In this document: positions 1 to 64,000 of the stretch, piece after piece
How positions within the stretch are numbered: the stretch's first letter is position 1
Layout of the letters: every line of letters begins with the position of its first letter
Assembly: GCF_014207985.1 (NCBI RefSeq)
Contig: NZ_JACHMI010000002.1
Location: 1-64,000, forward strand
Direction of reading: 5' to 3'
Origin: Nonomuraea rubra
Lineage (GTDB): Bacteria; Actinomycetota; Actinomycetes; Streptosporangiales; Streptosporangiaceae
Length of the DNA: 64,000 bases
Made by a program: the position numbers and the translations under genes
Notes under the pieces: generated by a model
Told to the model about the DNA's origin: nothing
The model's input: the letters and a program-made list of their open reading frames with translations, nothing else
Database searches by the model: none

Positions 1-117
1 CGCCGTCACGGGGTTGCCGGTTCGCTGAGAACTCTGCACGTCAGAGGGGCAGCAGTCCGCAGAACTAGCATCGCGCCACGCCGCCCCTCATTGATCCCTC
101 GCCACTGCGCGGACCCC

Positions 118-139
118 AGTTCTGTCTCAGTTCTGTCTC
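118..139. repeat. Tandem 11-bp repeat overlapping the integrase stop codon
   Basis: AGTTCTGTCTC occurs twice head to tail (118-128 and 129-139) and overlaps the end of the integrase gene. Phage attachment sites commonly lie beside the integrase gene, so this may be integrase arm-site DNA or part of an att region. That is inference: the other att copy is not recognisable in the window, and positions 1-117 show no tRNA 3' end or other gene. Confidence 0.3.
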
Positions 140-1397
140 AGCGGCCATCGGGTTGCCGGAACTGCCGATCAATGGCTTCGCGGACCCGGTCGTGAGACGA
201 AGGCAGCATATGGGCGTAGACACGCAGAGTAAGCGCTGGATCGGCGTGACCCAAGTACTCGGACAGGTCCTTGATCGTCACACCACCTGCCAGGGTCACG
301 CTGGCGAAGTAGTGACGGAGCTGGTGTGTGCCTTGCTGCCGCGTGGTGAGGTAGCGTCGCCGGCCTTGTGTGTCCTTGACCGGCTCTGGAATGACTCCGG
401 CCGCGACGAGCGCGGGTTTCCAGACGGTCTCGTCGTAGTTGCGATGTCGAACGTGTAAATCGTCGGTCGCCCACCGGAACAGCAGGTCGTGAGTACGCGG
501 CTTCCCAGCGGGTTTCTCCCAGGGCAGGGTGTATGGCCGTGGCGTGTGGGCCTCGATGTGCGCACGCAGATGCTCTGCAACCCATCGAGACATGGGAATC
601 GTGCGCTCCTTGTCCCTTTTCGGCAGGGCGAAAACGAAGTCACTCCTCAGCTTCTTGACCTGGCGCCGCACATGAATGGTCATCTCCTCGAAATCCACGT
701 CCTCGAGGGCGAGGCCGAACCACTCGCCTGCCCGCATGCCGCATCCAGCCCCGAGAACGGGCATGGCTCGCAGGTGCGCCGGATGGGCGGCGATGATCGC
801 GAGAACCACCGAGTCCGCCCACGGGACCACCTTCTTGTACGCGTGCGCAGGTGCCTTGACGATGTCGGCCTTTGCTGGGTTCTTCTTAATCTTCTCGTCG
901 GCAACGGCGAGATCGAGGATGCCCTGCAGAACGAGGAGTGCCGTAATCGGTGTTGAGGCCTCGTACCGCTCGCCGAGTTCAGCCAGGAACTCCTGGACTT
1001 CGGACGGCTTGATCGACCCAACCTTGCGTTTCCCGAACTTCGGGCCGATGTGAAGCCGGTACATCGACTCGTATCGGATGAGAGAGGCCGGGTCGATGCC
1101 GGTACGGGAGGATAGCCATCGCTGCCCGTAGGCGTCGAACTGGGCATTGCCAGCGGCGGGGTCGATGTACTCGCCTCGCTCCAGGTCCTCTTCCATCTTC
1201 CGGGCGTACTTCCTGGCGGCGTCCTTGACGCGCCGCGTGGCGGTCTTCTCCCTACCGTCCGGGCCGATCCACACGCCCTGCCACCGGTTCGCGTCCGGGT
1301 TGCCGCCGTTGTCGGGGTGCTTCGCGGTCTTCTTCCGGACGGGCTTGCCGTCAGGTCCTTTGACCGTCGTGAACCACAGGTCTCTGACACGGGCCAT
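138..1397 (-). CDS. int: Tyrosine recombinase / phage integrase
   Basis: This 419-residue protein is a full-length site-specific tyrosine recombinase expected to insert and excise the element. The N-terminus has an AP2-like arm-binding character (LWFTTVKGPDGKPVRKKT), followed by a SAM-like core-binding domain near residues 80-170. The catalytic domain shows the first Arg box (GCGMRAGEW), HQLRHYFAS, LGHAD and a terminal RVYAH tyrosine. It reads outward at the left edge, the usual place for int beside attP. The ATG start follows an AGGAG-like ribosome site on the minus strand. Its upstream gap carries a member of the second palindrome family (1577-1591). Confidence 0.93.
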   Translation of the reverse strand: MARVRDLWFTTVKGPDGKPVRKKTAKHPDNGGNPDANRWQGVWIGPDGREKTATRRVKDAARKYARKMEEDLERGEYIDPAAGNAQFDAYGQRWLSSRTGIDPASLIRYESMYRLHIGPKFGKRKVGSIKPSEVQEFLAELGERYEASTPITALLVLQGILDLAVADEKIKKNPAKADIVKAPAHAYKKVVPWADSVVLAIIAAHPAHLRAMPVLGAGCGMRAGEWFGLALEDVDFEEMTIHVRRQVKKLRSDFVFALPKRDKERTIPMSRWVAEHLRAHIEAHTPRPYTLPWEKPAGKPRTHDLLFRWATDDLHVRHRNYDETVWKPALVAAGVIPEPVKDTQGRRRYLTTRQQGTHQLRHYFASVTLAGGVTIKDLSEYLGHADPALTLRVYAHMLPSSHDRVREAIDRQFRQPDGR

Positions 1398-1763
1398 CGT
1401 GCATCTCCTGAAGGGGTTGTGGCGATGCGCATCGAACGGATCTACCGAGGTGTTTCGCCTGGTCCCGGACGTGCAGGCTCGCGGCGATCAGCAATTCGGA
1501 AGTCTCTCGTGATGCGTGTGGTGATCTTCGTAGACGCGTCTCGTGCAAGCGCACGCGTCGCGCTATGGTGTTTCTGACGCGTCTGACACGTCGAATAACG
1601 CTGTTTGTATCACACGATTCCGCCACGACAGGGCGAAAGCCCGCAACGGAGGCTTCGTCTTCAGGAGTAGCCCAGCCACACAACGAGAAAGGCGCCCCCC
1701 GCCGTAGCGGAGAGCGCCTCACCACATCACCAGCGACACCGCACCCCTGACCGGCTTCGAAGG
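1398..1763. other. Intergenic region upstream of int and the rep-like gene
   Basis: No convincing gene lies in this stretch of about 370 bases; open frames here lack a ribosome site and coding bias. It holds one clear ACGCGTC-type palindrome (1577-1591), two partial copies (about 1531-1560) and an imperfect inverted repeat near 1688-1717. It probably contains the integrase promoter. Confidence 0.5.
1577..1591. promoter_or_regulatory. Palindromic operator-like site, family 2
   Basis: ACGCGTCTGACACGT matches the perfect palindrome ACGCGTCTGACGCGT seen at 3738 with one change. It lies in the gap upstream of the integrase. The role as a repressor site is inferred from its recurrence in promoter regions. 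Confidence 0.5.
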
Positions 1764-1928
1764 TTGGTCGCCCAGACAAGCCGATCGGGTGGTGCCCCTA
1801 GATGCTTGGAGTCGAAGATATCACCTCGCCAAGCGTTCGCCCCGGCGCGCCAGGACCACCGGCGCCCGCCAGAGCCGAACGTCTTACAGCCCTCGCCCAA
1901 GCCGTCCCGCACGGCGGTCCTGTCGGCC

Positions 1929-3002
1929 GTGCCCGAGGGCATGCGCCGCGCCCCCTCCCAACAGGCATTCATCCGCGCCGTCAAGCAGCACGCCGACGCG
2001 CTCACCCTGAAGTGCCACGCCTACCGCAACCTCACCGAGGTCGCGGGCAAGCTCGCCGACTGGGCCGACTGGACCACCCTGACCACCCGTCCCACCGAAC
2101 AGCGCATCGCAGATGACCTCGACCTGGCGCTGTCCACCGTGAAGCGCTGGATCCGGTGGCTGCGCGAACACGGCTTCCTCGGCGTCGTCGAGGAGGGCAC
2201 GACCGTCCGCTTCCGCAGAGGCAACCGGTGCGGGCTCGACGACGACGGCCACGGGAACCGGGCGGCTGTCTGGGTGCTGTGCGTCCCGGCTCCCGAGCTG
2301 GACGACCACTATCTGCGTACCGACAAAACGACAACTGAACCCCCTTCTTGTACTTCCCGTAGGGGAGTACAAGAAGGTCCTACGCACGCGCGCGAGGAAA
2401 GATCAACTCCGCGCCGCCGAAACCGAATCTCGACGACGACCGAGGCCACCGCCACGCCGGGGACTCGCAAGCACGCGCTCCAGATCGCCCAGAAGATCCA
2501 CGACGCGAGCACCACGCTGCGGCGGCTGTCCCCCTGGTACATCCGGCACCTGACCAGGGTCTTCGTCGCTGCTGGGTGGACCGCTGGCGACGTGCTGCAC
2601 GCCCTCGACCACCAGCCGGACGGCGCGGCCTGGACCTACACCTGGACCAGTCGCGACCAGATCCGCAATGTTCCCGGCTGGGTGCGGTTCCGGCTGTCGA
2701 TGTGGCTGGATGAGCACGGCCGGCCCCTGCCCGGCAAGTCGCAGCGGCTCGCGGCCGCGGCCGCCAAGCTCCGTGCTGAGCAGGCGGTCATGCGGGAGCA
2801 GTTCGAGGCGATGAACGCTCGTCGCGTTGGCGGGCCAGTCGAGCTGCCACCGAGACTGAGCAGGGCGGAAGCGCTCGCGCCGCCACCTGTGAGAGTCCGA
2901 GGAAGTGGCTCCGGTCCAAGCGCGGCTTACCGTGCGGCCCGGACGGCACTGGATGAGAAGCGGCTTGGGGAGGCTCACCGCGTTGCCGCTTCTACATCAT
3001 GA
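1929..3002 (+). CDS. Helix-turn-helix protein, plasmid/phage replication-initiator-like
   Basis: About 357 residues if translation starts at GTG 1929; the frame is open from TTG 1764, but the upstream codons have poor bias. The N-terminal part (KLADWADWTTLTTR..RIADDLDLALSTVKRWIRWL) is a winged-helix DNA-binding unit like those of replication initiators. A low-complexity linker follows, then a conserved-looking C-terminal part rich in Trp (SPWYIRHLTRVFVAAGW). The linker is encoded by a 35-nt near-perfect palindrome (2343-2377). The architecture resembles the 38.9 kb initiator, with a DNA-binding N-terminus and a symmetric DNA element in the middle. A plasmid-type Rep is the leading guess; a transcription regulator is the alternative. 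Confidence 0.65.
   Translation: MPEGMRRAPSQQAFIRAVKQHADALTLKCHAYRNLTEVAGKLADWADWTTLTTRPTEQRIADDLDLALSTVKRWIRWLREHGFLGVVEEGTTVRFRRGNRCGLDDDGHGNRAAVWVLCVPAPELDDHYLRTDKTTTEPPSCTSRRGVQEGPTHAREERSTPRRRNRISTTTEATATPGTRKHALQIAQKIHDASTTLRRLSPWYIRHLTRVFVAAGWTAGDVLHALDHQPDGAAWTYTWTSRDQIRNVPGWVRFRLSMWLDEHGRPLPGKSQRLAAAAAKLRAEQAVMREQFEAMNARRVGGPVELPPRLSRAEALAPPPVRVRGSGSGPSAAYRAARTALDEKRLGEAHRVAASTS
2343..2377. repeat. 35-nt palindrome inside the rep-like gene
   Basis: Two 16-base arms (2343-2358 and 2362-2377), complementary except for one G-T pair, flank the three bases GTA. The core reads ACTTCCC-GTA-GGGGAGT, close to the GGGGAAGT half-sites of the iteron array at 39.3-39.6 kb. It could be an origin element, an initiator autoregulation site or an RNA hairpin. 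Confidence 0.65.
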
Positions 3003-3035
3003 GGCGCTTGGTAGACAGGGCTTTCGCCCTTGGGC

Positions 3036-3602
3036 GTGCTGTGGTCAACTCGGGTTGTGCAGGCAGTCCTCACCAGCTTGGTCGCCATTCTCGGCACGGT
3101 CGTGGGATCCGTCATCACCTTCATCTTTCAGCGCAAGGCGGCTGAGCGAGCGGAGATATTTGCACGGAATGAGTGGCTTCTGCAGCAGCGGATGGAGACC
3201 TACAGTACCTTCAGCCAGCTTCTGATGGATCTTCGGGCTGCTCAGTACAACCGCTGGTATCGCCTTCGTGATGATCCTGACGGAGAAGGCGGAGCTTCAT
3301 TCATTGCTGCCCGAGACGAGTCCTATCGCCTCCGGGCAGCCGCTGGCCATGCCTTGTTCCGAGTTCAGCTTCTCGCTCATGACCCGCGTCTTGTGAATCT
3401 GGCCAACGAGGCGGTCCGTCTGGCCGCTGAAATGCCTAAGTGTCGGGACAAGGGTGACTTGGAGGCCCGAGGTGACGAGGTCAAGCTTGCGCTGGAAGCG
3501 TTCGTAAAGGCGGCGGCAGGCATTGTCTCGCTGGCCGGGCAGGCGTCTCATCCCCCGCTTCCTGCGGTGACGATGGGGCACCGACAAAACGACAAATCCT
3601 GA
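3036..3602 (+). CDS. Hypothetical membrane-anchored protein
   Basis: About 188 residues starting at GTG 3036 (TTG 3030 also possible). One N-terminal transmembrane helix (AVLTSLVAILGTVVGSVITF) is followed by a charged, mostly helical cytoplasmic region. I recognise no family. Similar short single-pass proteins are common accessory genes in actinomycete elements. It uses more T and A at third codon positions than its neighbours, which hints at a separate origin. Confidence 0.6.
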   Translation: MLWSTRVVQAVLTSLVAILGTVVGSVITFIFQRKAAERAEIFARNEWLLQQRMETYSTFSQLLMDLRAAQYNRWYRLRDDPDGEGGASFIAARDESYRLRAAAGHALFRVQLLAHDPRLVNLANEAVRLAAEMPKCRDKGDLEARGDEVKLALEAFVKAAAGIVSLAGQASHPPLPAVTMGHRQNDKS

Positions 3603-3737
3603 TCTACGTAGTAAAGCCGGATGCTTAGGGCGGGCGACTGGTCAGAATCAGCGCTGTACGCGCGTCAGATCGACGCAGACGCGCGCATAGTTCGTGTCTG
3701 GTGCATCTGACGCGTCATGTGCATGCAACCTCTTAGA

Positions 3738-3752
3738 ACGCGTCTGACGCGT
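3738..3752. promoter_or_regulatory. Perfect palindromic operator-like site, family 2
   Basis: ACGCGTCTGACGCGT is a perfect 7-1-7 inverted repeat, with a second near copy (GTGCATCTGACGCGT) at 3701-3715. Two sites spaced 37 bases apart upstream of a long rightward gene string fit cooperative binding of a dimeric regulator. That function is inferred. Confidence 0.6.
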
Positions 3753-3931
3753 TAACCAAATCGTTACATCGGGGGAGAGTCGTTGGACCCCCATATGTAT
3801 AGGTATCCCCCCTGTATATGTTAGCGTCGAAGACGTAACTCCACGAAACACCGCACCTGACCAGCCGAAACGCCGAAGAGGGTGCCGCACCCTGGCCCCG
3901 CCCGGCTGGACAGACCCGACACCATGTGCTG

Positions 3932-3947
3932 ATAGCGGCACCGCAAT
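3932..3947 (+). promoter_or_regulatory. Dispersed site, family 1
   Basis: ATAGCGGCACCGCAAT, followed by CAAC, lies 68 bases before the next start codon. It is one of about 12 copies of a near-palindrome spread over the element. Confidence 0.6.
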
Positions 3948-4015
3948 CAACAAACAGGCTCCGGCCCCGCAACCGCCACGGTCGCGGGGTCGCGGCATGT
4001 CACAAGGGAAACGAC

Positions 4016-5074
4016 ATGACCACGATGATCACCCGAACGCACGCCGAACTGCTCATCACAGTCAAGGCAATCCGCTACGCGGGCGGAACCACCAGCCAGA
4101 TGCTCGCGACCATCGCCCGGATGCTGACCAACCCGGCCACCCCCGAGCAGTACGAGGACAACCTGCACACCGTCACCGCGACGGCCGCCCACCACTTCGC
4201 CTACGAGAAGGACACCGGCCCCACGTCGTACCCGGAGGACGCCACGTACGACGACCTCACCCCCGAAGGACAGATGGTCGTCATCCGGCACGTCATCTTC
4301 GACCTCGGCGAGCGCGACCAGCCGGCCGAGACGGCTGTCACCACGGCCCAAACGACAACCCCGACCACTCGCTACCTGGCCATCGCGATCGACGAGTCCG
4401 ACACCTTCGCGCTCGGCCTCGACGGTGCTCCCCTCCCCGCGCACCACCTGGTGGCCATCGCCGAAGCGGAGGAGGACACCGAAGACGGCGAGACGACGCT
4501 GTTCCCCCTGCCGAAGATCGTCGCGATCCTCGACTCCGGCGTCCCCCTCGACAACGACGCCCCCGAGCTGGACGGCCTGCTCGACCGTCACGGCTGGAAG
4601 CTGATCGGCGAGAGCGACGGTTACCCCGACAACGACGAGCACGAGGTCACCCCGACCAACCCGACGACGACGCCACCCGCCATCGAGTACCACGACGGCC
4701 GCCCGATGCCGTACTACGTCGCCGGCCGGAAGAAGCTCGACGAGCGCGGCTCGCTGGTGGACGCGCTCCTCGTGACCACGTTCACCGCCGCCCAGGCCAC
4801 CGACCCCGGCAAGTGGGGCCTCGACCACACCGGCGTCGAGCTGCTGCTGACCGGCGCCGTCCGCGCCGCCGTGGACGACCGGCTCGACTTCGAGCAAGTC
4901 GTCCGGGGCAACGCCGGGCATGACTGCAAGCGACGCCTGCTCATGGCCGCGTGCGCGGCGATCGACACCGCGCTCGAAGTGATCGGGGAGCGCGCCACCT
5001 GCCGCACCTGCGACGGCCCCGCCGTCTCCCGCACGACGGACGGCAAGCCCGTCTGCGCCAACACCGGCCACTGA
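4016..5074 (+). CDS. Hypothetical protein with C-terminal CxxC
   Basis: 352 residues. The ATG at 4016 was chosen because AAGGGA sits seven bases upstream and coding bias begins there. The sequence is acidic and soluble, with an N-terminal helical region, a Thr/Pro-rich linker (about residues 115-130 and 235-245) and a C-terminal CRTCDG pair that could bind zinc. No family was recognised. It heads a rightward string of small genes and is preceded by two kinds of palindromic site, so it is probably regulated. Confidence 0.75.
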   Translation: MTTMITRTHAELLITVKAIRYAGGTTSQMLATIARMLTNPATPEQYEDNLHTVTATAAHHFAYEKDTGPTSYPEDATYDDLTPEGQMVVIRHVIFDLGERDQPAETAVTTAQTTTPTTRYLAIAIDESDTFALGLDGAPLPAHHLVAIAEAEEDTEDGETTLFPLPKIVAILDSGVPLDNDAPELDGLLDRHGWKLIGESDGYPDNDEHEVTPTNPTTTPPAIEYHDGRPMPYYVAGRKKLDERGSLVDALLVTTFTAAQATDPGKWGLDHTGVELLLTGAVRAAVDDRLDFEQVVRGNAGHDCKRRLLMAACAAIDTALEVIGERATCRTCDGPAVSRTTDGKPVCANTGH

Positions 5075-5097
5075 GCCAGGACGAAAGGACCAGGAAC

Positions 5098-5247
5098 ATG
5101 CTGCGCGACCTGATCGACCTGCCCGAGGGCTGGGAGTGGAGCATCTACGGCGACACTCCTGTCTGCCCGGACGGCTACGAGATCGAGGTGGACGGCACCT
5201 GCCCGGACGGGCACGTCTCGCCCCTCCTTGACATGGGCCTCATCTGA
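5098..5247 (+). CDS. Small hypothetical protein (49 residues)
   Basis: Starts at ATG 5098, ten bases after a GAAAGGA ribosome site. It is acidic with three Cys (TPVCPDGYEI..GTCPDG) in two similar CPDG segments, perhaps a tiny metal-binding fold. It is 23 bases downstream of the preceding gene and probably in the same transcript. Confidence 0.65.
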   Translation: MLRDLIDLPEGWEWSIYGDTPVCPDGYEIEVDGTCPDGHVSPLLDMGLI

Positions 5248-5280
5248 CCTTCGCTCCCGCCACCCCGAATGGAGCCCACC

Positions 5281-5847
5281 ATGGACACCACAACCCGCGG
5301 CATCGCCGAAGACCTGCTGCTCCTCATGCGCCGCCTCAACCAGGCCGATGACCAGAAGCTCGCCCGCGACCCCGGACCGTACGGGCACGCCCAGCGCGCG
5401 CTCATCGCGATCCTGGAGACCGCCGACTGGGGGCCCGCCCACGCCAGCGAAGCCATCCAGCACGCCATGCAGGAAGGCTGCACGCTGTTCGACGCGATGA
5501 TGGCCACCCGCGCAGATGAATGCGGTACCGCAATCAACGGCGCGAGCACAGTAAACGCGTCTATCGCCGAGATCAGTGACGAGCTGGCGCAGCAGATCGC
5601 TGACGCGATCGGTGAGCACTTCCACGGCGACCGCAACTACTGGCCGAAGGTCATGGACGCTGACTGGGACGACGGCGACGGCCGCGTCATCGTCTGGGAG
5701 CACGGCGTGGACGAGTGGACGTTCCTCGTCTCCCACGGCGGCCGGCCGGACTATTCGCCGATCGAGTACGAGCCGGTCCCGCTGCCCGCGGGCGTGTGGG
5801 TCGAGGCGGTCAACCACTGCGCCCTGCGGGTCATGTCCCGCGAGTAG
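5281..5847 (+). CDS. Hypothetical protein
   Basis: 188 residues from ATG 5281; an in-frame ATG at 5269 lacks a ribosome site, whereas GGAG lies upstream of 5281. The N-terminal half is helical (TTRGIAEDLLLLMRRLN). The C-terminal half is richer in beta-type residues with acidic WDDGDGR and WEHGVDEW segments. A family-1 site (5519-5534) lies inside the reading frame. No family was recognised. Confidence 0.7.
   Translation: MDTTTRGIAEDLLLLMRRLNQADDQKLARDPGPYGHAQRALIAILETADWGPAHASEAIQHAMQEGCTLFDAMMATRADECGTAINGASTVNASIAEISDELAQQIADAIGEHFHGDRNYWPKVMDADWDDGDGRVIVWEHGVDEWTFLVSHGGRPDYSPIEYEPVPLPAGVWVEAVNHCALRVMSRE
5519..5534 (+). promoter_or_regulatory. Dispersed site, family 1, inside a gene
   Basis: AATGCGGTACCGCAAT followed by CAAC. 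The core GCGGTACCGC is a perfect 10-bp palindrome. It lies within coding DNA, which would fit a roadblock-type site rather than a promoter operator. Confidence 0.6.
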
Positions 5848-5860
5848 GCCCGACAACGCC

Positions 5861-5891
5861 GATGGCCGGGCCCGCCACAGGCCCGGCCATC
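5861..5891 (+). terminator. GC-rich hairpin, probable terminator
   Basis: A 12-bp perfect stem (5861-5872 with 5880-5891) and 7-base loop lie just after the stop codon of the preceding gene. It has no T-run, as is usual for actinobacterial terminators. Confidence 0.6.
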
Positions 5892-5999
5892 CCAACACCA
5901 CAAAAAGCCCCGGACCCTCGTCGCCACAACGAAGACCCGATGCGTTTCAGCGTAACGCACCCGCCCGGCCGCGACAGACCGCCCAGAAGGGGAGCAATC

Positions 6000-6164
6000 G
6001 TGACCCGTCCCGCCAACAGCCACCACGACGACCTTGAGCACGAGCCGGTGAGCATTACCGACGTCTTCCCCGTCGAGATCCACGACCAGTGCAACGACTG
6101 CCCGGCCCACGCCGACGCGCCCCCGGCGCAGCACAGCTACTCCTGCTCCACCAACTGGCGGTAG
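6000..6164 (+). CDS. Small hypothetical protein (54 residues)
   Basis: GTG 6000 is preceded by AAGGGGAG at good spacing; an upstream in-frame ATG (5940) has a weaker site. Three cysteines (CNDCPAHADAP and a late SCSTNWR) suggest a small metal-binding peptide. No family was recognised. Confidence 0.55.
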   Translation: MTRPANSHHDDLEHEPVSITDVFPVEIHDQCNDCPAHADAPPAQHSYSCSTNWR

Positions 6165-6170
6165 ATCGCC

Positions 6171-6425
6171 ATGCGTAACGACAACCTCGACCAGGAGCGC
6201 GGCTACGCCTACATGGCCGTCAGCCCGAACGGCGGCGGCAACATCTACGTCACCGGCCGCCCCTGCATCGCCTGCGCCCCTCCTCAGCCCGACCCCAACA
6301 ACCGGCACCCCGTGCCCTGCGAGTGGGCGCGAGCACACGCCTGGAACACCGTCCGCAACTGGGGCGCAGGCGCCCACGTTCGCCGCATCCCCATCACCGA
6401 GCTTCCGCCCGAGCTCCAACCCTGA
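6171..6425 (+). CDS. Hypothetical protein
   Basis: 84 residues, six bases after the preceding stop, so probably co-transcribed and translationally coupled. It contains a CIACAPPQ pair and a later Cys, with a Trp/Arg-rich middle (CEWARAHAWNTVRNW). No family was recognised. Confidence 0.65.
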   Translation: MRNDNLDQERGYAYMAVSPNGGGNIYVTGRPCIACAPPQPDPNNRHPVPCEWARAHAWNTVRNWGAGAHVRRIPITELPPELQP

Positions 6426-6438
6426 AGGGAACCGTCCC

Positions 6439-6717
6439 ATGCCCATGCAGCCCAACCGCAGCGCCTCCGGAATCATCCAGCGGCTGCGCAACGACGGATT
6501 CACCGTCAACGTCCCCGACAAGCCGTACCGCCGCATCTACCAGCTCCGGCTCAGCCGCGGCTGGTACTTCGGCACCCTCGACGTCTCCGCTGACAAGGGC
6601 CGCGCCCTGCGGATCTCCCTCACCTGGCAGCCCAACCGCAGCACCCGCAAGCGCGACGGCGCCACCCACATCATCGGCCTCCTCAACACCCTGCCTCAGC
6701 ACGGCTGGGACAACTGA
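6439..6717 (+). CDS. Hypothetical protein
   Basis: 92 residues starting at ATG 6439 after a GAAGGGA ribosome site. A small basic protein with an N-terminal helix (SASGIIQRLRNDGF) and predicted beta strands (RIYQLRLSRGWYFGTLDV). Part of the 6.0-8.8 kb gene string. Function unknown. Confidence 0.7.
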   Translation: MPMQPNRSASGIIQRLRNDGFTVNVPDKPYRRIYQLRLSRGWYFGTLDVSADKGRALRISLTWQPNRSTRKRDGATHIIGLLNTLPQHGWDN

Positions 6718-6728
6718 AAGGGAACCTC

Positions 6729-7457
6729 ATGCCCCTCATGTACGTGCCAGGCATCGCCCGCGTCCACTACGACAGCATCCAGAATGGCCGCCACACCCAG
6801 GCCGACTACGTGGCCGTGCTCGACGGCGCGTGGGCGCTGGCCGTGGCGGTGTGCGACGGCGCTGGCGACGACTGCGACGCGGCCGACGCCGCCCAGATCA
6901 GCGCACAGATCGCCGCGGCGGTCACCGGCTCCACCAACAGCGGCGTCCAGGGCCTGCACGCTGCTCGCACCTACCTGCAGCAGCGCAACGAGGACGCTCC
7001 GCCCGGACAGGAGGGCATCACCACGGCGGTCGTAGCCGCGATCACCCCGGGCTTCCTCGACATGGCGTGGGTCGGCGACTCACCCGCCTGGGCGGCGCGC
7101 CTGGACGGCAAGGTCGTCCCCCTGACCGTCCCGTCCTGCCATCCCTGCGGCACCCCGTGCAACGTCGAGGAGAAGCACGAGGCGGAAGGCCGCTGGCCGC
7201 ACCGCCTGCTCACCGACACCGGCGACTACGCCCGCCTCATCATCGCGACGGACGGTCTGACCGCGCACCTGCCCCTCGCAGGCCGGGCCGACCACATGAA
7301 CGCGATGCTCGACGACCTGGCGCGCCTCGCCTCGCCTGACCTGTCCGGCGAATATGTCGCGGCATCGCTGCTCGACATGGCCAGGCAGAGCCGCGACCCC
7401 GACAACACGACAGTCGCCGTGATCGACCTCCTGACGCACGAGGGCGAGCCAGCGTGA
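6729..7457 (+). CDS. PP2C-family serine/threonine phosphatase-like protein
   Basis: 242 residues, the size of a stand-alone bacterial PP2C domain. Metal-binding motifs are in order: VAVCDGAGDD (counterpart of DGMGG), ITTAVVAA, MAWVGDSPAW (the GDSR box), LIIATDGL and DPDNTTVAVID (the DNVT box). These predict a Mn/Mg-dependent protein phosphatase. The DG-box GxGG is altered to GAGDD but the aspartates remain, so activity is plausible. Possible roles are modulating host Ser/Thr kinase signalling or regulating an element protein. It overlaps the next gene by four bases. Confidence 0.8.
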   Translation: MPLMYVPGIARVHYDSIQNGRHTQADYVAVLDGAWALAVAVCDGAGDDCDAADAAQISAQIAAAVTGSTNSGVQGLHAARTYLQQRNEDAPPGQEGITTAVVAAITPGFLDMAWVGDSPAWAARLDGKVVPLTVPSCHPCGTPCNVEEKHEAEGRWPHRLLTDTGDYARLIIATDGLTAHLPLAGRADHMNAMLDDLARLASPDLSGEYVAASLLDMARQSRDPDNTTVAVIDLLTHEGEPA

Positions 7458-7858
7458 CGAGCACTCTCATCGGGCTGCTGCTCGCCGCGAGACCAGCCTG
7501 GGTCACCCGCGTGCAGCTCCGGACGGCCGAGGACGGTGACTGCTTCGACCTCCGGCACCTGACCGCCGCGCTGACCCTCGGCGATGGCGACAACGACGCC
7601 GAGATCTCCGAGGTCGAGGAGTACCCCGCCGCCCGCCTCATCGTCGGCCGGCTGTCGCACCCCGGCGACCGGCCCCGCAACGAGCTCGCCGCGGCGCTGC
7701 TCAGCCACTACTTCCCGCCCGCCGCCAACCGGTGGTGGCTCGACATCCGCGGCGGCGTCATCATCACCGGCCTGTGCCAGTGCGGCGCCCCCGCGGACCT
7801 TCCCAACCCCGTCTACGACACGGCACGCGTCGTGTCTGCACTGAGAGGAACGCGATGA
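7454..7858 (+). CDS. Hypothetical protein
   Basis: 134 residues from GTG 7454, overlapping the phosphatase stop as GTGA, so translation is coupled. The middle is acidic (LGDGDNDAEISEVEEYP), with a late CQCG pair. Function unknown; its fixed position directly after the phosphatase suggests a shared role. Confidence 0.7.
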   Translation: MTSTLIGLLLAARPAWVTRVQLRTAEDGDCFDLRHLTAALTLGDGDNDAEISEVEEYPAARLIVGRLSHPGDRPRNELAAALLSHYFPPAANRWWLDIRGGVIITGLCQCGAPADLPNPVYDTARVVSALRGTR

Positions 7859-8304
7859 GCAGGAGAACCAGGCCCGCCACCAACCCGAATACCAGCCACA
7901 GCGTCATCACTACGAAGGCGCGGGTCTGCGGGTGGGCCATCGAGCCCGGCGAGACCAGCGACGACGGCACGACGGAGCTGATCCTGACCCGCGACGACTG
8001 GAAGATCGTCGTGGCGTTCAAGGGGAGCACCGCGCTGGCGGCCGCCCTGCAGTACCCCGGCCGGTCGGAGCCCTCGGAGCTGATCGGAAGCGAGCAGTTG
8101 GCTCGCTTCCTGCGCGGCAACCGGGAGCAGATGGGGCGGTTCCGCATCGACCAGCGGGTCCTCGTCGGCGTCCAGGCCGGGACGGTGAAGGACATCAGGC
8201 CCGACGACGAGACGAAGGTTCGGCTCATCGTCCGCTACGACGGCGGCACTACGGGCGACCCGTTCACCACGCACGTCCGCGCCGAGGTCAAGGCGGCGGT
8301 GTGA
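7855..8304 (+). CDS. Hypothetical protein
   Basis: 149 residues from ATG 7855, overlapping the preceding stop by four bases, with GAGAGGAA upstream. Predicted alpha/beta, with a basic N-terminus and a beta-rich C-terminal third (RVLVGVQAGTVKDI..RLIVRYDGG) like a small SH3/KOW-type barrel. No family was assigned. Confidence 0.7.
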   Translation: MSRRTRPATNPNTSHSVITTKARVCGWAIEPGETSDDGTTELILTRDDWKIVVAFKGSTALAAALQYPGRSEPSELIGSEQLARFLRGNREQMGRFRIDQRVLVGVQAGTVKDIRPDDETKVRLIVRYDGGTTGDPFTTHVRAEVKAAV

Positions 8305-8471
8305 CCTCGCGCGCAACACCCGTCAAGGCCGCGGACGTCGTCAAGGGCCGGGACGGCTCGTACGTCGTGCTGCGTGTCCGCGAGAACGGCGGCCTCATCA
8401 AGGCTCGCCACTCGGCCACCAACACCATCTGGCACCTGGAGGTGAGGGATGGAGCCTGGGCCCGGATCTGA
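8301..8471 (+). CDS. Small hypothetical protein (56 residues)
   Basis: GTG 8301 overlaps the previous stop (GTGA). A basic, beta-rich peptide (VVKGRDGSYVVLRVRENGG). It overlaps the next gene by 23 bases. Function unknown. Confidence 0.6.
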   Translation: MTSRATPVKAADVVKGRDGSYVVLRVRENGGLIKARHSATNTIWHLEVRDGAWARI

Positions 8472-8781
8472 ACTGGCCATCCCGTCCCAGGTGGTCGAGC
8501 CCGACACGATCGCACTCGAAGGCGTCCTGCTCAGCCCGGACGAGCCGAACGCCCTGGTGCGTGAGGGCGTGATGGTCTGCCCGTACCCCGACTGCGGCAC
8601 GGCGGACCACATCGTCGAGCTTGACGTTGCCACCCGCACCAACCAACTGCGGATCGTCGCGCCCGGCGAGGTCACGGCGGGCACGGGCGACGGCACGTAC
8701 GAGACCGACGGCTACGAGTGCGAGGTGTGCTGCCGCCGGGTGAGCCTGCCGGACGGCTACGAGATCGTCTCCTGGGACTGA
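8449..8781 (+). CDS. Hypothetical zinc-ribbon-like protein
   Basis: 110 residues. Two cysteine clusters (MVCPYPDCG and YECEVCCRR) could form a zinc ribbon. It is the last gene of the 4.0-8.8 kb string and is followed by a strong hairpin and a family-1 site. Confidence 0.65.
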   Translation: MEPGPGSELAIPSQVVEPDTIALEGVLLSPDEPNALVREGVMVCPYPDCGTADHIVELDVATRTNQLRIVAPGEVTAGTGDGTYETDGYECEVCCRRVSLPDGYEIVSWD

Positions 8782-8790
8782 TCTATCCAC

Positions 8791-8818
8791 GCTGGCCCTG
8801 CCATATGGCAGGGCCAGC
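8791..8818 (+). terminator. Perfect 12-bp hairpin, probable terminator
   Basis: Arms 8791-8802 and 8807-8818 are perfectly complementary around ATAT. It ends the preceding gene string. Confidence 0.7.
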
Positions 8819-8824
8819 ACGTCA

Positions 8825-8840
8825 ATAGCGCTACCGCAAT
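8825..8840 (+). promoter_or_regulatory. Dispersed site, family 1
   Basis: ATAGCGCTACCGCAAT lies between the terminator hairpin and the ArdC-like gene. Confidence 0.55.
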
Positions 8841-8868
8841 TAGCCAACTGAACAGGGAGAATGCCACC

Positions 8869-9519
8869 ATGGCGACCACGAAGAGGGGCCGGCGCCGCCC
8901 CGTCACGCAGGCCATAAAGGACCGCAGCGCCGCCAGCCGTACGGCGGCGCGAGAGGCGCTGCACGCCTATGCCGTGCTGTGCCTGAACGACCCGGCCGAA
9001 CTGGAGCGGTTCCGCGACATCGCGGCCAGCATCGGCTGGAAGCTCGACCCCGCCAGCGACGAGCCCGGCTACTCGCTGCAGAACGCGCTGCTCCTGGCCG
9101 CGCAGCGCCGACCGCTCACCCACTGCGGCGGCTTCGACTACTGGCTCAGCCAGGGCCGTGCCGTGGCCGAGGGAGAGAAGTCGCTCGGCACCTTCCGGCA
9201 CATCGGCCGGAAGAAGACCGACGAGGAGAAGGCCAAGGAGAAAGAGCTGGCCGACGACGGCTGGCAGTCCTCCAAGCGCGGGCCCCGCTACTACGTGAAG
9301 AAGGGCACGTTCGACGTCTCCCAGACCGTGCCGCGCGAGCGGTGCCCGCACTGCGGCACCATCCCGGCCAGCGAGGACGACCGCACCACGCAGTGCCCGC
9401 CGGACTGCGCCGCGTTCGCGCCCAGGCCCGGGTCCAAGCCGCCCCGCGTGATCGTCGTCGAGCTGCTGCAGGCCCAACTCCTCGACGCCGACGAGGCCGA
9501 GGGCGAGGCCAACCAGTGA
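8869..9519 (+). CDS. ArdC-like ssDNA-binding / antirestriction protein
   Basis: 216 residues. Residues about 67-155 match the ArdC N-terminal domain: YSLQNALLLAAQRRPL, then FDYWLSQGRAVAEGEKSLGT and KKGTFDVSQT. In this family that domain binds single-stranded DNA and can protect entering DNA from restriction. The metallopeptidase half of full ArdC is absent; instead a CPHCG..CPPDC zinc cluster (C159, C162, C176, C180) follows. It is first in a run of DNA-methylation genes, which supports an anti-restriction role. Confidence 0.8.
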   Translation: MATTKRGRRRPVTQAIKDRSAASRTAAREALHAYAVLCLNDPAELERFRDIAASIGWKLDPASDEPGYSLQNALLLAAQRRPLTHCGGFDYWLSQGRAVAEGEKSLGTFRHIGRKKTDEEKAKEKELADDGWQSSKRGPRYYVKKGTFDVSQTVPRERCPHCGTIPASEDDRTTQCPPDCAAFAPRPGSKPPRVIVVELLQAQLLDADEAEGEANQ

Positions 9520-11117
9520 TCACGATCAGCCACACCCACGAGGAAGGCACCCTCGTGGACGGCACCGTCAAGGGCGACGGTGCCTGGGAGATCCTGCGCA
9601 AGCACGGCTTCCACTTCTTCCCCTCCATCAAGATGATCGGGATTCGGCAGTCCCGGGACCAGGTGGCCAAGCGGTGGAAGATCAACGGCGCGGCCCAAGC
9701 CCTGCGCGAGGCCGGGTTCGAGGTCGTCGTCGAGATCGACGACGCCCCGCGCGACCGCGCCCAGGTCCTCGCCGACCAGGCGGAACGGCTGGACGACCGG
9801 CGCGACGCGCTCGCGGCCAAGGCGCAGCGCCACGCAGGCAACGCAGCGGCGGCTGCCGACCGGGCCAACCAGATCTCGGAGCGGTTCGCGGGCGGGCAGC
9901 CGATCCTCATCGGGCACCACTCCGAGCGCGGAGCCCGGCGCGACCAGAAGCGCATGGACTCCGCCATGCGCAAGAGCGTCGAGGAGGACAGGACCGCGCA
10001 GGAGGCAGCCCGCCGCGCCAACGCGGTCGGCAGTCAGGCCGCCTACTCCGCGAGGCCGCGCGTGACCGCCCGCCGGATCAAGCGGTTGGAGGCGGACCTG
10101 CGGCGGGTGGAGCGCGGCCTCGACGGCTACACGCGAACGTTCCGCAAGCACGACGGCACGCCGTACTACGTCGAGGAGCACAAGCCCGCGACGGGCGAGT
10201 ACCGCGAACAGCTCCTCGCGCAGAAGGAGCACATCGAAAACCAGCTCGCCTACGACCGGCAGCAGCTCGCCGCCGCCACCGGCCAAGGCGAGTTCGTCGA
10301 GTGGGGCAAGCACAACATCCACGTCGGCGACCGCGTGTGGGCCTGGGGGTACAACGGGCTCGCCCTCAAGACGAACCCCACCACGGTCAAGCTCGACTTC
10401 CGGGATCACTGGCAGCCGAAGGTGAACTACACCGACGTTCTGAAGGTCGAGTGCCCGCACGGCGACGAGCCCGCGGTGACCGCTCCGAACGAGCCTGCGC
10501 GCGTCCGGCCGGCGGCGTCGAAGGTGGACGTGCCGAAGCTCGACACGGACAAGCTCAAGGCCGCAGCGAACGTGGCCGACAGCGTGCGCGTCGGCCGGGG
10601 CCGGGAAGCGTTCGTGTCCCCGCCCGCCGTGGTGGACACGCTCATGGACCTGGCCGACATCTGGCCCGGCATGACGGTTCTGGAACCCTCAGCAGGCACC
10701 GGGAACATCGCACTGGCGGCCGTCGAGCGGGGCGCTGTCGTGGATTGCGTCGAGATTGATTACAACCTGGCGACCGTCCTGACCAGCCGCGTCCCCAGCG
10801 CGAACGCCACCTCTGTCCGTGACTTCCTGGACGTCGATCCGGCCGAGCGTGACGGCTATGACCGGGTTGTGATGAATCCGCCGTTCTCTGGCGGCAAGGA
10901 CATCGCGCACGTCACCCACGCGCTCGGCTTCCTCAAGCCGGGCGGGCGTCTCGTCGGGGTGATGGCCGCTGGGGTGCTGCACCAGAAGTTCAAGGCCGCC
11001 GAGCGGTTCCGCGCCCTGGTCGAGGGGCGCGGCGGCTGGTTCGAGGAACTGCCCGAGGGGTCGTTCGCCCCCGCGACCGGCGTCAACACGGTCGTCGTGG
11101 TCATCCCCGCGCAGTAG
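9516..11117 (+). CDS. DUF3560 protein fused to N6-adenine-type DNA methyltransferase
   Basis: 533 residues from GTG 9516, which overlaps the ArdC-like stop (GTGA). Residues 1-260 form a DUF3560 domain (ISHTHEEGTLVDGT..GFHFFPSIKMIGIRQSRDQ) with a long coiled region. The C-terminal part is an AdoMet methyltransferase with motif I EPSAGTGNIA (about 389-398) and catalytic motif IV NPPF (about 454-457), typical of N6-adenine or N4-cytosine DNA methylases. No restriction endonuclease partner is present, so it probably protects element DNA or forms part of a more complex modification. Confidence 0.85.
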   Translation: MITISHTHEEGTLVDGTVKGDGAWEILRKHGFHFFPSIKMIGIRQSRDQVAKRWKINGAAQALREAGFEVVVEIDDAPRDRAQVLADQAERLDDRRDALAAKAQRHAGNAAAAADRANQISERFAGGQPILIGHHSERGARRDQKRMDSAMRKSVEEDRTAQEAARRANAVGSQAAYSARPRVTARRIKRLEADLRRVERGLDGYTRTFRKHDGTPYYVEEHKPATGEYREQLLAQKEHIENQLAYDRQQLAAATGQGEFVEWGKHNIHVGDRVWAWGYNGLALKTNPTTVKLDFRDHWQPKVNYTDVLKVECPHGDEPAVTAPNEPARVRPAASKVDVPKLDTDKLKAAANVADSVRVGRGREAFVSPPAVVDTLMDLADIWPGMTVLEPSAGTGNIALAAVERGAVVDCVEIDYNLATVLTSRVPSANATSVRDFLDVDPAERDGYDRVVMNPPFSGGKDIAHVTHALGFLKPGGRLVGVMAAGVLHQKFKAAERFRALVEGRGGWFEELPEGSFAPATGVNTVVVVIPAQ

Positions 11118-11132
11118 CCGCCGACCGTACGC

Positions 11133-11160
11133 GCCCCCGCCCCGAGCGAGGGGCGGGGGC
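11133..11160 (+). terminator. GC-rich hairpin, probable terminator
   Basis: An 11-bp perfect stem (11133-11143 with 11150-11160) with a 6-base loop lies between the methyltransferase and the PP-loop gene. It may reduce read-through or act as an RNA stability element. Confidence 0.6.
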
Positions 11161-11175
11161 CTCCCCGGAGACCCC

Positions 11176-12348
11176 GTGAAGATCATATTTTCGTACGGGC
11201 TCGGCCTGGACTCGACGGCGATCCTGCTGCGGTGGCTCACCGATCCTGCGTCGCGCTGGTTCGACCTGCGTGACCTCGTGGTCGTGACGGCGCAGACCGG
11301 AGACGAATGGGTGGAGACCGCCTACCTCGTCGAGCAGCACATCTACCCGCTGCTCGCCCGCCACGGCGTCCGCACCATCCAGGTCGCCCGCACTGGCCGC
11401 CGCCAGGCGGACGGCATCGTGATCCTCGACGACACCACCCACCCGATCCTGTGCCTGACCTCAGCGCCGGGCGCCTACCGGCTCAGCGAGGAACTGCTGT
11501 CGGTGGCGACTGTGCCTCAGTCCGGCGGCATCAGGAAGTGCTCGCTGAAGTTCAAGGGCTGGGTCCTGGACCAGGTCATCGCCCAGATCGTCGGCGACGA
11601 GGAGTTCGTCCACGTCGTCGGCTTCGAGGCGGGCGAGGTCAAGCGGATGTTCCGCGACATGCCGCTCGGCCCCGGCACGCGGATCCCGTCGTACCCGCTG
11701 ATCGAGTGGGGCTGGTACCGCGATGACTGCGAGCAGTACGTCCTCGACCAGCTCGGCGTGAGATGGCCCAAGTCGGCGTGCGTCCAGTGCCCTTACGCAT
11801 TTTCGCTGGCAGAAGGCCGTGACCGGACCATCCCGCGCTACCTGGCCAACCCTCATGAAGCGCTGCTCGGACTGACGATGGAGCATCTGGCCGTCGCGAT
11901 GAACCCGCGGCAAGGGCTCCTCGCTGGCCAGCAGTTGTACGACCTGATCGCCTCGGACCCCGACAGCGGGCCGCTGCTGGACATGTTCGACCGGCACCTT
12001 GACCGGATGCCGTGGGCGATCTACGACGTGCGCCGCGCCATGGCGGCCAAACCCGGCGACGCGATGGCGCGCGGCCAGACCCACCGGTCGCTCGAACTGC
12101 TGGTCGAGGGTTCGCGGGCCGACGTGCTCGCTCACCTTGACCGGGCCGCGTACCTGCTCGGCCGCGACGTCGAGACGGACGGCCGACACCACCGGGTGTG
12201 GCTGCGCACCCGGAACCTCTACTACCCGTGCGTCGAGCACGTTCTGACCGCCGCGCCCGCGCTGGCGCACGACAAGACCTATCGCTCCTTCGAGACGGCA
12301 TGGCTGGCCGGGCTCAATGGACCCGCCCAGCTCTCGCTCTCGTTCTAA
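11176..12348 (+). CDS. PAPS-reductase-like PP-loop ATPase/nucleotidyl-transfer protein
   Basis: 390 residues from GTG 11176 with GGAG upstream. The PP-loop reads SYGLGLDSTA at residues 6-15, and the fold continues as an adenine-nucleotide alpha-hydrolase domain of the PAPS reductase group. Cys-rich segments include IRKCSLKFKGW and the CVQCPY pair, suitable for an Fe-S or zinc site. Family members adenylate or sulfur-modify nucleotides, including DndC-type DNA phosphorothioation enzymes. There is no dndBDE here. The position between two DNA methyltransferases suggests base modification, which is inference. Confidence 0.75.
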   Translation: MKIIFSYGLGLDSTAILLRWLTDPASRWFDLRDLVVVTAQTGDEWVETAYLVEQHIYPLLARHGVRTIQVARTGRRQADGIVILDDTTHPILCLTSAPGAYRLSEELLSVATVPQSGGIRKCSLKFKGWVLDQVIAQIVGDEEFVHVVGFEAGEVKRMFRDMPLGPGTRIPSYPLIEWGWYRDDCEQYVLDQLGVRWPKSACVQCPYAFSLAEGRDRTIPRYLANPHEALLGLTMEHLAVAMNPRQGLLAGQQLYDLIASDPDSGPLLDMFDRHLDRMPWAIYDVRRAMAAKPGDAMARGQTHRSLELLVEGSRADVLAHLDRAAYLLGRDVETDGRHHRVWLRTRNLYYPCVEHVLTAAPALAHDKTYRSFETAWLAGLNGPAQLSLSF

Positions 12349-12380
12349 CTCCTCGCTATCTGCGAAAGGCAACACCACAG

Positions 12381-12656
12381 ATGAACCGCCACTCTGCAGT
12401 ACCCCCTGCCCAGAATCACTCCGCGAGGGCGCTCAACCCCGGGCTTCGAGCCATGGGGGCTGTGTCCGTGCTCTGGACGTCCTCCGACGGCTACGAGGCG
12501 ATCCTGATGTCCTCCGGCATGATCTTCCTCCGCAAGGTCGAGGAGATGATCCGGATCCCCTTCCTCACGGAGGACGAGCTGGCCAAGGCCGTCGCGCAGA
12601 CTCGCGCCGCGCGGGCCGCCGCCGAGACGTCCGCCCGCGGGGAGGGCTCGTGCTGA
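12381..12656 (+). CDS. Small hypothetical protein
   Basis: 91 residues from ATG 12381 with GAAAGG upstream. Possible short N-terminal beta region (GAVSVLWTSSDGYEAIL) and a charged C-terminal helix. It overlaps the C5-methyltransferase start by seven bases, so it is coupled to it. Function unknown. Confidence 0.6.
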   Translation: MNRHSAVPPAQNHSARALNPGLRAMGAVSVLWTSSDGYEAILMSSGMIFLRKVEEMIRIPFLTEDELAKAVAQTRAARAAAETSARGEGSC

Positions 12657-14569
12657 ACCGGCTCTTCCCCGACGACATCGACGTTGTCGAGATGTTCGCG
12701 GGCGGTGGCGGCTCCGGTACTGGGATCGCCGCCGTCCCCGGCACCAAGATCAAGTTCGCCGCCAACCACGCCAAGCCCGCGAAGTGGACGTACGTCCAAA
12801 ACCACCCTGACGTGGACTTTTGGCTAGGAGACGTCCAGGCGGCCGACGCGATCGAGCGGTTTCCCTACGCGAGCTTTTTCTGGGCAAGTCCCGCATGCCC
12901 CGCGTTCTCCACGGCCTCGGGCGAGACGCGGTACTTCGACAAGGAAAACCAGATGGCCCTCTGGGCCGACGACCTGGACAACCTGACCGAGCACCAGAAG
13001 ACCCGCATCCGGTCCCGGGCGCTCATGGAGGAGGTCGTCACCTATCTGCGCCACTGCCAGGAGAAGCACGGCAAGCCGGTGCTCGGGTTCGGCGTCGAGA
13101 ACGTCGTCCAGGCGAGGTTGTGGGCGCACTGGGACCGGTGGATCCGCGAGCTGCGCAAGCTCGGCTACATCATCCAGATCCACGCCGTCAACGCCGCCCA
13201 CGTCCAGGGCCGCACTACGCTGCCGACCCCGCAGTCCCGCGACCGGATGCTTATCTCCGGCATCCACGAGTCCGTGGGCCGGACGCCGAACTACCGCAAG
13301 TGGTTCGACCCGTACGCGTTCTGTCCTCGCCACGGCGGATGGGTGCAGGCCGTTCGTGCGTGGAAGAAGCGCGGCACCGACATGGGCGTCTACGGCATCA
13401 AGAACGGCCAGTACGTGTGGGTGTGCCCCGAGGTCGCCTGCCAGGGGCAGCTCATCGAACCGCCCCGTCTACCGGCCGCGTACACGATCGACTGGACCGA
13501 CCTCGGCACCCCGATCGGGTCCAGGAAGAGGACCAAGAAGAAGCCCGAGGGCCTGGCCCCGAAGACGATCGCCCGCATCCGCGCCGGAGTCGAGGAGCAC
13601 TGGATCAAGCCGTTCATCACGCCGGCGGGCGGCACCTGGAACGACGGGCCCAGGGGAGTGGACGAGCCGATCCCCGCGCTCACCACGCGCGAAGCCAACG
13701 CGCTCGTCGTGCCATGCGAAGGCCGGGACGGGAAGGTGGCGCGGCCGGTCAGTCTGCCGAAGCGGACCAGCACCACCCGGAATGAGGACGGCATCGCTTT
13801 CCCCCCGGACGCGCAGCCAGGCGTGTTCCCCTCGTTCCTGTCGCTGATGCGCTCGGGTAGGCCGCGTAACACTGACCCGACCACGGACACGCTGGCGACC
13901 CTCGTGTCGAACGGCTCCAACCACGGGCTGGCCACTGACCCGGCATTCAAGGACGACATGTTGCCGCTGGTGTTCCCGTTTCGAGGCGGTGGCGACGAGT
14001 TCAAGTCCAGGCCCGCGTTCGAGGACCCAGCGCACGCGGTCACGGCCGGCGGCTTCCATCACGGGCTCGGCGTCCCTCCCGGCTGGCAGCCGCCGCCAGC
14101 GCTGATCATGCGGAACAACGGCAGCCGGGGCGACGGTCGCGAGCACGTCACCCCGACGAGCGAGCACATGCGCACGGTCACCACGACCGGGCACCAGTCG
14201 CTCGTCACCGCGCCGCCCGGCCTGCCCCTACCCGAGACGCTGCTCATGGCGTACTACGGCAACGGCCGCACGCAGAGCGTGCACGAGCCGATGGGGACGG
14301 TCCCAACCCGCGACCGGTGGGCGCTGCTCACCCCGGACGGCCAGATCGACGTGTCGTCCATCCTGTTCCGGATGCTCCGGATCCCGGAGCTCCAGCGGGC
14401 CCAGTCGTTCCCGGACCGCTACGTGTTCGTCGCCGACTCCGCCCGCGACAAGGTCAAGTTGATCGGCAACGCGGTCCCACCGCCGATGGCCGAGATCCTT
14501 ACCTGCGCCCTCATCGAGGCGTTCCTGGGCATCGAGCTGTCCCGCTTCGAGTACGGCCTCGCAGCCTAA
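12650..14569 (+). CDS. DNA (cytosine-5) methyltransferase
   Basis: 639 residues from GTG 12650. Motif I is VVEMFAGGGGSGTG at the N-terminus. The motif IV region is SPACPAFS, in which the usual PPCQ loop is replaced by a CP pair. Motif VI is ENV (about 150) and motif X is GNAVPPPMAE (about 605). The large middle region is a variable target-recognition part with repeated HGL-type segments. It transfers methyl or, given the PP-loop and Tgt-like neighbours, may prime a further modification at cytosine C5. No cognate endonuclease is visible. Confidence 0.88.
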   Translation: MLNRLFPDDIDVVEMFAGGGGSGTGIAAVPGTKIKFAANHAKPAKWTYVQNHPDVDFWLGDVQAADAIERFPYASFFWASPACPAFSTASGETRYFDKENQMALWADDLDNLTEHQKTRIRSRALMEEVVTYLRHCQEKHGKPVLGFGVENVVQARLWAHWDRWIRELRKLGYIIQIHAVNAAHVQGRTTLPTPQSRDRMLISGIHESVGRTPNYRKWFDPYAFCPRHGGWVQAVRAWKKRGTDMGVYGIKNGQYVWVCPEVACQGQLIEPPRLPAAYTIDWTDLGTPIGSRKRTKKKPEGLAPKTIARIRAGVEEHWIKPFITPAGGTWNDGPRGVDEPIPALTTREANALVVPCEGRDGKVARPVSLPKRTSTTRNEDGIAFPPDAQPGVFPSFLSLMRSGRPRNTDPTTDTLATLVSNGSNHGLATDPAFKDDMLPLVFPFRGGGDEFKSRPAFEDPAHAVTAGGFHHGLGVPPGWQPPPALIMRNNGSRGDGREHVTPTSEHMRTVTTTGHQSLVTAPPGLPLPETLLMAYYGNGRTQSVHEPMGTVPTRDRWALLTPDGQIDVSSILFRMLRIPELQRAQSFPDRYVFVADSARDKVKLIGNAVPPPMAEILTCALIEAFLGIELSRFEYGLAA

Positions 14570-14576
14570 GCCGCTA

Positions 14577-14592
14577 ACTGCGGTACCGCAAT
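14577..14592 (+). promoter_or_regulatory. Dispersed site, family 1
   Basis: ACTGCGGTACCGCAAT begins eight bases after the methyltransferase stop codon and precedes a hairpin. Confidence 0.6.
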
Positions 14593-14597
14593 TCGCT

Positions 14598-14617
14598 CCG
14601 CCGCACCCGTGCGGCGG
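14598..14617 (+). terminator. Hairpin after the C5-methyltransferase gene
   Basis: A 9-bp perfect stem (14598-14606 with 14609-14617) lies between the family-1 site and the next ribosome site. It may be a terminator or an mRNA structure. Confidence 0.5.
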
Positions 14618-14642
14618 GGCTCCCTCACCGAAGGAGACCGTC

Positions 14643-15431
14643 TTGGCCACCCGCCATGTCGTCCAGATGAGCGGCGGCATTGGGTCATTTCACGCCGCCG
14701 ACCGAGTCAAGGCCAAGCACGGCACGGACAACCTTGTGCTGCTGTTCGCCGACACCCTCACCGAAGACGAAGACCTCTACCGGTTCATGGACGACGCCAG
14801 CGCACACCTGGGCGTCGCGCCGACCATCGTGAAGGACGGTCGCACGCCGTTCGAGGTGTTTTTCGACGTCAAATGGCTCGGCAACTCCCGGCTTGCGCCC
14901 TGCAGCAAGCACCTCAAGCAGGTGCCCTGCCGCCGGTGGATGACCGAGCACTGCGACCCGGCAGACACCATCGCCTACGTCGGGTTCGACCATGCAGAGA
15001 AGCGACGCCTGCCCGGCACTGTGGCTGGCTGGTCGCCGTGGCAAGTCGAGTTCCCGATGTGCGACGAGCCGCACTGGTCCAAGGACCGGATGCTCGACGA
15101 GTGCAGAGCCCTCGGCATCGCCGTGCCCCGGCTCTACGAACTGGGCTACGAGCACAACAACTGCGGCGGCCTGTGCGTGAGGGCCGGGCGCGAGCAATGG
15201 CTGCTCACGCTGGAGACCTTCCCAGAGCGGTACGCCTACGCCGAGGAACTGGAGGAGAAGTTCCGCATCACGCACGACAAGGACGTGGCGATCCTCACCG
15301 AGACCCGCGCCGGGGTGAAGTATCCGCTGACGCTCGCGGAGCTGCGCCGCCGACATGAGGCCGGCCTCGTCCGTCGTCGCAAGAAGGCCCGGCAGCCGCC
15401 CCTGTTCGACACCGCGGCGGCCTGCTACTGA
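14643..15431 (+). CDS. PAPS-reductase-like PP-loop protein, second copy
   Basis: 262 residues from TTG 14643, with AAGGAG placed correctly upstream. The PP-loop is MSGGIGSFHAADRV near residues 8-21; VLLFADTL follows as the second strand. Cysteines occur at LAPCSKHLKQVPCRRW and in NNCGGLCVRAG, typical of phage PAPS-reductase-like proteins. It is unlike the 11.2 kb paralogue outside the core motifs, so the two probably act on different substrates. Its stop overlaps the start of the Tgt-like gene (TGATG), implying coupled expression. Confidence 0.75.
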   Translation: MATRHVVQMSGGIGSFHAADRVKAKHGTDNLVLLFADTLTEDEDLYRFMDDASAHLGVAPTIVKDGRTPFEVFFDVKWLGNSRLAPCSKHLKQVPCRRWMTEHCDPADTIAYVGFDHAEKRRLPGTVAGWSPWQVEFPMCDEPHWSKDRMLDECRALGIAVPRLYELGYEHNNCGGLCVRAGREQWLLTLETFPERYAYAEELEEKFRITHDKDVAILTETRAGVKYPLTLAELRRRHEAGLVRRRKKARQPPLFDTAAACY

Positions 15432-16189
15432 TGCACGCGCCGCTGTACCTGGCGCCACCGTCCACTGCCCGGATCCGAGAGCACATCCACGCGCGCCGGC
15501 TCGGCGCCATCGTCACGCCCTCCTCGGGCAACCGCGTCCCAGAGCACGGCTGGTGGGCCGCCGACTCCGGGATCTTCGGCAGCACGTACGTTGGCGACGA
15601 GGCGTACATGGACTGGCTGGAGGAACGCGCGGAGTTCGCCGACCGGTGCCTGTTCGCGACCGCCCCCGACGTCCCCTTCAACGCGTTCACCAGCATCAAC
15701 CGCTCATACCCGTACCTTGACCGCATCCGGCGAATGGGATACCCGGTCGCCCTGGTCGCCCAGGACCATCTCGAATTGTGCGACTGGTGGCGCTGGGAGG
15801 ACTTCGACTGCCTGTTCATCGGCGGATCGACGAGCTGGAAGCTCAGTCCCGCGGCCGCCGTGCTCGCGCGGGCCGCGTGCGCTGCCGGGCTGTGGGTGCA
15901 CGTCGGCCGGGTCAACTCGTTCAAGCGGATGCGGTACGCGTCGCTCGCGATGGACGCCGACTCGGCGGACGGAACGCTCCTCACCAACGGCCCCGACAAG
16001 CACCTGCCGTCCGTCCTGCGCTGGACGTGGCAACTGCTGCTCGATGACGCCCCCGCGCTCATCGACCCGGAATACCTCACCAGCGCCTGGGACAACGGAC
16101 GCTACGACCTCGCGCCCAGGCGCACCGTTCAGGCCTTACCGCGCACCCCCGCGCGTGCCTCCGAACCCTTACAACTCACCCTGATCTGA
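15431..16189 (+). CDS. Tgt/DpdA-like base-exchange enzyme (putative 7-deazaguanine transglycosylase)
   Basis: 252 residues. Features fitting the queuine/archaeosine transglycosylase barrel are AADSGIFG (residues about 43-50, matching the DSGG active-site box), DCLFIGGS, HVGRVNSFKR and AMDADSADGT (about 173-182, holding the putative nucleophilic Asp). Phage DpdA proteins of this superfamily insert preQ0-type bases into DNA. No preQ0 synthesis genes are in the window, so the precursor would have to come from the host or from genes outside it. A tRNA substrate remains possible. Confidence 0.65.
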   Translation: MHAPLYLAPPSTARIREHIHARRLGAIVTPSSGNRVPEHGWWAADSGIFGSTYVGDEAYMDWLEERAEFADRCLFATAPDVPFNAFTSINRSYPYLDRIRRMGYPVALVAQDHLELCDWWRWEDFDCLFIGGSTSWKLSPAAAVLARAACAAGLWVHVGRVNSFKRMRYASLAMDADSADGTLLTNGPDKHLPSVLRWTWQLLLDDAPALIDPEYLTSAWDNGRYDLAPRRTVQALPRTPARASEPLQLTLI

Positions 16190-16201
16190 AAGGGGCTCTT
16201 G

Positions 16202-16477
16202 ATGTCCGTCATGTGCTTCCACTGCCGTGAACCGCTCGACCAGTGCAGGCGCGCCCTGCTGCAGGACGCCACCGACAAGGCCGTGGAGGAGATCGGCTTC
16301 GCCGCGCTCGTCGCCGAGTCCGACGAGGACCAGGCCGTGCAGGTCGTCTCCGCGTGGGACGCCGCCCGCGCGGTCAACAACCTCGTGGACCTCATCGTCG
16401 CCCAGAACTACGGCATCGACGTGGACGAGGCGTATGAGCGGGCCCGCGCGCTCATCGAGGAGACCGCCTGTGCCTAA
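16202..16477 (+). CDS. Small hypothetical protein with N-terminal CxxC
   Basis: 91 residues from ATG 16202 with GAAAGGGG eight bases upstream. CFHCREPLDQC near the N-terminus is a possible zinc knuckle, followed by two amphipathic helices. It overlaps the next gene by eight bases. Function unknown. Confidence 0.65.
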   Translation: MSVMCFHCREPLDQCRRALLQDATDKAVEEIGFAALVAESDEDQAVQVVSAWDAARAVNNLVDLIVAQNYGIDVDEAYERARALIEETACA

Positions 16478-17042
16478 CCGCAAGCCGGCCCGGACGCCGA
16501 AGCCGAAGACGTACCAGATGGGCGACCGCGTGCAGATGCGGCGCGCGTACGGCGTGGTCGGTCGAGTCGTGAAGGTGATCTACCGTAACAGGCCCGCGTT
16601 CTTCGGCTACCTCGTGGACTTCGGCGACCACCAACGCGAGCTCGCCGGGACCGATGTCGTTGAGCCGCCTCGGCTGCTGCTGGAGGAGTACCGGAAGTGG
16701 CAGGACGACTTCCTCGGCTGGGAGTTCATCGCGCTCCTCGATGACGCGCGGCTCGCCCAGCTTCGCATGGAGTGGTGCGAGGTGAACAAGACGCTGGCCA
16801 GGCTGCGGCCCGACTGGATCCCGCACCGGCGGGAGGGCGTGCAGCCGGTCCACCGGGTGACCGTCACGAAGACGACGGAGCGGCACAAGAACGTCTCGTC
16901 CAATGGGGCGTTCATCCGGACGATTGATCGGCACTTCTGGTGGCTGAAGTGCCCGTGCGGACTGCACGAGGTGGCCGAGTCGTCGCAGGAGGCCCAGCGG
17001 CGAAAAGGCGGACATGACACCCCGCTCGGGGAGGTCGAGTGA
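16470..17042 (+). CDS. Hypothetical DNA/RNA-associated protein
   Basis: 190 residues from GTG 16470. Basic N-terminus, then a KOW/SH3-like beta segment (YQMGDRVQMRRAYGVVGRVVKVIY), a helical middle and a C-terminal FWWLKCPCGLHE cysteine pair. These suggest nucleic-acid contact, but I recognise no family. It overlaps the next gene by four bases. Confidence 0.65.
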   Translation: MPNRKPARTPKPKTYQMGDRVQMRRAYGVVGRVVKVIYRNRPAFFGYLVDFGDHQRELAGTDVVEPPRLLLEEYRKWQDDFLGWEFIALLDDARLAQLRMEWCEVNKTLARLRPDWIPHRREGVQPVHRVTVTKTTERHKNVSSNGAFIRTIDRHFWWLKCPCGLHEVAESSQEAQRRKGGHDTPLGEVE

Positions 17043-17551
17043 GCCTGCGCATCGTCCCCGTGAGCTTCCGCGACGCCTGCGGTTTCGTCTCGATGTGGCA
17101 CCGGCACCTTCAGCCGCCCCGCGGCCACAAGTTCAGCGTCGGCATCGCGGACAGCGCCGATCGTCTCATTGGCGTCGCGATCGTCGGCCGGCCGGTCGCG
17201 CGCCGCCTCGACGACGGCATGACGCTGGAGGTCATCAGGACTGCGACGGACGGGACACGCAACGCCAACTCGATGCTGTACGGCACGGCCTGGCGGGCGG
17301 CGAAGGCTCTCGGGTATCGCCGTCTGATCACCTACAACCACACCCGCGTGTCCGGCCCGGTCTGCGGCGGCTCGTGTCTGCACTGGTCCTGCCGTTCTAT
17401 ACGCGCAGGTGAGAGCGGTGCCAGCCTGCGCGCGGCGGGCTGGCGCGTCATCGCGCAGCGTCGGCCCAAGCCCGGCTGGGACCGGCCCTCCCGTCCTCGG
17501 GCGGCCAACGGCAGCGAAGGGATCCCGCGCACGTTGTGGGAGGCGGTCTAG
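17039..17551 (+). CDS. XF1762-family phage protein with an insertion
   Basis: 170 residues from GTG 17039. Hallmarks are WHRHLQPPRGHKFSVGIAD, GRPVARRLDDGMTLEV, NANSMLYGTAWRAAKALGY and GESGASLRAAGWRV. The family is found in phages and resembles an acetyltransferase fold of unknown substrate. Between LITY and AGESG the expected two residues are replaced by about 23 that include CGGSCLHWSC, so the protein carries an unusual Cys-rich insert of about 21 residues. The reading frame stays intact. Confidence 0.8.
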   Translation: MSLRIVPVSFRDACGFVSMWHRHLQPPRGHKFSVGIADSADRLIGVAIVGRPVARRLDDGMTLEVIRTATDGTRNANSMLYGTAWRAAKALGYRRLITYNHTRVSGPVCGGSCLHWSCRSIRAGESGASLRAAGWRVIAQRRPKPGWDRPSRPRAANGSEGIPRTLWEAV

Positions 17552-17586
17552 GGAAAGTTGCGCATCTGGCGCACTTGTTGTGTCAT

Positions 17587-17601
17587 ATGCGTCTGACGCG
17601 T
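17587..17601. promoter_or_regulatory. Palindromic operator-like site, family 2
   Basis: ATGCGTCTGACGCGT, with a diverged copy (GCGCATCTGGCGCAC) centred 27 bases upstream at 17560-17574. Both precede the HU-like gene, consistent with control of its promoter. Confidence 0.55.
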
Positions 17602-17648
17602 GCCTTACCGTTCTGTACCAACAGAACCGTCACACGGGGGAGTGCAGC

Positions 17649-17927
17649 GTGAACAAGGCAGACGTCATCGAGGAGTTCCGCCAGCGGACGGACGCGCCGT
17701 CGCGAGCCGCCGCAGCGCGGAGCGTCGAGGCGTTCATCGACATCATCGTCGGCGCCGTAGCCGCCGGTGGAGAAGTCCGCATCGGCCGGCTCGGCGTCTT
17801 CGACCGCAACTACCACAAGGCCACGGCCCGCCGGAACCCGAACACCAACGAGGTGATCGACGTGCCCGGCAAGTGGGTCATGCGGTTCCGGCCGGCCAAG
17901 GCCGTCAAGGCCGCCGTCAACAAGTAA
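17649..17927 (+). CDS. HU/IHF-family DNA-binding protein
   Basis: 92 residues from GTG 17649. It matches the HU fold through most of its length: NKADVIEEFRQRTD, EAFIDIIVGAVAAGGEVRIGRLGVF and ARRNPNTNEVIDVPGKWVMRFRPAKAVKAAV, including the RNP arm tip that intercalates DNA. It is expected to bend and compact DNA and may assist integration, replication or packaging. It has its own upstream region with family-2 palindromes and its own terminator, so it appears to be a single-gene unit. Confidence 0.92.
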   Translation: MNKADVIEEFRQRTDAPSRAAAARSVEAFIDIIVGAVAAGGEVRIGRLGVFDRNYHKATARRNPNTNEVIDVPGKWVMRFRPAKAVKAAVNK

Positions 17928-17938
17928 CACCACCAGCT

Positions 17939-17975
17939 CGTCGGCGGTCCGCTGCGGGGGCGCGGACCGCCGACG
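17939..17975 (+). terminator. Intrinsic terminator after the HU-like gene
   Basis: A 14-bp perfect stem (17939-17952 with 17962-17975) is followed by TTTCCATTT, the clearest rho-independent terminator pattern in the left half. Confidence 0.8.
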
Positions 17976-17998
17976 TTTCCATTTGCGAAGGACACCAC

Positions 17999-18583
17999 AT
18001 GCGACGATCTGACATGGACGCAGCCCTCGACGAGCTGTACGCCAAGGTGCCGCAGCCCGGCTGTAAGGGATTGTGCGTCGATAGCTGCGGCCCGGTAGGG
18101 ATGAACCCGCGCGAGCACCAGCGGATCCGCGAGCGGGGCGTGAACATCCCGCACCACCGGGACGCGCTCGCCCAGCTCGCCGAGACCGGCGATTACACCT
18201 GCCCGGCGTTGAAGGACGGACAGTGCAGCGTCTACGACGTGCGGCCGATGTCCTGTCACCTGTGGGGCGCGGTCGAAACGATGCCTTGCCCGTACGGCTG
18301 CCGCCCGGAGGAGGGACTACTACCGGACGCGGAAGGGCACGCGCTCCTCGCGCAGTCCCTTGACGTTGGCAAGCCGGACGCGCTCGACGCTGAGCAGTTG
18401 GGGCGTCTCAAGCAGCGGTTCGACGATCCGCAGTTCCGGCAGACCGTACGACAGTACGTGCAGGAGAACCGGCCTGCTGCGAACCCCGGACAGGCCATCG
18501 AGCACTGGCGGAGCAAGGCCGCCGGGTACGGCCTCAGCGTGCCCACTGGGCCGAAGAAGCGGCCGCGCCGCCGGCGCGGATAG
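17999..18583 (+). CDS. YkgJ-like cysteine cluster protein
   Basis: 194 residues from ATG 17999 with GAAGGA upstream. Cysteines are arranged as GCKGLCVDSC, then YTCPALKDGQCSVYDVRPMSCHLWG and MPCPYGC, the pattern of the Fe/Zn-binding YkgJ/UPF0153 family. The molecular role of the family is not established. The C-terminus is strongly basic (KKRPRRRRG). It is convergent with tilS. Confidence 0.75.
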   Translation: MRRSDMDAALDELYAKVPQPGCKGLCVDSCGPVGMNPREHQRIRERGVNIPHHRDALAQLAETGDYTCPALKDGQCSVYDVRPMSCHLWGAVETMPCPYGCRPEEGLLPDAEGHALLAQSLDVGKPDALDAEQLGRLKQRFDDPQFRQTVRQYVQENRPAANPGQAIEHWRSKAAGYGLSVPTGPKKRPRRRRG

Positions 18584-18593
18584 GGTGCGAGGC

Positions 18594-19595
18594 TCACGCG
18601 GTGGGATCGGAAGCGATCACCAGAACACCACGACGCCGGACGGCCGACCGGCCCCCGGGCAAGTTCACGGCCTTCTGCCCGTGCCAGTGCGTCACCAACC
18701 GGTCCAGGGCCCGCACGTGAGTGGCCGACAGCACGCCGGACGGGGAGCCCGCGGCGATGGCCGCTCGCCGCAGTACCCGTCGTCTTACCGCGTCGGGAAG
18801 CTTCTCAAGCTCGGCCACGGCCAGCGTCACCGACTCGCCGAGGTCGCCTCGTACAGAGTGCTGGTAAGCCGAGTCGGCCCACTCGTCGAGCGCGTCGGCG
18901 TCTTCCCGCGCGAGCGCGGCGGTTCGAGCCAGCGCCTCGATCACCCCCGGCCCCAGCTCTTGCTCCAGGAGTGGAAGGATCTTGTGGCGCACTCGGACGC
19001 GTGTGTAGCGCGGGTCGGCGTTGTGTGGGTCGTCCCACAGGTCGAGGTTCTGCGCCCGGCAGGCGGCCACGGTGGTAGCCCTGGGAAGGTGCAGGAGGGG
19101 GCGCCGGTAGCGTCCCGTCGTGGCCGCCATGCCGGACAGGGACCGGGGTCCGCTGCCCCTGGCCAGCCCGAGAAGCACCGTTTCGGCCTGGTCGTCGCGG
19201 GTGTGTCCGAGCAGCACGGCCTCTGCGCCATGCCGGTCGGCTGCCTCGCTGAGCGCGGCATATCGGGCCTCTCGTGCTGCCGCCTCTGGGCCGCCCTCCC
19301 CGCCCACGGTAACGGTGAGGACTTCCGAGGGGGTGAGGCCGAGGTCCGTGCCCAGGGCTGCCACGGTTTCCGCCCTCTGGCGCGAGCCCTCTTGGAGTTG
19401 GTGATCCACGGTCAGCAGGCCGGCGCGCAAGCGGAGGCGGGGGGCGACGAAGGCCAGTGCTGCGGCCAGGGCCAGCGAGTCGGCCCCGCCGCTGCATGCG
19501 GTGAGAATGAGCGCGTCCTTCTGGACGTCGGCCAGGGCTTCGCGGACGGCTCGGCGGACGTCGGCTACGGCTGGATGCGGACCCACATGTGTCAT
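18594..19595 (-). CDS. tilS: tRNA(Ile)-lysidine synthetase
   Basis: 333 residues, the normal length for actinobacterial TilS. The PP-loop SGGADS is at residues 35-40, followed by [52 protein letters not shown] and the helical TilS C-terminal part. The enzyme converts C34 of the tRNA-Ile CAU anticodon to lysidine and is an essential chromosomal function. Here it lies among phage genes, leftward, 21 bases behind a putative ribbon-helix-helix gene, so it looks like element cargo or a duplicate host gene. All active-site motifs are intact. Confidence 0.92.
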
Positions 19596-19616
19596 TGTCG
19601 TGGATCCGGGTGTCGA

Positions 19617-20150
19617 TCAGTGTGCCTGCGGCTGCTGGGCGTCGCTCTGCTCCAGGTCGAGCTCGTCCAGGTATGCCTCCATGGCGTCGTTGAGGACGGC
19701 CATGCCACCCATCTGCTCCTGGTGGCACGCGGCGACGAGCCGCGCTCGCGTGTTCCGCTTGAGCCGCACTACGGAGCCTGGTGCAACCGGACGGTCGCGG
19801 GGTGTGCCAGGCGGCGGCGGGTTGGGGTCACGGGGCACTTTGAGATTGGCCTTGTCGATGGGCTCGGGGAACACGGCCGGGATGGGCGGCTGCAGTGCGT
19901 CGCAGTAGGTGTTGATCGCCAGTTCCCACGCTTCCTGCGGGCCCATGCCCATGTCGTCGAGGGCGGTGGTGAGGCGGTCGTCGATGTCGCTGTACAGGTA
20001 GATCGTGGTGGGGACGAGGTTTGTCCAGCGCACTGCGCGGAGGCGACGTGGCCCACCTCGGCGGGTCGATTGCGGTTCCGCTGGCGGCTGTTGTCCGGCT
20101 GCGGAGTCCTCGGATGGGTTGAGCTGAGGTGGCTTCGGGGCGCGCGGCAT
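19617..20150 (-). CDS. Putative tandem ribbon-helix-helix DNA-binding protein
   Basis: 177 residues. After a Pro-rich N-terminus there are two segments with strand-helix-helix character: TTIYLYSDIDDRLTTALDDM with EAWELAINTYCDAL, and SVVRLKRNTRARLVAACHQE with MAVLNDAMEAYLDEL. This could be a single-chain pair of ribbon-helix-helix units suited to a palindromic operator. It precedes tilS in the same direction, forming a two-gene operon. Its own coding sequence holds a family-1 site in the leftward orientation. The fold is inferred, not matched to a named family. Confidence 0.6.
   Translation of the reverse strand: MPRAPKPPQLNPSEDSAAGQQPPAEPQSTRRGGPRRLRAVRWTNLVPTTIYLYSDIDDRLTTALDDMGMGPQEAWELAINTYCDALQPPIPAVFPEPIDKANLKVPRDPNPPPPGTPRDRPVAPGSVVRLKRNTRARLVAACHQEQMGGMAVLNDAMEAYLDELDLEQSDAQQPQAH
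20069..20084 (-). promoter_or_regulatory. Dispersed site, family 1, reverse orientation
   Basis: Read on the minus strand it is CCAGCGGAACCGCAAT followed by CGAC. It lies early in the leftward gene, so its orientation follows local transcription. Confidence 0.45.
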
Positions 20151-20389
20151 ATGGGGCTTCCTGTGTGGTGCGTGGCGTGGTTCAACGGTACGGCGTTTCT
20201 GCCGCCGTGTCGTCTTCGACGTGTACTGTAGCGGCCCGATTACTTTACGTCATTATTGGTTCCCTGATTGTTTATATCGATTCCCTGTATGTACTATCGA
20301 AGTGATCGCAGAGCTTCACGATCAACCCTTCGCCACCTGGTGGCATGCCGCTACCAGCACCAACACCACAACCCGGAAGGGCTCACCGC

Positions 20390-20878
20390 ATGGAAACCCG
20401 GCTCTACACTCGCACCAACCCCGACAACGGGCAGATCGAGATCAAGCACTACGAGATCACTCCCGATGCCCAGCCTGACGAGCCCGGTCCGGTCTTCATG
20501 ACTCACTTCTGGGGCACCGAAGCTCCGGCCGACTTCTTCACCGCCCACAGCGACTACGACGACGATGACGTGCTGTGCCTCATGGACCTCTACGGGCGCG
20601 AACTCGACGGACCGCTGGACGAATTCCTCGCGGCCACCTGGAAAGAGCACGACGCCGAAGGCTGGGTCCTCCTGCCTTCGCTCCCCGAGCCGCACGAGTA
20701 CACCTGCGCAGGCTCGCCCGTCGCTGTCCTCCGCGCAGATGGCAGCAACCACATCGAGATCGCTGCCCTGCCCGGCAGTCGCACTGTCGAAGGCAGCCTC
20801 GAAAGGATCACTCTCGAAGAGGCCATGGGGCTCATCAACAGCCTCACCGACGCCATCGACGAGGAGAAATGGGCATGA
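20390..20878 (+). CDS. Hypothetical protein
   Basis: 162 residues from ATG 20390 with GGAAGG ten bases upstream. A very acidic soluble protein (SDYDDDDVLCLMDLYGREL). The 240-base divergent gap before it is AT-rich and should hold promoters for both directions. It overlaps the next gene by four bases (ATGA). No family was recognised. Confidence 0.7.
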   Translation: METRLYTRTNPDNGQIEIKHYEITPDAQPDEPGPVFMTHFWGTEAPADFFTAHSDYDDDDVLCLMDLYGRELDGPLDEFLAATWKEHDAEGWVLLPSLPEPHEYTCAGSPVAVLRADGSNHIEIAALPGSRTVEGSLERITLEEAMGLINSLTDAIDEEKWA

Positions 20879-21249
20879 CCGCCCAGCAGTCCGAGCCGGC
20901 CCGGCGCCCGCGCGAGGTCTTCCGCTTCGGCTTCTACGCGTGGAATATCAGCGCCGCCCTGCGCATCGTCGAGGGTCGCGAACCTGACCGCGTCAACGTC
21001 AAGGAGGCCGCCACTCTGCTGTGGCTGATCTACGTGAACGAGTCCCACGCCGCCACCGTGGACCTCGCCCAGCCCGTGCTCCTCGCCCCCTTCGCGGGCA
21101 CCGGCCACATCCCCATCGACGGCTGGCACCGCATCTGGAAGGCAAGACGTGAAGGCGTCGAGACGCTTCCCGCGCTCGCCCTCACGCCCGAGGAGGAATT
21201 CCGGGTCCGGATGCACGGAGGCGACAAAGGCCCTGGCTATCACCGCTAA
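20875..21249 (+). CDS. Small ParB-like (ParB/Srx fold) protein, tentative
   Basis: 124 residues from ATG 20875. The C-terminal half has GHIPIDGWHRIWKARREGVETLPALALT, which resembles the short ParB N-terminal core in which a Gly-Trp/His-Arg turn precedes a strand. Helix FYAWNISAALRIVEGRE and strand DRVNVKE precede it. The match is short and the classic GERR box is degenerate, so this is tentative. The stop codon overlaps a family-1 site. Confidence 0.55.
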   Translation: MTAQQSEPARRPREVFRFGFYAWNISAALRIVEGREPDRVNVKEAATLLWLIYVNESHAATVDLAQPVLLAPFAGTGHIPIDGWHRIWKARREGVETLPALALTPEEEFRVRMHGGDKGPGYHR

Positions 21250-21264
21250 TAGCGGTACCACAAT
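21249..21264 (+). promoter_or_regulatory. Dispersed site, family 1
   Basis: ATAGCGGTACCACAAT followed by CAG begins on the last base of a stop codon and precedes a hairpin. Confidence 0.6.
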
Positions 21265-21270
21265 CAGTTT

Positions 21271-21290
21271 CCCCGCCCGCCCGGGCGGGG
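21271..21290 (+). terminator. GC-rich hairpin
   Basis: A 9-bp perfect stem with a 2-base loop, just downstream of the family-1 site. It is a probable terminator before the exonuclease gene. Confidence 0.55.
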
Positions 21291-21317
21291 AAGCTTCCCC
21301 CTCACCTGGAGAAGCAC

Positions 21318-22022
21318 ATGAAGAAGCTCGCCTTCCTCGACCTTGAGACGACCTCCCTCGACGAACGCCACGGCGACCTCTGGGAGATCGGCCTCATCAT
21401 GCGAGACCTGCGCCAGCCGATCAGGACCGACGTCGAACACTGGTGGCAGGTCCGCCCGGACCTGACGCTCGCCGACCCGAAGGCGCTGGAGGTCGGCCGC
21501 TACTACGAGCGGTGCCGGGTCAGGCGCTCGTCCATCGGTGCCGGCCGGAAGCTCTCACCCGCCATCAACCTCGGTAGCCCGTGGATCCACGAGTACACCG
21601 GCGAGCCCCCGGCCGAGGGCGACTGGTACATGAGCGCCACCGCCGGAAGCATCGCCGCCACGGTCGCCCGAGAGCTGGACGGCGCCACGATCGTCGCCAA
21701 CAATCCGACCCACGACCGCAAGTTCCTGGCGAAGTTCCTGCGGGTCCACGGGCAGCTCCTCACCGCCCACCATCGCATGATCGACATCCGCGCCCTGCTG
21801 ATCGGCTACGTTGACGGCCGGCTGTCCGCCTACGACGGCAAGGTGGACGAGGCGTTCGAGGCTGAGGCCGTCCCGTACGTCGATGACTGGCTGGCCGGCT
21901 ACATGGACAGCCCGTCCTGGGAGATCGTCGGCATCGCCCAGGACCCGGGTACGAAGCACACCGCGCTCGGCGACGCCCGCCTCGACCGCGACGTGTACGA
22001 CGCCATCCGGAGCAGCCGATGA
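21318..22022 (+). CDS. DnaQ-like 3'-5' exonuclease (DEDDh)
   Basis: 234 residues. The first acidic box is FLDLETTSLDE (residues 5-15); VANNPTHDRKFLAKFL fits the second box, and HTALGDARLD fits the third (His plus Asp). These predict a 3'-5' DNA or RNA exonuclease acting in proofreading or recombination. It overlaps the next gene by four bases. Confidence 0.85.
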   Translation: MKKLAFLDLETTSLDERHGDLWEIGLIMRDLRQPIRTDVEHWWQVRPDLTLADPKALEVGRYYERCRVRRSSIGAGRKLSPAINLGSPWIHEYTGEPPAEGDWYMSATAGSIAATVARELDGATIVANNPTHDRKFLAKFLRVHGQLLTAHHRMIDIRALLIGYVDGRLSAYDGKVDEAFEAEAVPYVDDWLAGYMDSPSWEIVGIAQDPGTKHTALGDARLDRDVYDAIRSSR

Positions 22023-22327
22023 CCGCCACCGTGAGCGGCATCCTGACCGCCGCCGCGGACCGCATCGAGAGCAGCGGATGGGCCTCGCACTACCAGCAGC
22101 CAGGCGTTTCGATCTGCGACGCCATCGCGCTGGAGGTCCGTGACGTGCCTGGTCCCAACAAGCTGAAAGCAGCGCTCCTCAACGCGGCCTTCGCCGCACT
22201 CCAACACCACATCGAACCGGCAGGGATGTCCGACTGGCTTCGTGACCCCGACCGTACTCAGGCCGAGGTCGTTGCGGCTCTCCGGGAGGCCGCCGAGCGA
22301 GCCCCGGAGGAAGGACATACCCCGTGA
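22019..22327 (+). CDS. DUF6197-like small protein
   Basis: 102 residues from ATG 22019. ILTAAADRIESSGW, SICDAIALEV and DPDRTQAEVVAALREAAERA fit the DUF6197 pattern common in actinomycetes and their phages. Function unknown. It overlaps both neighbours by four bases. Confidence 0.65.
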   Translation: MTATVSGILTAAADRIESSGWASHYQQPGVSICDAIALEVRDVPGPNKLKAALLNAAFAALQHHIEPAGMSDWLRDPDRTQAEVVAALREAAERAPEEGHTP

Positions 22328-22653
22328 TCACAGGATGGGACGCTCTCTCCCTGATCTGGGCATGCGGCGTCGCCTACACCGCGCCGCGCATCCTCAAGCG
22401 GTGGTCGCTCATCACCACCTGCGACCCCATCGACCTGTGCCAGGGCTGCCGCGACGAGCGCAGACAGGTCATGCAGGACGCCATGGTCTACGACGTCATG
22501 GGGCCTGCGGGCGGCGCCCTGCAAGTCCTGATAGAGGCGTTCATCTGGTACCTCAAGCCGTTCGTCCCCGCCCTCCGCAAGCTCGCCGGGCGTGAGCCGC
22601 TTCCCACCTGCTCGAAGGGCCCATGCCTGGCTTACACCCGCAGGCGGGCGTAA
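22324..22653 (+). CDS. Hypothetical protein with Cys pairs
   Basis: 109 residues from GTG 22324. Two hydrophobic segments (LSLIWACGVAYTAP; ALQVLIEAFIWYLKPFVPAL) and cysteine pairs DLCQGCRDE and TCSKGPC suggest a membrane-associated metal-binding protein. Function unknown. Confidence 0.6.
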   Translation: MITGWDALSLIWACGVAYTAPRILKRWSLITTCDPIDLCQGCRDERRQVMQDAMVYDVMGPAGGALQVLIEAFIWYLKPFVPALRKLAGREPLPTCSKGPCLAYTRRRA

Positions 22654-22701
22654 GCCACAGCGTCACCCACTCCACCTCTCCCTACACCGAAAGGAATCAT
22701 C

Positions 22702-22917
22702 ATGAAGCCCACCATCCGCGTCGTCGTCTGCCTGATGGCGCTGCTGCTCATGCTGGCAATGTGGCTGACCTTCGCCTATCTGATGAAGGACACCGGCCTG
22801 ATCACCTGGATCCTTGGCCTCGGCCTGGTCGCGGTGCTCATCATGGGCAACTGGATCACCGACCTGGCGGCCGACCAGCCGGCCGCGCGCGAGCCCGCGC
22901 AGGACGGTGAGAAGTGA
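22702..22917 (+). CDS. Small two-helix membrane protein
   Basis: 71 residues from ATG 22702 with GAAAGGA upstream. Two transmembrane helices (VVVCLMALLLMLAMWLTFAY and ITWILGLGLVAVLIMGNWI) are followed by a short acidic tail. A superinfection or holin-like role cannot be shown. The stop overlaps the next tiny frame. Confidence 0.6.
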   Translation: MKPTIRVVVCLMALLLMLAMWLTFAYLMKDTGLITWILGLGLVAVLIMGNWITDLAADQPAAREPAQDGEK

Positions 22918-22991
22918 TGGCTGTTGACTTCAGCCCCCTCGGAGTCACCGACGACCAAGCGCGCGACCTCTTCAAGCTCGGCGCGGCGTAG
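22917..22991 (+). CDS. 24-residue micro-ORF
   Basis: ATG 22917 overlaps the preceding stop (TGATG) and the frame ends just before an intrinsic terminator. The peptide MAVDFSPLGVTDDQARDLF.. has normal coding bias. It may be a real coupled peptide or chance; I lean slightly to real. Confidence 0.4.
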   Translation: MAVDFSPLGVTDDQARDLFKLGAA

Positions 22992-23024
22992 GCTGGTCCC
23001 GCGTATCTGCACACATACGCGGAA

Positions 23025-23052
23025 AGCCCCGGCGCCTGCTGGCGCCGGGGCT
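23025..23052 (+). terminator. Intrinsic terminator before the GntR gene
   Basis: A 12-bp perfect stem (23025-23036 with 23041-23052) and TGCT loop are followed by TTCTTCTC. It closes the 20.4-23.0 kb gene string. Confidence 0.8.
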
Positions 23053-23106
23053 TTCTTCTCTCCGGGCGGCTCGTTGAGTCCCCATGTGTCTATAAAGGTT
23101 CCCAAC

Positions 23107-23607
23107 ATGTATGCTTCGGCCATGACGAAACGAGGCCCCCGCGGGCCGGTGCCGATCTACCAGGTGATCATCAAGGCCATCAAGGACGACATCGCCGCCG
23201 GCACGCTGAGGCCCGGTCAAGCCCTGCCCACAGAGGCCGAGATGTGCACCATTCACCAGGCGTCGCGACTGACGGTGCGCAGAGCCCTGGAGGTCCTGCG
23301 CGAGGAAGACGTCATCTACACCGTTCGCGCCGAAGGGTCCTACGTGGGGCCCCGCGACGCCCCGCAGATCCGCGAGCCGTGGGAGTTCGAGAAGATCGCG
23401 TCCGAGTTCGCCGACCGCATCAAGCGGGGCGACCTCAAGCCGGATGAGGTGCTCCCCTCGCAGTCGGAGCTAATCGAGCAGTACGGCGTGGCCAAGAAGA
23501 CCGCCCGTGCCGCCATGGCCTTGCTGCGAGATCAGGGGTGGGTGTACACGGTGCCCACGATCGGAACGTTCGTTGCAAGCCGCGATAAATGGCCTACGGA
23601 GAGTTGA
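23107..23607 (+). CDS. GntR-type regulator with two winged-helix domains
   Basis: 166 residues from ATG 23107 with AAAGG upstream. The first GntR helix-turn-helix is at about residues 15-80 (PIYQVIIKAIKDDIAAGTLR, then LPTEAEMCTIHQASRLTVRRAL). A second, related unit follows at 95-160 (FADRIKRGDLKPDEVLPSQS, then YGVAKKTARAAMALL). No effector domain is present. The duplication could let one chain grip both halves of an operator. It is monocistronic, flanked by a terminator and a convergent gene, and is likely a transcription regulator of the element. Confidence 0.85.
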   Translation: MYASAMTKRGPRGPVPIYQVIIKAIKDDIAAGTLRPGQALPTEAEMCTIHQASRLTVRRALEVLREEDVIYTVRAEGSYVGPRDAPQIREPWEFEKIASEFADRIKRGDLKPDEVLPSQSELIEQYGVAKKTARAAMALLRDQGWVYTVPTIGTFVASRDKWPTES

Positions 23608-23687
23608 CCTTAGCGATTGCTGAGAATGGCCTCGGCGCGCGATGTAGCCAATAGGTAGACACGGCTGCGTCGCGTGCCACTTTTATG

Positions 23688-23936
23688 TCAGCGACCGGAG
23701 CTGACCTGCTCTAACGCTGCGGCATATATATGCGCAGGGGTCGTGACGCCATTGACACGCGGCCGCCGGCGAGCGATCAGGGCCATCGCCGCGCAGGCCG
23801 CCAGGCAAGCGCCTGCCATGACGACGATGTCGATACCGCCGAGCCTGTCGGTGAGGACGACGTGGACAACGGCTGCGCCAAACACCAGGTTGCCGACGAC
23901 GAAGGCCGCCACGAGGGCCGCCACCGCTCGGTTCAT
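23688..23936 (-). CDS. Small membrane protein
   Basis: 82 residues. The ATG at 23936 (minus strand) was chosen for the GAGAAAGGCGG upstream. Two transmembrane helices (VAALVAAFVVGNLVFGAAVV; IDIVVMAGACLAACAAMALI) are followed by a basic tail. It is convergent with the GntR gene. Function unknown. Confidence 0.55.
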   Translation of the reverse strand: MNRAVAALVAAFVVGNLVFGAAVVHVVLTDRLGGIDIVVMAGACLAACAAMALIARRRPRVNGVTTPAHIYAAALEQVSSGR

Positions 23937-24232
23937 GTTTCCGCCTTTCTCTCGTGATTGATTGCCAGAGCGTTCTATCATCCCCGTCCGACAAGTGCGC
24001 ACATCACCCGGGGTGCCCGCCCGGCCGACGCGTCGGTAACACATCCGTAATCTGGCAAGCTCCCGTGTCATAGAAGTGCCATGTCGCCAAGATGCTGCCC
24101 GAAAATGTAGACAATCCCGCGAGAAAGGACTTTTATGGTCACTCCATGACGTGACGCCTCGGAGTGACAAAAAGTCAACTGGGCGTCCGTATCCCTTGCG
24201 TTCGTATCGTTCCAACCCCTGGGGGTTCCACC

Positions 24233-24424
24233 ATGTCCAAGCTCATGGGAGCGCTCACGCGCCTGACCACGTACGCCATTGCCGTCGCCGCGGCCGGCCT
24301 GTTCCTGTCGGCGCCCAGCGTCGCCTACGCCGACGAGGCCATCCCGGCCGACACTCCGTCCAGCCCTCTCGTAAGCGAGACGCCCGCTGAGTCGGTGCAG
24401 TCCATCCACTTCGGCGGCATGTAG
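24233..24424 (+). CDS. Small secreted peptide
   Basis: 63 residues from ATG 24233. A Sec signal peptide is clear (basic start, TTYAIAVAAAGLFLSAP core, cleavage after AYA), leaving a mature acidic peptide of about 28 residues ending in IHFGGM. Function unknown; an exported cargo peptide is possible. Confidence 0.55.
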   Translation: MSKLMGALTRLTTYAIAVAAAGLFLSAPSVAYADEAIPADTPSSPLVSETPAESVQSIHFGGM

Positions 24425-24474
24425 TCGCAGCACACGGCCAGGATGACGGTAAGGACCAGCCAGTACGGAGACTC

Positions 24475-24762
24475 ATGATCTGCCACGCCATCCGCATGTG
24501 GCTTCTGAACCTGACAGCGATGTCAGTCACGGCCTGGGCAATGACCGCCTTCGCGTTGTTCATTCTGTACGCGGATAGAGCAAGCGCCGCCGTGTACGCC
24601 CTGGTGGGCCTGTGGGCAGCCGCAGTGCCCATCCCCGTCACCATCACGCTCATCCGATGGTGGCAGCGGGTGCGTGTGGCCCGCAGGGTGCACCGCCTCG
24701 CCGAAGAACACAAACGTTTGTTCGAGACCATGTGTGGGGAGATCAGCTCAGGCGTGCGCTGA
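24475..24762 (+). CDS. Hypothetical two-helix membrane protein
   Basis: 95 residues. Two transmembrane helices (AMTAFALFILYADRASAAVY; LVGLWAAAVPIPVTITLI) precede a basic cytoplasmic helix. Function unknown. It lies just upstream of the LuxR-type regulator and may be co-transcribed with it. Confidence 0.6.
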   Translation: MICHAIRMWLLNLTAMSVTAWAMTAFALFILYADRASAAVYALVGLWAAAVPIPVTITLIRWWQRVRVARRVHRLAEEHKRLFETMCGEISSGVR

Positions 24763-24800
24763 CTACTCACAGCCGCGCCATCATCGGGGAAGGAAACGAC

Positions 24801-25754
24801 GTGCCACACCGGATCGCCGGCCTCAGCCTTGAGCAGGAGCGCCTCTACCGGCACCTGCTCGCCACCGGGCCCACCAGCATCCACGTGTTGGAGGGGCAGT
24901 TCGGGCGCGAGGTCTACGCGAGCCTGTACGAACTGACCGTCCGAGGCCTCGTGCACGGCAACCCCTTGATGGCGCGGCGCCCCTCGGTCGCCATGAACGG
25001 CGTCCTCATGGCGCAGGCCGCAGAGCTTCAGCGGATCCAGTCGTACGTGGAAGAACTTGATCACATCTACGAGACGGGGCACCCGCCCGAGGGGGGTGAC
25101 GCGGTAACCCCGCTGGTGAGCCGTGAGCAGATCCAGCACTGGTTCGAGACGCTGACCGTCACGGCCGAACACGAGATCCAGCAGTTCATCACTCACCCGT
25201 TCCTCCCGCTCGCGCCGTCTGGGAGGACCGATTCAAATTCTCGTTTGGATCTTGTAAACCATCCGGCGAAGTGTCGCGTCATCGTTGAGTGGAAGACCTT
25301 CCAGAGCCAGCCCGCCATCAACGGCCTGCATCACTCCCTCGACCGAGGGTGCGAAATCAGGCTTGCCGACAGGCTGCCGCACAAGCTGCTGATCGGAGAC
25401 CGACGCATGGCCATGACGCCCCGCTATCCGCGGGACCACACCGTCAGGCAGATGCTGCTCGTGCACCCGGGCACGCTGGTGGACTTCCTCGTCGAGGTCT
25501 TCGAGGCCGAATGGGAGCGGGCTCTCCCGCTCACGCCGGACCCTGCCAAATTCTCCGGCCTCGGCAAGCTGGAGCCCAGTGAGATGGTCATCGTGGAAAT
25601 GCTGGTCGGCGGCGCACACGTCGATCGCATCGCCAGCGCTCTTGGAGTGCATCCCCGCACGGTCAATCGCAGGCTCGAAGACCTGAAGCGCAAGGCCAAC
25701 GCCACCACCCTGTTCCAGCTCGGCGCCTACGCGTCGCGTCACTGGCTGAACTGA
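24801..25754 (+). CDS. LuxR-type helix-turn-helix regulator with TrmB-like N-terminus
   Basis: 317 residues from GTG 24801 with GGAAGGAAA upstream. The N-terminal segment (EQERLYRHLLATGPTSIHVL..REVYASLYELTVRGLVHG) is a TrmB-like winged helix. The C-terminus has a LuxR-type HTH (EPSEMVIVEMLVGGAHVDRI, then LGVHPRTVNRRLEDLKRK). The family is common in Streptomyces-like hosts as orphan regulators. It is convergent with the XRE gene, leaving three bases between stops. Confidence 0.8.
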   Translation: MPHRIAGLSLEQERLYRHLLATGPTSIHVLEGQFGREVYASLYELTVRGLVHGNPLMARRPSVAMNGVLMAQAAELQRIQSYVEELDHIYETGHPPEGGDAVTPLVSREQIQHWFETLTVTAEHEIQQFITHPFLPLAPSGRTDSNSRLDLVNHPAKCRVIVEWKTFQSQPAINGLHHSLDRGCEIRLADRLPHKLLIGDRRMAMTPRYPRDHTVRQMLLVHPGTLVDFLVEVFEAEWERALPLTPDPAKFSGLGKLEPSEMVIVEMLVGGAHVDRIASALGVHPRTVNRRLEDLKRKANATTLFQLGAYASRHWLN

Positions 25755-25757
25755 GCG

Positions 25758-26282
25758 CTACTCCGGCCGGAAGATCCGAAGCTGAGCTTCTGTCGCGTTC
25801 AGGGTCGCCTCGATCTGGGCCAGCATGATCGTCTCTATCTGGCGGCGCTGGTCGCCTGGAACGCCCTTCAGGCCGCGTATCTGTTGCAGCATCGCCTGAA
25901 GTCTTTGCTGCACATGTTCAGGAGTTACGTCTGCGTCGATCGCCGCCAGTGCGGGGTCCGTCTTGGTCCGCTCGCGGATCCAATCGCGGAACAGTGCGGC
26001 CGCCCCAGGCCGGCCGCGCTCGTACAGGTCGTCCGGGGTGATGGTGGCTTCGTGTGCCAGGTCGGTGATGGCGGCGGCCATGAGTACGAGTTCGCGGTCT
26101 TCCGGGACCTTCTCGCCGGACTCGATGCGTCGCCATGTCGGCTCGGACAACGCGTCGCCGGCCAACTCCTTCGCGCGTGCGGCGGCGGCGCGAGTGGAGA
26201 TGCGCTTCTTGAGCCCTCCCGGGTTGTTGCGACGTTCAATGAGGAACTGAACCACTTCTGAAGGCTTGTTGAGGTCGGCCAC
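25758..26282 (-). CDS. XRE-type DNA-binding protein, candidate repressor
   Basis: 174 residues. Helix-turn-helix at about residues 28-65 (ISTRAAAARAKELAGDALSE, then PTWRRIESGEKVPE), followed by a helical region that may dimerise. The gene faces left from a gap (26283-26566) holding several family-2-like sequences, with a rightward early gene string on the other side. That is the layout of a phage immunity or lysogeny switch. The repressor role is inferred. Confidence 0.75.
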   Translation of the reverse strand: MADLNKPSEVVQFLIERRNNPGGLKKRISTRAAAARAKELAGDALSEPTWRRIESGEKVPEDRELVLMAAAITDLAHEATITPDDLYERGRPGAAALFRDWIRERTKTDPALAAIDADVTPEHVQQRLQAMLQQIRGLKGVPGDQRRQIETIMLAQIEATLNATEAQLRIFRPE

Positions 26283-26430
26283 GGCGAGTCAGAGGTCCTT
26301 TCGCGGCGTTTGATGCGTCATACGAGTCTGGCGCAACGGTATCAACTGAAGCGTCGGCTTGGGTTATGTCAGCGCAAAGACGTTGATTACGCTCCGTGAC
26401 ATATGCGAGGTAGCTGCGATGACGCAGAAG

Positions 26431-26445
26431 ACGCGTCAGACGTTG
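26431..26445. promoter_or_regulatory. Palindromic operator-like site, family 2, beside the XRE gene
   Basis: ACGCGTCAGACGTTG is the family-2 palindrome with three changes. Half-site-like GCGTC/GACGC words also occur near 26312, 26421 and 26450. The cluster lies in the divergent gap beside the XRE gene. Confidence 0.5.
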
Positions 26446-26566
26446 CATGATGCGTCACGAAGCGATAGTGTCGGTTATGTCGGTCCGATTGTGCACACCC
26501 GAAAGGGAAACGCACTGACAAAACGCCCGACAAACCAAACCCCAAGCCACGGAGCGTCATATCGCC

Positions 26567-26872
26567 ATGCCCAACGGCATCCTCCGCTGGGAAGACCCAG
26601 CGCCCGTCAGAACTCGCACCAACAAGGAGTACGAGCCTGTAGCCGCCGAACTGCAAGCCCGCCCCAACGAGTGGGCGGTCATCGCAGAGAACCCCGACAC
26701 CCCCGAAGGCAGGCGTGACGCCAACCGCCTGTTCAACGCCGTCAAGAACGGCTACCGAGGCTGGAACAACGACGACGGCGGCACGTTCGAGGCCACCACC
26801 CGCACCGTCACCAAGAACGGCGGAGCCAAGGTCATCCTCGTTCACGTGCAGTACGTCCCCGCCAGCTCATAG
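26567..26872 (+). CDS. Small hypothetical protein
   Basis: 101 residues. A compact alpha/beta sequence (YEPVAAELQARPNEWAVIAE, TPEGRRDANRLFNAVKNGY, AKVILVHVQYV). Similar short proteins are frequent early genes in actinophages. It is the first gene of the rightward string after the XRE gap, and its stop overlaps a family-1 site. Confidence 0.7.
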   Translation: MPNGILRWEDPAPVRTRTNKEYEPVAAELQARPNEWAVIAENPDTPEGRRDANRLFNAVKNGYRGWNNDDGGTFEATTRTVTKNGGAKVILVHVQYVPASS

Positions 26873-26884
26873 CGGTACCGCAGT
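26869..26884 (+). promoter_or_regulatory. Dispersed site, family 1
   Basis: ATAGCGGTACCGCAGT followed by CAG overlaps a stop codon and ends five bases before the next start codon. A protein bound here could block transcription or cover the ribosome-site DNA. Confidence 0.6.
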
Positions 26885-26888
26885 CAGC

Positions 26889-27095
26889 ATGACCAACACC
26901 ACGCAAGCGCCGACTCTCGACGACCTGGTGCAGCTCATCGCCACAAGAGCTGCCGCGCACTGGAACTCCGATGCCAAGTCCGCGCTCACCCGTCTGCTCG
27001 CCGACGTCCTCGGCGACTACGACGCCGCTTACCAGCTCGTCGAGGAGACCGGCCGAAAGCTCCTGGCCGCCGAATACGAAGAGGACCCCCAATGA
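26889..27095 (+). CDS. Small hypothetical protein
   Basis: 68 residues from ATG 26889. Entirely helical and acidic (LDDLVQLIATRAAAHWNSD). It overlaps the next gene by four bases. Function unknown. Confidence 0.6.
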   Translation: MTNTTQAPTLDDLVQLIATRAAAHWNSDAKSALTRLLADVLGDYDAAYQLVEETGRKLLAAEYEEDPQ

Positions 27096-27295
27096 CCCCA
27101 CCGAGCCCCGCGCTCCCAACCGAAGCGGAGCTGACCGACTACCTCGTCGCTCTCAAGACCGACAACCCTCAGTCCACGCCGAGCCGGCCAAGCTACCGCG
27201 GCGGGCCCGTGCTCGACCCGATGACCGAGGACGAGTACCGGTTCGGCTGGTTCGGCCAGGCCGACTATGACGGGCACCTCGGCGGTGGCGCGTGA
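27092..27295 (+). CDS. Small hypothetical protein
   Basis: 67 residues from ATG 27092, coupled to both neighbours by four-base overlaps. It is Pro-rich at the start and acidic/aromatic at the end (MTEDEYRFGWFGQADYDGHL). Function unknown. Confidence 0.6.
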   Translation: MTPPSPALPTEAELTDYLVALKTDNPQSTPSRPSYRGGPVLDPMTEDEYRFGWFGQADYDGHLGGGA

Positions 27296-28269
27296 GCATC
27301 ACGATTCGCGAGGACGAGCGCGACGAGTACGACCCGAGCCACGCCGTACCGACCAGCGCGGGCCGCTACTACTGCGACCCCATGCTGGGCCCGGACGACC
27401 CGCACCGGATGAAGATCTCCGTCACCAACGCCATCGACCAGCACATGATCGAGGCGCTGGCCCCGGCCGCCGCGCGGGACACCGCGATCTGGCTGATGGA
27501 CAACCTCCCCGACGCGATCCGCGCGGCCGGCGACCCAGACGACATGGAAGCGTTCATCAAGCTGGCCAAGGCGCAGTACCGGGTCCAGTGGGACAAGAAG
27601 GCCGACCTCGGAAGCCGTGTCCATAACATCGGCGAAGCGATCAACCTCGGCAAGGCGTACATCCCCGACGAGGAAGCCGAACCGTTCGTCGAGTCCTACC
27701 GACAGTTCCTGGCCGACTTCGGGGTGGACATCCGCCGCGACATCATGACGGCGGAGTGCACGGTGCTCAACCGCACGATCCCGTACGGCGGGACGAGCGA
27801 CATCTGGGTCCGCTTGCAATTCCCCGGCCCGACGTCGCCGATCATGCCGAAGTTCAAGCCTCGCGCGGTTCCGGCCGCCCCGCTTCCGACGCCGTCCGGG
27901 CTGTGGCTCGTGGACATCAAGACGAGCCTCACCAAGCCGGCCAGCGCCGTCTACGAGGACCACGTGATGCAGCTCGCCGCTCTGCGGCACGCGGAAGTCG
28001 CGCTCATCTGCCCGCCCGAGTGCAGGTACGGCGAGAGCGACAACCACGACGCCAGCCACGAGTTCCCCGTCCCGGAGTTCGTCGGCACGGCGATTCTCAA
28101 CCTCCGCACGAACGGCTACGGGTTCGTGCCGCTCCCGGCCGACCAGGACGCGTTCACCGCGTTCTGCGGGCTGCTCCCGCTCGCGCACTACGTCCACGGG
28201 CTCGAAATGCGCGGCTTCAAGCCCATCCAGCCCCCGAGCAAGACCACCACCAGGAAGGACGCCGCCTGA
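27292..28269 (+). CDS. PD-(D/E)XK nuclease, Cas4/RecB-like
   Basis: 325 residues from GTG 27292. The catalytic core is visible as YGGTSDIWV (Asp box, about 164-172), GLWLVDIKTS (D-x-K box, about 202-211) and YEDHVMQLAAL (the Q-A helix). This is the Cas4-like exonuclease family common in phage recombination modules. It would resect DNA for annealing or recombination together with the following RDF-domain and RuvC-like proteins. Its stop overlaps the next start (TGATG). Confidence 0.8.
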   Translation: MSITIREDERDEYDPSHAVPTSAGRYYCDPMLGPDDPHRMKISVTNAIDQHMIEALAPAAARDTAIWLMDNLPDAIRAAGDPDDMEAFIKLAKAQYRVQWDKKADLGSRVHNIGEAINLGKAYIPDEEAEPFVESYRQFLADFGVDIRRDIMTAECTVLNRTIPYGGTSDIWVRLQFPGPTSPIMPKFKPRAVPAAPLPTPSGLWLVDIKTSLTKPASAVYEDHVMQLAALRHAEVALICPPECRYGESDNHDASHEFPVPEFVGTAILNLRTNGYGFVPLPADQDAFTAFCGLLPLAHYVHGLEMRGFKPIQPPSKTTTRKDAA

Positions 28270-29948
28270 TGCCCATCGACCCCTCCGTACTGCAGCGCCG
28301 CCACTGGCAGGACGGCCGGATCCGTCTCGGCATCAAGAAGATGAGCCGGAACGGCAAGGAGTACCCCAGCAAGATCGACACCTTCCGGTTCACGTCGCCG
28401 TCCGAGGACATGATCCGAGGCGTCGCCGAGAAGTACGGCGGCGAGGTCAAACCGTGGAAGTCGCCGCAGGGCCCGCAGTTCGAGGTCATCACCAACGCGC
28501 AGCGCATCCCCGTCATCGTCCCGCCCAACGGCCTGAGCCAGAACATGGAGCTCTGGGACGGCAAGCTCTGCATCCGTCGCTGCACCGGCATCGCGATGCA
28601 GGCCCCGTTCGTCGGCCCGTGCCTGTGTGGGGCGGACGTCGAGCTCAAGAAGCGGCCGTGCAAGCCGCACACCCGACTCGGTGTCTTTCTAAAGGAAGTG
28701 CCCAGCTTGGGCCTGTGGCGGCTCGACAGCAAGGGCGGCAACGCCGCGGCCGAGCTGCCCAACGCCGCCGAGTTCCTGGCCCACGCGGGGACGTACGTGG
28801 ACGCCTGGCTGTACGTGGCCGAACGCACCGGCTCGTTCCTCGACCCGAAGGACAACGTGGTCAAGGCCACCACGTACATGGTGCCCGGCCTGACGATCGA
28901 AGGCATCGGCTTCGACGAGCTGATGTCGGGCGAAGTCGCCCGCCGCGCCGAGCTGGGCCGCGGCGGTGAGAGCCAGCGGGCGATCGAGGCCGCGCCCGCG
29001 ACCGACTACCTCGCGATGATCGAGGCGGCCCCAGACCGAGACGCGGTCGTGGCCATCTGGAGGACGTCCAAGCTCGACCCCGCTTGGCAAGGGCGGGGCG
29101 AGGAAGTGGAGGCGGCGGCCAAGGCACGCGTTGCGAAGTTCCCCCCGGAGCAGGGCAAGGGCGCACCGCAGGGCCAGTCCGCCCCGGAGGGCACGCAGCC
29201 CAACGAGCACACGCACGAGGACGCCCCTTCGGACACCCCGCCGCCGGGCGACCCCGAAGCGGATCGGATCCGGCAGCACATCATGACCGCGTGGTCCGGC
29301 ACGACGAGCCAGCTCCACACCGCGTTCCGCGACCGCACCAGCACCACCATGAAGGCCGCGACCCTGCAGCAGCTCCAAGAGTTCGCCGACCAGCTCGGCC
29401 AGCCCGCCGCAGGCGCCATCGCGGACGAACCCCGCAAGGCGTCCGAGCGCGCCGAAGCGCTCCTCGAGGCCGCCCGCGCGCAGAACACCGCGGCGGCGGC
29501 CGACGACGACATCGTGGACGGGGAGGTCGTCGAGGACGAGGAGCAGCCGAAGCCCACCGCCAAGGCGCTGCGCGACCTCGGAGTGTGGTTCGGCGAGGCC
29601 GGCGTCACCATCCACACCGGCAAGGGTTCGGCCGCGAAGAACGACGAGGCGCGGTTCGCCTGGATTGTCGAGCACCTGGGTGTCGATGTGACCTCGACGA
29701 AGGACCTCAGCGCCGAGCGGGTGGACACCGGGGTCAAGCTGCTCATGCAGCAGGCCGCCGCCCGCCGGAAGGACCTGCAGCAGCGCATCGTCAACGTCTG
29801 GTCCGACCTGGACGGCAACAACCAGCAGCTCTCCGCCGCGTTCGAGCAGCACATGGAGAAGCCGGTCGGCGAGGCCACCAACGCCGACCTCGCCGCGTTC
29901 CTGCAGAAGCTCAGCAACAGCGAGGTCACCCCTGGCGGTGGTCAGTGA
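28269..29948 (+). CDS. phiC31 gp3-like recombination directionality factor-domain protein
   Basis: 559 residues from ATG 28269. The N-terminal 330 residues match the gp3 RDF family: DGRIRLGIK, YPSKIDTFRFTSP, GGEVKPWKSP..QFEVIT, NMELWDGKLCIRRCTG, CLCG and a late YMVPGLTIEG. gp3 proteins switch serine integrases from integration to excision. Here the only integrases are tyrosine recombinases, so the domain probably serves DNA replication or annealing. The C-terminal 200 residues are acidic and helical, with a Pro-rich linker. It lies directly after the Cas4-like nuclease. Confidence 0.8.
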   Translation: MPIDPSVLQRRHWQDGRIRLGIKKMSRNGKEYPSKIDTFRFTSPSEDMIRGVAEKYGGEVKPWKSPQGPQFEVITNAQRIPVIVPPNGLSQNMELWDGKLCIRRCTGIAMQAPFVGPCLCGADVELKKRPCKPHTRLGVFLKEVPSLGLWRLDSKGGNAAAELPNAAEFLAHAGTYVDAWLYVAERTGSFLDPKDNVVKATTYMVPGLTIEGIGFDELMSGEVARRAELGRGGESQRAIEAAPATDYLAMIEAAPDRDAVVAIWRTSKLDPAWQGRGEEVEAAAKARVAKFPPEQGKGAPQGQSAPEGTQPNEHTHEDAPSDTPPPGDPEADRIRQHIMTAWSGTTSQLHTAFRDRTSTTMKAATLQQLQEFADQLGQPAAGAIADEPRKASERAEALLEAARAQNTAAAADDDIVDGEVVEDEEQPKPTAKALRDLGVWFGEAGVTIHTGKGSAAKNDEARFAWIVEHLGVDVTSTKDLSAERVDTGVKLLMQQAAARRKDLQQRIVNVWSDLDGNNQQLSAAFEQHMEKPVGEATNADLAAFLQKLSNSEVTPGGGQ

Positions 29949-30367
29949 TGCCGCTGACGAACGAGCAACGGGCGGCACTGCGCGCTGATCGACTCGCGCG
30001 GGTCAAGCGCGAACGCGAGCGCCGCACCGCCCTGTTCGCAGAGATCGCGCGCCACGCAGGAGGGTGTGCAGACCGTCACCACTGCCTGCTCTGCAAGGCG
30101 TTCCGGCTGCTCGTCGAGTACGTGCCCGACCCCACGGTCCACGAGGAGTACGAGCGACTCCGCCACCGGCTCGACGACCTCGCGGAGCGCCTGGAGCGTA
30201 TCCGCGACGTGCACCAGGACTTGTCCGAGAACGCTCGCTTCGGCGCGCCGCTGGCCCGCACGGTCCACGACGCCGCATGGGTTGTCATCGTCCGCCTCGC
30301 CAACGCCTGGCACGGCGAGGAGGTCGAAGACCCCTACGCCCCGCTGCCTCCCGACTACCACATCTAG
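29948..30367 (+). CDS. Hypothetical protein
   Basis: 139 residues from ATG 29948, overlapping the previous stop. Very basic N-terminus, a Cys/His cluster (GGCADRHHCLLC) and a long helix. It may bind nucleic acid or a partner of the recombination module. No family was recognised. Confidence 0.65.
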   Translation: MPLTNEQRAALRADRLARVKRERERRTALFAEIARHAGGCADRHHCLLCKAFRLLVEYVPDPTVHEEYERLRHRLDDLAERLERIRDVHQDLSENARFGAPLARTVHDAAWVVIVRLANAWHGEEVEDPYAPLPPDYHI

Positions 30368-30425
30368 CCGCACTGCCCGGTGCTCGTGCACCGCGCGCCG
30401 GGCTCGCCCCCCTCAAGGAGTTCCG

Positions 30426-30680
30426 ATGAAGTCCATCACCGTCGAGTACGACGACGTCACCCCCGCCACGATCGAGCACCGGCTGGCCGCCGAGGAGACC
30501 GTCCTCGCGATGGGCAGCCGCCGCTACCCCGCCGCCCTGAACGACCGGGCCGCCCTGCTGGAGGCCCTCCAGATCGCTGACCGGCTGTCCGCCGCCGTCG
30601 TCGGCTGGCGCGGCGACATCGTGGCCGCGCTGCAGAAGCTCGACAACGACCAGTACGCCCGCGAGAACGCCACCACCTGA
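30426..30680 (+). CDS. Small hypothetical protein
   Basis: 84 residues from ATG 30426 with AAGGAG upstream. Mostly helical (RAALLEALQIADRLSAAVVG). Function unknown. Confidence 0.65.
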   Translation: MKSITVEYDDVTPATIEHRLAAEETVLAMGSRRYPAALNDRAALLEALQIADRLSAAVVGWRGDIVAALQKLDNDQYARENATT

Positions 30681-30722
30681 CTCCTCGCACCCATGACCGG
30701 CACCACCGCCCCGGGAGTTCGC

Positions 30723-30962
30723 ATGCACAGCGACCCGCACATCACCCCTGAGATCGCCGCTCACGTCCTGTTCCACCTCGGCCGGGGCGGCTGGCCCGGC
30801 TCCACGTTCGTGCAGAAGCTCCTCGCCGCGTTCGAGGCCGCCGATGCCCCCAACCGTCTCCAGCTTGCCGCGGGGTTCGCTGGCTACGCCGCCGCGTTCG
30901 AGCTGGCCAAGTCCACTGACGGCGTCGTGGTCCTCCAGGCCCACGCCGCCGCTGACCAGTAA
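30723..30962 (+). CDS. Small hypothetical protein
   Basis: 79 residues. ATG 30723 is preferred over ATG 30693 because GGGAG sits upstream of it. Helical and Ala-rich (STFVQKLLAAFEAADAPNRL). Function unknown. Confidence 0.6.
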   Translation: MHSDPHITPEIAAHVLFHLGRGGWPGSTFVQKLLAAFEAADAPNRLQLAAGFAGYAAAFELAKSTDGVVVLQAHAAADQ

Positions 30963-30969
30963 GGAAATC

Positions 30970-31353
30970 ATGAGCCGCTACACCATCCCCAACGCCCCTG
31001 GCGCGCCCGACAAGCGGGTGACCACGGTCGGCTGGGACGCACCCCTCAACACCTACTGGGCCACGGCGTTCGACCCTCCCGCCTCCATCGACGGGGAGGA
31101 CGTCGAGGTCTTCTGGATCGGATACACCCCATGCGCGCTGCCCGACGTCGAATCCCTCGCCACCGCGCTCCGCGAGCACGGCGTCGAGATCCCGCCCTTC
31201 ACCTTGGACGCGCTCCTCGGGGACAAGCCGAGGGAGGGGGAGAGCTTCGCGGGTCGGCCCGCGACCAAGCTCATCGCCGAGATGACCCGGACGCGCGTCC
31301 CCGCCGACCAGCAGGCGCGCATCGACGCCGCCCTCCGGGACGGTGGCCGATGA
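30970..31353 (+). CDS. Hypothetical protein
   Basis: 127 residues from ATG 30970 with AAGGAA upstream. Mixed alpha/beta with a C-terminal helix ending ADQQARIDAALRDGGR. It overlaps the next gene by four bases. Function unknown. Confidence 0.65.
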   Translation: MSRYTIPNAPGAPDKRVTTVGWDAPLNTYWATAFDPPASIDGEDVEVFWIGYTPCALPDVESLATALREHGVEIPPFTLDALLGDKPREGESFAGRPATKLIAEMTRTRVPADQQARIDAALRDGGR

Positions 31354-31703
31354 GGCGCGGTGACGGTGAGCTCATCGCCGGGCTCGTCTTCTTCGCGATC
31401 ATCCTCGTGATCGTCGTCGGCGTCGCGGTCGTCAAGACCAGCACGGGCCGCGTCGAGACGGCCACGGTGGAGTCGAAGGAGCGGGTCTGCGACAGCCGCC
31501 GCTCGTGCAGGTACCTGATCTTCACCGACCGGGGCGTCTACGAGAACACCGATGCCTGGCTGAGCTTGAAGTTCAACAGCTCCGACATCTACGGCGCGCT
31601 CAAGGTCGGCCGCACCTACCGGCTCAAGGTCAACGGGTGGCGCGTCGAAGTCACTTCGTCCTACCCGAACATCCTCGGCATCGAGGGCGAGGTTGCGAAG
31701 TGA
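31350..31703 (+). CDS. Membrane-anchored hypothetical protein
   Basis: 117 residues from ATG 31350. One N-terminal transmembrane helix (LIAGLVFFAIILVIVVGVAV) precedes a beta-rich domain with a CDSRRSCRY pair. It is the first of three small membrane proteins joined by four-base overlaps, which probably act together. No family was recognised. Confidence 0.65.
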   Translation: MRRGDGELIAGLVFFAIILVIVVGVAVVKTSTGRVETATVESKERVCDSRRSCRYLIFTDRGVYENTDAWLSLKFNSSDIYGALKVGRTYRLKVNGWRVEVTSSYPNILGIEGEVAK

Positions 31704-32083
31704 AGACCAGGTTCGAGGTTGCCGTCAAGAAGATCGAGCCGTACCAGACGTACTTCGTGCTCGGCGTGGCCATCGCGTTCTTCGGGGGGTTGATCATTTT
31801 CGGCGGGGTGTGGGCGCTCGTCATCGCCGTCGTCTGCATGTTCGTCGGCATCCTGCTCGGGCTGATCGTCGGCGCCGAGATGATGCGGCGCGACATCGAC
31901 GTCGAGATGACCGCGCTGCGTGCCCAGTACGAAGCCGCGTCCGAGCTGGCGTACAAGCTGAACCTGGAGCTAACCGAGCAGGTGCAGCGCGCCGAATCGG
32001 CCGAGCGTGACCTGCTCGCCACCGCCGCTGAGAAGACCGCGCTGCGCGCCCAGCTTGAGGGCCGCGCGGGCAACCCCGCGTGA
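31700..32083 (+). CDS. Two-helix membrane protein with coiled coil
   Basis: 127 residues from GTG 31700. Two transmembrane helices (YFVLGVAIAFFGGLIIF; VWALVIAVVCMFVGILLGLI) are followed by a coiled coil of about 60 residues. Second of the three membrane genes. Function unknown. Confidence 0.65.
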   Translation: MKTRFEVAVKKIEPYQTYFVLGVAIAFFGGLIIFGGVWALVIAVVCMFVGILLGLIVGAEMMRRDIDVEMTALRAQYEAASELAYKLNLELTEQVQRAESAERDLLATAAEKTALRAQLEGRAGNPA

Positions 32084-32313
32084 AGGACATCCTGGCGGCG
32101 ATCGGCGCGCTCACCGTGCTGGCCGCCGCCGGGGTCGTCGTCCTCTCACTGCTCGCGCACCGCGCTGAGCGGCGACGCAGCCGAGGCAACCGCGACCAGC
32201 GGGCCGCCCGGCCGGCCGAGCAGGTCGCCGCCAATCCGGCCCTGTGGTCCGACTTCTTCCTTGACCACGATCTGCACAAGGTCCTCAAAACCCCAAAGGA
32301 ATGGCAACAGTGA
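32080..32313 (+). CDS. Small membrane protein
   Basis: 77 residues from GTG 32080. One transmembrane helix (LAAIGALTVLAAAGVVVLSL) followed by a very basic stretch. Third of the membrane trio; it overlaps the RuvC-like gene by 13 bases. Confidence 0.6.
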   Translation: MKDILAAIGALTVLAAAGVVVLSLLAHRAERRRSRGNRDQRAARPAEQVAANPALWSDFFLDHDLHKVLKTPKEWQQ

Positions 32314-32861
32314 TCCCCTTCCACGTCGTCGGCCTCGACATTTCCCTCACCAGCACCGGCATGGCGACCGGCCTCGGCTGGTGCGAGAAGACCGGACGCG
32401 ACGGCATCACAAAGCTGCCCCTGCAGAGCAAGTACCGCGCGCTCAACCGGCTGGCCAGCGACATCATCGTGCTCACCAACGCTGAGAAGGCTCACCTCGT
32501 CCTGGTGGAGAAGCTGGTGTTCAACCGGCAGGACGGTGGCCGCGGCGGCGCCGGTGAGCGTTCGTACCTCTACTACCGGACGATGGGCATCATCGCGGAC
32601 GCCGGGGTTCCCATCGTCGAGGTGCCGCAGGCGACGTTGAAGACGTACGCGCTCGGCAAGGGCAGCGGTGAGAAGAACGAGATCGTCGATTCGGTCGCCC
32701 GCCGCCTCCCGATGTTCCACACCGGCGGCAAGCACGACATGGCCGACGCCGCAGTGCTCGCCGCGCTGGGAGCCGACTACCTCGGGCACCCGCTCGCGGA
32801 CATGCCGAAGGCGCACCGCGCTGCGATCGACAAGCTGACGTGGCCGGAGGTGGCCAAGTGA
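32301..32861 (+). CDS. RuvC-like Holliday-junction endonuclease
   Basis: 186 residues, near the usual RuvC length. RNase H-fold acidic residues are present: VGLDISLTSTG (first Asp), LVLVEKLVF (Glu) and KHDMADAAVLAALG (final Asp pair). It would resolve branched replication or recombination intermediates before packaging. It lies downstream of the Cas4-like and RDF-domain genes and is coupled to the next gene by a four-base overlap. Confidence 0.8.
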   Translation: MATVIPFHVVGLDISLTSTGMATGLGWCEKTGRDGITKLPLQSKYRALNRLASDIIVLTNAEKAHLVLVEKLVFNRQDGGRGGAGERSYLYYRTMGIIADAGVPIVEVPQATLKTYALGKGSGEKNEIVDSVARRLPMFHTGGKHDMADAAVLAALGADYLGHPLADMPKAHRAAIDKLTWPEVAK

Positions 32862-33784
32862 CACGAGACCCCTACGCCGAAGCCCGACGCCGCTACTGGC
32901 AGAAACGCGACAAGGAGAAGAGAGCGGGCACCTGGCAGGGCCTCGTCGATGCCGAAGAAGCGCGCCAGCACGTGCGGGAGTTGCATCGAATTTGGCTGGT
33001 CAGCTACGAGGCAATCGCCGAACTCGCAGGGATCTCGCACACGACAGTAAGGCACCTCGCTGTAGGCAGTGCGACTCGGCAGCTACCGCCACCGGCTCGG
33101 GTCGGGGCGTACACAGCCGAAGTGCTTCTCACGGTCACCGTGGACGACCTGCCGGACAACTGCCTGGTCAACGCGACCGGGTCAATGCGGCGGATGCGCG
33201 CGCTATCGGTCGAGGGGTGGCCCGTGCGGTACATCGCCAACCAGATGGACGCCGCCTGGGACGGTCTCAAGCAGCTTCGGCGCGGCGAGAGAACCACGGT
33301 CGTCCTACGAACTGCCCGCCTGCTCCGGCGGACGTACGACGAACTGATCCTCCTCGACCCGTACGCGCACTGCCGCAAGACCGTCGTGACGACCCTGCGC
33401 AAGCAGGCCGCCGCCAGCGGCTGGTATCCAGCGGCAGCGTGGGCCGACGCCATCGACGACCCCGCCGCCAAACCATGGCATGTCGTCCGCTGCTCCTACC
33501 AGACCTGCATCAACGGGTCCAAGGACGAGCGCCTGCTGTGCGACACCCACCTGAAGCTGCTCAAGAAGCGGGGCACCCTCGAAGGGGCCCGCCTGATGCG
33601 GAACACCCAGGCCCTGCTGGAAGACGCCCGGTTCATCCTCGCGACGGACCCGCCGATCAACCCGCGCACGCAGGAGATCGACAAGGAGCGGCTCGCCGAA
33701 CGGCTCGGCACCAACTGGGAAGCGCTGGAGCGCGTCCTGCTCCGAGCGAACATCAACCTCGGCAAGCTGCGCGAATCCGCATGA
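32858..33784 (+). CDS. Phage helix-turn-helix DNA-binding protein
   Basis: 308 residues from GTG 32858. The HTH lies near residues 45-70 (SYEAIAELAGISHTTVRHLA) and a possible second one near 105-125 (GWPVRYIANQMDAAW). Later cysteines (CSYQTC..CDTH) may bind zinc. Proteins of this layout are frequent in actinophage early regions. The target is unknown. Confidence 0.65.
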   Translation: MTRDPYAEARRRYWQKRDKEKRAGTWQGLVDAEEARQHVRELHRIWLVSYEAIAELAGISHTTVRHLAVGSATRQLPPPARVGAYTAEVLLTVTVDDLPDNCLVNATGSMRRMRALSVEGWPVRYIANQMDAAWDGLKQLRRGERTTVVLRTARLLRRTYDELILLDPYAHCRKTVVTTLRKQAAASGWYPAAAWADAIDDPAAKPWHVVRCSYQTCINGSKDERLLCDTHLKLLKKRGTLEGARLMRNTQALLEDARFILATDPPINPRTQEIDKERLAERLGTNWEALERVLLRANINLGKLRESA

Positions 33785-33788
33785 GCCA

Positions 33789-33804
33789 GAAGCGGAACCG
33801 CAAT
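33789..33804 (+). promoter_or_regulatory. Dispersed site, family 1
   Basis: GAAGCGGAACCGCAAT followed by CAG, five bases after a stop codon and upstream of the next ribosome site. Confidence 0.5.
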
Positions 33805-33830
33805 CAGGTAGTCGAGCAGGAGCAACGCCC

Positions 33831-34127
33831 ATGAGCAACACGGCGACCGAGGTCATCTCCGACGCCCTTACGTCCACCTCACCCAGCGCCGACGACATCC
33901 TCGACGCCCTCGGCAACGCGGGCTACCACGTCATCCGACCCGAGGACGGGCCGGCCTGGATCCCCGTCACGCCGAGAAGCCTCGCCAAGGCGCAACGCAT
34001 CGCAGCGCTGATCAACGACGGCAAGACGCTGCAGCAGATCGCCGCTGAGACGCGGATGTCGCTGCGCCAGGTCGAACGGTACAGCGCCGCCGCCCGCGAC
34101 ATGGGACTCATCGAGCGGAGGCGCTGA
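33831..34127 (+). CDS. Small helix-turn-helix protein
   Basis: 98 residues from ATG 33831 with CAGGAG upstream. The HTH is clear (GKTLQQIAAETRMSLRQVER). Its stop overlaps the WhiB start, so the two are coupled and may regulate together. Confidence 0.7.
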   Translation: MSNTATEVISDALTSTSPSADDILDALGNAGYHVIRPEDGPAWIPVTPRSLAKAQRIAALINDGKTLQQIAAETRMSLRQVERYSAAARDMGLIERRR

Positions 34128-34420
34128 TGCCCGGCCGCAAGGGGTGGCGGAACCGCGCCGCCTGCCGAGGACAGGACCTGGTCCTGTTCTTCGGACCCGG
34201 TGAGGGCGAGCCCCGCGAGAGCCCAAAGCAGAAGGAGAACCGCATCGAGCGGGCCAAGCACTTCTGCCGCACCTGCTCCGCCCAGGCCGAGTGCCTGGAC
34301 TTCCATCTGCAGGCCAGCGCGGCGCAGTACGGCGTCGCCGGAGGCCTCGACGAGGACGAGCGCACGGCCTACCGGCGGCGCCTGCAACGCAAAGCAGCAC
34401 GAGAAAGGAGAACCCCGTGA
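34127..34420 (+). CDS. whiB: WhiB-family Fe-S regulator
   Basis: 97 residues. Four cysteines (C13, C47, C50, C56) in the order AACRG, FCRTCSAQAEC form the [4Fe-4S] site. The turn motif is YGVAGGLDEDER, in which the usual GVWGG Trp is Ala. A basic AT-hook-like tail follows. WhiB proteins bind the sigma factor and tune transcription. Phage copies (for example TM4 WhiBTM4) can interfere with host WhiB2 and division. It is confined to Actinobacteria, which fixes the host group. Confidence 0.88.
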   Translation: MPGRKGWRNRAACRGQDLVLFFGPGEGEPRESPKQKENRIERAKHFCRTCSAQAECLDFHLQASAAQYGVAGGLDEDERTAYRRRLQRKAARERRTP

Positions 34421-34686
34421 CAAGCCTCGCCCGCGAGAACGCTATCAAGGGACTCGCGCACCGCGCCTACGACCGCGACCACACCGACGCCGGGGAACGG
34501 CCCAGCACCACGGACTTCGCGTTCGAGTACGTCACCTGGCTTCTCGCCCAGGGCTGGAGTGAGCCGCCAGAGGCTCAACCGGCACCCGCTCCCGCGTCTC
34601 CGACGCCCCCGAACGGGCTGCGTGGGGCGGCCATCGCTCGTCACGCCCTGGCCCAGATCGGCAAGGGAGGCAGCGATGACCGCTGA
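34417..34686 (+). CDS. Small hypothetical protein
   Basis: 89 residues from GTG 34417, overlapping whiB by four bases. An N-terminal helix, FEYVTWLLAQGWSEPP and a Pro-rich tail. It overlaps the next gene by 11 bases. Function unknown. Confidence 0.6.
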   Translation: MTSLARENAIKGLAHRAYDRDHTDAGERPSTTDFAFEYVTWLLAQGWSEPPEAQPAPAPASPTPPNGLRGAAIARHALAQIGKGGSDDR

Positions 34687-35041
34687 CCTCGACGACGACA
34701 AGGCGTTGGTGCCGTACGACGAGTTCGGCAACCTGCTGCGCGCCGCATGGACACCCGAAGGAGAGATCGTGTGGCGCGCACCGGAGCCGTTCAGCGCGCG
34801 ACTCCAGCTCGGCCAGTTCGCCCGCGGCCGCGCCGCCGGCTACGTCGTGTGGCTCAACGACGAAAGCCGCATGTTCCCCATGTCGATGACGGAGTTCGTC
34901 GAGACCGTACGCACGGTCGGCGTCGAGCCCGGCGGCTACGTCGAAGCGGAGTGGATCGCGCACCGCCGCGGTGGCGCGTACGGCATACAGCTGTACATGT
35001 CGCGGCGCGAGCGGCGCCAGGTACGGCGCGGCCATGACTGA
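34676..35041 (+). CDS. Hypothetical protein, paralogue of the next gene
   Basis: 121 residues from ATG 34676. The segment FSARLQLGQFARGRAAGYVV..ESRMFPMSMTEF..GGAYGIQLY matches the C-terminal half of the following protein (FTATLRITGWERGRSAARFF..DHEFPMFLKDL..GENYGLSFL). A small beta-rich domain duplicated in tandem. Function unknown. Confidence 0.65.
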   Translation: MTADLDDDKALVPYDEFGNLLRAAWTPEGEIVWRAPEPFSARLQLGQFARGRAAGYVVWLNDESRMFPMSMTEFVETVRTVGVEPGGYVEAEWIAHRRGGAYGIQLYMSRRERRQVRRGHD

Positions 35042-35624
35042 GCGCCTGGTCGCGCAGGTCAACGGGTGCCGCTACTGCGGCCTTCCTCAACGCGGCAGCC
35101 GCAGGCAGCTCCCGCACGCCAGCCGGTGGACTCCCACGGCCGGCTGGCACGTCTGGACGCCGCCCACGCAAGACCAGATCAAGCAGCGCATGAAGGCCCG
35201 CCGGACCATGCAGGGCCAGCGCGCCTCTCACGTGATCATCGACGAGGCCACGAAGTGGCCCGCCCTCGAAAGGACCGACATGCCCGTCACTGAAGCCCCC
35301 TACGACGAGCGGGGCGACCTCATGCACTACCCGAAGCGCAACGCCGAGTGGCGACCCAATGAGCCGTTCACCGCCACGCTGCGCATCACCGGGTGGGAGC
35401 GCGGCCGGTCGGCAGCACGGTTCTTCCTCGCCGACCAGGACGACCACGAGTTCCCCATGTTCCTCAAGGACCTCTGCGCGATGCTCAACGCCGCCACCGT
35501 CAGCCGGGGCACGGTCACCGGCCGCTGGCACGTGGTGAAGCGAGGCGAGAACTACGGGCTGAGCTTCCTCGGGCCGGCCGACGACGATCAGGCGCCGACC
35601 ACCGGACGGGAGGCTCAGGTCTGA
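35034..35624 (+). CDS. Hypothetical protein with N-terminal zinc knuckle
   Basis: 196 residues from ATG 35034. NGCRYCGLPQ starts a short zinc-binding segment, followed by HVWTPPTQDQIKQRMKARR and then the beta domain shared with the upstream gene. It may be a fusion of two phage modules. It is coupled to both neighbours by overlaps. Function unknown. Confidence 0.65.
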   Translation: MTERLVAQVNGCRYCGLPQRGSRRQLPHASRWTPTAGWHVWTPPTQDQIKQRMKARRTMQGQRASHVIIDEATKWPALERTDMPVTEAPYDERGDLMHYPKRNAEWRPNEPFTATLRITGWERGRSAARFFLADQDDHEFPMFLKDLCAMLNAATVSRGTVTGRWHVVKRGENYGLSFLGPADDDQAPTTGREAQV

Positions 35625-36226
35625 TGGCCATCGGAGTGGACTTCGACGGCGTGATCCACGCCTACAGCCGAGGCTGGTTCGACGGGACGGCCTATGACGA
35701 GTCGGTGCCCGGCGCGATCGAGGGGCTGCGCGCCCTCATGGACAAGCACGCGGTGTTCGTCCACACCAGCCGTGACGTTCGCCAGGTAGCCGGGTGGCTG
35801 GCCACGCACGGCTTCGAGACCACGACCTTCACTCCGCCGAAATTCTGGAACGAACGCGGCCGGCTGCTCGTCACGAACTGGAAGGTCCCGGCCACGGCAT
35901 ACCTCGACGACCGCGCTGTCCGCTTCACCACCTGGACGGCGGCGCTCGACGAGCTGCTGCACGGTGGCCGGAAGACCACGGACCTGCGGGCCGCGTTCGA
36001 CCGCATCGACGCCCGCCACCAGCCCACGACGACGGAGACGTGGGTCTCCTGCAGCGACCACTGCGGGCAGTGGGTGACCGGCGTCCTGATCATGTGCGCG
36101 ATGTGCGCGCCCCGGCCCGTCACCGTCTGCACCAACGACGACTGCCCCACCTGGCCCTGCCCCGACCACCTCGCCCTCCACGGAGAGACCGCCGACACCT
36201 GCACCCACAAGGGAGACAGCCGATGA
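35624..36226 (+). CDS. HAD-like phosphatase with C-terminal Cys cluster
   Basis: 200 residues from ATG 35624. GVDFDGVIHAY is HAD motif I, VHTSRD motif II and AYLDDRAVRF motif IV, as in short phage-encoded HAD proteins of about 130 residues. The extra C-terminus is Cys/His-rich (CSDHCGQW, CAMCAP, CTNDDCPTWPCPDH). It could remove phosphate from nucleotides or nucleic-acid ends, but the substrate is unknown. Confidence 0.75.
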   Translation: MAIGVDFDGVIHAYSRGWFDGTAYDESVPGAIEGLRALMDKHAVFVHTSRDVRQVAGWLATHGFETTTFTPPKFWNERGRLLVTNWKVPATAYLDDRAVRFTTWTAALDELLHGGRKTTDLRAAFDRIDARHQPTTTETWVSCSDHCGQWVTGVLIMCAMCAPRPVTVCTNDDCPTWPCPDHLALHGETADTCTHKGDSR

Positions 36227-36645
36227 CCGAGCAGCAGCCGATGACGCTCACCGACTGGCGGGGCAACCCCTACACGGTCGGGACGACGATCTTCTACCCG
36301 CGCATGTCCGGCCGGTCGTGCGAGATCCAAGAAGGCGTCGTCATCGACATCTGGGACGCCGTGTACGACCGCGACGTGTACAGGTGGGTTCGGCTCAACC
36401 CGAAGAAGGCCAGCCACCAGGACGCCACCGGGAACGACCGTCAGACACGCGTCAAGGTGCAGCCGAACGGGCGCGGTTCCCGCAACTTCTACCGCAGTGA
36501 CGAGCGTCTGGTCACCGATGAGCAAGGCGAGTGGGTCCGAGACGAGCAGGGCAGCCCCGTGTGGGAGTCCGTGGGCATCAAACCCGTCACCCTGATGATC
36601 ACCGAGAACATCACCGTCGCCACCTGCACCCACAAGGACGGCTGA
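36223..36645 (+). CDS. Hypothetical protein
   Basis: 140 residues from ATG 36223, coupled to both neighbours. Beta-rich, with a start typical of small SH3-like proteins (YTVGTTIFYPRMSGRSCEIQ). Function unknown. Confidence 0.65.
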   Translation: MTEQQPMTLTDWRGNPYTVGTTIFYPRMSGRSCEIQEGVVIDIWDAVYDRDVYRWVRLNPKKASHQDATGNDRQTRVKVQPNGRGSRNFYRSDERLVTDEQGEWVRDEQGSPVWESVGIKPVTLMITENITVATCTHKDG

Positions 36646-37190
36646 TGCTCGAACACCTCAGCCCGAGCGAGCGGGCCGTCCTCCTCATCATGCTGAACCG
36701 CAGCCTCGACGACCACCGCGTACCGCCCGAAGCTGCTGACCACGTCCGGCAGCACTTCCGGGACCAGCTCGAAGCCTTCGTCAGCCCGCGCCCCGCCACC
36801 CTGGTCTACACCGGGTGGCGGGGCGCCGCCCGTCAACGCGTCCGCGCCGACCTCGAGACCACGCTGGCGCGAGCCCGCGGCCGTCTCCACGTGATCGTCG
36901 GCTACAACCCCGACACCGACGAACCCTCGGGCGGGGATCGGTGGACGTACGAATGGGCGATCCACACGCCGGGCGTGACCGTCGAGACGCACCCCGCGCC
37001 GTGGCACATCCCCGCCCTGTCGAGGTCAGCGGGGCCGTACCGGAACGGATTCATGCTCGGCGTCGCCGCCGGCCGCGGGGGCGCCTTCGAGGTCCTGGCC
37101 CACCTGCACCCGTCCAGCAGAGGCGCATCCGGTACCGCCGCGTACGCCGACCACCTTGGCCTACGCATCCGGAAGGAGCCCGCCTTATGA
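36645..37190 (+). CDS. SLOG-family (YspA/DUF2493-like) protein
   Basis: 181 residues from ATG 36645. The Rossmann-like core reads ATLVYTGWRGAARQRV, GRLHVIVGYNPDTDEPSGGD, WTYEWAI..GVTVETHPAPW and AGPYRNGFML, matching the DUF2493 branch of SLOG (VTGSRD, HG..GAD..A..WA, RN..M). SLOG domains bind or process nucleotide-derived ligands and occur in anti-phage and phage-conflict loci. The key Gly and RN positions are kept. A short C-terminal extension follows. Confidence 0.65.
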   Translation: MLEHLSPSERAVLLIMLNRSLDDHRVPPEAADHVRQHFRDQLEAFVSPRPATLVYTGWRGAARQRVRADLETTLARARGRLHVIVGYNPDTDEPSGGDRWTYEWAIHTPGVTVETHPAPWHIPALSRSAGPYRNGFMLGVAAGRGGAFEVLAHLHPSSRGASGTAAYADHLGLRIRKEPAL

Positions 37191-38335
37191 CCAACAAGTC
37201 CGACGTCAAGAAGCTCGTCGAGACCGAGACGGAACGCCTCGGCTTCACGATGCAGCTTGCCAACGGCAAGTTCCTCATCACCAACCCGGAGAACGGCCGC
37301 ACCGGCGAGATCCCGCTCCAGGCCATGGGCCGTGGCCTCGACAACTACAAGACCAAGATCCGATCCCTGCTGAACGACCACCCCACGAAACCCTCCCCCA
37401 TGGTCGCCGCCACCGACCCCGCCCCCGAGAAAGCCGACACCATGCCCCGTGACACCTGGTGGAGCGTTGACGAGCTCGTCGGCGCAGCCCTCGCGAACGG
37501 CATCAAGCCGTACGTGTCAGGAGGACTCCTCCACACCCCCGGCCCCGTCGAGTCCAAGTCGTACGCGGACATGCTGCACGCCCGCGAAACCGAGGTCATC
37601 GCCTACCTCACCAAGAACACCACCACCGCCACCACCGAAGGAGACACCGACGTGCCGAAGATCGGCGACACCGCGACCGTCGTCCGGAGCAAGCCCCGCG
37701 ACATCTTCGCCGACGCCGAAGCGCTCTGGGGGCTGCTCCGCGACGCCGCCCGCGACCAGGGAGACAAGCCGCTGACCAACGGCAACGTCCCGGGCGTCCA
37801 GTGGGTCGGCGCCCTCGCCGACATCATCAAGGCCACCTGCCCCGACTGGGACTCCGAGCACGAGAAGGACGTCCGCCAGTACCTGAACCGGACCGAGCAC
37901 ACCCGCTGCCACCGGCCCCGCGCCAACCCGCCCGTCTGGTGGATCGCGCTGGAGTGGAACGACGGCGGACTCACCGTCACCAAGACCACCCCGAAGCCCG
38001 ATCCCAGGACCGTCGCAGCCGCCGCCGCGAAGGCCTCGACGAAGAAGACACCCACACCCGTCCCGGCCTCGGCCGACACCGCGCCGCCGGCCACAGCAGG
38101 CCCTGCGCTCCGGGCGCTCCTCGGGTTCGAGCAGGCCATTCAGCGGACCGAGGCCGAGCGGGACCAGGCCATCCGCGAACGCGACGACGCCCGCACCGCG
38201 CTGGAGGAGATGCGCGCCGACCGGGACAACCTCCTCGTCGAGCTGGACGAGATGAAGGCCGAACGCGACCAGGTGAAGACGGAGCTGGACGCCATCAACG
38301 CCGTGTTCGCCCGGTACAACGGAGGCACCGCGTGA
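37187..38335 (+). CDS. Hypothetical protein with C-terminal coiled coil
   Basis: 382 residues from ATG 37187. The N-terminal helical/beta segment and the region WWSVDELVGAALANGIKPYV look like two small folded units. A Thr/Pro/Ala linker then leads to a coiled coil of about 65 residues with repeating RDQ/RDD heptads. It may be a structural or scaffold-like partner of the neighbouring early proteins. No family was recognised. Confidence 0.65.
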   Translation: MTNKSDVKKLVETETERLGFTMQLANGKFLITNPENGRTGEIPLQAMGRGLDNYKTKIRSLLNDHPTKPSPMVAATDPAPEKADTMPRDTWWSVDELVGAALANGIKPYVSGGLLHTPGPVESKSYADMLHARETEVIAYLTKNTTTATTEGDTDVPKIGDTATVVRSKPRDIFADAEALWGLLRDAARDQGDKPLTNGNVPGVQWVGALADIIKATCPDWDSEHEKDVRQYLNRTEHTRCHRPRANPPVWWIALEWNDGGLTVTKTTPKPDPRTVAAAAAKASTKKTPTPVPASADTAPPATAGPALRALLGFEQAIQRTEAERDQAIRERDDARTALEEMRADRDNLLVELDEMKAERDQVKTELDAINAVFARYNGGTA

Positions 38336-38368
38336 TCGAACTGTCCGGATCGGACATGGGGGAGTGGC

Positions 38369-38902
38369 GTGTTCTCTCGCGCTGACGTGAAGCCGTGCAA
38401 GGGCAGCAAGGACAAGATGCCGTGCGGGCGGTTCGTCCGCTGGACTCGCACCGTGGCCGGCGTCCCCTACGCGGTTGACCTGGCCCCGCACGAGGACGGC
38501 AACACCGCCGTCTGGAGGGACGTCCACGGGATCCTCCGGTCCCGCCGCATCACCGAGGACCTGCCGCTCGTTCCGCCGGAGAAGCGGATGATGCCGCACG
38601 CTGCGACCTGTCCCGGCAAACCGCGGGTCCAGACCCCGCCACCGCCACCGCGGCCGCCACGCAGGCCCGCACCACCACCGGCCGGACGGCTGTACGACCT
38701 GCTCGGCGTCACCAGCACCGCGCATCCGGACGACATCAGGAAGGCGTACCGCAGGCTGGCCCGCCAGCTCCACCCCGACGTCAACCCCGACCCGAAGGTG
38801 GCGGCGCGATTCCAGGAGATCGGGGAGGCATACCACGTCCTGTCCGATCCCGGCCGGCGGCGGACGTACGACCTGACGGGTCGGCCACCACGAGCCGGAT
38901 GA
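38369..38902 (+). CDS. J-domain (DnaJ-like) protein
   Basis: 177 residues from GTG 38369 with GGGGAG upstream. The N-terminal 80 residues form a Cys-containing domain of unknown type. A poly-Pro linker leads to a J-domain at about 108-172 ([49 protein letters not shown]), with the HPD loop that stimulates DnaK. It could recruit host Hsp70 to replication or assembly proteins, as lambda does with host DnaJ/DnaK at its origin. It lies directly upstream of the replication initiator. Confidence 0.85.
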
Positions 38903-38908
38903 ACGCTA

Positions 38909-38924
38909 ATAGCGGTACCGCTAT
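38909..38924. promoter_or_regulatory. Dispersed site, family 1 (perfect palindrome)
   Basis: ATAGCGGTACCGCTAT is a perfect 16-bp palindrome, seven bases after a stop codon and 25 bases before the initiator start at 38949. It is well placed to repress the initiator gene. Confidence 0.7.
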
Positions 38925-38948
38925 CGTTGCGGGACGCCTCTTCCCTCG

Positions 38949-39986
38949 GTGGCTCCCTTGGAATACCAGCACGTAAGGGGCCTGATGGGTTACAAGTTGG
39001 CCGACGAGGTGGCGATCAACGCGCCTAAGAGCACGCCTCCGAGGGACCTGCTCGCGTTGATCGCCATCGCTCGCAGGATCAACGACGCGACTCGCACCGG
39101 CTGGCTGACCCGCGAGGAGATCGCGCACTGGGCGAGGATCGACGTGCGGTCGGTGAAGGCGATGCGGGAGCGGCTGGTCGAGGCTGGGCTGCTCGTCGTG
39201 CTCGAATCGGGGGGCGGCCGCCGGAAGGCGACCGTGTTCTACATCCCTCCGATGCCTGGGTATCTGCCCGGGGAGCCGCCGCGTCCGCTCGACCTGGAGC
39301 TCGAAGCGGGCCCCTCGGACTTCCCCGTTTCGGGGCCGGACGGGTCCACGGGGGACCGGAAAGGGGGAAGTCCAGACTTCCCCGTTTCTCCTGTGGATGA
39401 CGCTGTGGACGACCGGGAGACCGGTGGAAAAGGGGGAAGTCCAGGCTTCCCCGTTTCCGCGACCGAAAGGGGGAAGTCTGGACCGCAAAAGGGGAAGTTT
39501 GGGGCGAAAAAGGGGAAGTTTGGGGCGAAAAAGGGGAAGTCTGGACTTCCCCCCAATCCTCTCTCCACTCCTCAACTTCAATCCTCTTCTTCTCCGTACG
39601 GGGTCGAGGAGGAACCAAGCGCCCAAGCCGCCGACCACCACCCGGAAGACGAAGACAAGATCAGCAAGGAGGAGAAGAACACCCCGGCGGCCAGCCGCGC
39701 CGCCCGGGTCATCACCAAGCGCATCGGAGTGCCGCTCGACGAAGCCGAGCGCATCGCCCAGACCATCGCCCACGAAAACCGCGTCCGCCGAGCCCTGCAC
39801 GTGTACGTCGCGGGTATCCCCGCAGCGGACCTGCGCACCTGGCGCGAGACCGCCCGCAACCACGAAGCCCGCGAACAGGCCAAGGCCACACGGACCAACC
39901 GCCCCGCCGGCCGGTGCGACCTGCACTGGCAGCCCATCCCCTGCATCGGGTGCGCGGCCGACGCCAAGGCTATGCCCGACGCGTGA
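38949..39986 (+). CDS. Replication initiator with in-gene iterons (lambda O-like)
   Basis: 345 residues from GTG 38949; ATG 38984 with AAGGGG close upstream is an alternative. The N-terminal 100 residues form a winged helix (PRDLLALIAIARRINDATRT, LTREEIAHWARIDVRSVKAM, GLLVVLES..KATVFYIP). The middle is low complexity (KGGSPDFPVSP, GKFGAKKGKFGAKKGKSG) because the DNA there is an iteron array. The C-terminal half has a helical region and a final CDLHWQPIPCIGC cluster. An initiator whose gene contains the origin follows the lambda O design, and the N-terminus should bind the iterons. Confidence 0.75.
   Translation: MAPLEYQHVRGLMGYKLADEVAINAPKSTPPRDLLALIAIARRINDATRTGWLTREEIAHWARIDVRSVKAMRERLVEAGLLVVLESGGGRRKATVFYIPPMPGYLPGEPPRPLDLELEAGPSDFPVSGPDGSTGDRKGGSPDFPVSPVDDAVDDRETGGKGGSPGFPVSATERGKSGPQKGKFGAKKGKFGAKKGKSGLPPNPLSTPQLQSSSSPYGVEEEPSAQAADHHPEDEDKISKEEKNTPAASRAARVITKRIGVPLDEAERIAQTIAHENRVRRALHVYVAGIPAADLRTWRETARNHEAREQAKATRTNRPAGRCDLHWQPIPCIGCAADAKAMPDA
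39319..39552. repeat. Iteron array, candidate replication origin
   Basis: Ten copies of the half-site GGGGAAGT (or ACTTCCCC) lie in 234 bases. A single inverted copy is at 39319-39326. Three 20-bp palindromes of type GGGGAAGTCCAGACTTCCCC start at 39364, 39433 and 39533. Direct repeats start at 39470, 39491, 39512 and 39533, exactly 21 bases (two helical turns) apart. A pyrimidine-rich, lower-GC stretch (39555-39596) follows and could be the unwinding element. Confidence 0.75.
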
Positions 39987-40111
39987 CCCGCAGGTTGGCG
40001 GATAGAGCGACACCCCGCAAGCCTGCTACCAGCGCAAACGCGGAACGCGCCCGCAAGGCGGACCGCCGGAATCACGCGAAAACAGGCCAAAGAGCGGCCG
40101 AACCGGGCCGG

Positions 40112-40159
40112 AAACCCATCAGAACGAGGCTGGGCCACCTCCTCGTCGCTGATGGGTTT
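40112..40159. terminator. Nested hairpin terminator
   Basis: Outer arms AAACCCATCAG (40112-40122) and CTGATGGGTTT (40149-40159) pair perfectly, with an inner CGAGG/CCTCG stem (40125-40129 with 40141-40145). TTTT on one side and AAA on the other allow action in both directions. Confidence 0.7.
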
Positions 40160-40183
40160 TCGCATGCCCGGAGACGCTTCATG

Positions 40184-40198
40184 ACGCATCTGACGCAC
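40184..40198. promoter_or_regulatory. Palindromic operator-like site, family 2
   Basis: ACGCATCTGACGCAC matches the family-2 palindrome at 13 of 15 positions, in the long gap before the collagen-like gene. Confidence 0.5.
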
Positions 40199-40432
40199 CA
40201 TGAGAGACGCGACGCACCCCGCAGAACGCTCTGAGATGGATGCAGGGGGACGAACACCGGTCCTCCGGCATAGAGGAGTACCCCCGGGACAGAGAAGCGC
40301 TCTGCGTCGATCTGGGAGCGTTCAATCAAGATCAAGAGTTGGAAATTCGAGCCGGGGCTGGATGGCGCGTCGGCGGTCGGCGGTTCGGGTGATTCGGTGC
40401 CAACGTAGACGATCAGCCTCACTGACTATCTA

Positions 40433-40448
40433 TCGAACGCGCGTTCGA
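40433..40448. promoter_or_regulatory. LexA-type SOS box
   Basis: TCGAACGCGCGTTCGA fits the actinobacterial LexA consensus TCGAAC-N4-GTTCGA exactly and extends to an 18-bp perfect palindrome (40432-40449). It lies 108 bases before the collagen-like gene. LexA repression would tie downstream genes, and possibly induction, to DNA damage. Confidence 0.75.
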
Positions 40449-40555
40449 TTTGCCTTCAGGCCGGCCCGTTTTGTGACCTAACCGTTATAAATCCGCCGGA
40501 AAACCGTTACAAAAATTGGGCCCCCAAAGATCCTTACTGGTCTACCGTTTGTCAT

Positions 40556-41461
40556 GTGCAGATACGAACAAGCGAACGGCTCGCGTGGCTCACCGCAGTT
40601 GCGGCGCTCGCGTTCCTAGTAGCCAACACGCAGGCAGGAGGGGATGTGACCACGGCAACGCTGGTAGCGGACGAACCAACCGCGACCGTCACTGTCAGCG
40701 GTCCCCCCGGCCCGCCCGGACCCCAGGGCCCCCAGGGCGACCCCGGACCGATGGGCCCCCAGGGACCGCAAGGCGAACCCGGCGCGTCCGGCCCGCCCGG
40801 ACCGCAGGGCAACGCCGGACCGATGGGAACCCCCGGACCTTCCGGCCCGCCCGGTCCCCAGGGCGACCCCGGACCTACGGCAACCGTCACCGCCGTACCG
40901 GTCCCCGGGCCCAAGGGCGACAAGGGCGACAAGGGCGACGCCGGACCCCAGGGCGAGCAAGGGCCCGCCGGACCGTCCGGCCCTCCGGGACCATCCGGCC
41001 CACCCGGACCCCAGGGCGACCAGGGCGACACCGGCCCCAAGGGCGACCCCGGACCGACCGGACCGCAGGGCGACCCCGGACCCACCGGAAGCGCCGGGCC
41101 ATCCGGCCCGCCCGGCACCGGCGACCCCGGACCGACTGGAGCCGCAGGGCCCGCCGGACGGGACGGCACCGCAGGGAGCCCCGGACCGTCCGGCAAGCCC
41201 CGATCGCCCGGACCCAAGGGCGACCAGGGCGACCCCGGAACGGCGGACACGCCGGAACCCGGCGAGATCGACGCGGCGAACACGGCCAACGGCGACCCCG
41301 TGACCGTGTGGGCCGCGTGGCTTGCCGCCCTGCTGGCAGTCGGAGCCGCCACGCTCGGACTGCTGATCAGGCGGCGACGCCGCAACCGCAGACCGGCCAG
41401 CGAAACCGCTGGTCAACCTGCTAACAGCGGTACCGCTATCGACGACACACAGCAGCTCTAA
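40556..41461 (+). CDS. Collagen-like membrane protein
   Basis: 301 residues from GTG 40556, with no ribosome site visible (possibly leaderless). An N-terminal hydrophobic segment ([18 protein letters not shown]) precedes about 170 residues of Gly-X-Y triplets ([17 protein letters not shown]..), then a C-terminal transmembrane helix ([20 protein letters not shown]) and basic RRRRRNRRP. This predicts a membrane-anchored triple helix facing outside. Phage collagen-like tracts usually sit in virion fibres; the membrane anchor here is unusual. A family-1 site overlaps its 3' end. Confidence 0.8.
41424..41439. promoter_or_regulatory. Dispersed site, family 1
   Basis: ACAGCGGTACCGCTAT lies within the last codons of the collagen-like gene. 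Confidence 0.6.
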
Positions 41462-41468
41462 CCAACCC

Positions 41469-41493
41469 GCCCGCCCGGACCGTCCGGGCGGGC
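41469..41493 (+). terminator. Hairpin after the collagen-like gene
   Basis: A 25-base near-complete palindrome with 12-base arms (41469-41480 and 41482-41493), eight bases after the stop codon. Confidence 0.65.
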
Positions 41494-41519
41494 ACCCAAC
41501 ACCACGAAAGGCACGACCC

Positions 41520-42158
41520 ATGCAGATCACCATCAACCCCGCCGAGATCTTCGACGCCATCGAGCGCGTCACCGTCGCCCACAAGGCCACGTTCTCCCGT
41601 CAGGGCATCTCCCGCCCGACCGGCAACGTCGTGATCGGTCTGGCCGCTTCCGGCCGCCTTGACGAGCTGGCGAACGCCGACTCTGAGGGCAGCGTCGCAG
41701 ACCGCATCATCACCGGCGACGAGCTGAAGGACCTGCCCGCCGAGTACATCGCCACTCTCGGCACCGGCAAGAACGCGCCCAAGTTCACGACGTACGCCCT
41801 GATCGGCATGCGCGTCGCCGCACAGCTCGGGTTCGGACAGGCGACCCTCGCGGAGCTGGGCAAGGTGCCCGGCACCAGCGCCACCAAGGTGCAGAACTTC
41901 CTTGCTGAGCTTCCCGAGATGGCCGAGTACCGCAAGGAGATCGAGGCCCGTAAGAAGGCCGCCGCGAAGGTCGCCGCCGACACGGCCGCCGTCCGCCTCG
42001 TGTGGAAGTTCGCCGAGAAGTTCAAGGCCCCGCACAGCGAAGAGACGTACGCGGAGGTCATGGAGGAGCGCGGCATGTCGTTCGACCGCGTGCAGGAGAT
42101 CATCCGGCTTCTGACCGCTGAGGCCGACGTCAAGGCCGCCGAGAAGGCCGACGCCTAA
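41520..42158 (+). CDS. Hypothetical protein
   Basis: 212 residues from ATG 41520 with GAAAGG upstream. Mostly helical; RRQ-free core with QITINPAEIFDAIERVTVAH at the start and AATLGTGKNAP-like loops in the middle. It is isolated between two hairpins, so it is expressed as a single unit. No family was recognised, and no membrane segment or signal was seen. Confidence 0.7.
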   Translation: MQITINPAEIFDAIERVTVAHKATFSRQGISRPTGNVVIGLAASGRLDELANADSEGSVADRIITGDELKDLPAEYIATLGTGKNAPKFTTYALIGMRVAAQLGFGQATLAELGKVPGTSATKVQNFLAELPEMAEYRKEIEARKKAAAKVAADTAAVRLVWKFAEKFKAPHSEETYAEVMEERGMSFDRVQEIIRLLTAEADVKAAEKADA

Positions 42159-42166
42159 CCCCCACC

Positions 42167-42199
42167 GGGCGCGCCCGTGTCGCCACCACGGGCGCGCCC
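42167..42199 (+). terminator. Strong GC-rich terminator hairpin
   Basis: A 13-bp perfect stem (42167-42179 with 42187-42199) and 7-base loop lie just after a stop codon. Confidence 0.7.
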
Positions 42200-42248
42200 G
42201 CCCCACCCCTCACTCACCAACGCCACAACGCCGCAGGAGGCCCCCAAC

Positions 42249-42935
42249 ATGATCCGCCGTGAGCAGGTAGAAGTGACCCGAGAGCACGCGCTGAACGCGC
42301 ACCGGTCCGTCAGGGACCACATGAGCCGATGCCGCCCATGCACCAAGGAGCCCATCCCGTGCGAGCTGGGCAGCATGTTGCAGCGTGGCGCGGGCAAGAT
42401 CTCCCGCGAGGCAGCCGACGCCCTAGCCGCCTACCTCCCGCCCGGCACCGAGGTCACCTACCAGGGCGACCGGCCCGAGTATCGGGGTAGGACGTTCGTT
42501 GTCGTGGGGCTTGCCCCGCGAACCCCGTGGATCGGCTACGTCCTCCGTGGGAGCGGCATTCGCCCGTTCTTCGCGACGCTGCCGAACGTCCAACCGAGCA
42601 GCCGCGAGGCTCAGCAGCGGAACCGGCTCGAAGCCGTCAAGCGCACGGTGGCCGTGTGCTGCGCCGTGCTGGCTCAGCACATGGTGTATCTCGACGTGAA
42701 GACGGAGCGGAGCGACACCGGCGTTATCTGTGTGACCTGGAGTAGCGCGGAGTTCGTAGGCGCGGAGAACCGCGCGACGAGCGAGAGCGGCAAGCAGTCC
42801 GGGCAGTACATCGCCGGAGCGCTCTACCTGTTGCAGGCGCTACGCGCGCACACGCAGCGCCGTTCGTGGGATGACGTGGCGCGCGTCGCCCACAACGCCC
42901 AGAAGCTAGCCGACCATGCGGGCGTTCGCGTGTAG
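42249..42935 (+). CDS. Hypothetical protein
   Basis: 228 residues from ATG 42249 with GGAGG eight bases upstream. The N-terminal helix has a CRPCTKEPIPC cluster, the middle a beta-type segment (GTEVTYQGDRPEYRGRTFVVVG) and the C-terminus is helical. A single-gene unit between two hairpins. No family was recognised. Confidence 0.7.
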   Translation: MIRREQVEVTREHALNAHRSVRDHMSRCRPCTKEPIPCELGSMLQRGAGKISREAADALAAYLPPGTEVTYQGDRPEYRGRTFVVVGLAPRTPWIGYVLRGSGIRPFFATLPNVQPSSREAQQRNRLEAVKRTVAVCCAVLAQHMVYLDVKTERSDTGVICVTWSSAEFVGAENRATSESGKQSGQYIAGALYLLQALRAHTQRRSWDDVARVAHNAQKLADHAGVRV

Positions 42936-42949
42936 CGCGACGCGCGACC

Positions 42950-42980
42950 AGCGCCGGACCGCATCGCGCGGTTCGGCGCT
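42950..42980 (+). terminator. Hairpin terminator
   Basis: A 13-bp stem with one G-T pair (42950-42962 with 42968-42980) and a 5-base loop, shortly after the stop codon at 42935. Confidence 0.6.
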
Positions 42981-43102
42981 TCCGCATGCCCCCCGAGGGT
43001 ACCCCGTTCGGGGCCGGCCAGGGCTGCATTCGGCTTGGTACCTGCGAAAAGATTTTGATCTTGTAGCCTTGTGGGCGTTTCGTCTCGGGGTCAGGGGGTG
43101 CC

Positions 43103-43855
43103 GTGTCTGGTCTTGCTTCTGGGGTGTCGGTGGTGTCGGGCGCGTGTGTGGGTCCGTGTAATGGCAGGTCGCGGCGGGCGTGGGCTGCTTTCGAGGCGGC
43201 TCGTGACGTGCATGCGGATCTGGTGGATGAGTGGGTGCGGGCGGGGGAGGTGGGGGAGCCGCCTGTGGAGCCGGAGGTTCCGGAGGTTCGGTGGCGTCCG
43301 GGGGAGCCGCTGGTGTGCGGTCGGTGTACGGCGTCGGTGCGGGCGGCGCTGTTGGAGGTGGATGGGTTTGCTGCGCAGCTCGCGAGGGAGGCTGATGGGT
43401 TCCGGCCGCCGTCGAAGTGGTCGAGGGTGTCGGGGTCGCGGCCGAAGCCTGCGGTGTCGCCGGTGGGGGAGCTGCTGGAGAAGCTGACGGGCGGTCTGCT
43501 CGACTTCGAGGGGCGGGCGCGGGTGTGGCTGGGCGCGGGGGCGCGTCTGGGTGGTGTCCGGTCGGCGGTTGCTCGGTCGCGGGCGGTGGGCTGGCTGACG
43601 GAGTCGGGCCGGCTGGAGAGCGTCCTGGTGCGTGAGGAGCTGGTGGGCCTCGTGGACTTCGCTCTGTCGTGGCGGCTGGTGTTGGAGCGGCTGGTCGGGG
43701 ATGAGCCGCCTGCGTGGTCGCCGGCGCGGTGCCGGTGTGGTGAGCGGTCGTTCCGCTGGGACGTGAAGGCGGGCTTCTACGTGTGCGCCGCGTGTGGGAC
43801 GCACGTTTCTGAGGGGGAGGCGTCGGCGCGGGTGGAGGAGGAGGCCGCACGCTGA
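43103..43855 (+). CDS. Hypothetical protein with C-terminal zinc ribbon
   Basis: 250 residues from GTG 43103. Cysteine pairs occur at VCGRCTAS in the middle and at ARCRCGERSF and VCAACGTHV near the end, giving a likely zinc ribbon. The family appears in actinophages as a hypothetical DNA-associated protein. Codon use favours G and T at third positions (GTG, GGG, CGT), unlike the C-rich genes to the left, so the 43.1-45.3 kb block seems to have a different history. Confidence 0.7.
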   Translation: MSGLASGVSVVSGACVGPCNGRSRRAWAAFEAARDVHADLVDEWVRAGEVGEPPVEPEVPEVRWRPGEPLVCGRCTASVRAALLEVDGFAAQLAREADGFRPPSKWSRVSGSRPKPAVSPVGELLEKLTGGLLDFEGRARVWLGAGARLGGVRSAVARSRAVGWLTESGRLESVLVREELVGLVDFALSWRLVLERLVGDEPPAWSPARCRCGERSFRWDVKAGFYVCAACGTHVSEGEASARVEEEAAR

Positions 43856-43879
43856 GGCCAATGTAGAGCTGGGCGAGCG

Positions 43880-44629
43880 TTACGTACAGGGCGTGATCCC
43901 ACGTCGAGCCACCTTGAGGGGAAGTGAATGGATGGTGAAGGCGACGTCGTCAGGCCATGTGTCTAACCCGATCCAGTCATCGAAGACGGGTATGGGCTCA
44001 GGTGGTGATGTCCGCGTGGGTCTCGTCCACGTCTGTCCCTCCGTCCATATGACGGATGCATTGGCGATGGTCAATTCTTGACTGCCGCCAGTGTCGTCCA
44101 GCTTGCTCGCCGATTCCTGGAGCACGATTTGGCCTTCGCTGCACGGTTCGACGATGACTTCCCAGAGCTCAGTCGGCAGCTTGGTGGGGCGATGCAGGAC
44201 GTATACGTATGCCCGCCGAGAGTTGGCGTTGCGCACGTTCCAGGACCAGGCGTCAGGGACGGTTCCGTAGGCCTCGTCGGCGATATGGATACGGCTAGGA
44301 AACGCGATCTTGGCGATGGCGTCCGCTTCGGCCTTGGCCTGTGCTTCCCTTTTCTTGTCCTCTGCCCGCTGGGCGAGAGCGTCCGCACGCTGTTGCTGGC
44401 CGAGTTCGAGAGCGTTCAAAGAGATGATGAGCGCGGGAACGGACATGAGGCCAGCGACAACGCTGGTGAGGGCGGCCCACCATTGGACGGACCAGCGGAC
44501 ATCGCGGAGTCTCCGGCGCTGGCGCGGCTTGAGCCGTTGGCGTTCGGCGATCACTCTTGTGGTGCGAGCTGAGGAACGCGATGCGAGACCGCGATCTATG
44601 GACGGTCGGGGGCGTCGGCGTGCGCTCAC
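43880..44629 (-). CDS. Hypothetical membrane protein with coiled coil
   Basis: 249 residues from GTG 44629 on the minus strand. A basic N-terminus, one transmembrane helix (WAALTSVVAGLMSVPALIIS), a short coiled coil (LGQQQRADALAQRAEDKKRE) and a C-terminal beta-rich domain follow. It interrupts a rightward run and looks like an independently expressed cargo gene. A reverse-oriented family-1 site lies 80 bases upstream of its start. Confidence 0.6.
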   Translation of the reverse strand: MSARRRPRPSIDRGLASRSSARTTRVIAERQRLKPRQRRRLRDVRWSVQWWAALTSVVAGLMSVPALIISLNALELGQQQRADALAQRAEDKKREAQAKAEADAIAKIAFPSRIHIADEAYGTVPDAWSWNVRNANSRRAYVYVLHRPTKLPTELWEVIVEPCSEGQIVLQESASKLDDTGGSQELTIANASVIWTEGQTWTRPTRTSPPEPIPVFDDWIGLDTWPDDVAFTIHSLPLKVARRGITPCT

Positions 44630-44709
44630 GACTGAATATCGTGCGCGGGCGAAGCGACGTTAGGCTGCGCGGTTTCGCGGCGGACACGAGCGGAGGAGGC
44701 GGATCGTTG

Positions 44710-44725
44710 ATTGCGGTGCCGCTGT
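44710..44725 (-). promoter_or_regulatory. Dispersed site, family 1, reverse orientation
   Basis: Read on the minus strand it is ACAGCGGCACCGCAAT followed by CAAC, identical over most of its length to the site at 3932. It lies upstream of the leftward membrane-protein gene and points with it. Confidence 0.6.
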
Positions 44726-44796
44726 TGGCTTGCGCCTGGCGGGGTGGGTGTGTAACACTTCCGGGCGACGGAGAGACTTGTGCCCTCGGACCGATC

Positions 44797-45066
44797 ATGG
44801 TTCGAGGGCTTTCCGCTGTTCGGGGGGTGTTGGTGTTCCCTGCGACGGCGAAGACTGCTGCTGTCCGGCTGGGCCGGGAGGCGGTGACGATCCGGCAGTG
44901 GGCGCGCCGGTATGGCGTGCGTGTGCTGGGGCGAGCCAGCCGCGAGGTCGTGTACGACTTCGCTGATCTGGCGACGATCGAGGGCTGTATCTGGCGGGGC
45001 GACGACGTGCCTGATTCGCCGGAGGGCCGGGATGCGTTGCGGGCTCGGCTGGCGGCGGCTGCGTAG
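44797..45066 (+). CDS. Small MerR/excisionase-like helix-turn-helix protein, tentative
   Basis: 89 residues from ATG 44797 (GTG 44827 possible). The segment PATAKTAAVRLGREAVTIRQWARRYGVRVL fits a winged-helix fold with the order helix-turn-helix then RYG, as in small phage DNA-binding proteins. An acidic tail follows. It precedes another small helix-turn-helix gene. Excisionase or regulator are both possible. Confidence 0.55.
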   Translation: MVRGLSAVRGVLVFPATAKTAAVRLGREAVTIRQWARRYGVRVLGRASREVVYDFADLATIEGCIWRGDDVPDSPEGRDALRARLAAAA

Positions 45067-45091
45067 GAGCAATCAGACAGGGGTGGCTGTG

Positions 45092-45319
45092 ATGGTTCGG
45101 AAGTATCAGCGGGTGGCGGGCGCGGAGCGCGAGGCGCTGAAGGCGGAGCTGAAGCGCCGGTACATGGACGGGGAGTCGATCCGGCGGCTGTCGATCTCGA
45201 CGGGCCGCTCGTACGGGTTCGTTCACCGGCTGCTGGAGGAGGCGGGGGCGCCGCTGCGGCCGCGGGGCGGCAACCAGCGGCCGGCTCCTGTGGTTGTAGA
45301 CGGGCGACCATCTAGCTGA
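45092..45319 (+). CDS. Small helix-turn-helix protein of an actinobacterial family
   Basis: 75 residues from ATG 45092. The segment YMDGESIRRLSISTGRSYGFVHRLLEEAGAPLRPRGG matches a short helix-turn-helix protein widespread in Streptomyces-like bacteria, whose GRSYGFVH helix is characteristic. It probably binds DNA; the target is unknown. It is convergent with the next gene, overlapping it by eight bases. Confidence 0.75.
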   Translation: MVRKYQRVAGAEREALKAELKRRYMDGESIRRLSISTGRSYGFVHRLLEEAGAPLRPRGGNQRPAPVVVDGRPSS

Positions 45320-45752
45320 TGCTGTTCACCCAGATGCCGATTGGGATCGAAAGGATTGCGGATACAAGAACGCCCGCGAGGAAGTAGGCGAGTTGCTGTC
45401 GCCGCTCGGCGCGGATGGTGGCCTTCGTTTCGTGGGTGAGGATGCTGCGGATCTTCTCGGCCTGTTCCTCGTTCACGGCCAGCAACTCTTGCTGTCGTTT
45501 CGCCTCTTCGATCAGTGCTGTGCGGGTTGCCTGCTGGGCTTCAAGATCTTTCTGCAACTCCTGCAGCAGCATGCCCGCCTCCGAGAAGGCAGCGTTGACT
45601 AGTTCGATACGGCGCTGGAGCCGTTTCCCGGGATCTTCCTCAGCCTCCCTGATGCGTCTACGTCTCAGGAGGCTCACCAGTTCGTTCGCCGCCACGCCGA
45701 TCAACGAACTGCCCAAGACTACGAAGAGGCTTCCCAGAAGATCCATGTGCAT
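45312..45752 (-). CDS. Hypothetical membrane protein with coiled coil
   Basis: 146 residues. Two transmembrane segments, N-terminal (LLGSLFVVLGSSLIGVAANEL) and C-terminal (LAYFLAGVLVSAILSIPIGI), are joined by a long coiled coil of about 80 residues. It is transcribed left from the gap holding a 30-base palindrome. Lower third-position GC marks it as cargo. Function unknown. Confidence 0.65.
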   Translation of the reverse strand: MHMDLLGSLFVVLGSSLIGVAANELVSLLRRRRIREAEEDPGKRLQRRIELVNAAFSEAGMLLQELQKDLEAQQATRTALIEEAKRQQELLAVNEEQAEKIRSILTHETKATIRAERRQQLAYFLAGVLVSAILSIPIGIWVNSIS

Positions 45753-45840
45753 ATTCGATCGTGTCGGCTCTGTGCGTGTATCGGAAGTGCCCCAATCGAA
45801 ACCCTGGGCCGCCCATGATCAGAGCAATCAAGATCGATAG

Positions 45841-45870
45841 AAGAGGAACATAATTCAGGTTATGTTCCTC
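45841..45870. promoter_or_regulatory. 30-base palindromic operator between divergent genes
   Basis: AGAGGAACATAA and TTATGTTCCTCT are perfect 12-base arms separated by six bases. It is AT-rich, lies between leftward and rightward genes, and suits a dimeric regulator. A hairpin role in RNA is less likely given its position. Confidence 0.6.
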
Positions 45871-45921
45871 TCTCCGGTGTTACGCTCGAAGTGATCACCC
45901 CTTCCACGAAAGAAGATCATC

Positions 45922-46125
45922 ATGAGCGTGCGAAAGTTCCCGCTGACTCTGCGCGTCGCCGTGACCGGAGCAACACCGGATGAGATCAGAGAAGCGGCCG
46001 TGGCGCAGGCCCTCGCGTTCTTCGGGTCGAGCACCGAGCTGGACGTCATCAGCGCCGAAGCCGAGCCGGAGGGGGAGCATCACAGCCGCTACCGCGCGGT
46101 CGTCGTGTTCCGGAAAGTCGCCTGA
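45922..46125 (+). CDS. Small hypothetical protein
   Basis: 67 residues from ATG 45922 with GAAAGAAG upstream. Predicted alpha/beta (FPLTLRVAVTGATPDEIREA, SRYRAVVVFRKVA). It lies directly before the second recombinase and could be a small accessory factor, but there is no family match. Confidence 0.6.
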   Translation: MSVRKFPLTLRVAVTGATPDEIREAAVAQALAFFGSSTELDVISAEAEPEGEHHSRYRAVVVFRKVA

Positions 46126-46197
46126 TGCGCCGCGCCAGCGATAAGGCCGGGGATGCCGTCGCCGGCTTCCCGCTGCCGTTCGGCGCAGGGGACGATC

Positions 46198-47166
46198 GTG
46201 AACGCTGAGCTGATCGTCGTCCGGAGCGAAGACGTCGCGCTGCCGCTGGACCTGCCGCCGATCATTCTCGACCTGACCCGGGCGTGGCTGTGGTCGTTCG
46301 ACTCGAAGAACACGCGGGACACGTACGAGCGGTACATTCGGCGATGGTTCGAGTTCTGCAACGAGACCGGCCTCGATCCGCTGGAGGCCCGCAAGCCGCA
46401 CGGCGACGTGTTCTCCCGCTGGTTCCAGGAGACGGCCCGCCGACCACCGAAGCCGAAGACAGTGGCATTAGTCCTGTCCACGGTGTCGTCCTGGTACGAG
46501 TACCTGCACGAGACCGAAGCCCTCGACGCCAACCGGTTCAAGAAGACGCGACGACCGAAGATCCCCCGCAAGCACTCCGAGACGGTCGCGCTCACCAAGG
46601 GCGAGGCGCGGGACCTCCTCCGGGCGGCCGACGCCGACCATGGCCGGGAACGGCTGCGCACCGCGGCGCTGCTCCGGCTGCTGCTGCAGACCGGCGTCCG
46701 CATCTCCGAGGCGGTGAACGCGCAGATCGACGACCTCGGGTTCGCCCGTGGGTATCGGACGCTGCGCATCACGGTGAAGGGCGGCGACACGATTACCCGG
46801 CGGCTGCCGGTGGAGGCGACGCACGCGCTGGATGTCTACCTCGCTGAGCGGGCGCACCGCGAAGGGGTCGAGCTGCAGGACCTGCGGGGCCCGCTATTCG
46901 CGACCTCGACGGGCCAGAGCTGGAGCAGGTCGAAGGCGTTCGAGCTGGTGCGGCGCATTGCCGCCCAGGCGGGCATCACGTCGAAGGTGGGGCCGCACTC
47001 CCTGCGGCACACCTACGCATCGCTGGCGCAGGAGGCCGGCGTCGCGATGCGGCAGATCCAGCTCGACCTCAACCACGCCGACGTGTCCACGACGGAGATC
47101 TACTTGCACAGCCGGGACCGGCTGGAGAAGGACGCCTCTCAGGTGGTGGCGTCGCTGCTGGAGTAG
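46198..47166 (+). CDS. Tyrosine recombinase, XerC/D-like (second copy)
   Basis: 322 residues from GTG 46198 with CAGGGGA upstream; ATG 46153 would add 15 residues. A SAM-like core-binding domain (about 25-115) precedes a catalytic domain with TGVRISEA (Arg I), VKGGDTITRR (Lys), HSLRHTYASLAQEAG (His-x-x-Arg), LNHADVSTT (His/Trp position) and EIYLH (Tyr). All catalytic residues appear present. It is distinct in sequence from the left-end integrase. It may resolve genome multimers, invert a segment or be a cargo recombinase. Confidence 0.9.
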   Translation: MNAELIVVRSEDVALPLDLPPIILDLTRAWLWSFDSKNTRDTYERYIRRWFEFCNETGLDPLEARKPHGDVFSRWFQETARRPPKPKTVALVLSTVSSWYEYLHETEALDANRFKKTRRPKIPRKHSETVALTKGEARDLLRAADADHGRERLRTAALLRLLLQTGVRISEAVNAQIDDLGFARGYRTLRITVKGGDTITRRLPVEATHALDVYLAERAHREGVELQDLRGPLFATSTGQSWSRSKAFELVRRIAAQAGITSKVGPHSLRHTYASLAQEAGVAMRQIQLDLNHADVSTTEIYLHSRDRLEKDASQVVASLLE

Positions 47167-47175
47167 GAGGAGCAC

Positions 47176-47340
47176 GTGCCCAGGTCGAGAACGAGCGCGC
47201 TGGACAAGTCGGCATGGACGCACCACTGCGGCGCGATCAACCTGGGCACGTGGACCGACCGCGCGGTGTGCGGCGGCTGCCGGTACTCGGTGGGTCACGC
47301 CGAGGATGTCGAGCAGTACCGGCTTGTGCGTGTCTGGTGA
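47176..47340 (+). CDS. Small zinc-knuckle-like protein (54 residues)
   Basis: GTG 47176 follows AGGAGG by six bases, a near-ideal ribosome site. The sequence has HHCGAINLG and VCGGCRYS clusters suited to one zinc ion. It follows the recombinase by nine bases and is likely co-transcribed. Function unknown. Confidence 0.65.
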   Translation: MPRSRTSALDKSAWTHHCGAINLGTWTDRAVCGGCRYSVGHAEDVEQYRLVRVW

Positions 47341-47588
47341 CGCAGCAACGCGCAATCTTCGCATTGGTCGCGTTTCTGGACATTAGAAACGTCGATCACC
47401 CGAGATGTGTGCGTCTCAGCTGCACGCTGATGCGTAATTGGGGCTGTCTGAAGGCCATTTGGATGCGTCTGAATGTCGATCTTGTTAGCGTTGCTCTGAG
47501 ACGTTTTCGCGGGTCACCGACATAACGGCAAGTGCAAAGGCTGGTGACCCTCGCAAATAGGTCACCGGCGGGCGGATGGTCGAGTCAA

Positions 47589-48464
47589 TCAACCGGTAGG
47601 GGGAAACTCCTCATCGTCCTCTTGATTGCCACTGATCACTGTGATGTCCAGCTTCGTGCGCAGCCAGCAGGCGCCTCGATGGAAGACCCAGGCGGTAGGA
47701 ACCGCGAGTAGAGCTGAACCCCACCCCTGTTCCATCACAACGTCAATCAAGGCTGACAGGGTCACAGTACCGATGACCAGCCAGGTGCGGATCTCGGAGG
47801 AGAGTGCCCAGCAGGTGGCACGGATAAGCGGTTCCAGCGGGTGTGCGGCAGGGTTCGCCAAGGTGCGACGCAGCGCCCAGATGCGGCTGAGTTGGCGAAG
47901 CGCGTAGTAAATCTGCATGCTTCCGGTGGCCTTCGCCTTAGCAAGCTCGTGAAGCTCGCTAAGGATCTCTTCTCCGTAACGGCTTCGGTGCCTAGCGGGC
48001 AGAACGTGCATAGTGAGATTGACGATGGTGCTGGCCTTGCGAGCAACGGGACTCGTCTTGTCCCGTTGTCTCAGAGCGTCCAGGTGGGCCGCTGCGGATG
48101 CCCTCACTAGACTCCTGGTCTCGAATATGACCTCGGTAGCCAGATCCAAGGCTGCGATCAGCTCAAGGCGAGACGGCTCATAGGAAGACTCGAATGCGGC
48201 TTGCAGCTGATCGAGGACGGAGAGGCGCGTTTCCAAAATGTCGGAGGCGTGAATATCTGCCCTGGTAAGGGCGACATGAAGATCAAAATGATGATCGCTG
48301 ATAGTCGACAGGGTCAGCCTGACTTCGGAATCGGTGCCACTCAGCGCGGGCTTGTGCTGAAGTACTTTTCGCAGGTGCACGATGGCGTCGGTCAGCTTGC
48401 CGAGGAGGGCGTGAGCATGGCCTAGGGCCTCGCTTCGCGAGGATTCTTCGGCGGTTTGGATCAC
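47589..48464 (-). CDS. Membrane protein paired with a PadR regulator
   Basis: 291 residues. The N-terminal two-thirds are helical and charged; two transmembrane segments lie at about 225-265 (IRTWLVIGTVTLSALIDVVM; WGSALLAVPTAWVFHRG), with an acidic C-terminal tail. It overlaps the upstream PadR gene by four bases. PadR-plus-membrane-protein pairs are common in actinomycete chromosomes. Its codon use is less GC-rich than that of the virion genes, consistent with a host-derived cargo unit. Confidence 0.7.
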   Translation of the reverse strand: MIQTAEESSRSEALGHAHALLGKLTDAIVHLRKVLQHKPALSGTDSEVRLTLSTISDHHFDLHVALTRADIHASDILETRLSVLDQLQAAFESSYEPSRLELIAALDLATEVIFETRSLVRASAAAHLDALRQRDKTSPVARKASTIVNLTMHVLPARHRSRYGEEILSELHELAKAKATGSMQIYYALRQLSRIWALRRTLANPAAHPLEPLIRATCWALSSEIRTWLVIGTVTLSALIDVVMEQGWGSALLAVPTAWVFHRGACWLRTKLDITVISGNQEDDEEFPPTG

Positions 48465-48802
48465 GCCGTTCCTCCGGACAATCCCCGGGAGAGGCCGGAT
48501 AGACGGCTGCGCTTGGCTTCCGCATGAGCGAGCGATTGCCTTGCCTGCTCGATCCCGTCTCGCGTCAGGCGATAGTAGCGGCGCCGAGGTCGGCCCTGCT
48601 GATGGGGGTCTGTTTCTTCCCAGCGCGACTCCAGCCAGCCGAGGCCCTCGAAGCGGGCGAGAATGGGATGAATCGTCCCCGTGGGGAGACTAGCGGCGGC
48701 GCAAATCTCCAGACCATACATCTCTTGTGTGGGGTCTTCGAGCAGTGCTCGAAGCACGAGTTGCGTGGGCAGCGTCATGCGCGGCCTGGACTGCTCGTAC
48801 AC
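48461..48802 (-). CDS. PadR-family transcriptional regulator
   Basis: 113 residues. The PadR winged helix is complete: LPTQLVLRALLEDPTQEMYG, TGTIHPILARFEGLGWLES, and PRRRYYRLTRDGIEQAR. PadR proteins repress adjacent membrane or transport genes and release on ligand binding. It heads a two-gene leftward operon, and a perfect inverted repeat just upstream is its likely own operator. Confidence 0.88.
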   Translation of the reverse strand: MYEQSRPRMTLPTQLVLRALLEDPTQEMYGLEICAAASLPTGTIHPILARFEGLGWLESRWEETDPHQQGRPRRRYYRLTRDGIEQARQSLAHAEAKRSRLSGLSRGLSGGTA

Positions 48803-48811
48803 GGTCGTATT

Positions 48812-48830
48812 CTACCTAGCCCCTAGGTAG
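48812..48830. promoter_or_regulatory. Probable PadR operator
   Basis: CTACCTAG-CCC-CTAGGTAG is a perfect 8-3-8 inverted repeat ten bases upstream of the padR start, placed for autorepression and possibly for the divergent ParB-like gene. Confidence 0.7.
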
Positions 48831-48871
48831 AGAACGGCCAACCTCGCCATTTCCATCGAGCTGGAGGTGCT

Positions 48872-49501
48872 GTGCCCGCTATCGTGTCGCAGACCTATCG
48901 AATGGTCTCGGTCGCCGACCTCGAACCGCACCCCGACAACCCTCACCAGGGCGACGTGGACGTGATCGCCGAGTCGATCAAGAAGAACGGCTTCTACGGC
49001 ACGGTCCTGGTCCAGAAGTCGCAGATGCGGATCATCGCTGGTGAGCACCGCTGGCGCGGCGCGAAGGCCAACCACTTGCGGCAGGTGCCGGCCCTGATCA
49101 TCGACGTTGACGACGACACCGCCACCCGGATCATGCTCGCCGACAACCGGACCGCCGAGTTCGGCGCGTACGACGACCACGCCCTTGCCGACCTGCTGCA
49201 CGGCCTGGACGACCTCGACGGCACCGGCTGGACGGAGCAGGACCTCGACGACCTGGCCGACGCCATCGCCGCCGACAACGCGGTAGCCCTCGGCCCCGAA
49301 CGCGCTCCGGTCCCGGGCGGTGGCCGCGCCGACCAGGCCGGCGCCGACGACGAAGAAGAGCTGCCGGAACCGGGCGACGCTGAGACGCATACGCGGCCCG
49401 TTGTCTGGGGCGTCGTGGTCACCTGCGACAGCGAGGCCGAGCAGGTGCAGCTCCTCAACCAGCTCACGGGCCAGGGCTGGAACGTCCGCGCCCTGATGTA
49501 G
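48872..49501 (+). CDS. ParB-like nuclease/CTPase-domain protein
   Basis: 209 residues from GTG 48872. The ParB N-terminal domain spans about residues 10-100: VADLEPHPDNPHQGDVDVIA, SIKKNGFYGTVLVQK, AGEHRWRGAKA and LADNRTAEFGAYD. There is no classical ParB helix-turn-helix; the acidic C-terminus ends in a small alpha/beta segment (VTCDSEAEQVQLLNQLTGQG). Phage ParB-like proteins next to terminase genes are common and are associated with DNA modification. It is followed at once by the ATPase-acetyltransferase fusion. Confidence 0.85.
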   Translation: MPAIVSQTYRMVSVADLEPHPDNPHQGDVDVIAESIKKNGFYGTVLVQKSQMRIIAGEHRWRGAKANHLRQVPALIIDVDDDTATRIMLADNRTAEFGAYDDHALADLLHGLDDLDGTGWTEQDLDDLADAIAADNAVALGPERAPVPGGGRADQAGADDEEELPEPGDAETHTRPVVWGVVVTCDSEAEQVQLLNQLTGQGWNVRALM

Positions 49502-49530
49502 CCCCTGCTACCCCCTCGAAAGGTCGTGTT

Positions 49531-50616
49531 GTGCGAGCCGAGATCACCGTATCGGCACCGGTCCACAGGACTGCCCGAGTGCTGCAGCTCCAGGGCCTGT
49601 TCGACGTGCCCGTGGAGGAGCGGCTGAGCAACACCTGGGCCATGGACCTGCCGATCGAGGACCAGCCGTGGAGCGTAGGGCTGATCGTCGGCCCCTCCGG
49701 GGCTGGCAAGACGACCATCGCGCGGCACCTGTGGCCCGACCACGTCACCGGCCCGCACACCTGGTCCGAGGACCGGTCGCTCGTGGACGACTTCCCGGCC
49801 GACATGTCCATCAAGGACATCGTGGCCCTGCTGGGCGCGGTCGGACTGTCCTCGCCGCCGGCCTGGCTCCGGCCGCACCGAACGCTGAGCACCGGGGAGG
49901 CGTTCCGCGCATCCATCGCACGGGCCCTGGCCGAGTCCGGCGACCTGGTCGTCATCGACGAGTTCACGTCGGTCGTGGACCGCCAGGTCGCGCGGGTCGC
50001 CAGCCACACGATCCAGAAGACCGTACGGCGCGGTGGCCGCCAGTTCGTCGCCGTGACCTGCCATTACGACGTGCTGGAGTGGCTGCAGCCGGATTGGGTG
50101 CTGGACGTCTCGACAGGCTCGTTCGAGTGGAGGTCGGTTCAACCCCGCCCCCAGCTCCAGCTCGAAATCCGGCCGGTCGATGGACAGCTCTGGCCTGTCT
50201 TCGCACGTCATCACTATCTGAGCTCGGACCTCCACCGCTCCAGCAAGAAGTTCGCCGGGTTCATCAACGGTGAGCCGGTCGCGTTCCTGGCCTACCGGCA
50301 CTTCCAGCACCCGGCGACGCGGAACCTGAAGATGGAGCACCGGCTGGTGGTTCTGCCGGACTATCAGGGGCTCGGCATCGGGAGCCGCTTCTCCGAGTGG
50401 ATGGGGCAGCGGCTGTACGAGCAGGGGTTCCGCTACCGGTCGGTGTCGTCACATCCGGCGCTGATCGCCTACCGAAGCGCGTCGCCGCGGTGGCGGATGA
50501 TCCAGGGCCAGAAGAAGCTCGGCACCCGGTCCAAGCACCAGTGGATGCACGCGCAGACGCTCGACCCGCGCCGTCTCGGTGTCGTGTCGTTCGAGTACGT
50601 GGCACCGCGAATCTAG
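49531..50616 (+). CDS. ABC-type ATPase fused to a GNAT (Mom-like) domain
   Basis: 361 residues from GTG 49531. The ATPase half has Walker A GPSGAGKTT (about 54-62), signature LSTGE (about 118), Walker B LVVIDEF (about 139-145) and a switch His (AVTCH). The C-terminal half (about 205-360) is GNAT-like: FAGFINGEPVAFLAYRHFQH, EHRLVVLPDYQGLGIGSRFS, then YRSVSSHPALIAYRSASPRW. That layout recalls the phage Mu Mom DNA-modification protein. It has no membrane segment and so is not a transporter. Together with the ParB-like protein it may modify DNA bases; the chemistry is not proven. Confidence 0.75.
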   Translation: MRAEITVSAPVHRTARVLQLQGLFDVPVEERLSNTWAMDLPIEDQPWSVGLIVGPSGAGKTTIARHLWPDHVTGPHTWSEDRSLVDDFPADMSIKDIVALLGAVGLSSPPAWLRPHRTLSTGEAFRASIARALAESGDLVVIDEFTSVVDRQVARVASHTIQKTVRRGGRQFVAVTCHYDVLEWLQPDWVLDVSTGSFEWRSVQPRPQLQLEIRPVDGQLWPVFARHHYLSSDLHRSSKKFAGFINGEPVAFLAYRHFQHPATRNLKMEHRLVVLPDYQGLGIGSRFSEWMGQRLYEQGFRYRSVSSHPALIAYRSASPRWRMIQGQKKLGTRSKHQWMHAQTLDPRRLGVVSFEYVAPRI

Positions 50617-50987
50617 GCGGCGAACGCCTTTGTCCACCCGGCCGGAGCTGGCCGTAGCCCCAGCGCCCCAGCCGCGGGCATTGGCGTGACGGCCGGTCGG
50701 GCGTCGGTGACCAGCCAGTGATTCACCCCGGCGCGGGCCCACAGCGAGCTGCTGTCCTGGCGGATGTCCACGAGGTTCACCGACCCGAGGATCATGCCGC
50801 GCAGCATCGGCCCGTCGAGGACGATCCCTAGTTGATCCATGAGCTCGAACCCCTCGGCGTCGATCTTGAGGCCCGAATGGATCAGGAGCCTGCCCCGATA
50901 CGGCGTGCCCCAGCTCCGGTTCTCCACGTCCTTGATGCCCGCGACGAGCAACGCCGCCCATGGCTGCCGGACGGTCAGCATCCGCAC
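50613..50987 (-). CDS. ASCH-domain protein
   Basis: 124 residues on the minus strand. MRMLTVRQPWAALLVAGIKD, VENRSWGTPYRGRLLIHSG and ILGSVNLVDI are the ASCH/PUA-like core, with the usual QPWA start and Glu-Asn-Arg pocket. ASCH proteins bind RNA or modified bases, and some hydrolyse modified cytidine (YqfB type). It is convergent with the ATPase/GNAT gene, overlapping it by four bases, so it may read or process the proposed modification. Confidence 0.85.
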   Translation of the reverse strand: MRMLTVRQPWAALLVAGIKDVENRSWGTPYRGRLLIHSGLKIDAEGFELMDQLGIVLDGPMLRGMILGSVNLVDIRQDSSSLWARAGVNHWLVTDARPAVTPMPAAGALGLRPAPAGWTKAFAA

Positions 50988-51019
50988 CCGAGAAGCGTAG
51001 TAGATCAGGAGCTGCCCTC

Positions 51020-51505
51020 ATGGTCGTCAGCAAGGCCCGTCAGGTCGAGATCTCCCAGCGGCGCTACCAGGCGGTCCAGATGCGGATCGCTGGAGTGTCG
51101 CCCACGGTCATCGCCGAGCGGCTGGGCTACTCGGGCGCGGCCTCGGTGTCGAAGGACATCGACAGGGCGCTGCAGAAGGCCGCCAAGCAGGAGCAGATGG
51201 CGAGCGAGCAGCTTCTCAAGCTGGAGATCGACCGGCTCGACCGCATCATGGCCTCGCTGTGGCCGAAGGTCGTCAAGGGCGAGGTTCAGGCCTGCGAGAC
51301 GGCGCTGAAGTGCATCAACCGGCGGTCGGCTCTGCTGGGCCTGGACCTGATCAACAGGAACGGCATCGCGGACGGCGACATGGCGTCTCTGCTGGGCAAC
51401 CTGCTGCTCCAGATCCAGCAACGGCACACCATCCCCGACCCCGACACGGACACCATCCTCGAGGCCGAGGTGATCGGTGAGATCGAGTCGGGGGACGGCC
51501 TGTGA
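51020..51505 (+). CDS. terS: Terminase small subunit
   Basis: 161 residues from ATG 51020 with CAGGAG upstream. The N-terminal helix-turn-helix (RRYQAVQMRIAGVSPTVIAE, LGYSGAASVSKDIDRALQKA) would bind the packaging start site. The central helix (LKLEIDRLDRIMASLWPKV) would drive oligomer formation. It overlaps the large-subunit gene by four bases, which confirms the role. Confidence 0.85.
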   Translation: MVVSKARQVEISQRRYQAVQMRIAGVSPTVIAERLGYSGAASVSKDIDRALQKAAKQEQMASEQLLKLEIDRLDRIMASLWPKVVKGEVQACETALKCINRRSALLGLDLINRNGIADGDMASLLGNLLLQIQQRHTIPDPDTDTILEAEVIGEIESGDGL

Positions 51506-52788
51506 GCACGCCGGCGCCGACGCCGCTGAACCTGTCGCCCAAGCAGCTCCGGTCGATCGGCGAGTCCACAGCTCGCCTGAACATCTGGTCGGGCGCGATC
51601 CGGTCGGGCAAGACGATCGCCTCGCTGCTGCGGTGGGTTATGTACGTCGCGAACGCGCCGCGCGGGGGCTCGTTGGTGATCGTGGGCAAGACATCGGACA
51701 CGATCGCCCGGAACGTCTTTGACGTGCTGCAAGACCCGGCGATCACCGGCCCGATCGCGCGGCGGATCATCTACACCCGTGGCGCTCCCACGGCGAACAT
51801 CCTCGGGCGACGCATTGAGATCATCTCGTCGAACGACGCCCGGTCGGAGAACCGGCTGCGAGGCATGACCTGTGCTGGTGCTTACGTCGATGAGATCACG
51901 CTGATCGAGCGGGAGTTCTGGGACCAGCTCTTGGCCCGGCTCAGCGTCACGGGCGCCAAACTGTTCGGGACCACGAATCCCGATGCTCCGAACCACTGGT
52001 TGAAGCGCCAGTTCCTTGACCGCAAGTACGAGCTTGACCTGCGGCATTGGCACTTCAGGTTGGACGACAACACCGCGTTGGACCCGGCGTACGTCAAGGC
52101 GCTCAAGGCTGAGTACACCGGGCTCTGGTTCAAGAGATTCATCTTGGGCCAGTGGGTCATGGCCGAGGGCGCGATCTACGACATGTTCGACCCGGACCGG
52201 CACGTCGTGGACATCCTGCCGCCCATGGAGCGATGGCTGGCCTGCGGCGTTGACTATGGCACCGTCAATCCGTTCGATGCCATCCTCATCGGCGTATCCA
52301 CTCCGGACGACACTGGCCAGCGGCGCATCTATCTCGCCAGCGAGTTCCGCTGGGACTCCCGCGCCGAGCGGAAGCAACTCACCGACGCCGAGTACAGCCT
52401 GAAGCTCGGGGCGTGGCTGGACAACATCCCCGACACCTACGGCCCCGGCACCCGCGGGGTACGGCCGCAGTGGGTCGTGGTGGATCCATCCGCCGCGTCG
52501 TTCATCACGCAACTCCAGCGCGACGGCTTCACCCCGACCATGGGCGACAACTCCGTCAACGACGGCATCCGCACCGTCAGCAATCTGCTCGGCGCTGACC
52601 ACCTGCGGATCCACCGCTCGGTGTCCGGGTTCCTCGACGAGGTCGGCTCGTACGCGTGGGACGACAAGAAGGCCGAGAAAGGCGACGACGTGCCCGTGAA
52701 GGTGGATGACCACGCGTTGGACGCTGTCCGGTACGGCCTGCACACCACGCAAGCGGCCTGGCTGCCGCTGCTGCAGCCGGTCTACTGA
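51502..52788 (+). CDS. terL: Terminase large subunit
   Basis: 428 residues from GTG 51502. The ATPase part has Walker A-like SGAIRSGKTIAS (about 30-41) and Walker B GAYVDEIT (about 129-136). LFGTTNPDAPNHWLK is the coupling segment of PBSX-type terminases. The nuclease part has acidic residues in CGVDYGTVNPF, WVVVDPSA and DDHALDAVRYGL. It cuts and pumps DNA into the prohead through the portal. Confidence 0.95.
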   Translation: MSTPAPTPLNLSPKQLRSIGESTARLNIWSGAIRSGKTIASLLRWVMYVANAPRGGSLVIVGKTSDTIARNVFDVLQDPAITGPIARRIIYTRGAPTANILGRRIEIISSNDARSENRLRGMTCAGAYVDEITLIEREFWDQLLARLSVTGAKLFGTTNPDAPNHWLKRQFLDRKYELDLRHWHFRLDDNTALDPAYVKALKAEYTGLWFKRFILGQWVMAEGAIYDMFDPDRHVVDILPPMERWLACGVDYGTVNPFDAILIGVSTPDDTGQRRIYLASEFRWDSRAERKQLTDAEYSLKLGAWLDNIPDTYGPGTRGVRPQWVVVDPSAASFITQLQRDGFTPTMGDNSVNDGIRTVSNLLGADHLRIHRSVSGFLDEVGSYAWDDKKAEKGDDVPVKVDDHALDAVRYGLHTTQAAWLPLLQPVY

Positions 52789-52868
52789 CCATGAACGCGC
52801 ACCCCCGTTCTGTGGCGGGCTGAGGGGTGCGTTGCTCCGCACGTCCACCCGCGTGTGTCGAGCACCTG

Positions 52869-52970
52869 GCGCGGTCCCGGTCCCGTAGTTGAGGGGCTAC
52901 CAGGCTGGGGCCGCGCCTACGCCACACCGTGTGTTTCACCACGTCAGGGCCATCCGCACCGGGTGGCCCT
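52869..52970. other. Structured intergenic segment before the first structural gene
   Basis: The 204 bases between terL and the next gene hold two hairpins. One has 10-base arms (52869-52878 with 52907-52916, one G-T pair) enclosing a GTAG/CTAC pair. The other is a 10-base stem (52946-52955 with 52961-52970, one G-T pair). They may be a terminator, a leader RNA or a packaging (pac) region. No gene or tRNA fits here. Confidence 0.45.
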
Positions 52971-52992
52971 TCTGCATGTCCGGGAGGGCATC

Positions 52993-53544
52993 ATGCGGGA
53001 GACCGCGCGACTGACCGAGGGAAGCCACCTGGCGGCCGGCCTGGGCCGCCACGACACCGCGCGGTGGCGCTGCACCTGGCGACTGGAGAAGTTCCACGGC
53101 GACGACACCGGCCCGGACGCCGTGCCGTTCGAGGTGATCGAGCGTGAGGGCAACGCGCTGATGTACGGCGGGGTGTCCGCGCTGTGGCACCGTCTCACCG
53201 GCGGCAGCGCGGTGGCCGCGTTCGACGCGACCAACGCGAGGATCGGTGTGGGCGACGGCACCGCCGCGGCGGACCCGCTGCAGACCGACCTGCAGGGCCC
53301 GAACAAGGTCCGCAAGGGCATGGACGCCGGCTACCCGCAGCACACGGACAGCACCGGCGCCGCCGCCAACACGGTCACCTTCAGGGCGACGTTCTCCACG
53401 GCCGAAGCGAACTTCGCCTGGGCCGAGTGGGGCGTGTTCAACGGCGCGTCCGGCGGGCGGATGCTCAACCGCAAGGTGGAGGCCCTCGGCACGAAGACGT
53501 CCGCCGCGTCCTGGGTGTTCACGGTGCAGCTCTCCCTGACCTGA
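52993..53544 (+). CDS. Putative virion structural protein (head/tail appendage)
   Basis: 183 residues from ATG 52993 with GGGAGG upstream. Beta-rich, with RIGVGDGTAAADPLQTDLQG, then FAWAEWGVFN and MLNRKVEALGTKTSAASWVF, a pattern seen in actinophage fibre or tail-associated proteins. Its position just downstream of terL, before the repeat protein, supports a virion role. Confidence 0.6.
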   Translation: MRETARLTEGSHLAAGLGRHDTARWRCTWRLEKFHGDDTGPDAVPFEVIEREGNALMYGGVSALWHRLTGGSAVAAFDATNARIGVGDGTAAADPLQTDLQGPNKVRKGMDAGYPQHTDSTGAAANTVTFRATFSTAEANFAWAEWGVFNGASGGRMLNRKVEALGTKTSAASWVFTVQLSLT

Positions 53545-53576
53545 GCCACGCGACTGCCTGACGGGGAGGGGGCGCG

Positions 53577-55568
53577 GTGGCGACCATCCTGGAGGACTTC
53601 GAGGACGACACCTTCGCCCTCACCATCGAGGGCGATTGGGCGCGGGACAACGAGTTCGCTGCCCTCGGCACGTCGTGGTCTTTGAAAAGCGCCGACATCG
53701 GCGGAGAAGCCACGACGGAGGTCGTTGTCACCGTCCCGGGTGGGGCGACATCCCTGAGCTTCTACTACAAGGTGTCGTCCGAGCTCGACTACGACGAGTT
53801 CCACGTCTTGATCGACGACGTGGAAGTGCTCCTCAACTCCGGCGAGGTGGACTGGACTGAGGCCACGTTCACCCTGACCGGCGCGTCGCAGGTGACCTTC
53901 CTCTACACCAAGGACGACTCGGTAGACAGAGGGCGGGACGCTGCCTGGATCGACCAAATCCAGTTCACTGTCCCCGGCGAGACCAAGAGCGCCACCGACA
54001 TCGGCGCGGTGCTGACCGAGACGGCTGCGGTCGCCCACGTGCCGGAGGTCGCCAAGGCCAGCAGTGACAGCGGGCGTTTGGTCGAGGCGCGCTGGGTGGG
54101 TGAGCCGCCAGCGGCCGGTACACCGCCGACGATCCGCTCAACCTCAACGGGCACGTCGGGCTCGTCGAGCTACAACGTCACTGCGCCGGCCGGGGTCGCA
54201 GCGAATGATGTGCTGATCGGGATCCAAGCGGCGGACCGGGGGTCCACCGCAAACATGACGACCCCGAGCGGCGGCAGCGCGTGGCAACCGCTGGACTCGC
54301 TGGACGGGACCAGCGAACTCGGCGTCATTCAGGCGATCCGAGTGTGGTGGAAGCGTGCGGGGTCGTCCGAACCGACCGCGTACGTCTTCTCCCAGGGCAG
54401 TGGCTCGGACGGCACCTGCCTGATCGTGGCCATCAAGGACGCATCGCTGACGGCGACACCCAAGATCGTCCGCTCGACGGACGGCACCGGGCTGAACATC
54501 ACAACGCCAGGCATCACCCCGGACTCGGGAAGCAACGTTGAGGTCCGGCTGGTTGCGGCCTACGCGCTCGGCGCTGCCATGACCTTCACGACGCCGAATG
54601 GGCTGACACCGCTGACTCGCGTCCAGTCGCGGACCTACACCGTCTTGGCGGCGGCGGCTCGTGCGCTGCAGTCGAACGCGGCCACGTCGCCTGCTGACTT
54701 CGTGGCTTCGGTAGATGCGGTGGAGTGGCGGGCCGGCTACACCCTGGCCATCGCTCCGGCTGTCACCGGGCCTCCGCAGGTGACCAAGTCAGCGGCCGAT
54801 GCGGGAGTGGTGGCGGAGTCGTCTGCGGTCACCGTCCTGCCGGACGGCATTCCCAAGGCGGCCAGCGACACCGGAACCCTGGCCGAGATGGCAGTGGCCA
54901 CGGCCGGCATCACCTCGTTGGACGCGGCGACGCTGGCAGAAGCCGCCGTTCTTGCCACCGAGCAGGCCGGTGCTGATCAAGCGTCGCTGATCGAGTCGTC
55001 GATGCTGACGGTCGGCTGGTCCGGCACGGACCAAGCAGTATCAGCTGAAACTGCCCAGGTGGACGTCCAGGTGACGACCAGCGACAGCGGCACGCTGGCC
55101 GAGTCGGTAGCCATCGCCGAGACGATCGGCCCGATCTCCAGCGACCACGCAGTGCTGAACGAAGCTGCCGCGCTGGCGGTAGGGACGACAGCCGAGGACA
55201 CCGGCGCGCTGACCGAGGTCTCAGACGTTGCCGTCCTCAAGCAGGCCAGCGACTTCGCGCAGCTCGTCGAGTCGGTCGAGGTGGGCCTGACATCGGCCGA
55301 CAGCGCAACGCTCGTCGAGACGATGCAGGGCGCAGCGGGCATCGCTGCCAGCGACAGCGCCGTCATCGACGACGAGGCCGTGGTCGAGGCGCCGCGTGCC
55401 GCAACGGACTCGGCAGCTCTCGTTGAGACGGCCACGGTGACAAGCCTGGGCCGGGATATCACCGGGCTTGGCCCGATCTACCGCCGCTGGTCGGCGGGTT
55501 CCCCGTACCGCAGGTACACCGCTGGTGAGCCGCGCCGCGACTGGGGCGCGGGCTCACCGCGAACGTAG
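53577..55568 (+). CDS. Virion appendage protein with about 14 short repeats
   Basis: 663 residues from GTG 53577. The N-terminal 140 residues are a jelly-roll-like beta domain (ATSLSFYYKVSSELDYDEFH), followed by a second beta domain at about 180-395. The C-terminal 270 residues hold roughly 14 degenerate repeats of about 18-20 residues with the core SDSGTLAE or ADSATLVE. The end is aromatic/basic (YRRWSAGSPYRRYTAGEP). It is probably a fibre or decoration protein contacting the host surface; lectin-like binding by the first domain is a guess. Confidence 0.7.
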   Translation: MATILEDFEDDTFALTIEGDWARDNEFAALGTSWSLKSADIGGEATTEVVVTVPGGATSLSFYYKVSSELDYDEFHVLIDDVEVLLNSGEVDWTEATFTLTGASQVTFLYTKDDSVDRGRDAAWIDQIQFTVPGETKSATDIGAVLTETAAVAHVPEVAKASSDSGRLVEARWVGEPPAAGTPPTIRSTSTGTSGSSSYNVTAPAGVAANDVLIGIQAADRGSTANMTTPSGGSAWQPLDSLDGTSELGVIQAIRVWWKRAGSSEPTAYVFSQGSGSDGTCLIVAIKDASLTATPKIVRSTDGTGLNITTPGITPDSGSNVEVRLVAAYALGAAMTFTTPNGLTPLTRVQSRTYTVLAAAARALQSNAATSPADFVASVDAVEWRAGYTLAIAPAVTGPPQVTKSAADAGVVAESSAVTVLPDGIPKAASDTGTLAEMAVATAGITSLDAATLAEAAVLATEQAGADQASLIESSMLTVGWSGTDQAVSAETAQVDVQVTTSDSGTLAESVAIAETIGPISSDHAVLNEAAALAVGTTAEDTGALTEVSDVAVLKQASDFAQLVESVEVGLTSADSATLVETMQGAAGIAASDSAVIDDEAVVEAPRAATDSAALVETATVTSLGRDITGLGPIYRRWSAGSPYRRYTAGEPRRDWGAGSPRT

Positions 55569-55581
55569 GGAGGACCGCCCC

Positions 55582-55878
55582 ATGGAACCAATTTCCTCCC
55601 TTAGTCGGGAGTTCCTGTACATCCCCGTCAAGGGCCCGTCCGGCGGTGAAGGCGTCGAAGTCGCCTTCACCAAGGAGGACGGCAAGCCAGCCGAGACGGA
55701 CTGGCACGCCGCGATGTGGGACAACCACAGCGCCGCCGGGGCTGACGCGAAGATCCTCGTCGGCCCCGGCGGTGACGGCGCGGTCGAGCTGCCTGAAGGC
55801 ACCTACCGGGCGTGGGTCCGGGTGTCCGCCCTCGTCGAACAGCCAGTCCTACCCGGCGGCCTTGTCCCCGTCATCTGA
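55582..55878 (+). CDS. Small structural-region protein
   Basis: 98 residues from ATG 55582 with GGGAGG upstream. Beta-rich (EFLYIPVKGPSGGEGVEVAF, YRAWVRVSALVEQPVLPGG), like a small head or neck beta-sandwich. It lies between the repeat protein and portal genes. Function unassigned. Confidence 0.65.
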   Translation: MEPISSLSREFLYIPVKGPSGGEGVEVAFTKEDGKPAETDWHAAMWDNHSAAGADAKILVGPGGDGAVELPEGTYRAWVRVSALVEQPVLPGGLVPVI

Positions 55879-55887
55879 GGAGACCCC

Positions 55888-56151
55888 ATGCTTCGCAACC
55901 CAGCCACCGGCGACATTGTCCGCTACCGAGGCAAGCAGGGCCTCCACGCCGTGCGCGCCGCGATCGTTACGGCGGACACGATGACGCTCGACCCCGAGGG
56001 CGTCAGGATCGGTGCGCTGCCGCCGCTGGACGACGCATCCCACGTCCACCTGTGGGTGTTCACGCCCGGTCAGGTGGGCGGATTCCACGAGTACAACGTC
56101 GCGCCAGGCGACGCGCCAGGCACCTGGCACTGGCCGGTGACGGCCGGATGA
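55888..56151 (+). CDS. Small structural-region protein
   Basis: 87 residues, nine bases after the preceding gene. Beta-rich with SH3-like character (GDIVRYRGKQGLHAVRAAIV) and a Trp/His-rich end. Function unassigned. Confidence 0.6.
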   Translation: MLRNPATGDIVRYRGKQGLHAVRAAIVTADTMTLDPEGVRIGALPPLDDASHVHLWVFTPGQVGGFHEYNVAPGDAPGTWHWPVTAG

Positions 56152-56312
56152 CCAGTCAGACGATCACCTGGCGACAAGCCGCGGCCCACGCCGCCGCAGT
56201 CCTGGAGCGCGCCGACTGCGAGCCCAACCCGGACATGGTCGAGGCCAAGGTCTCTATCGCGGAGGGCTGGACCAGCCTGGCCCTCGCCCTGTCGGAGATC
56301 GAACAGACATGA
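56148..56312 (+). CDS. Small hypothetical protein (54 residues)
   Basis: ATG 56148 overlaps the preceding stop by four bases. A single helical peptide (WRQAAAHAAAVLERADCEPN). Function unassigned. Confidence 0.55.
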   Translation: MTSQTITWRQAAAHAAAVLERADCEPNPDMVEAKVSIAEGWTSLALALSEIEQT

Positions 56313-56327
56313 ACAGGAGGGTGGCTG

Positions 56328-57902
56328 ATGCCGCTTCCCGAGCGTAATCAGGAGTGGCCGCCGCCAGCGATCCGACAGGAGATGCGGCTCTACGACACTC
56401 ACGGCGCCTGGTACGCCGGCGACCCGGACAAGCTGGCGCAGGTGTACGGCGGCAACCGGGCAGCGCCGATGGTGGGGATGGACCCGAAGGGCTGGGACCG
56501 GCCGATCAGCCGCATGGGCGGATACCTCGGGCGTGCAGTCCGCTACTTCTGGGGAACGCCCACACCGGCCGCGCAGTCACGAGCGACGAAGCTTCACATC
56601 CCGCTCGCCGCCGATATCGCCGCCACCAGCGCCGACCTGCTGTTCAGCGAGCCACCGACACTCAAGCTGAAGGGCAAGAAGGGGCAGCAGCGGCTCGACA
56701 GCGTGCTGCACGAGGCCGGCGTCTACGGCAGCCTCCTGGAGGCCGCAGAGCTGGCCGCCGCATACGGGGGCGTCTACCTGCGGGTCGGCTGGGACACGAC
56801 GATGGCTGACCACCCGGTCGTGGACGCGTTGCCGCCGGACGCCGCCGTGCCCGAGTTCCACAACGGCCGGCTGAAGGCGGTGACGTTCTGGCGGGTCGTC
56901 TACGAGGACGACCGGTCGGGCGAGGTGTGGCGGCACCTGGAGAAGCACGAGAAGGGCCGCGTCTTCCATGGCTTGTACCTGGGCGATGAGGATCACCTGG
57001 GCAGGCAGATGCCGTTGGAGGATCACCCGGCGACCGCCGAGTTCGCCGAGCTGGTGGACGAGGATGGCGGGTTCGACAGCGGGTTCGATCGTGGCCTGCT
57101 GGTTGAGTACATCCCGAACATGCGCCCGCACAGGATGATCCGGGGTACGGCGGTCGGCCGCAGTGACTATGCGGGCGTTGAGCCGTTGCTGGACGCGTTG
57201 GATGAGACGTGGACGTCTTGGATGCGGGACCTGCGGCTCGGTAAGGCGAGGATCATCGTCCCGGAGATCTACCTGACGACGGCCGGGCGCGGCCAGGCAG
57301 CGTCGTGGGATCCGGATCGGGAGATCTACAGTCCGTTGGGCGGCATGCTGCCGTCGCCGCAGAACCCCGGCAGCATGATCACCCTGAGCCAGTTCAAGAT
57401 CCGGGTGCAAGAGCATGCGGAGACGTCGAAGCACCTGGTGGAGCAGATCGTTCGCGGTGCCGGGTATGCGCTGCAGTCGTTCGCTGAGGGTGGCAATGGC
57501 CAGGCCAAGACGGCGACCGAGATCCACATGGAGAAGCACCGGTCGTACTCGACGCGCGGCCGGAAAATCGGCTACTGGACACCGCGACTCGCGTGGCTGT
57601 CGGAGGCGATGCTGGCCGTCGATCACGCGGTGTTCGGGACGAAGGTCGTGGCTGAGCGGGCGACCGTGGAATGGCCGGACGGCGTCATGCCCGACCCCGA
57701 GAGCATGGGCCGCACGCTGGACATGCTGAACCGGGCGCAAGCCGTCAGCCTGGACACGAAGATCCGTTGGGTTCACCCCGACTGGGACGACGTCCAGGTC
57801 CAAGCTGAGAAGGAGCGGCTGCGCGACGAGCTCGGGCTGAACGTGCCGGACCCGGCAGCCCTGGGCGAGACGTGGATCCCTGACGCGAGCGGCGACGACT
57901 GA
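56328..57902 (+). CDS. Portal protein (SPP1 gp6-like)
   Basis: 524 residues from ATG 56328 with AGGAGG upstream. The early region has ATKLHIPLAADIAATSADLLFSEPP, the middle has GRSDYAGVEPLLDALDETWTSW, and the late helix has RGAGYALQSF..KTATEI, the pattern of SPP1/A118-type portal proteins. It forms the dodecameric vertex channel through which terminase pumps DNA. Its stop overlaps the minor capsid start (TGATG). Confidence 0.9.
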   Translation: MPLPERNQEWPPPAIRQEMRLYDTHGAWYAGDPDKLAQVYGGNRAAPMVGMDPKGWDRPISRMGGYLGRAVRYFWGTPTPAAQSRATKLHIPLAADIAATSADLLFSEPPTLKLKGKKGQQRLDSVLHEAGVYGSLLEAAELAAAYGGVYLRVGWDTTMADHPVVDALPPDAAVPEFHNGRLKAVTFWRVVYEDDRSGEVWRHLEKHEKGRVFHGLYLGDEDHLGRQMPLEDHPATAEFAELVDEDGGFDSGFDRGLLVEYIPNMRPHRMIRGTAVGRSDYAGVEPLLDALDETWTSWMRDLRLGKARIIVPEIYLTTAGRGQAASWDPDREIYSPLGGMLPSPQNPGSMITLSQFKIRVQEHAETSKHLVEQIVRGAGYALQSFAEGGNGQAKTATEIHMEKHRSYSTRGRKIGYWTPRLAWLSEAMLAVDHAVFGTKVVAERATVEWPDGVMPDPESMGRTLDMLNRAQAVSLDTKIRWVHPDWDDVQVQAEKERLRDELGLNVPDPAALGETWIPDASGDD

Positions 57903-59878
57903 TGACCATCACTCCAGCCGCTGCCATCGAGGAGGGTCTGGAGCAGGCGCGCAAGGTCGCCGCCATGTACGCCGACGCGGAGACGGCGCTGCTGGAGCGC
58001 ATCGCCGCGCGGGTCGGCAAGGACCTTGACAACGACGATGGCGACGACTGGGCGGACAAGCGGCTCTCCGAGGTGACGCAGCTCCGGAAGGAAGCCGAAG
58101 CGATCGTCCGCCGGTTGCAGGCCGCGTCGAGAGCTGCCGCTGAGGCGGCGGTGCTGGAAACGTGGGCCGAAGGCATGGACGCCGCGGTGCGCGGTGCCGT
58201 GTTGCAGGTCCACGACCGGAAGGTCCGGAAGCGGCTGGCCAAGGTGCTGGAGGACGCGAAGAACCTCGGCGCGAGCCGGGGCATCAACGCCGGCCAGGGC
58301 GTTGCCGAGCTGGCCGCGCAGACCGTTCGTATGGTCACGTCGGTCCATGAGGGCGCGCTGCGGGCGGTGGACGACATCTTCCGCAACGTCGTCGCCGAGA
58401 CTGCCAGCCGAGCGCTGATCGGCGCGGAGACTCGGCGGGAGGCGGCGCAGCGTGCGCTCGACCGGTTCACGGCCGAGGGCATCAAGGGGTTCACTGACTC
58501 GGCCAACCCGCCCCGGACCTGGAGCATGGCCAGCTACGCCGAGATGGCTATGCGGACGGCCGTCGCTCGGGCGGCGGTGGACGGTCATCTGTCCACGCTG
58601 CGCGAGGCCGGGATCAACCTGGTCAGCGTGTCGCGGCTGCCGTACACGTGCGACCGATGCGCCCGCTGGGAGGGTGAGGTACTGGCCCTGTCCGGATCGG
58701 CGGGCACGCGCGTGGAGGAGAACCCAGCCACGGGCGTGCAGGTGTTCGTGCAGGTCGCGGGGACGGTCGCGGAGGCCCGGTTGGCGGGCCTGCTGCACCC
58801 GAACTGCGGGCACAGCCTGAACGCCTACCTGCCTGGAGTGTCGAGGCCGGCGCCCGTTGTGCAGTCGAAGACCACCTACAAGGAGTCGCAGCGGCAGCGC
58901 TACCTGGAGCGGAAGGTCCGCGAGACCAAGCGGCGCGCGGCGGTTGCGCTCGACGACGACGCCCGCGCGAAGGCGGATGCGAAGACGGCCGCCTACCAGC
59001 AGCAGCTCAAGGAGCTGACGAAGGCGACAGGGCTGCGACGCAGAACCGATCGGGAGAGGGCCGACGCCCCGTCTGCGGACCTGGATGAGCTGACCGACCG
59101 GGAACTCGCCGACCTGGCCAGCAAGTTCAGCCACGACGAGCAGGCGCTGGCCCGGCTTGAGCAGGAGATGAGCCGCCGCGACGAGGCCGACGCGGCGGCT
59201 GCGCGGGCAGCCGGCCCGGCTGCGCAGGACGACCCGATCGCCGCGTTGTCGGAGATCAACGACCTGGGCGACCTGACCGACGACCACGTGTTGGCGCTGA
59301 TGGAGCGGTACCGCGACGACGAGCAGGGCATGGCCCGCGCGCTCGACGAGCTGGACCGCATCGAGAGGCAGACTCGCGCGCGTGAGAACTGGTCGTGGAA
59401 CTGGCGCGAGGAGGAGACCGACGCCGACCGGGCGATTTCGGACCTCATCGCGTCGGGCCGCTACTCCTACATGGACGCGTACGCCGAGGTGCACGGGCTG
59501 GACCCGGCCGAGCTGGACCGTCAGGAGCGGCGGGCCCTGCTGGAGGCGGACCGCCGGCCGGGCGAGGACATCGATCAGACGGTGCGCCGCCTGTACGCCG
59601 AATGGCTCGACCAGGCGTACGAGCGGGCCGAGGCCGACACGAACGGCTTCCTGCTGAACGCCGAAGGGCGTGCGGCCGGGATCAACGAGCGGTCGCTGTT
59701 CTCCGGGCCGGCCGCGCGCGCCAGGAAGTACGCCAGCGAGGAGCTGCTGCGCTGGTGGGCGAACAACGCGCGGCTCACCCTCACAGAGTTCCGCGCGCAG
59801 TGGCTCGGGCGGGAGTCCGACCGGCGGGCGGCCGAGCAGATCCGAGCGGGCGGCGCCGGGAGGGAGTTCGGAGTATGA
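57902..59878 (+). CDS. Phage minor capsid protein with long C-terminal extension
   Basis: 658 residues from ATG 57902. Residues 1-330 match the minor capsid 2 family of SPP1/A118-like phages: helical start, TWSMASYAEMAMRTAVARAA, VSVSRLPYTCDRCARWEGEV, and LLHPNCGHSLNAYLPG. The CDRC..HPNC pattern suggests metal binding. The C-terminal 320 residues are charged and helical with no family match, containing several DELTDRELADLASKF-like segments. That makes it longer than typical homologues and possibly ejected with DNA. Confidence 0.88.
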   Translation: MTITPAAAIEEGLEQARKVAAMYADAETALLERIAARVGKDLDNDDGDDWADKRLSEVTQLRKEAEAIVRRLQAASRAAAEAAVLETWAEGMDAAVRGAVLQVHDRKVRKRLAKVLEDAKNLGASRGINAGQGVAELAAQTVRMVTSVHEGALRAVDDIFRNVVAETASRALIGAETRREAAQRALDRFTAEGIKGFTDSANPPRTWSMASYAEMAMRTAVARAAVDGHLSTLREAGINLVSVSRLPYTCDRCARWEGEVLALSGSAGTRVEENPATGVQVFVQVAGTVAEARLAGLLHPNCGHSLNAYLPGVSRPAPVVQSKTTYKESQRQRYLERKVRETKRRAAVALDDDARAKADAKTAAYQQQLKELTKATGLRRRTDRERADAPSADLDELTDRELADLASKFSHDEQALARLEQEMSRRDEADAAAARAAGPAAQDDPIAALSEINDLGDLTDDHVLALMERYRDDEQGMARALDELDRIERQTRARENWSWNWREEETDADRAISDLIASGRYSYMDAYAEVHGLDPAELDRQERRALLEADRRPGEDIDQTVRRLYAEWLDQAYERAEADTNGFLLNAEGRAAGINERSLFSGPAARARKYASEELLRWWANNARLTLTEFRAQWLGRESDRRAAEQIRAGGAGREFGV

Positions 59879-60045
59879 CCATTTCCGAGACTGACCGCAG
59901 AGCGGCCGTGACGTTCGGTCGTCTGGCTGGCGAGCGCGGCATGCCGGTCACCGTCTGCCCGTACCCGGTGCGGGGCGATGACCGGGCGCGTGCGCTGCGG
60001 CTGCTGTGGATGCGCACGTACGCGCGGCACACCTCGGGCGCATAG
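59875..60045 (+). CDS. Rmf/CrpP-like small protein
   Basis: 56 residues from ATG 59875, overlapping the preceding stop. GRLAGERGMPVTVCPYPVRG and RALRLLWMRTYARH fit the short Rmf/CrpP pattern (Gly-Ala helix, CPY turn, Trp helix). Rmf binds ribosomes. A CrpP homologue was reported to phosphorylate ciprofloxacin, a claim still debated. The actual role in phages is unknown. Confidence 0.55.
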   Translation: MTISETDRRAAVTFGRLAGERGMPVTVCPYPVRGDDRARALRLLWMRTYARHTSGA

Positions 60046-60121
60046 ACGCGCCCTTCTTCGGTCCGCCAGGCGCGGGCCTTTCCCATGTTCCGACGACACG
60101 CTCCAGGAGGGCGATCTCGTC

Positions 60122-60883
60122 ATGCCTGAAAACACTGTGCCGACCACCGACGACAGCGGCGAAGGCCAGCCGCAGCAGGAGCAGAACCCTCCGGCTGGGG
60201 CCGGGGTCACGCCGTCCGAGCCGCCGGCGGCGGACGAGGCGGGGGTCAACCCCGACGCCAAGCGCGTGGACCAGCTCCCGACGTGGGCGCAGAAGCTCAT
60301 CAAGGACACCCGCGCGGAGGCGGCCGACTGGCGGTCCAAGCTGAAGGACGCGCAGAAGACCGCCGACGAGGCGACCGCCAAGCAGGGGCCGTCTCCGGAG
60401 GAGATCACCGAGAAGGTGAAGACGGATTTCGCTCAGCAGATCGCCAAGGCGTTGGGCCTGGCGGCTGAGGAGGAGACGCCGATCGACCCGCAGAAGGTGA
60501 TCGAGACTCTGACGGCCGAGCGGGACACCACGGCGAAGGAGCGCGACTCGGAGAGGGAACGGCACCGCCGTGCCTTGATCGAGCTGGCGGTGCACCGCGC
60601 CAGTCAGAAGGTCGGTGCGGACCCGGACGCCCTGCTCGATTCCAGGTCGTTTCTCAAGGCGGTCCGGGACATGGACCCGGACGCCGACGACTTCTCCACC
60701 AGCCTGACGGAGACGATCCAGACGGCGGTGGAGAACAACCCGAAGTTCAAGGCGGCCACCCAGGCGGGGCCGCCCGCGCGCTCGGGGGGCGAGTTCACCG
60801 GCGGGCCTGGTGAGCGAGCGCCGAGTTCCGAGCCCTCCATTGACGAGTTCCGCGCCAGGCGTAAGAAGCGCGCCTCGTCCTAG
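60122..60883 (+). CDS. Capsid scaffolding protein
   Basis: 253 residues from ATG 60122 with CAGGAG upstream. Low-complexity acidic N-terminus, long central coiled coil (KLKDAQKTADEATAKQ, TLTAERDTTAKERDSERERH) and a basic C-terminus (FRARRKKRASS) that would contact the coat protein. The position directly before the major capsid gene is diagnostic. It guides prohead assembly and is then lost. Confidence 0.85.
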   Translation: MPENTVPTTDDSGEGQPQQEQNPPAGAGVTPSEPPAADEAGVNPDAKRVDQLPTWAQKLIKDTRAEAADWRSKLKDAQKTADEATAKQGPSPEEITEKVKTDFAQQIAKALGLAAEEETPIDPQKVIETLTAERDTTAKERDSERERHRRALIELAVHRASQKVGADPDALLDSRSFLKAVRDMDPDADDFSTSLTETIQTAVENNPKFKAATQAGPPARSGGEFTGGPGERAPSSEPSIDEFRARRKKRASS

Positions 60884-60889
60884 TCGCTG

Positions 60890-60905
60890 ATTGCGGGACC
60901 GCAAT
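60890..60905. promoter_or_regulatory. Dispersed site, family 1, before the capsid gene
   Basis: ATTGCGGGACCGCAAT lies in the 50-base scaffold-capsid gap, seven bases after a stop codon. It is the only copy seen in the late region. Confidence 0.6.
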
Positions 60906-60933
60906 TAGCTCTCCAAAGAGGTGAAAGGCCCGA

Positions 60934-61872
60934 ATGGCTAACACTTTCCTGACCCCGAGCATTATCGCCAAGGCGGCGCTGGCCACGCTGTACGAGACCT
61001 GCGTCATGGCCCAGCTTGTCCACCGCGATTATGAGCAGGAGTTCGTCTCCCGCGTGGGCGACACGATCTCCGTGCGGAAGCCCGCCGTGTTCCAGGCGAA
61101 CGAGTTCGACCGGGCGACCGGCATCCAGATCCAGAACGCGTCCGAGGGCAGCGTGCCGATCACGCTGAACCACTTCGCCGACGTGAGCTTCAGCGTCACC
61201 GCCGAGGAGCTGACGCTGGAGATCGAGGACTTCGGCACGCAGCTCCTCAACCCCGCGATGGAGGCGATCTCGCAGAAGATCGACAGGGACATTCTGAGCC
61301 TCAGGAACGACATCGTGCAGCGCGTGGGCGTCCCGGGCACGACTCCCACGGGCCTCACCGGCGAGGTGATCCACCCGTACGACGACCCGAAGACGGCGAT
61401 CGACGCCAGGCGCGTGCTCAACCAGCGGAACGTCCCGGCGGCGGATAGGCATCTGGTGATCGGCCCGGAGATCGAGGCGCTCTGGCTGTCGGATCCGCTG
61501 TTCCACCAGGCCGACGTCAGGGGCGACACGGACGGTCTCCGCGAGGCTTCGCTGGGCAGGCGAGTCTTCGGTCACGATGCCTACCAGACCCAGAACATCG
61601 ACGCGCCCACGGGCACGCCGACGACTGGCCAGCCGAACACCGAGATCGGAGTGGCTTTCCATAGGACCGCTTTCGCGTTGGTGACTAGGCCCTTGGTCCT
61701 TCCGCAGGGCGCGGCCAACGCCGCCGTGGAGAGCTACAAGGGCTTCGGCGTCCGCGTGGTGATGGACTACGACATCTCGAAGAAGCAGGACATCGTGTCG
61801 GTGGACTGCCTCTACGGCGTCAAGACTCTCGACGCCAACAGGGCTGTGCTGATCCACGGGGTCGCGGCGTGA
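60934..61872 (+). CDS. Major capsid protein (P22 coat-like HK97 fold)
   Basis: 312 residues from ATG 60934 with GAGGTGAAAGG upstream. ANTFLTPSIIAKAALATLYE at the start, FVSRVGDTISVRKP, FADVSFSVTAEELTLEIEDF and late VRVVMDYDISKKQDIVSVD are typical of the P22 coat/gp5 group in actinophages. It forms the icosahedral shell with the scaffold and portal. Confidence 0.92.
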   Translation: MANTFLTPSIIAKAALATLYETCVMAQLVHRDYEQEFVSRVGDTISVRKPAVFQANEFDRATGIQIQNASEGSVPITLNHFADVSFSVTAEELTLEIEDFGTQLLNPAMEAISQKIDRDILSLRNDIVQRVGVPGTTPTGLTGEVIHPYDDPKTAIDARRVLNQRNVPAADRHLVIGPEIEALWLSDPLFHQADVRGDTDGLREASLGRRVFGHDAYQTQNIDAPTGTPTTGQPNTEIGVAFHRTAFALVTRPLVLPQGAANAAVESYKGFGVRVVMDYDISKKQDIVSVDCLYGVKTLDANRAVLIHGVAA

Positions 61873-62087
61873 CCGGCTGGGCCCGATTCGGTGACGTCAT
61901 CTTCCCGCTGTCGTCCGTGACCAGTATCTCGGTCAAGCCCACGACCGGCGGCAAGTACTACGTCGAGGTGGACCGCTACGTGGGCAACTACCTGGTCACG
62001 AACCAGACTCCCGCGATCGACACCAAGGCGGAGGCCACTCAGACGGCCGAGCGGATCGCGCACGGTCTCTACTGGGAGGCCGCGTGA
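61869..62087 (+). CDS. Small head-region protein
   Basis: 72 residues from GTG 61869, overlapping the capsid stop by four bases. Beta-hairpin-rich (GDVIFPLSSVTSISVKP, YYVEVDRYVGNYLV) with a final helix. Possibly a capsid accessory protein; unassigned. Confidence 0.65.
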   Translation: MTGWARFGDVIFPLSSVTSISVKPTTGGKYYVEVDRYVGNYLVTNQTPAIDTKAEATQTAERIAHGLYWEAA

Positions 62088-62368
62088 CGTTCATCTACCG
62101 CAACGCCAACACTGGGCAGGTGGTCCCGCTTGAACAGCGAGACCCCTGCCTGGACATGTTGGACAACTGGCGGATCGTCGGCGGGCCCGAGCCCGCCGAC
62201 GCGTCCGGTCCGGCTTCGGCCGGGCCGGTCCGCCCGTCCGAGCACGACAACAAGGCGGCATGGGTCGAGTACGCGGTCGCGCGCGGCATGTCCGAGAGCG
62301 ACGCCAAGGCGCTGAGTAAGGCGGCCTTGATCGAGGAGTTCGGGGAGGACGACGATGGCGAGGACTGA
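62084..62368 (+). CDS. Head-region protein with C-terminal SAP/LEM-like helix pair
   Basis: 94 residues from GTG 62084. An N-terminal beta segment ends in DMLDNWRIV, then a Pro/Ala linker. The C-terminus AAWVEYAVARGMSESDAKAL, then SKAALIEEFGE, resembles the short helical domain found in many phage head proteins. Overlaps on both sides show coupled expression. Confidence 0.65.
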   Translation: MTFIYRNANTGQVVPLEQRDPCLDMLDNWRIVGGPEPADASGPASAGPVRPSEHDNKAAWVEYAVARGMSESDAKALSKAALIEEFGEDDDGED

Positions 62369-62696
62369 TCTGGCCGTCCGGCCCATGCCGCGCATCGGCG
62401 TTGCGCTCGGCGTCGGCCTGGTCGCGGCCAACGTGGACGGCAACGCCTTCGACCACACCGACCGGCGCATGCTGCTGATCAAGAACAGCAACGGCGCGCC
62501 CGCGACGGTGACCGTGCAGATCCCGGCGACGGTCGAGGGCCAGGACGTGGAGGACCTGCCGGTCACCATCCCGGCCAACGACAGCGTGCTGCTGCCGCCG
62601 TTCAGCGCGGTGTACCGGCAGGAGAACGGCAAGGTGTACATCGACTACGCGGCCCCGGCTGGCCTCACGGTCGGCGTGCTCGAACAGCCGGTGTAG
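62355..62696 (+). CDS. Putative head decoration/structural protein
   Basis: 113 residues from ATG 62355. A compact beta protein (RRMLLIKNSNGAPATVTVQI, VTIPANDSVLLPPFSAVYRQ) with a jelly-roll-like strand order. It lies between capsid and connector genes, the usual site for cement proteins. Assignment is by position and beta content. Confidence 0.65.
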   Translation: MARTDLAVRPMPRIGVALGVGLVAANVDGNAFDHTDRRMLLIKNSNGAPATVTVQIPATVEGQDVEDLPVTIPANDSVLLPPFSAVYRQENGKVYIDYAAPAGLTVGVLEQPV

Positions 62697-62698
62697 CC

Positions 62699-63091
62699 AT
62701 GGCGTACGCAACCGCTGCCGACTACACGGCATACAGCGGCCAGGCCGCGCCGCCCGACGACATCGACCGGAGGTTGGAGCGCGCGTCCGAGCGCATCGAC
62801 GAGATGCTGTTCGCCTCGATCTACCCGACCGACGACGCTGGCCTGCCCACCCGGCCGGAAGACGTCGAGGCGATGAAACGGGCGACGTGCGCGCAGGTCG
62901 CGTGGACGATCGCCACGGGCGATGAGTTCGGCGTGGCTGCGGCGTTCAAGTCGGTGTCGATCGGCTCGGTCCGGCTGGACCGTGGAGGCTCCGGAGACGC
63001 GCCGCCCCCGCGGTACTCACCGGACGCCTCCTCGATCCTGCAGCGGGCCGGCCTGCTGCCCGGCTACATCCTCGACGGGAGCGTGTGGTGA
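62699..63091 (+). CDS. Head-tail connector (adaptor) protein
   Basis: 130 residues. TAADYTAYSGQAAPPDDIDR at the start, LERASERIDEML, and VEAMKRATCAQVAWTIATGD match the helical gp6/gp15-type adaptor that binds beneath the portal. Its position after the capsid block and before the stopper gene fits. Confidence 0.8.
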   Translation: MAYATAADYTAYSGQAAPPDDIDRRLERASERIDEMLFASIYPTDDAGLPTRPEDVEAMKRATCAQVAWTIATGDEFGVAAAFKSVSIGSVRLDRGGSGDAPPPRYSPDASSILQRAGLLPGYILDGSVW

Positions 63092-63399
63092 TGCTGCCCG
63101 AATGGCTGCTGCGCCACAAGGCGACCATCGAGCCGTTCCAAGGCGACGGCGCGTACGGCCCCGTGTTCGGGGACGCGTTCGAGGCCCGCTGTCTCGTGGA
63201 CGACGAGCGGCGCCTGGTGCGCGACGCCCAGGGCGCCGAGGTCGTCTCCGACACGACCGTGTTCTTCCCTCCGGGCACCACCTGCCCGGAGGGCAGCAGG
63301 GTCACCGTCAACGGGCGGCAGACCACCGTCATCACGTCCTTCGCCCGCGACGGTGGCGGGCTGCCGACCCCGGATCACGTTGAGGTGGTGTGTCGCTGA
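63091..63399 (+). CDS. Head-closure (stopper) protein
   Basis: 102 residues from ATG 63091; in-frame GTG 63085 and 63088 are also possible. Beta-rich: WLLRHKATIEPFQGDGAYGP, RCLVDDERRLVRDAQGAEVV, then CPEGSRVTVNGRQTTVITS, as in SPP1 gp16-like stoppers. It plugs the connector after packaging. Confidence 0.8.
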   Translation: MLPEWLLRHKATIEPFQGDGAYGPVFGDAFEARCLVDDERRLVRDAQGAEVVSDTTVFFPPGTTCPEGSRVTVNGRQTTVITSFARDGGGLPTPDHVEVVCR

Positions 63400-63752
63400 T
63401 GGTCAACGCCAAGTTCAACGCGAAGATCAACGGTGAGGAGATCACCGCAGAGATGCGGCGCGCGGCCGCGCGCGGTCTGCGCCTCGCGACCGAGCACGTG
63501 CTGTCAGTGTCCAATCAGCGGGTGCCGCACGACGTGGGCGACCTGGAGCGATCGGGCGCGGCTGTCGTTGACCGAGAGGACCTGGTCGGCGTCATCTCGT
63601 ACGACACCCCATACGCGCGTACCCAGCACGAGAACCTGGACTACCAGCACAAGCCGGGGCGCACAGCGAAGTTCCTGGAGCTCGCGCTCCGCGAGGAAGC
63701 CGAGACGGTCAAGCTGATGCTCGCCCGGCAGCTCCAGCAGGTGTTCAAGTGA
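63390..63752 (+). CDS. Minor capsid / tail-completion protein (HK97 gp10-like)
   Basis: 120 residues from GTG 63390 (ATG 63399 possible). FNAKINGEEITAEMRRAAAR, RVPHDVGDLERSGAAV and SYDTPYARTQHENLDYQHKP, then GRTAKFLELALREE, match the HK97 gp10/minor capsid family that joins head and tail. It overlaps the next gene by four bases. Confidence 0.8.
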   Translation: MSLMVNAKFNAKINGEEITAEMRRAAARGLRLATEHVLSVSNQRVPHDVGDLERSGAAVVDREDLVGVISYDTPYARTQHENLDYQHKPGRTAKFLELALREEAETVKLMLARQLQQVFK

Positions 63753-64000
63753 GCGGCTGGACGCGCGACCTGCTGACAGGGTTCGCGGTCCTGCTCGGCG
63801 AAGCCGACGTGGCGACCTGGAACCCGAACGGCATCTACACCGACAACCAGACGGCCCTCACGATCGGTGGCCTCCCGGCCAAGCCAGACACAGCGATTGC
63901 GCTCGCCGTGTACGGCGTAGGCCAGGCCGGCGACGACGTTGAACAGCCGGACTCGGCCGTGCAGATGCAGGCCCGATTCCGGGCCAAGACGGACCCCCGG
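63749..64000 (+). CDS. Tail-terminator / minor capsid protein (partial, runs off the window)
   Basis: 84 residues visible from GTG 63749. WTRDLLTGFAVLLGEADVAT, TALTIGGLPAKPDTAIAL and QMQARFRAKTDPR fit the phage minor capsid protein group that caps the tail tube. The gene continues past the right edge, and tail genes are expected beyond. Confidence 0.75.
   Translation, partial: MSGWTRDLLTGFAVLLGEADVATWNPNGIYTDNQTALTIGGLPAKPDTAIALAVYGVGQAGDDVEQPDSAVQMQARFRAKTDPR

Follow-up and report, generated by a model that had tools for sequence, protein, structure and literature searches.

Dispersed near-palindromic sites and a candidate XRE-type repressor suggest a stoperator-like immunity system in a Nonomuraea prophage

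The window, a stretch of 64,000 nucleotides, makes up the first 64 kb of a 96,733-bp (96.7-kb) prophage contig, apparently circular, in the Nonomuraea-type genome of a soil actinobacterium. The contig's end runs into its start through an attP-like segment whose matching chromosomal site is empty, and the element is therefore probably circular. It encodes a putative XRE-type helix-turn-helix protein of 174 aa (25758..26282, minus strand) and a tandem ribbon-helix-helix (RHH) protein of 177 aa from its inferred start (19617..20150, minus strand), the latter identified by a conserved N-terminus and its RHH motifs. The major capsid gene (60934..61872, plus strand) served as the query for finding relatives.

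An initial annotation had reported 12 dispersed copies of a 16-bp near-palindrome in the window. All 12 coordinates are right: with up to three mismatches to the 16-mer, 21 strand matches are found, all at those 12 places, whereas 100 dinucleotide shuffles gave 0.13 on average. The near-palindromy was also correct but not the length, as the real unit is 24 bp with the consensus GCYRAYWGCGG-TA-CCGCWRTYRGC. The whole contig (C2) carries 17 copies, five of them past the window (24-mer starts at 64213, 66933, 67433, 78667, and 93761). GCGGTACCGCNAT has eight exact matches in the 12.88-Mb genome, every one of them on the small contig and none on the 12.78-Mb chromosome. When one mismatch is allowed, the whole-genome counts (50 forward, 57 reverse) are similar to those of a reversed-pattern control (44 and 40). 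As the annotation had proposed, we scanned element and host with a matrix, built from the 12 first-reported sites. The sites are limited to the element, where all 17 score at least 21.8 bits, while nothing in 500 kb of host chromosome exceeds 11.3 bits. Shuffles, exact-match distribution and matrix scan together rule out a chance or host-wide motif. The spacing of the sites is not distinguishable from random (CV 0.78, P 0.23).

Most sites border genes. On the plus strand, the site at 3928..3951 (33.5 bits) is followed 64 nt downstream by the gene at 4016, and the site at 8821..8844 (32.8 bits) lies 24 nt upstream of the gene at 8869. Two others hold the stop codon of the upstream gene in their left arm: 21245..21268 (33.2 bits), with TAA and then a hairpin-like repeat, and 26865..26888 (32.0 bits), with TAG and the next ATG immediately following. 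The latter site follows the gene that opens the run diverging from the XRE gene. The site at 33785..33808 (21.8 bits), also on the plus strand, is immediately 3' of a stop codon. Sites with no strand assigned are found at 5515..5538 (33.0 bits, within the called gene 5281-5847), 14573..14596 (32.3 bits, 3 nt past the stop of a cytosine-methylase gene), 38905..38928 (32.1 bits, 2 nt past a stop codon), 41420..41443 (33.0 bits, including the stop of ORF 40516-41424, which has collagen-like repeats), and 60886..60909 (34.1 bits, 24 nt upstream of the major capsid gene). The earlier description of most copies as close to a stop (ten bases or less) or shortly ahead of a start was roughly accurate; seven of the 12 are at most 10 bases from an upstream stop or overlap it, counting the ORF ending at 41424.

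The minus-strand site at 20065..20088 (22.5 bits), previously placed at or just upstream of a leftward gene, instead falls within the RHH coding sequence, at the PAEPQST codons, if that gene starts at 20150 as alignment suggests. The other minus-strand site, 44706..44729 (29.3 bits), adjoins a plus-strand promoter-like element at 44730..44758 (TTGCGC-N17-TAACAC). A promoter-like element, with a spacer of varying length, also follows the corresponding site in six relatives (G002, G003, G006, G195, G170, and G190). The 44706 site is the likely true operator.

Dispersed palindromes of this kind also occur in related prophages, at 8 to 21 copies in the stretches examined. The palindrome occurs in at least four versions with a common GC core; the version of this element is class A. 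To survey the regions around XRE homologs we took in 31 of 41 homolog matches; G201a (the same as phage G003) and G180 (the same as G009) were dropped from the counts as duplicates, and G043, whose motif is doubtful, was left out of the motif counts. Dispersed core-sharing palindromes are present in 24 of the 33 non-duplicate regions. Because 12 host regions score 33-82 with unrelated motifs, palindromes in single 40-kb regions were accepted by a cross-scan with a host-set threshold and not by the raw motif-discovery score. The GC-core motif ranks first in 23 of the 24 site-bearing regions and second, behind a tandem repeat, in G194; under a simpler background it ranks third in G013.

Site positions are conserved among these prophages. 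All 11 testable sites are kept in G003 and all 10 in G006, compared with 1 of 79 and 1 of 88 background genes, respectively. The 8821 site has counterparts in G003, G006, G011, and G013, and no ortholog exists in G009 and G010; a counterpart of the 14573 site is present in the same four and absent in the same two. A site precedes the major capsid gene in all six, each in its own version of the motif.

Which protein binds the sites? The initial annotation had named the products at 19617 and 25758 among its candidates. Our comparisons narrow the list, with the XRE-type protein fitting somewhat better than the RHH protein, and make the XRE-type protein the best candidate. A single copy of its homolog is encoded in each of the eight site-bearing records where it was first found. 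The AlphaFold model (mean pLDDT 72) has weak matches to XRE-like folds (best E 0.28), and Pfam HTH_31 scores 17.3 bits, below the cut-off of 27. Types of XRE helix correspond to types of operator. SEP[TNA]WRR (one SEVAWRR) pairs with RATWGCGG, class-A operators going with SEPTWRR; NEQFWRR/AEQYWRR pairs with GTTGGCGG; Y[TP]NK[VL]RR pairs with GCCWGCGG/GCMAGCGG; and [ST]D[GR][TS]W pairs with GCnAGC. Of 17 phages with RR in the helix, 13 have GCGG as their consensus core, and the core is degenerate in the others (G195, G228, G338, and G009). With RN the core is GCGn (2 of 2), and with SS, AN, or SA it is GCnn (3 of 3). Among nine class-A phages sharing one motif, helix identity is 0.89 compared with 0.66 for the whole protein. 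These correspondences between helix and operator suggest that the XRE-type protein binds the sites.

The RHH protein is a real rival, and could bind by itself or jointly with the XRE protein, though we consider this unlikely. Its gene occurs in 21 of the 24 site-bearing regions and is missing from all eight site-free regions with distant XRE homologs, so that presence alone favours it. In the three regions without the gene (G002, G194, and G228), the XRE gene is near a contig end. The 5' coding region of the RHH gene itself contains a site. Distances between whole RHH proteins correlate with motif distances (r 0.733). Against the RHH protein, its predicted DNA-reading strand varies within class A (TTIYLY, TIAHLY, TVAALY, TTIRLD) while the motif is constant; strand identity there is 0.55, versus 0.61 for the whole protein. 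G219 has a strand unlike that of class A yet a class-A motif.

In Mantel-type tests, all of which are confounded by phylogeny, whole proteins favour the XRE candidate, with a partial correlation to the motif of 0.435 given RHH and only 0.187 for RHH given XRE. The XRE helix-turn-helix stretch alone gives a partial correlation of 0.195, below the 0.379 of the RHH protein, and the C-terminal part of the XRE protein outperforms its own helix-turn-helix (0.462 versus 0.17). The distance of the 7-residue helix is not singled out, its partial correlation being 0.006 given the rest of the XRE protein; 53 of 136 windows correlate better with the motif than this helix does, and the RHH strand also exceeds it (0.535 versus 0.287).

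In class-A phages the gap separating the XRE gene from the gene divergent to it contains no site; on this contig the nearest is 582 nt away. Four partial virus records, all fragments (G004, G005, G007, and G012), have some sites and neither an XRE nor an RHH homolog. Two further candidates were set aside. The tandem GntR protein at 23149, which we take to be the product previously placed at 23107, lacks a tblastn counterpart in G009, a relative with 17 sites; the one GntR protein of G009 matches the other, UTRA-type gene. The small HTH proteins encoded at 44884-45319 are unlikely to set specificity, being 54-80% identical across motif classes.

We also examined how the sites are placed relative to genes. 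Of 310 sites across the phages, with G228 left out, 229 are intergenic and 81 have their centre inside called genes. The 170 co-directional intergenic sites lie a median of 5 nt past the stop and 46.5 nt ahead of the next start. Judged by eye, the informative base shows asymmetry in nine of this contig's 17 sites. Six of the nine agree with rightward genes and the 20065 site agrees with its leftward gene, while the 78667 site has a polarity opposite to transcription and the 44706 site points away from the adjoining promoter-like element. Across ten class-A phages including this one, polarity follows transcription 46:11 (p 3e-6), and by ortholog group 21:6 with 14 tied (p 0.006). The orientation previously described is a bias with exceptions, and many sites are symmetric. 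It is not a by-product of stop codons in the upstream arm, as it persists in the other site categories (29:7, summed, among sites without an embedded stop codon). In 76 of 108 sites the arm that better matches the symmetric consensus is the upstream one.

If the sites were classical operators, each would govern a local promoter without blocking elongation. The conserved promoter-like element beside the 44706 site is consistent with this, as are the TTGATC..TA-like sequences that G158 and G190 have downstream of sites close to the RHH gene. A -35-like TTGAC also shows a mild excess in the 60 nt to either side of co-directional sites (8 versus about 3.6). However, a scan for the sigma-70-type pattern found full promoter-like pairs not enriched near the 170 co-directional sites (1 versus 2.8 shuffled), nor, on either strand, near co-directional (6 versus 11.8), divergent (2 versus 5.7), or coding sites (0 versus 4.4). 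TANNNT is depleted near co-directional sites (14 versus 36, 10 versus 37.5), and the short distance to the next start also argues against this role. It is improbable that all sites act in this way.

It is much less probable still that these are partition or nucleoid sites, similar to parS, of an extrachromosomal prophage. The joined contig ends and empty chromosomal site would suit such a role, and a ParB_N-domain protein is encoded at 48872. However, G201, G170, G190, and G180 are inside contigs of 0.6-12.8 Mb, apparently integrated, and keep their sites; partition does not require sites after stop codons or polarity to transcription; and no ParA family match was found among the fewer than 40 of 133 called proteins compared with Pfam. 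RNA hairpins acting as terminators or processing sites are the least probable, since, despite the position right behind stop codons and strong hairpins within 45 nt downstream of 26 of 170 sites (upstream of 14 of 170), the arms do not covary (positions 7/18 form 46 Watson-Crick pairs versus 58 expected if independent), T-runs of at least 4 follow only five of 170 sites, and 81 of the 310 sites are inside genes.

Dispersed palindromic repressor sites are known in an actinophage, the conserved inverted repeats of phiC31 being an example. Stoperator systems have been described in cluster A and related mycobacterial phages and in R4-like Streptomyces phages, as presented in PMC6550527, PMC9283540, and PMC10276819. 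According to PMC6550527 and PMC9283540, mycobacteriophage L5 and its cluster have 20-30 dispersed repressor sites, mostly away from promoters and oriented with transcription, whose specificity drifts along with the repressor. The candidate repressor sites here are likewise many and dispersed, mostly intergenic, and not enriched for full promoter-like pairs. However, the L5 site is a 13-bp asymmetric sequence bound by a monomeric repressor, whereas the unit here is a 24-bp near-palindrome. L5 sites function in one orientation only, according to PMC9283540; here the bias is significant yet many sites are symmetric. Function in one orientation is less readily explained by a near-palindrome, which counts against a stoperator reading.

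In Streptomyces phage R4, as outlined in PMC10276819, dispersed intergenic sites block RNA polymerase in the prophage. Sites are similarly placed in this prophage, and a block to polymerase may be supposed by analogy. The class-A matrix found no site of at least 14 bits within 23 of the 51 kb of R4. That the system is independent, as initially suggested, agrees with our searches: a tblastn search of 50,697 phage records with the XRE candidate gave no match at E 0.01, with no sign of homology to cluster A Rep, and the R4 regulator gp52 has no match to the XRE profile, so the candidate repressor appears unrelated, barring remote similarity, to those of the comparable known systems. C.Kpn2I, a restriction-system C-protein, is an elongation roadblock for RNA polymerase inside its own gene, at a site without obvious inverted repeats, according to PMC6237814. 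The weak fold matches of the XRE model include other C-proteins. C.Kpn2I has one site in one gene, in contrast to the genome-wide set here.

We favour, at a probability of roughly 0.57, an immunity-repressor system with operator and stoperator sites and a phage-encoded XRE-type repressor, convergent with L5 and R4. The temperate phage would uphold lysogeny with its XRE-type repressor, probably a dimer on the 17 sites; a dimer is expected rather than a monomer as the sites, unlike those of L5, are near-palindromic. Repressor on at least one of them, the site next to the promoter-like element at 44730, would prevent initiation. Most others, in short gaps within co-directional gene runs or within genes and away from full promoter-like pairs, would by analogy let the bound repressor act as a roadblock to elongating RNA polymerase, and leak-through transcription of lytic genes would stop every few kilobases. 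Sites and repressor would drift together, giving several presumptive immunity groups. Confinement, placement mostly off promoter-like pairs, polarity and kept positions partly support the stoperator-like character first proposed; a halt of RNA polymerase at the sites would follow by analogy with the known systems.

The fuller claim has about even odds in our judgment: an independently evolved, genome-wide transcription-blocking immunity, with an XRE repressor family not described before, near-palindromic sites in which direction is still encoded, and at least four specificity groups in prophages of Nonomuraea and relatives arising through coordinated change of repressor and sites. If true, a further unrelated system would mean that silencing of a prophage along its whole length evolved repeatedly. 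The repressor-operator pairs of these prophages would then form a natural series in which to study how some 17 sites and their repressor switch specificity jointly, and would test whether near-palindromic sites can affect RNA polymerase directionally.

Gordonia phage Aleemily has a single, unexplained class-A match of 17.1 bits. No class-A site reaches 14 bits in the virulent relatives Hiyaa and Galactica. Both carry AT-rich palindromes of their own.

The dispersed sequence reported on the Nonomuraea rubra prophage contig (C2) is a 24-bp near-palindrome that we take, with a probability of about 95%, to be the binding site of one phage regulator. All 12 copies listed in the initial annotation are real and took this form once extended. 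De novo palindrome discovery on C2 ranked it top, with 17 copies. When the 12 sites were made into a matrix, it recovered the five held-out copies, and enrichment relative to the host was confined to the element, the outcome that the initial annotation had named as support. The 17 sites score 21.8-35.9 bits; the next-best match on C2 scores 8.7, and 500 kb of host chromosome reaches 11.3 at most. The host genome holds eight exact matches to the core pattern, none of them on the 12.78-Mb chromosome. At 14 bits or more, the matrix had no match in the Streptomyces phages Hiyaa and Galactica or in two Nocardiaceae plasmids with related capsids, and one in Gordonia phage Aleemily.

C2 is 96,733 bp long (the window being bases 1-64000), one of two contigs in a 12.88-Mb genome. 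Among its products are terminase, portal and head proteins and a major capsid 62.6-64.2% identical to those of the Streptomyces phages Hiyaa, Spocter, Galactica and Keanu. Positions 138-1397 encode a tyrosine integrase, and the gene for a small excisionase-like HTH protein is near the opposite end. Closing C2 end to start yields a segment identical at 84 of 89 positions to the chromosome (G000:C1:7753925-7754012), which implies, from sequence, a circular C2 with an attP-like site whose chromosomal counterpart would be unoccupied in this assembly. The reading frame at that counterpart resembles what we take to be the end of an acyl-CoA dehydrogenase. A second tyrosine recombinase (46198-47166, forward strand) has tblastn matches in seven of the 15 relatives compared.

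Relatives were picked from IMG/VR by capsid similarity and retrieved partly or whole. The C2 version, class A, is also found in G002, G003, G004 and G006. Records G009 and G010 carry CGTTGGCG-N4-CGCCAACG, G011 and G013 versions of CGCCWGCGG/YGYMAGCGG, and G012 CGnCAGCGG. A profile of the predicted XRE protein of C2 (25758-26282, reverse strand) matched in 35 of 341 host-family genomes (E 1e-6); 394 evenly sampled genomes from the class (E 1e-10) gave three matches, all in the host family and one being the host itself. Regions of 20-40 kb were taken around 27 of 41 XRE matches and combined with eight earlier records, giving 35, or 33 without two duplicates. Of the 33, 24 hold dispersed palindromes whose GC cores share one register, and G043 is doubtful. 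Eight regions, all with distant XRE homologs, have no dispersed GC-core palindromes.

With a threshold permitting one match per 500 kb of host, class A and B matrices separate cleanly in cross-scans. The C2 matrix found 17 sites in C2, 16 in G003, 22 in G006, 11 in G190 and nine in G219, and none in G009, one in G010 and none in G194. Conversely, the G009 matrix found 17 in G009, 20 in G010 and 10 in G194 but not a single one in C2, G003 or G006. Overlap is greater for matrices of the GCnAGC class and of G011/G013, mutually and partly with class A (for example, the G167 matrix has 17 matches in G011 and nine in G006; the G011 matrix has seven in C2). The eight site-free regions gave 0 or 1 match, and Hiyaa and Galactica 0 to 2.

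Site positions are conserved as well. Only C2 sites whose neighboring gene has an ortholog could be compared (11 of 17 in G003). A site stands at the corresponding place in 11 of 11 cases in G003 and in all 10 of 10 in G006; other genes give 1 of 79 and 1 of 88, respectively. In relatives of a different class, position is kept in 1/4 (G009), 1/3 (G010), 3/7 (G011) and 3/6 (G013), with backgrounds of 2/35, 2/39, 8/53 and 5/44, respectively. All six relatives retain the site ahead of the capsid gene, in each phage's own motif.

Placement was examined for 310 sites in 23 phages, excluding G228. Site centers are intergenic in 229 of 310, though called genes take up 57-90% of the sequence. For the 170 intergenic sites in co-directional runs, the median distance is 5 nt past the upstream stop (interquartile range -2 to 46) and 46.5 nt to the next start (20 to 76); at many, the upstream arm includes the gene's own stop codon. 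Around these 170, sigma-70-like promoter pairs are not enriched (1 versus 2.8 in shuffled sequence, sense strand); the pentamer TTGAC alone is, on each side (8 versus about 3.6). Class A arms differ at outward position 6, with 84 T and 21 A upstream and 57 A and 44 T downstream (p 8e-7). The orientation with transcription noted in the initial annotation recurred as a bias: many sites are symmetric, and of the asymmetric class A ones 46 point in that direction and 11 against. Restricting the count to sites whose arm holds no stop codon (summed categories) gave 29 to 7, and counting by ortholog group gave 21 to 6, with 14 ties, over 41 groups. The site at 44706 is an exception: it adjoins a promoter-like TTGCGC-N17-TAACAC, and six relatives have this arrangement after their corresponding site. 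Sites of this type are never forward and are reversed in four of seven (by eye). Likewise, in a MabJ prophage, the predicted early promoter carries a site oriented opposite to the others (PMC9934374).

In the best-supported account, repression would span the whole prophage through one or a few true operators and many stoperator-like blocks. Placement, the bias in polarity and confinement fit the stoperator reading first proposed; the elongation block itself is drawn by analogy from L5 stoperators (PMC6550527, PMC9283540) and from C.Kpn2I, which roadblocks RNA polymerase inside a gene (PMC6237814). We lean slightly toward the majority of sites working in this way. Though stoperator-like in working, the system falls outside the L5 family, as neither the L5 site form nor, by sequence search, an L5-type repressor was encountered, and as far as tested it is not a member of the R4 system. 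Among the papers listed on stoperators, phage repressor repeats, phage-plasmids of Streptomyces and other actinobacteria, Nonomuraea prophages and roadblocks, a set that leaves out most subscription journals, none describes a C2-type system.

Nine candidate DNA-binding genes were profiled across relatives. The XRE protein has exactly one homolog each in C2, G002, G003, G006, G009, G010, G011 and G013; Hiyaa, Galactica, Aleemily and the two plasmids have no homolog. The tandem ribbon-helix-helix (RHH) protein (19617-20150, reverse strand), the other binder suggested initially, co-occurs with sites equally well (in 21 of 24 regions with sites and in none of the 8 without). Searches of the partial records G004, G005, G007 and G012, where some sites are present, gave neither homolog. 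We nevertheless separate the two on two grounds. Across class A, whose motif is constant, conservation is higher for the XRE helix than for the whole XRE protein (0.89 versus 0.66), which is not so for the RHH strand (0.55 versus 0.61). In addition, the whole-protein partial correlation with the motif is 0.435 for XRE versus 0.187 for RHH. The HTH stretch alone, however, gave 0.195, worse than the RHH protein's 0.379, and a separate test did not single out a helix-only distance. The XRE protein is probably the binder.

The putative XRE recognition helix varies along with the operator. RR after tryptophan (or V/L) goes with the consensus core GCGG in 13 of 17 phages; in the others (G195, G228, G338, G009) the last G is degenerate. 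Helices with RN (G326, G167) go with GCGn, and those with SS, AN or SA (G169, G322, G160) with GCnn; G162 and G309 have different helices and different motifs. This stepwise relation is, from sequence comparison, the most telling suggested link between helix and operator. Base contact by these residues is carried over from lambda-type repressors. In a structure model of the XRE protein (mean pLDDT 72, from a six-sequence alignment), the N-terminal half is helical and resembles XRE domains, its match scores being weak (best E 0.28, PDB). Sequence searches gave no match among 50,697 phage records or in NCBIfam, nothing better than E 0.28 in PHROGs and no XRE protein better than E 0.9 among PDB sequences. 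Also in the window, 23149-23607 (forward) encodes a 152-aa protein with two tandem GntR winged-helix domains and no effector domain.

Other genes and repeats were seen on C2 and elsewhere. For a TilS-like tRNA lysidine synthetase gene (18594-19595, reverse), tblastn gave no match among the 15 relatives compared. The same holds for a leftward cargo run of five genes beyond the window (C2:79383-83901; L011:1383-5901), encoding SHMT-like, ABM monooxygenase, PhyH-like, LPG-synthase-like (below cut-off) and methyltransferase proteins. An ORF at 40516-41424 (forward), overlooked by the gene caller, has collagen-like Gly-X-Y repeats, as judged from DNA repeats. Hiyaa (L074/L075) and Galactica (L076/L077) carry 26 and 19 copies of an AT-rich palindrome unrelated to the C2 site, with cores TTYAATTRAA and TGATWYAATTRWATCA, respectively; in these two Hiyaavirus relatives many copies lie between small genes (by eye). 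The Prescottella plasmid NZ_CP027794 (L080/L081) has 18 copies of TGACnTRWWGWWCWWYAnGTCA, 17 of them at 56.0-67.3 kb among small genes. In G201 (L120), G002, G006, G190 and G195, palindromes like GGGGAnGTCYRGACnTCCCC cluster in groups of four or five within about 200 bp and may mark an origin or a partition site.
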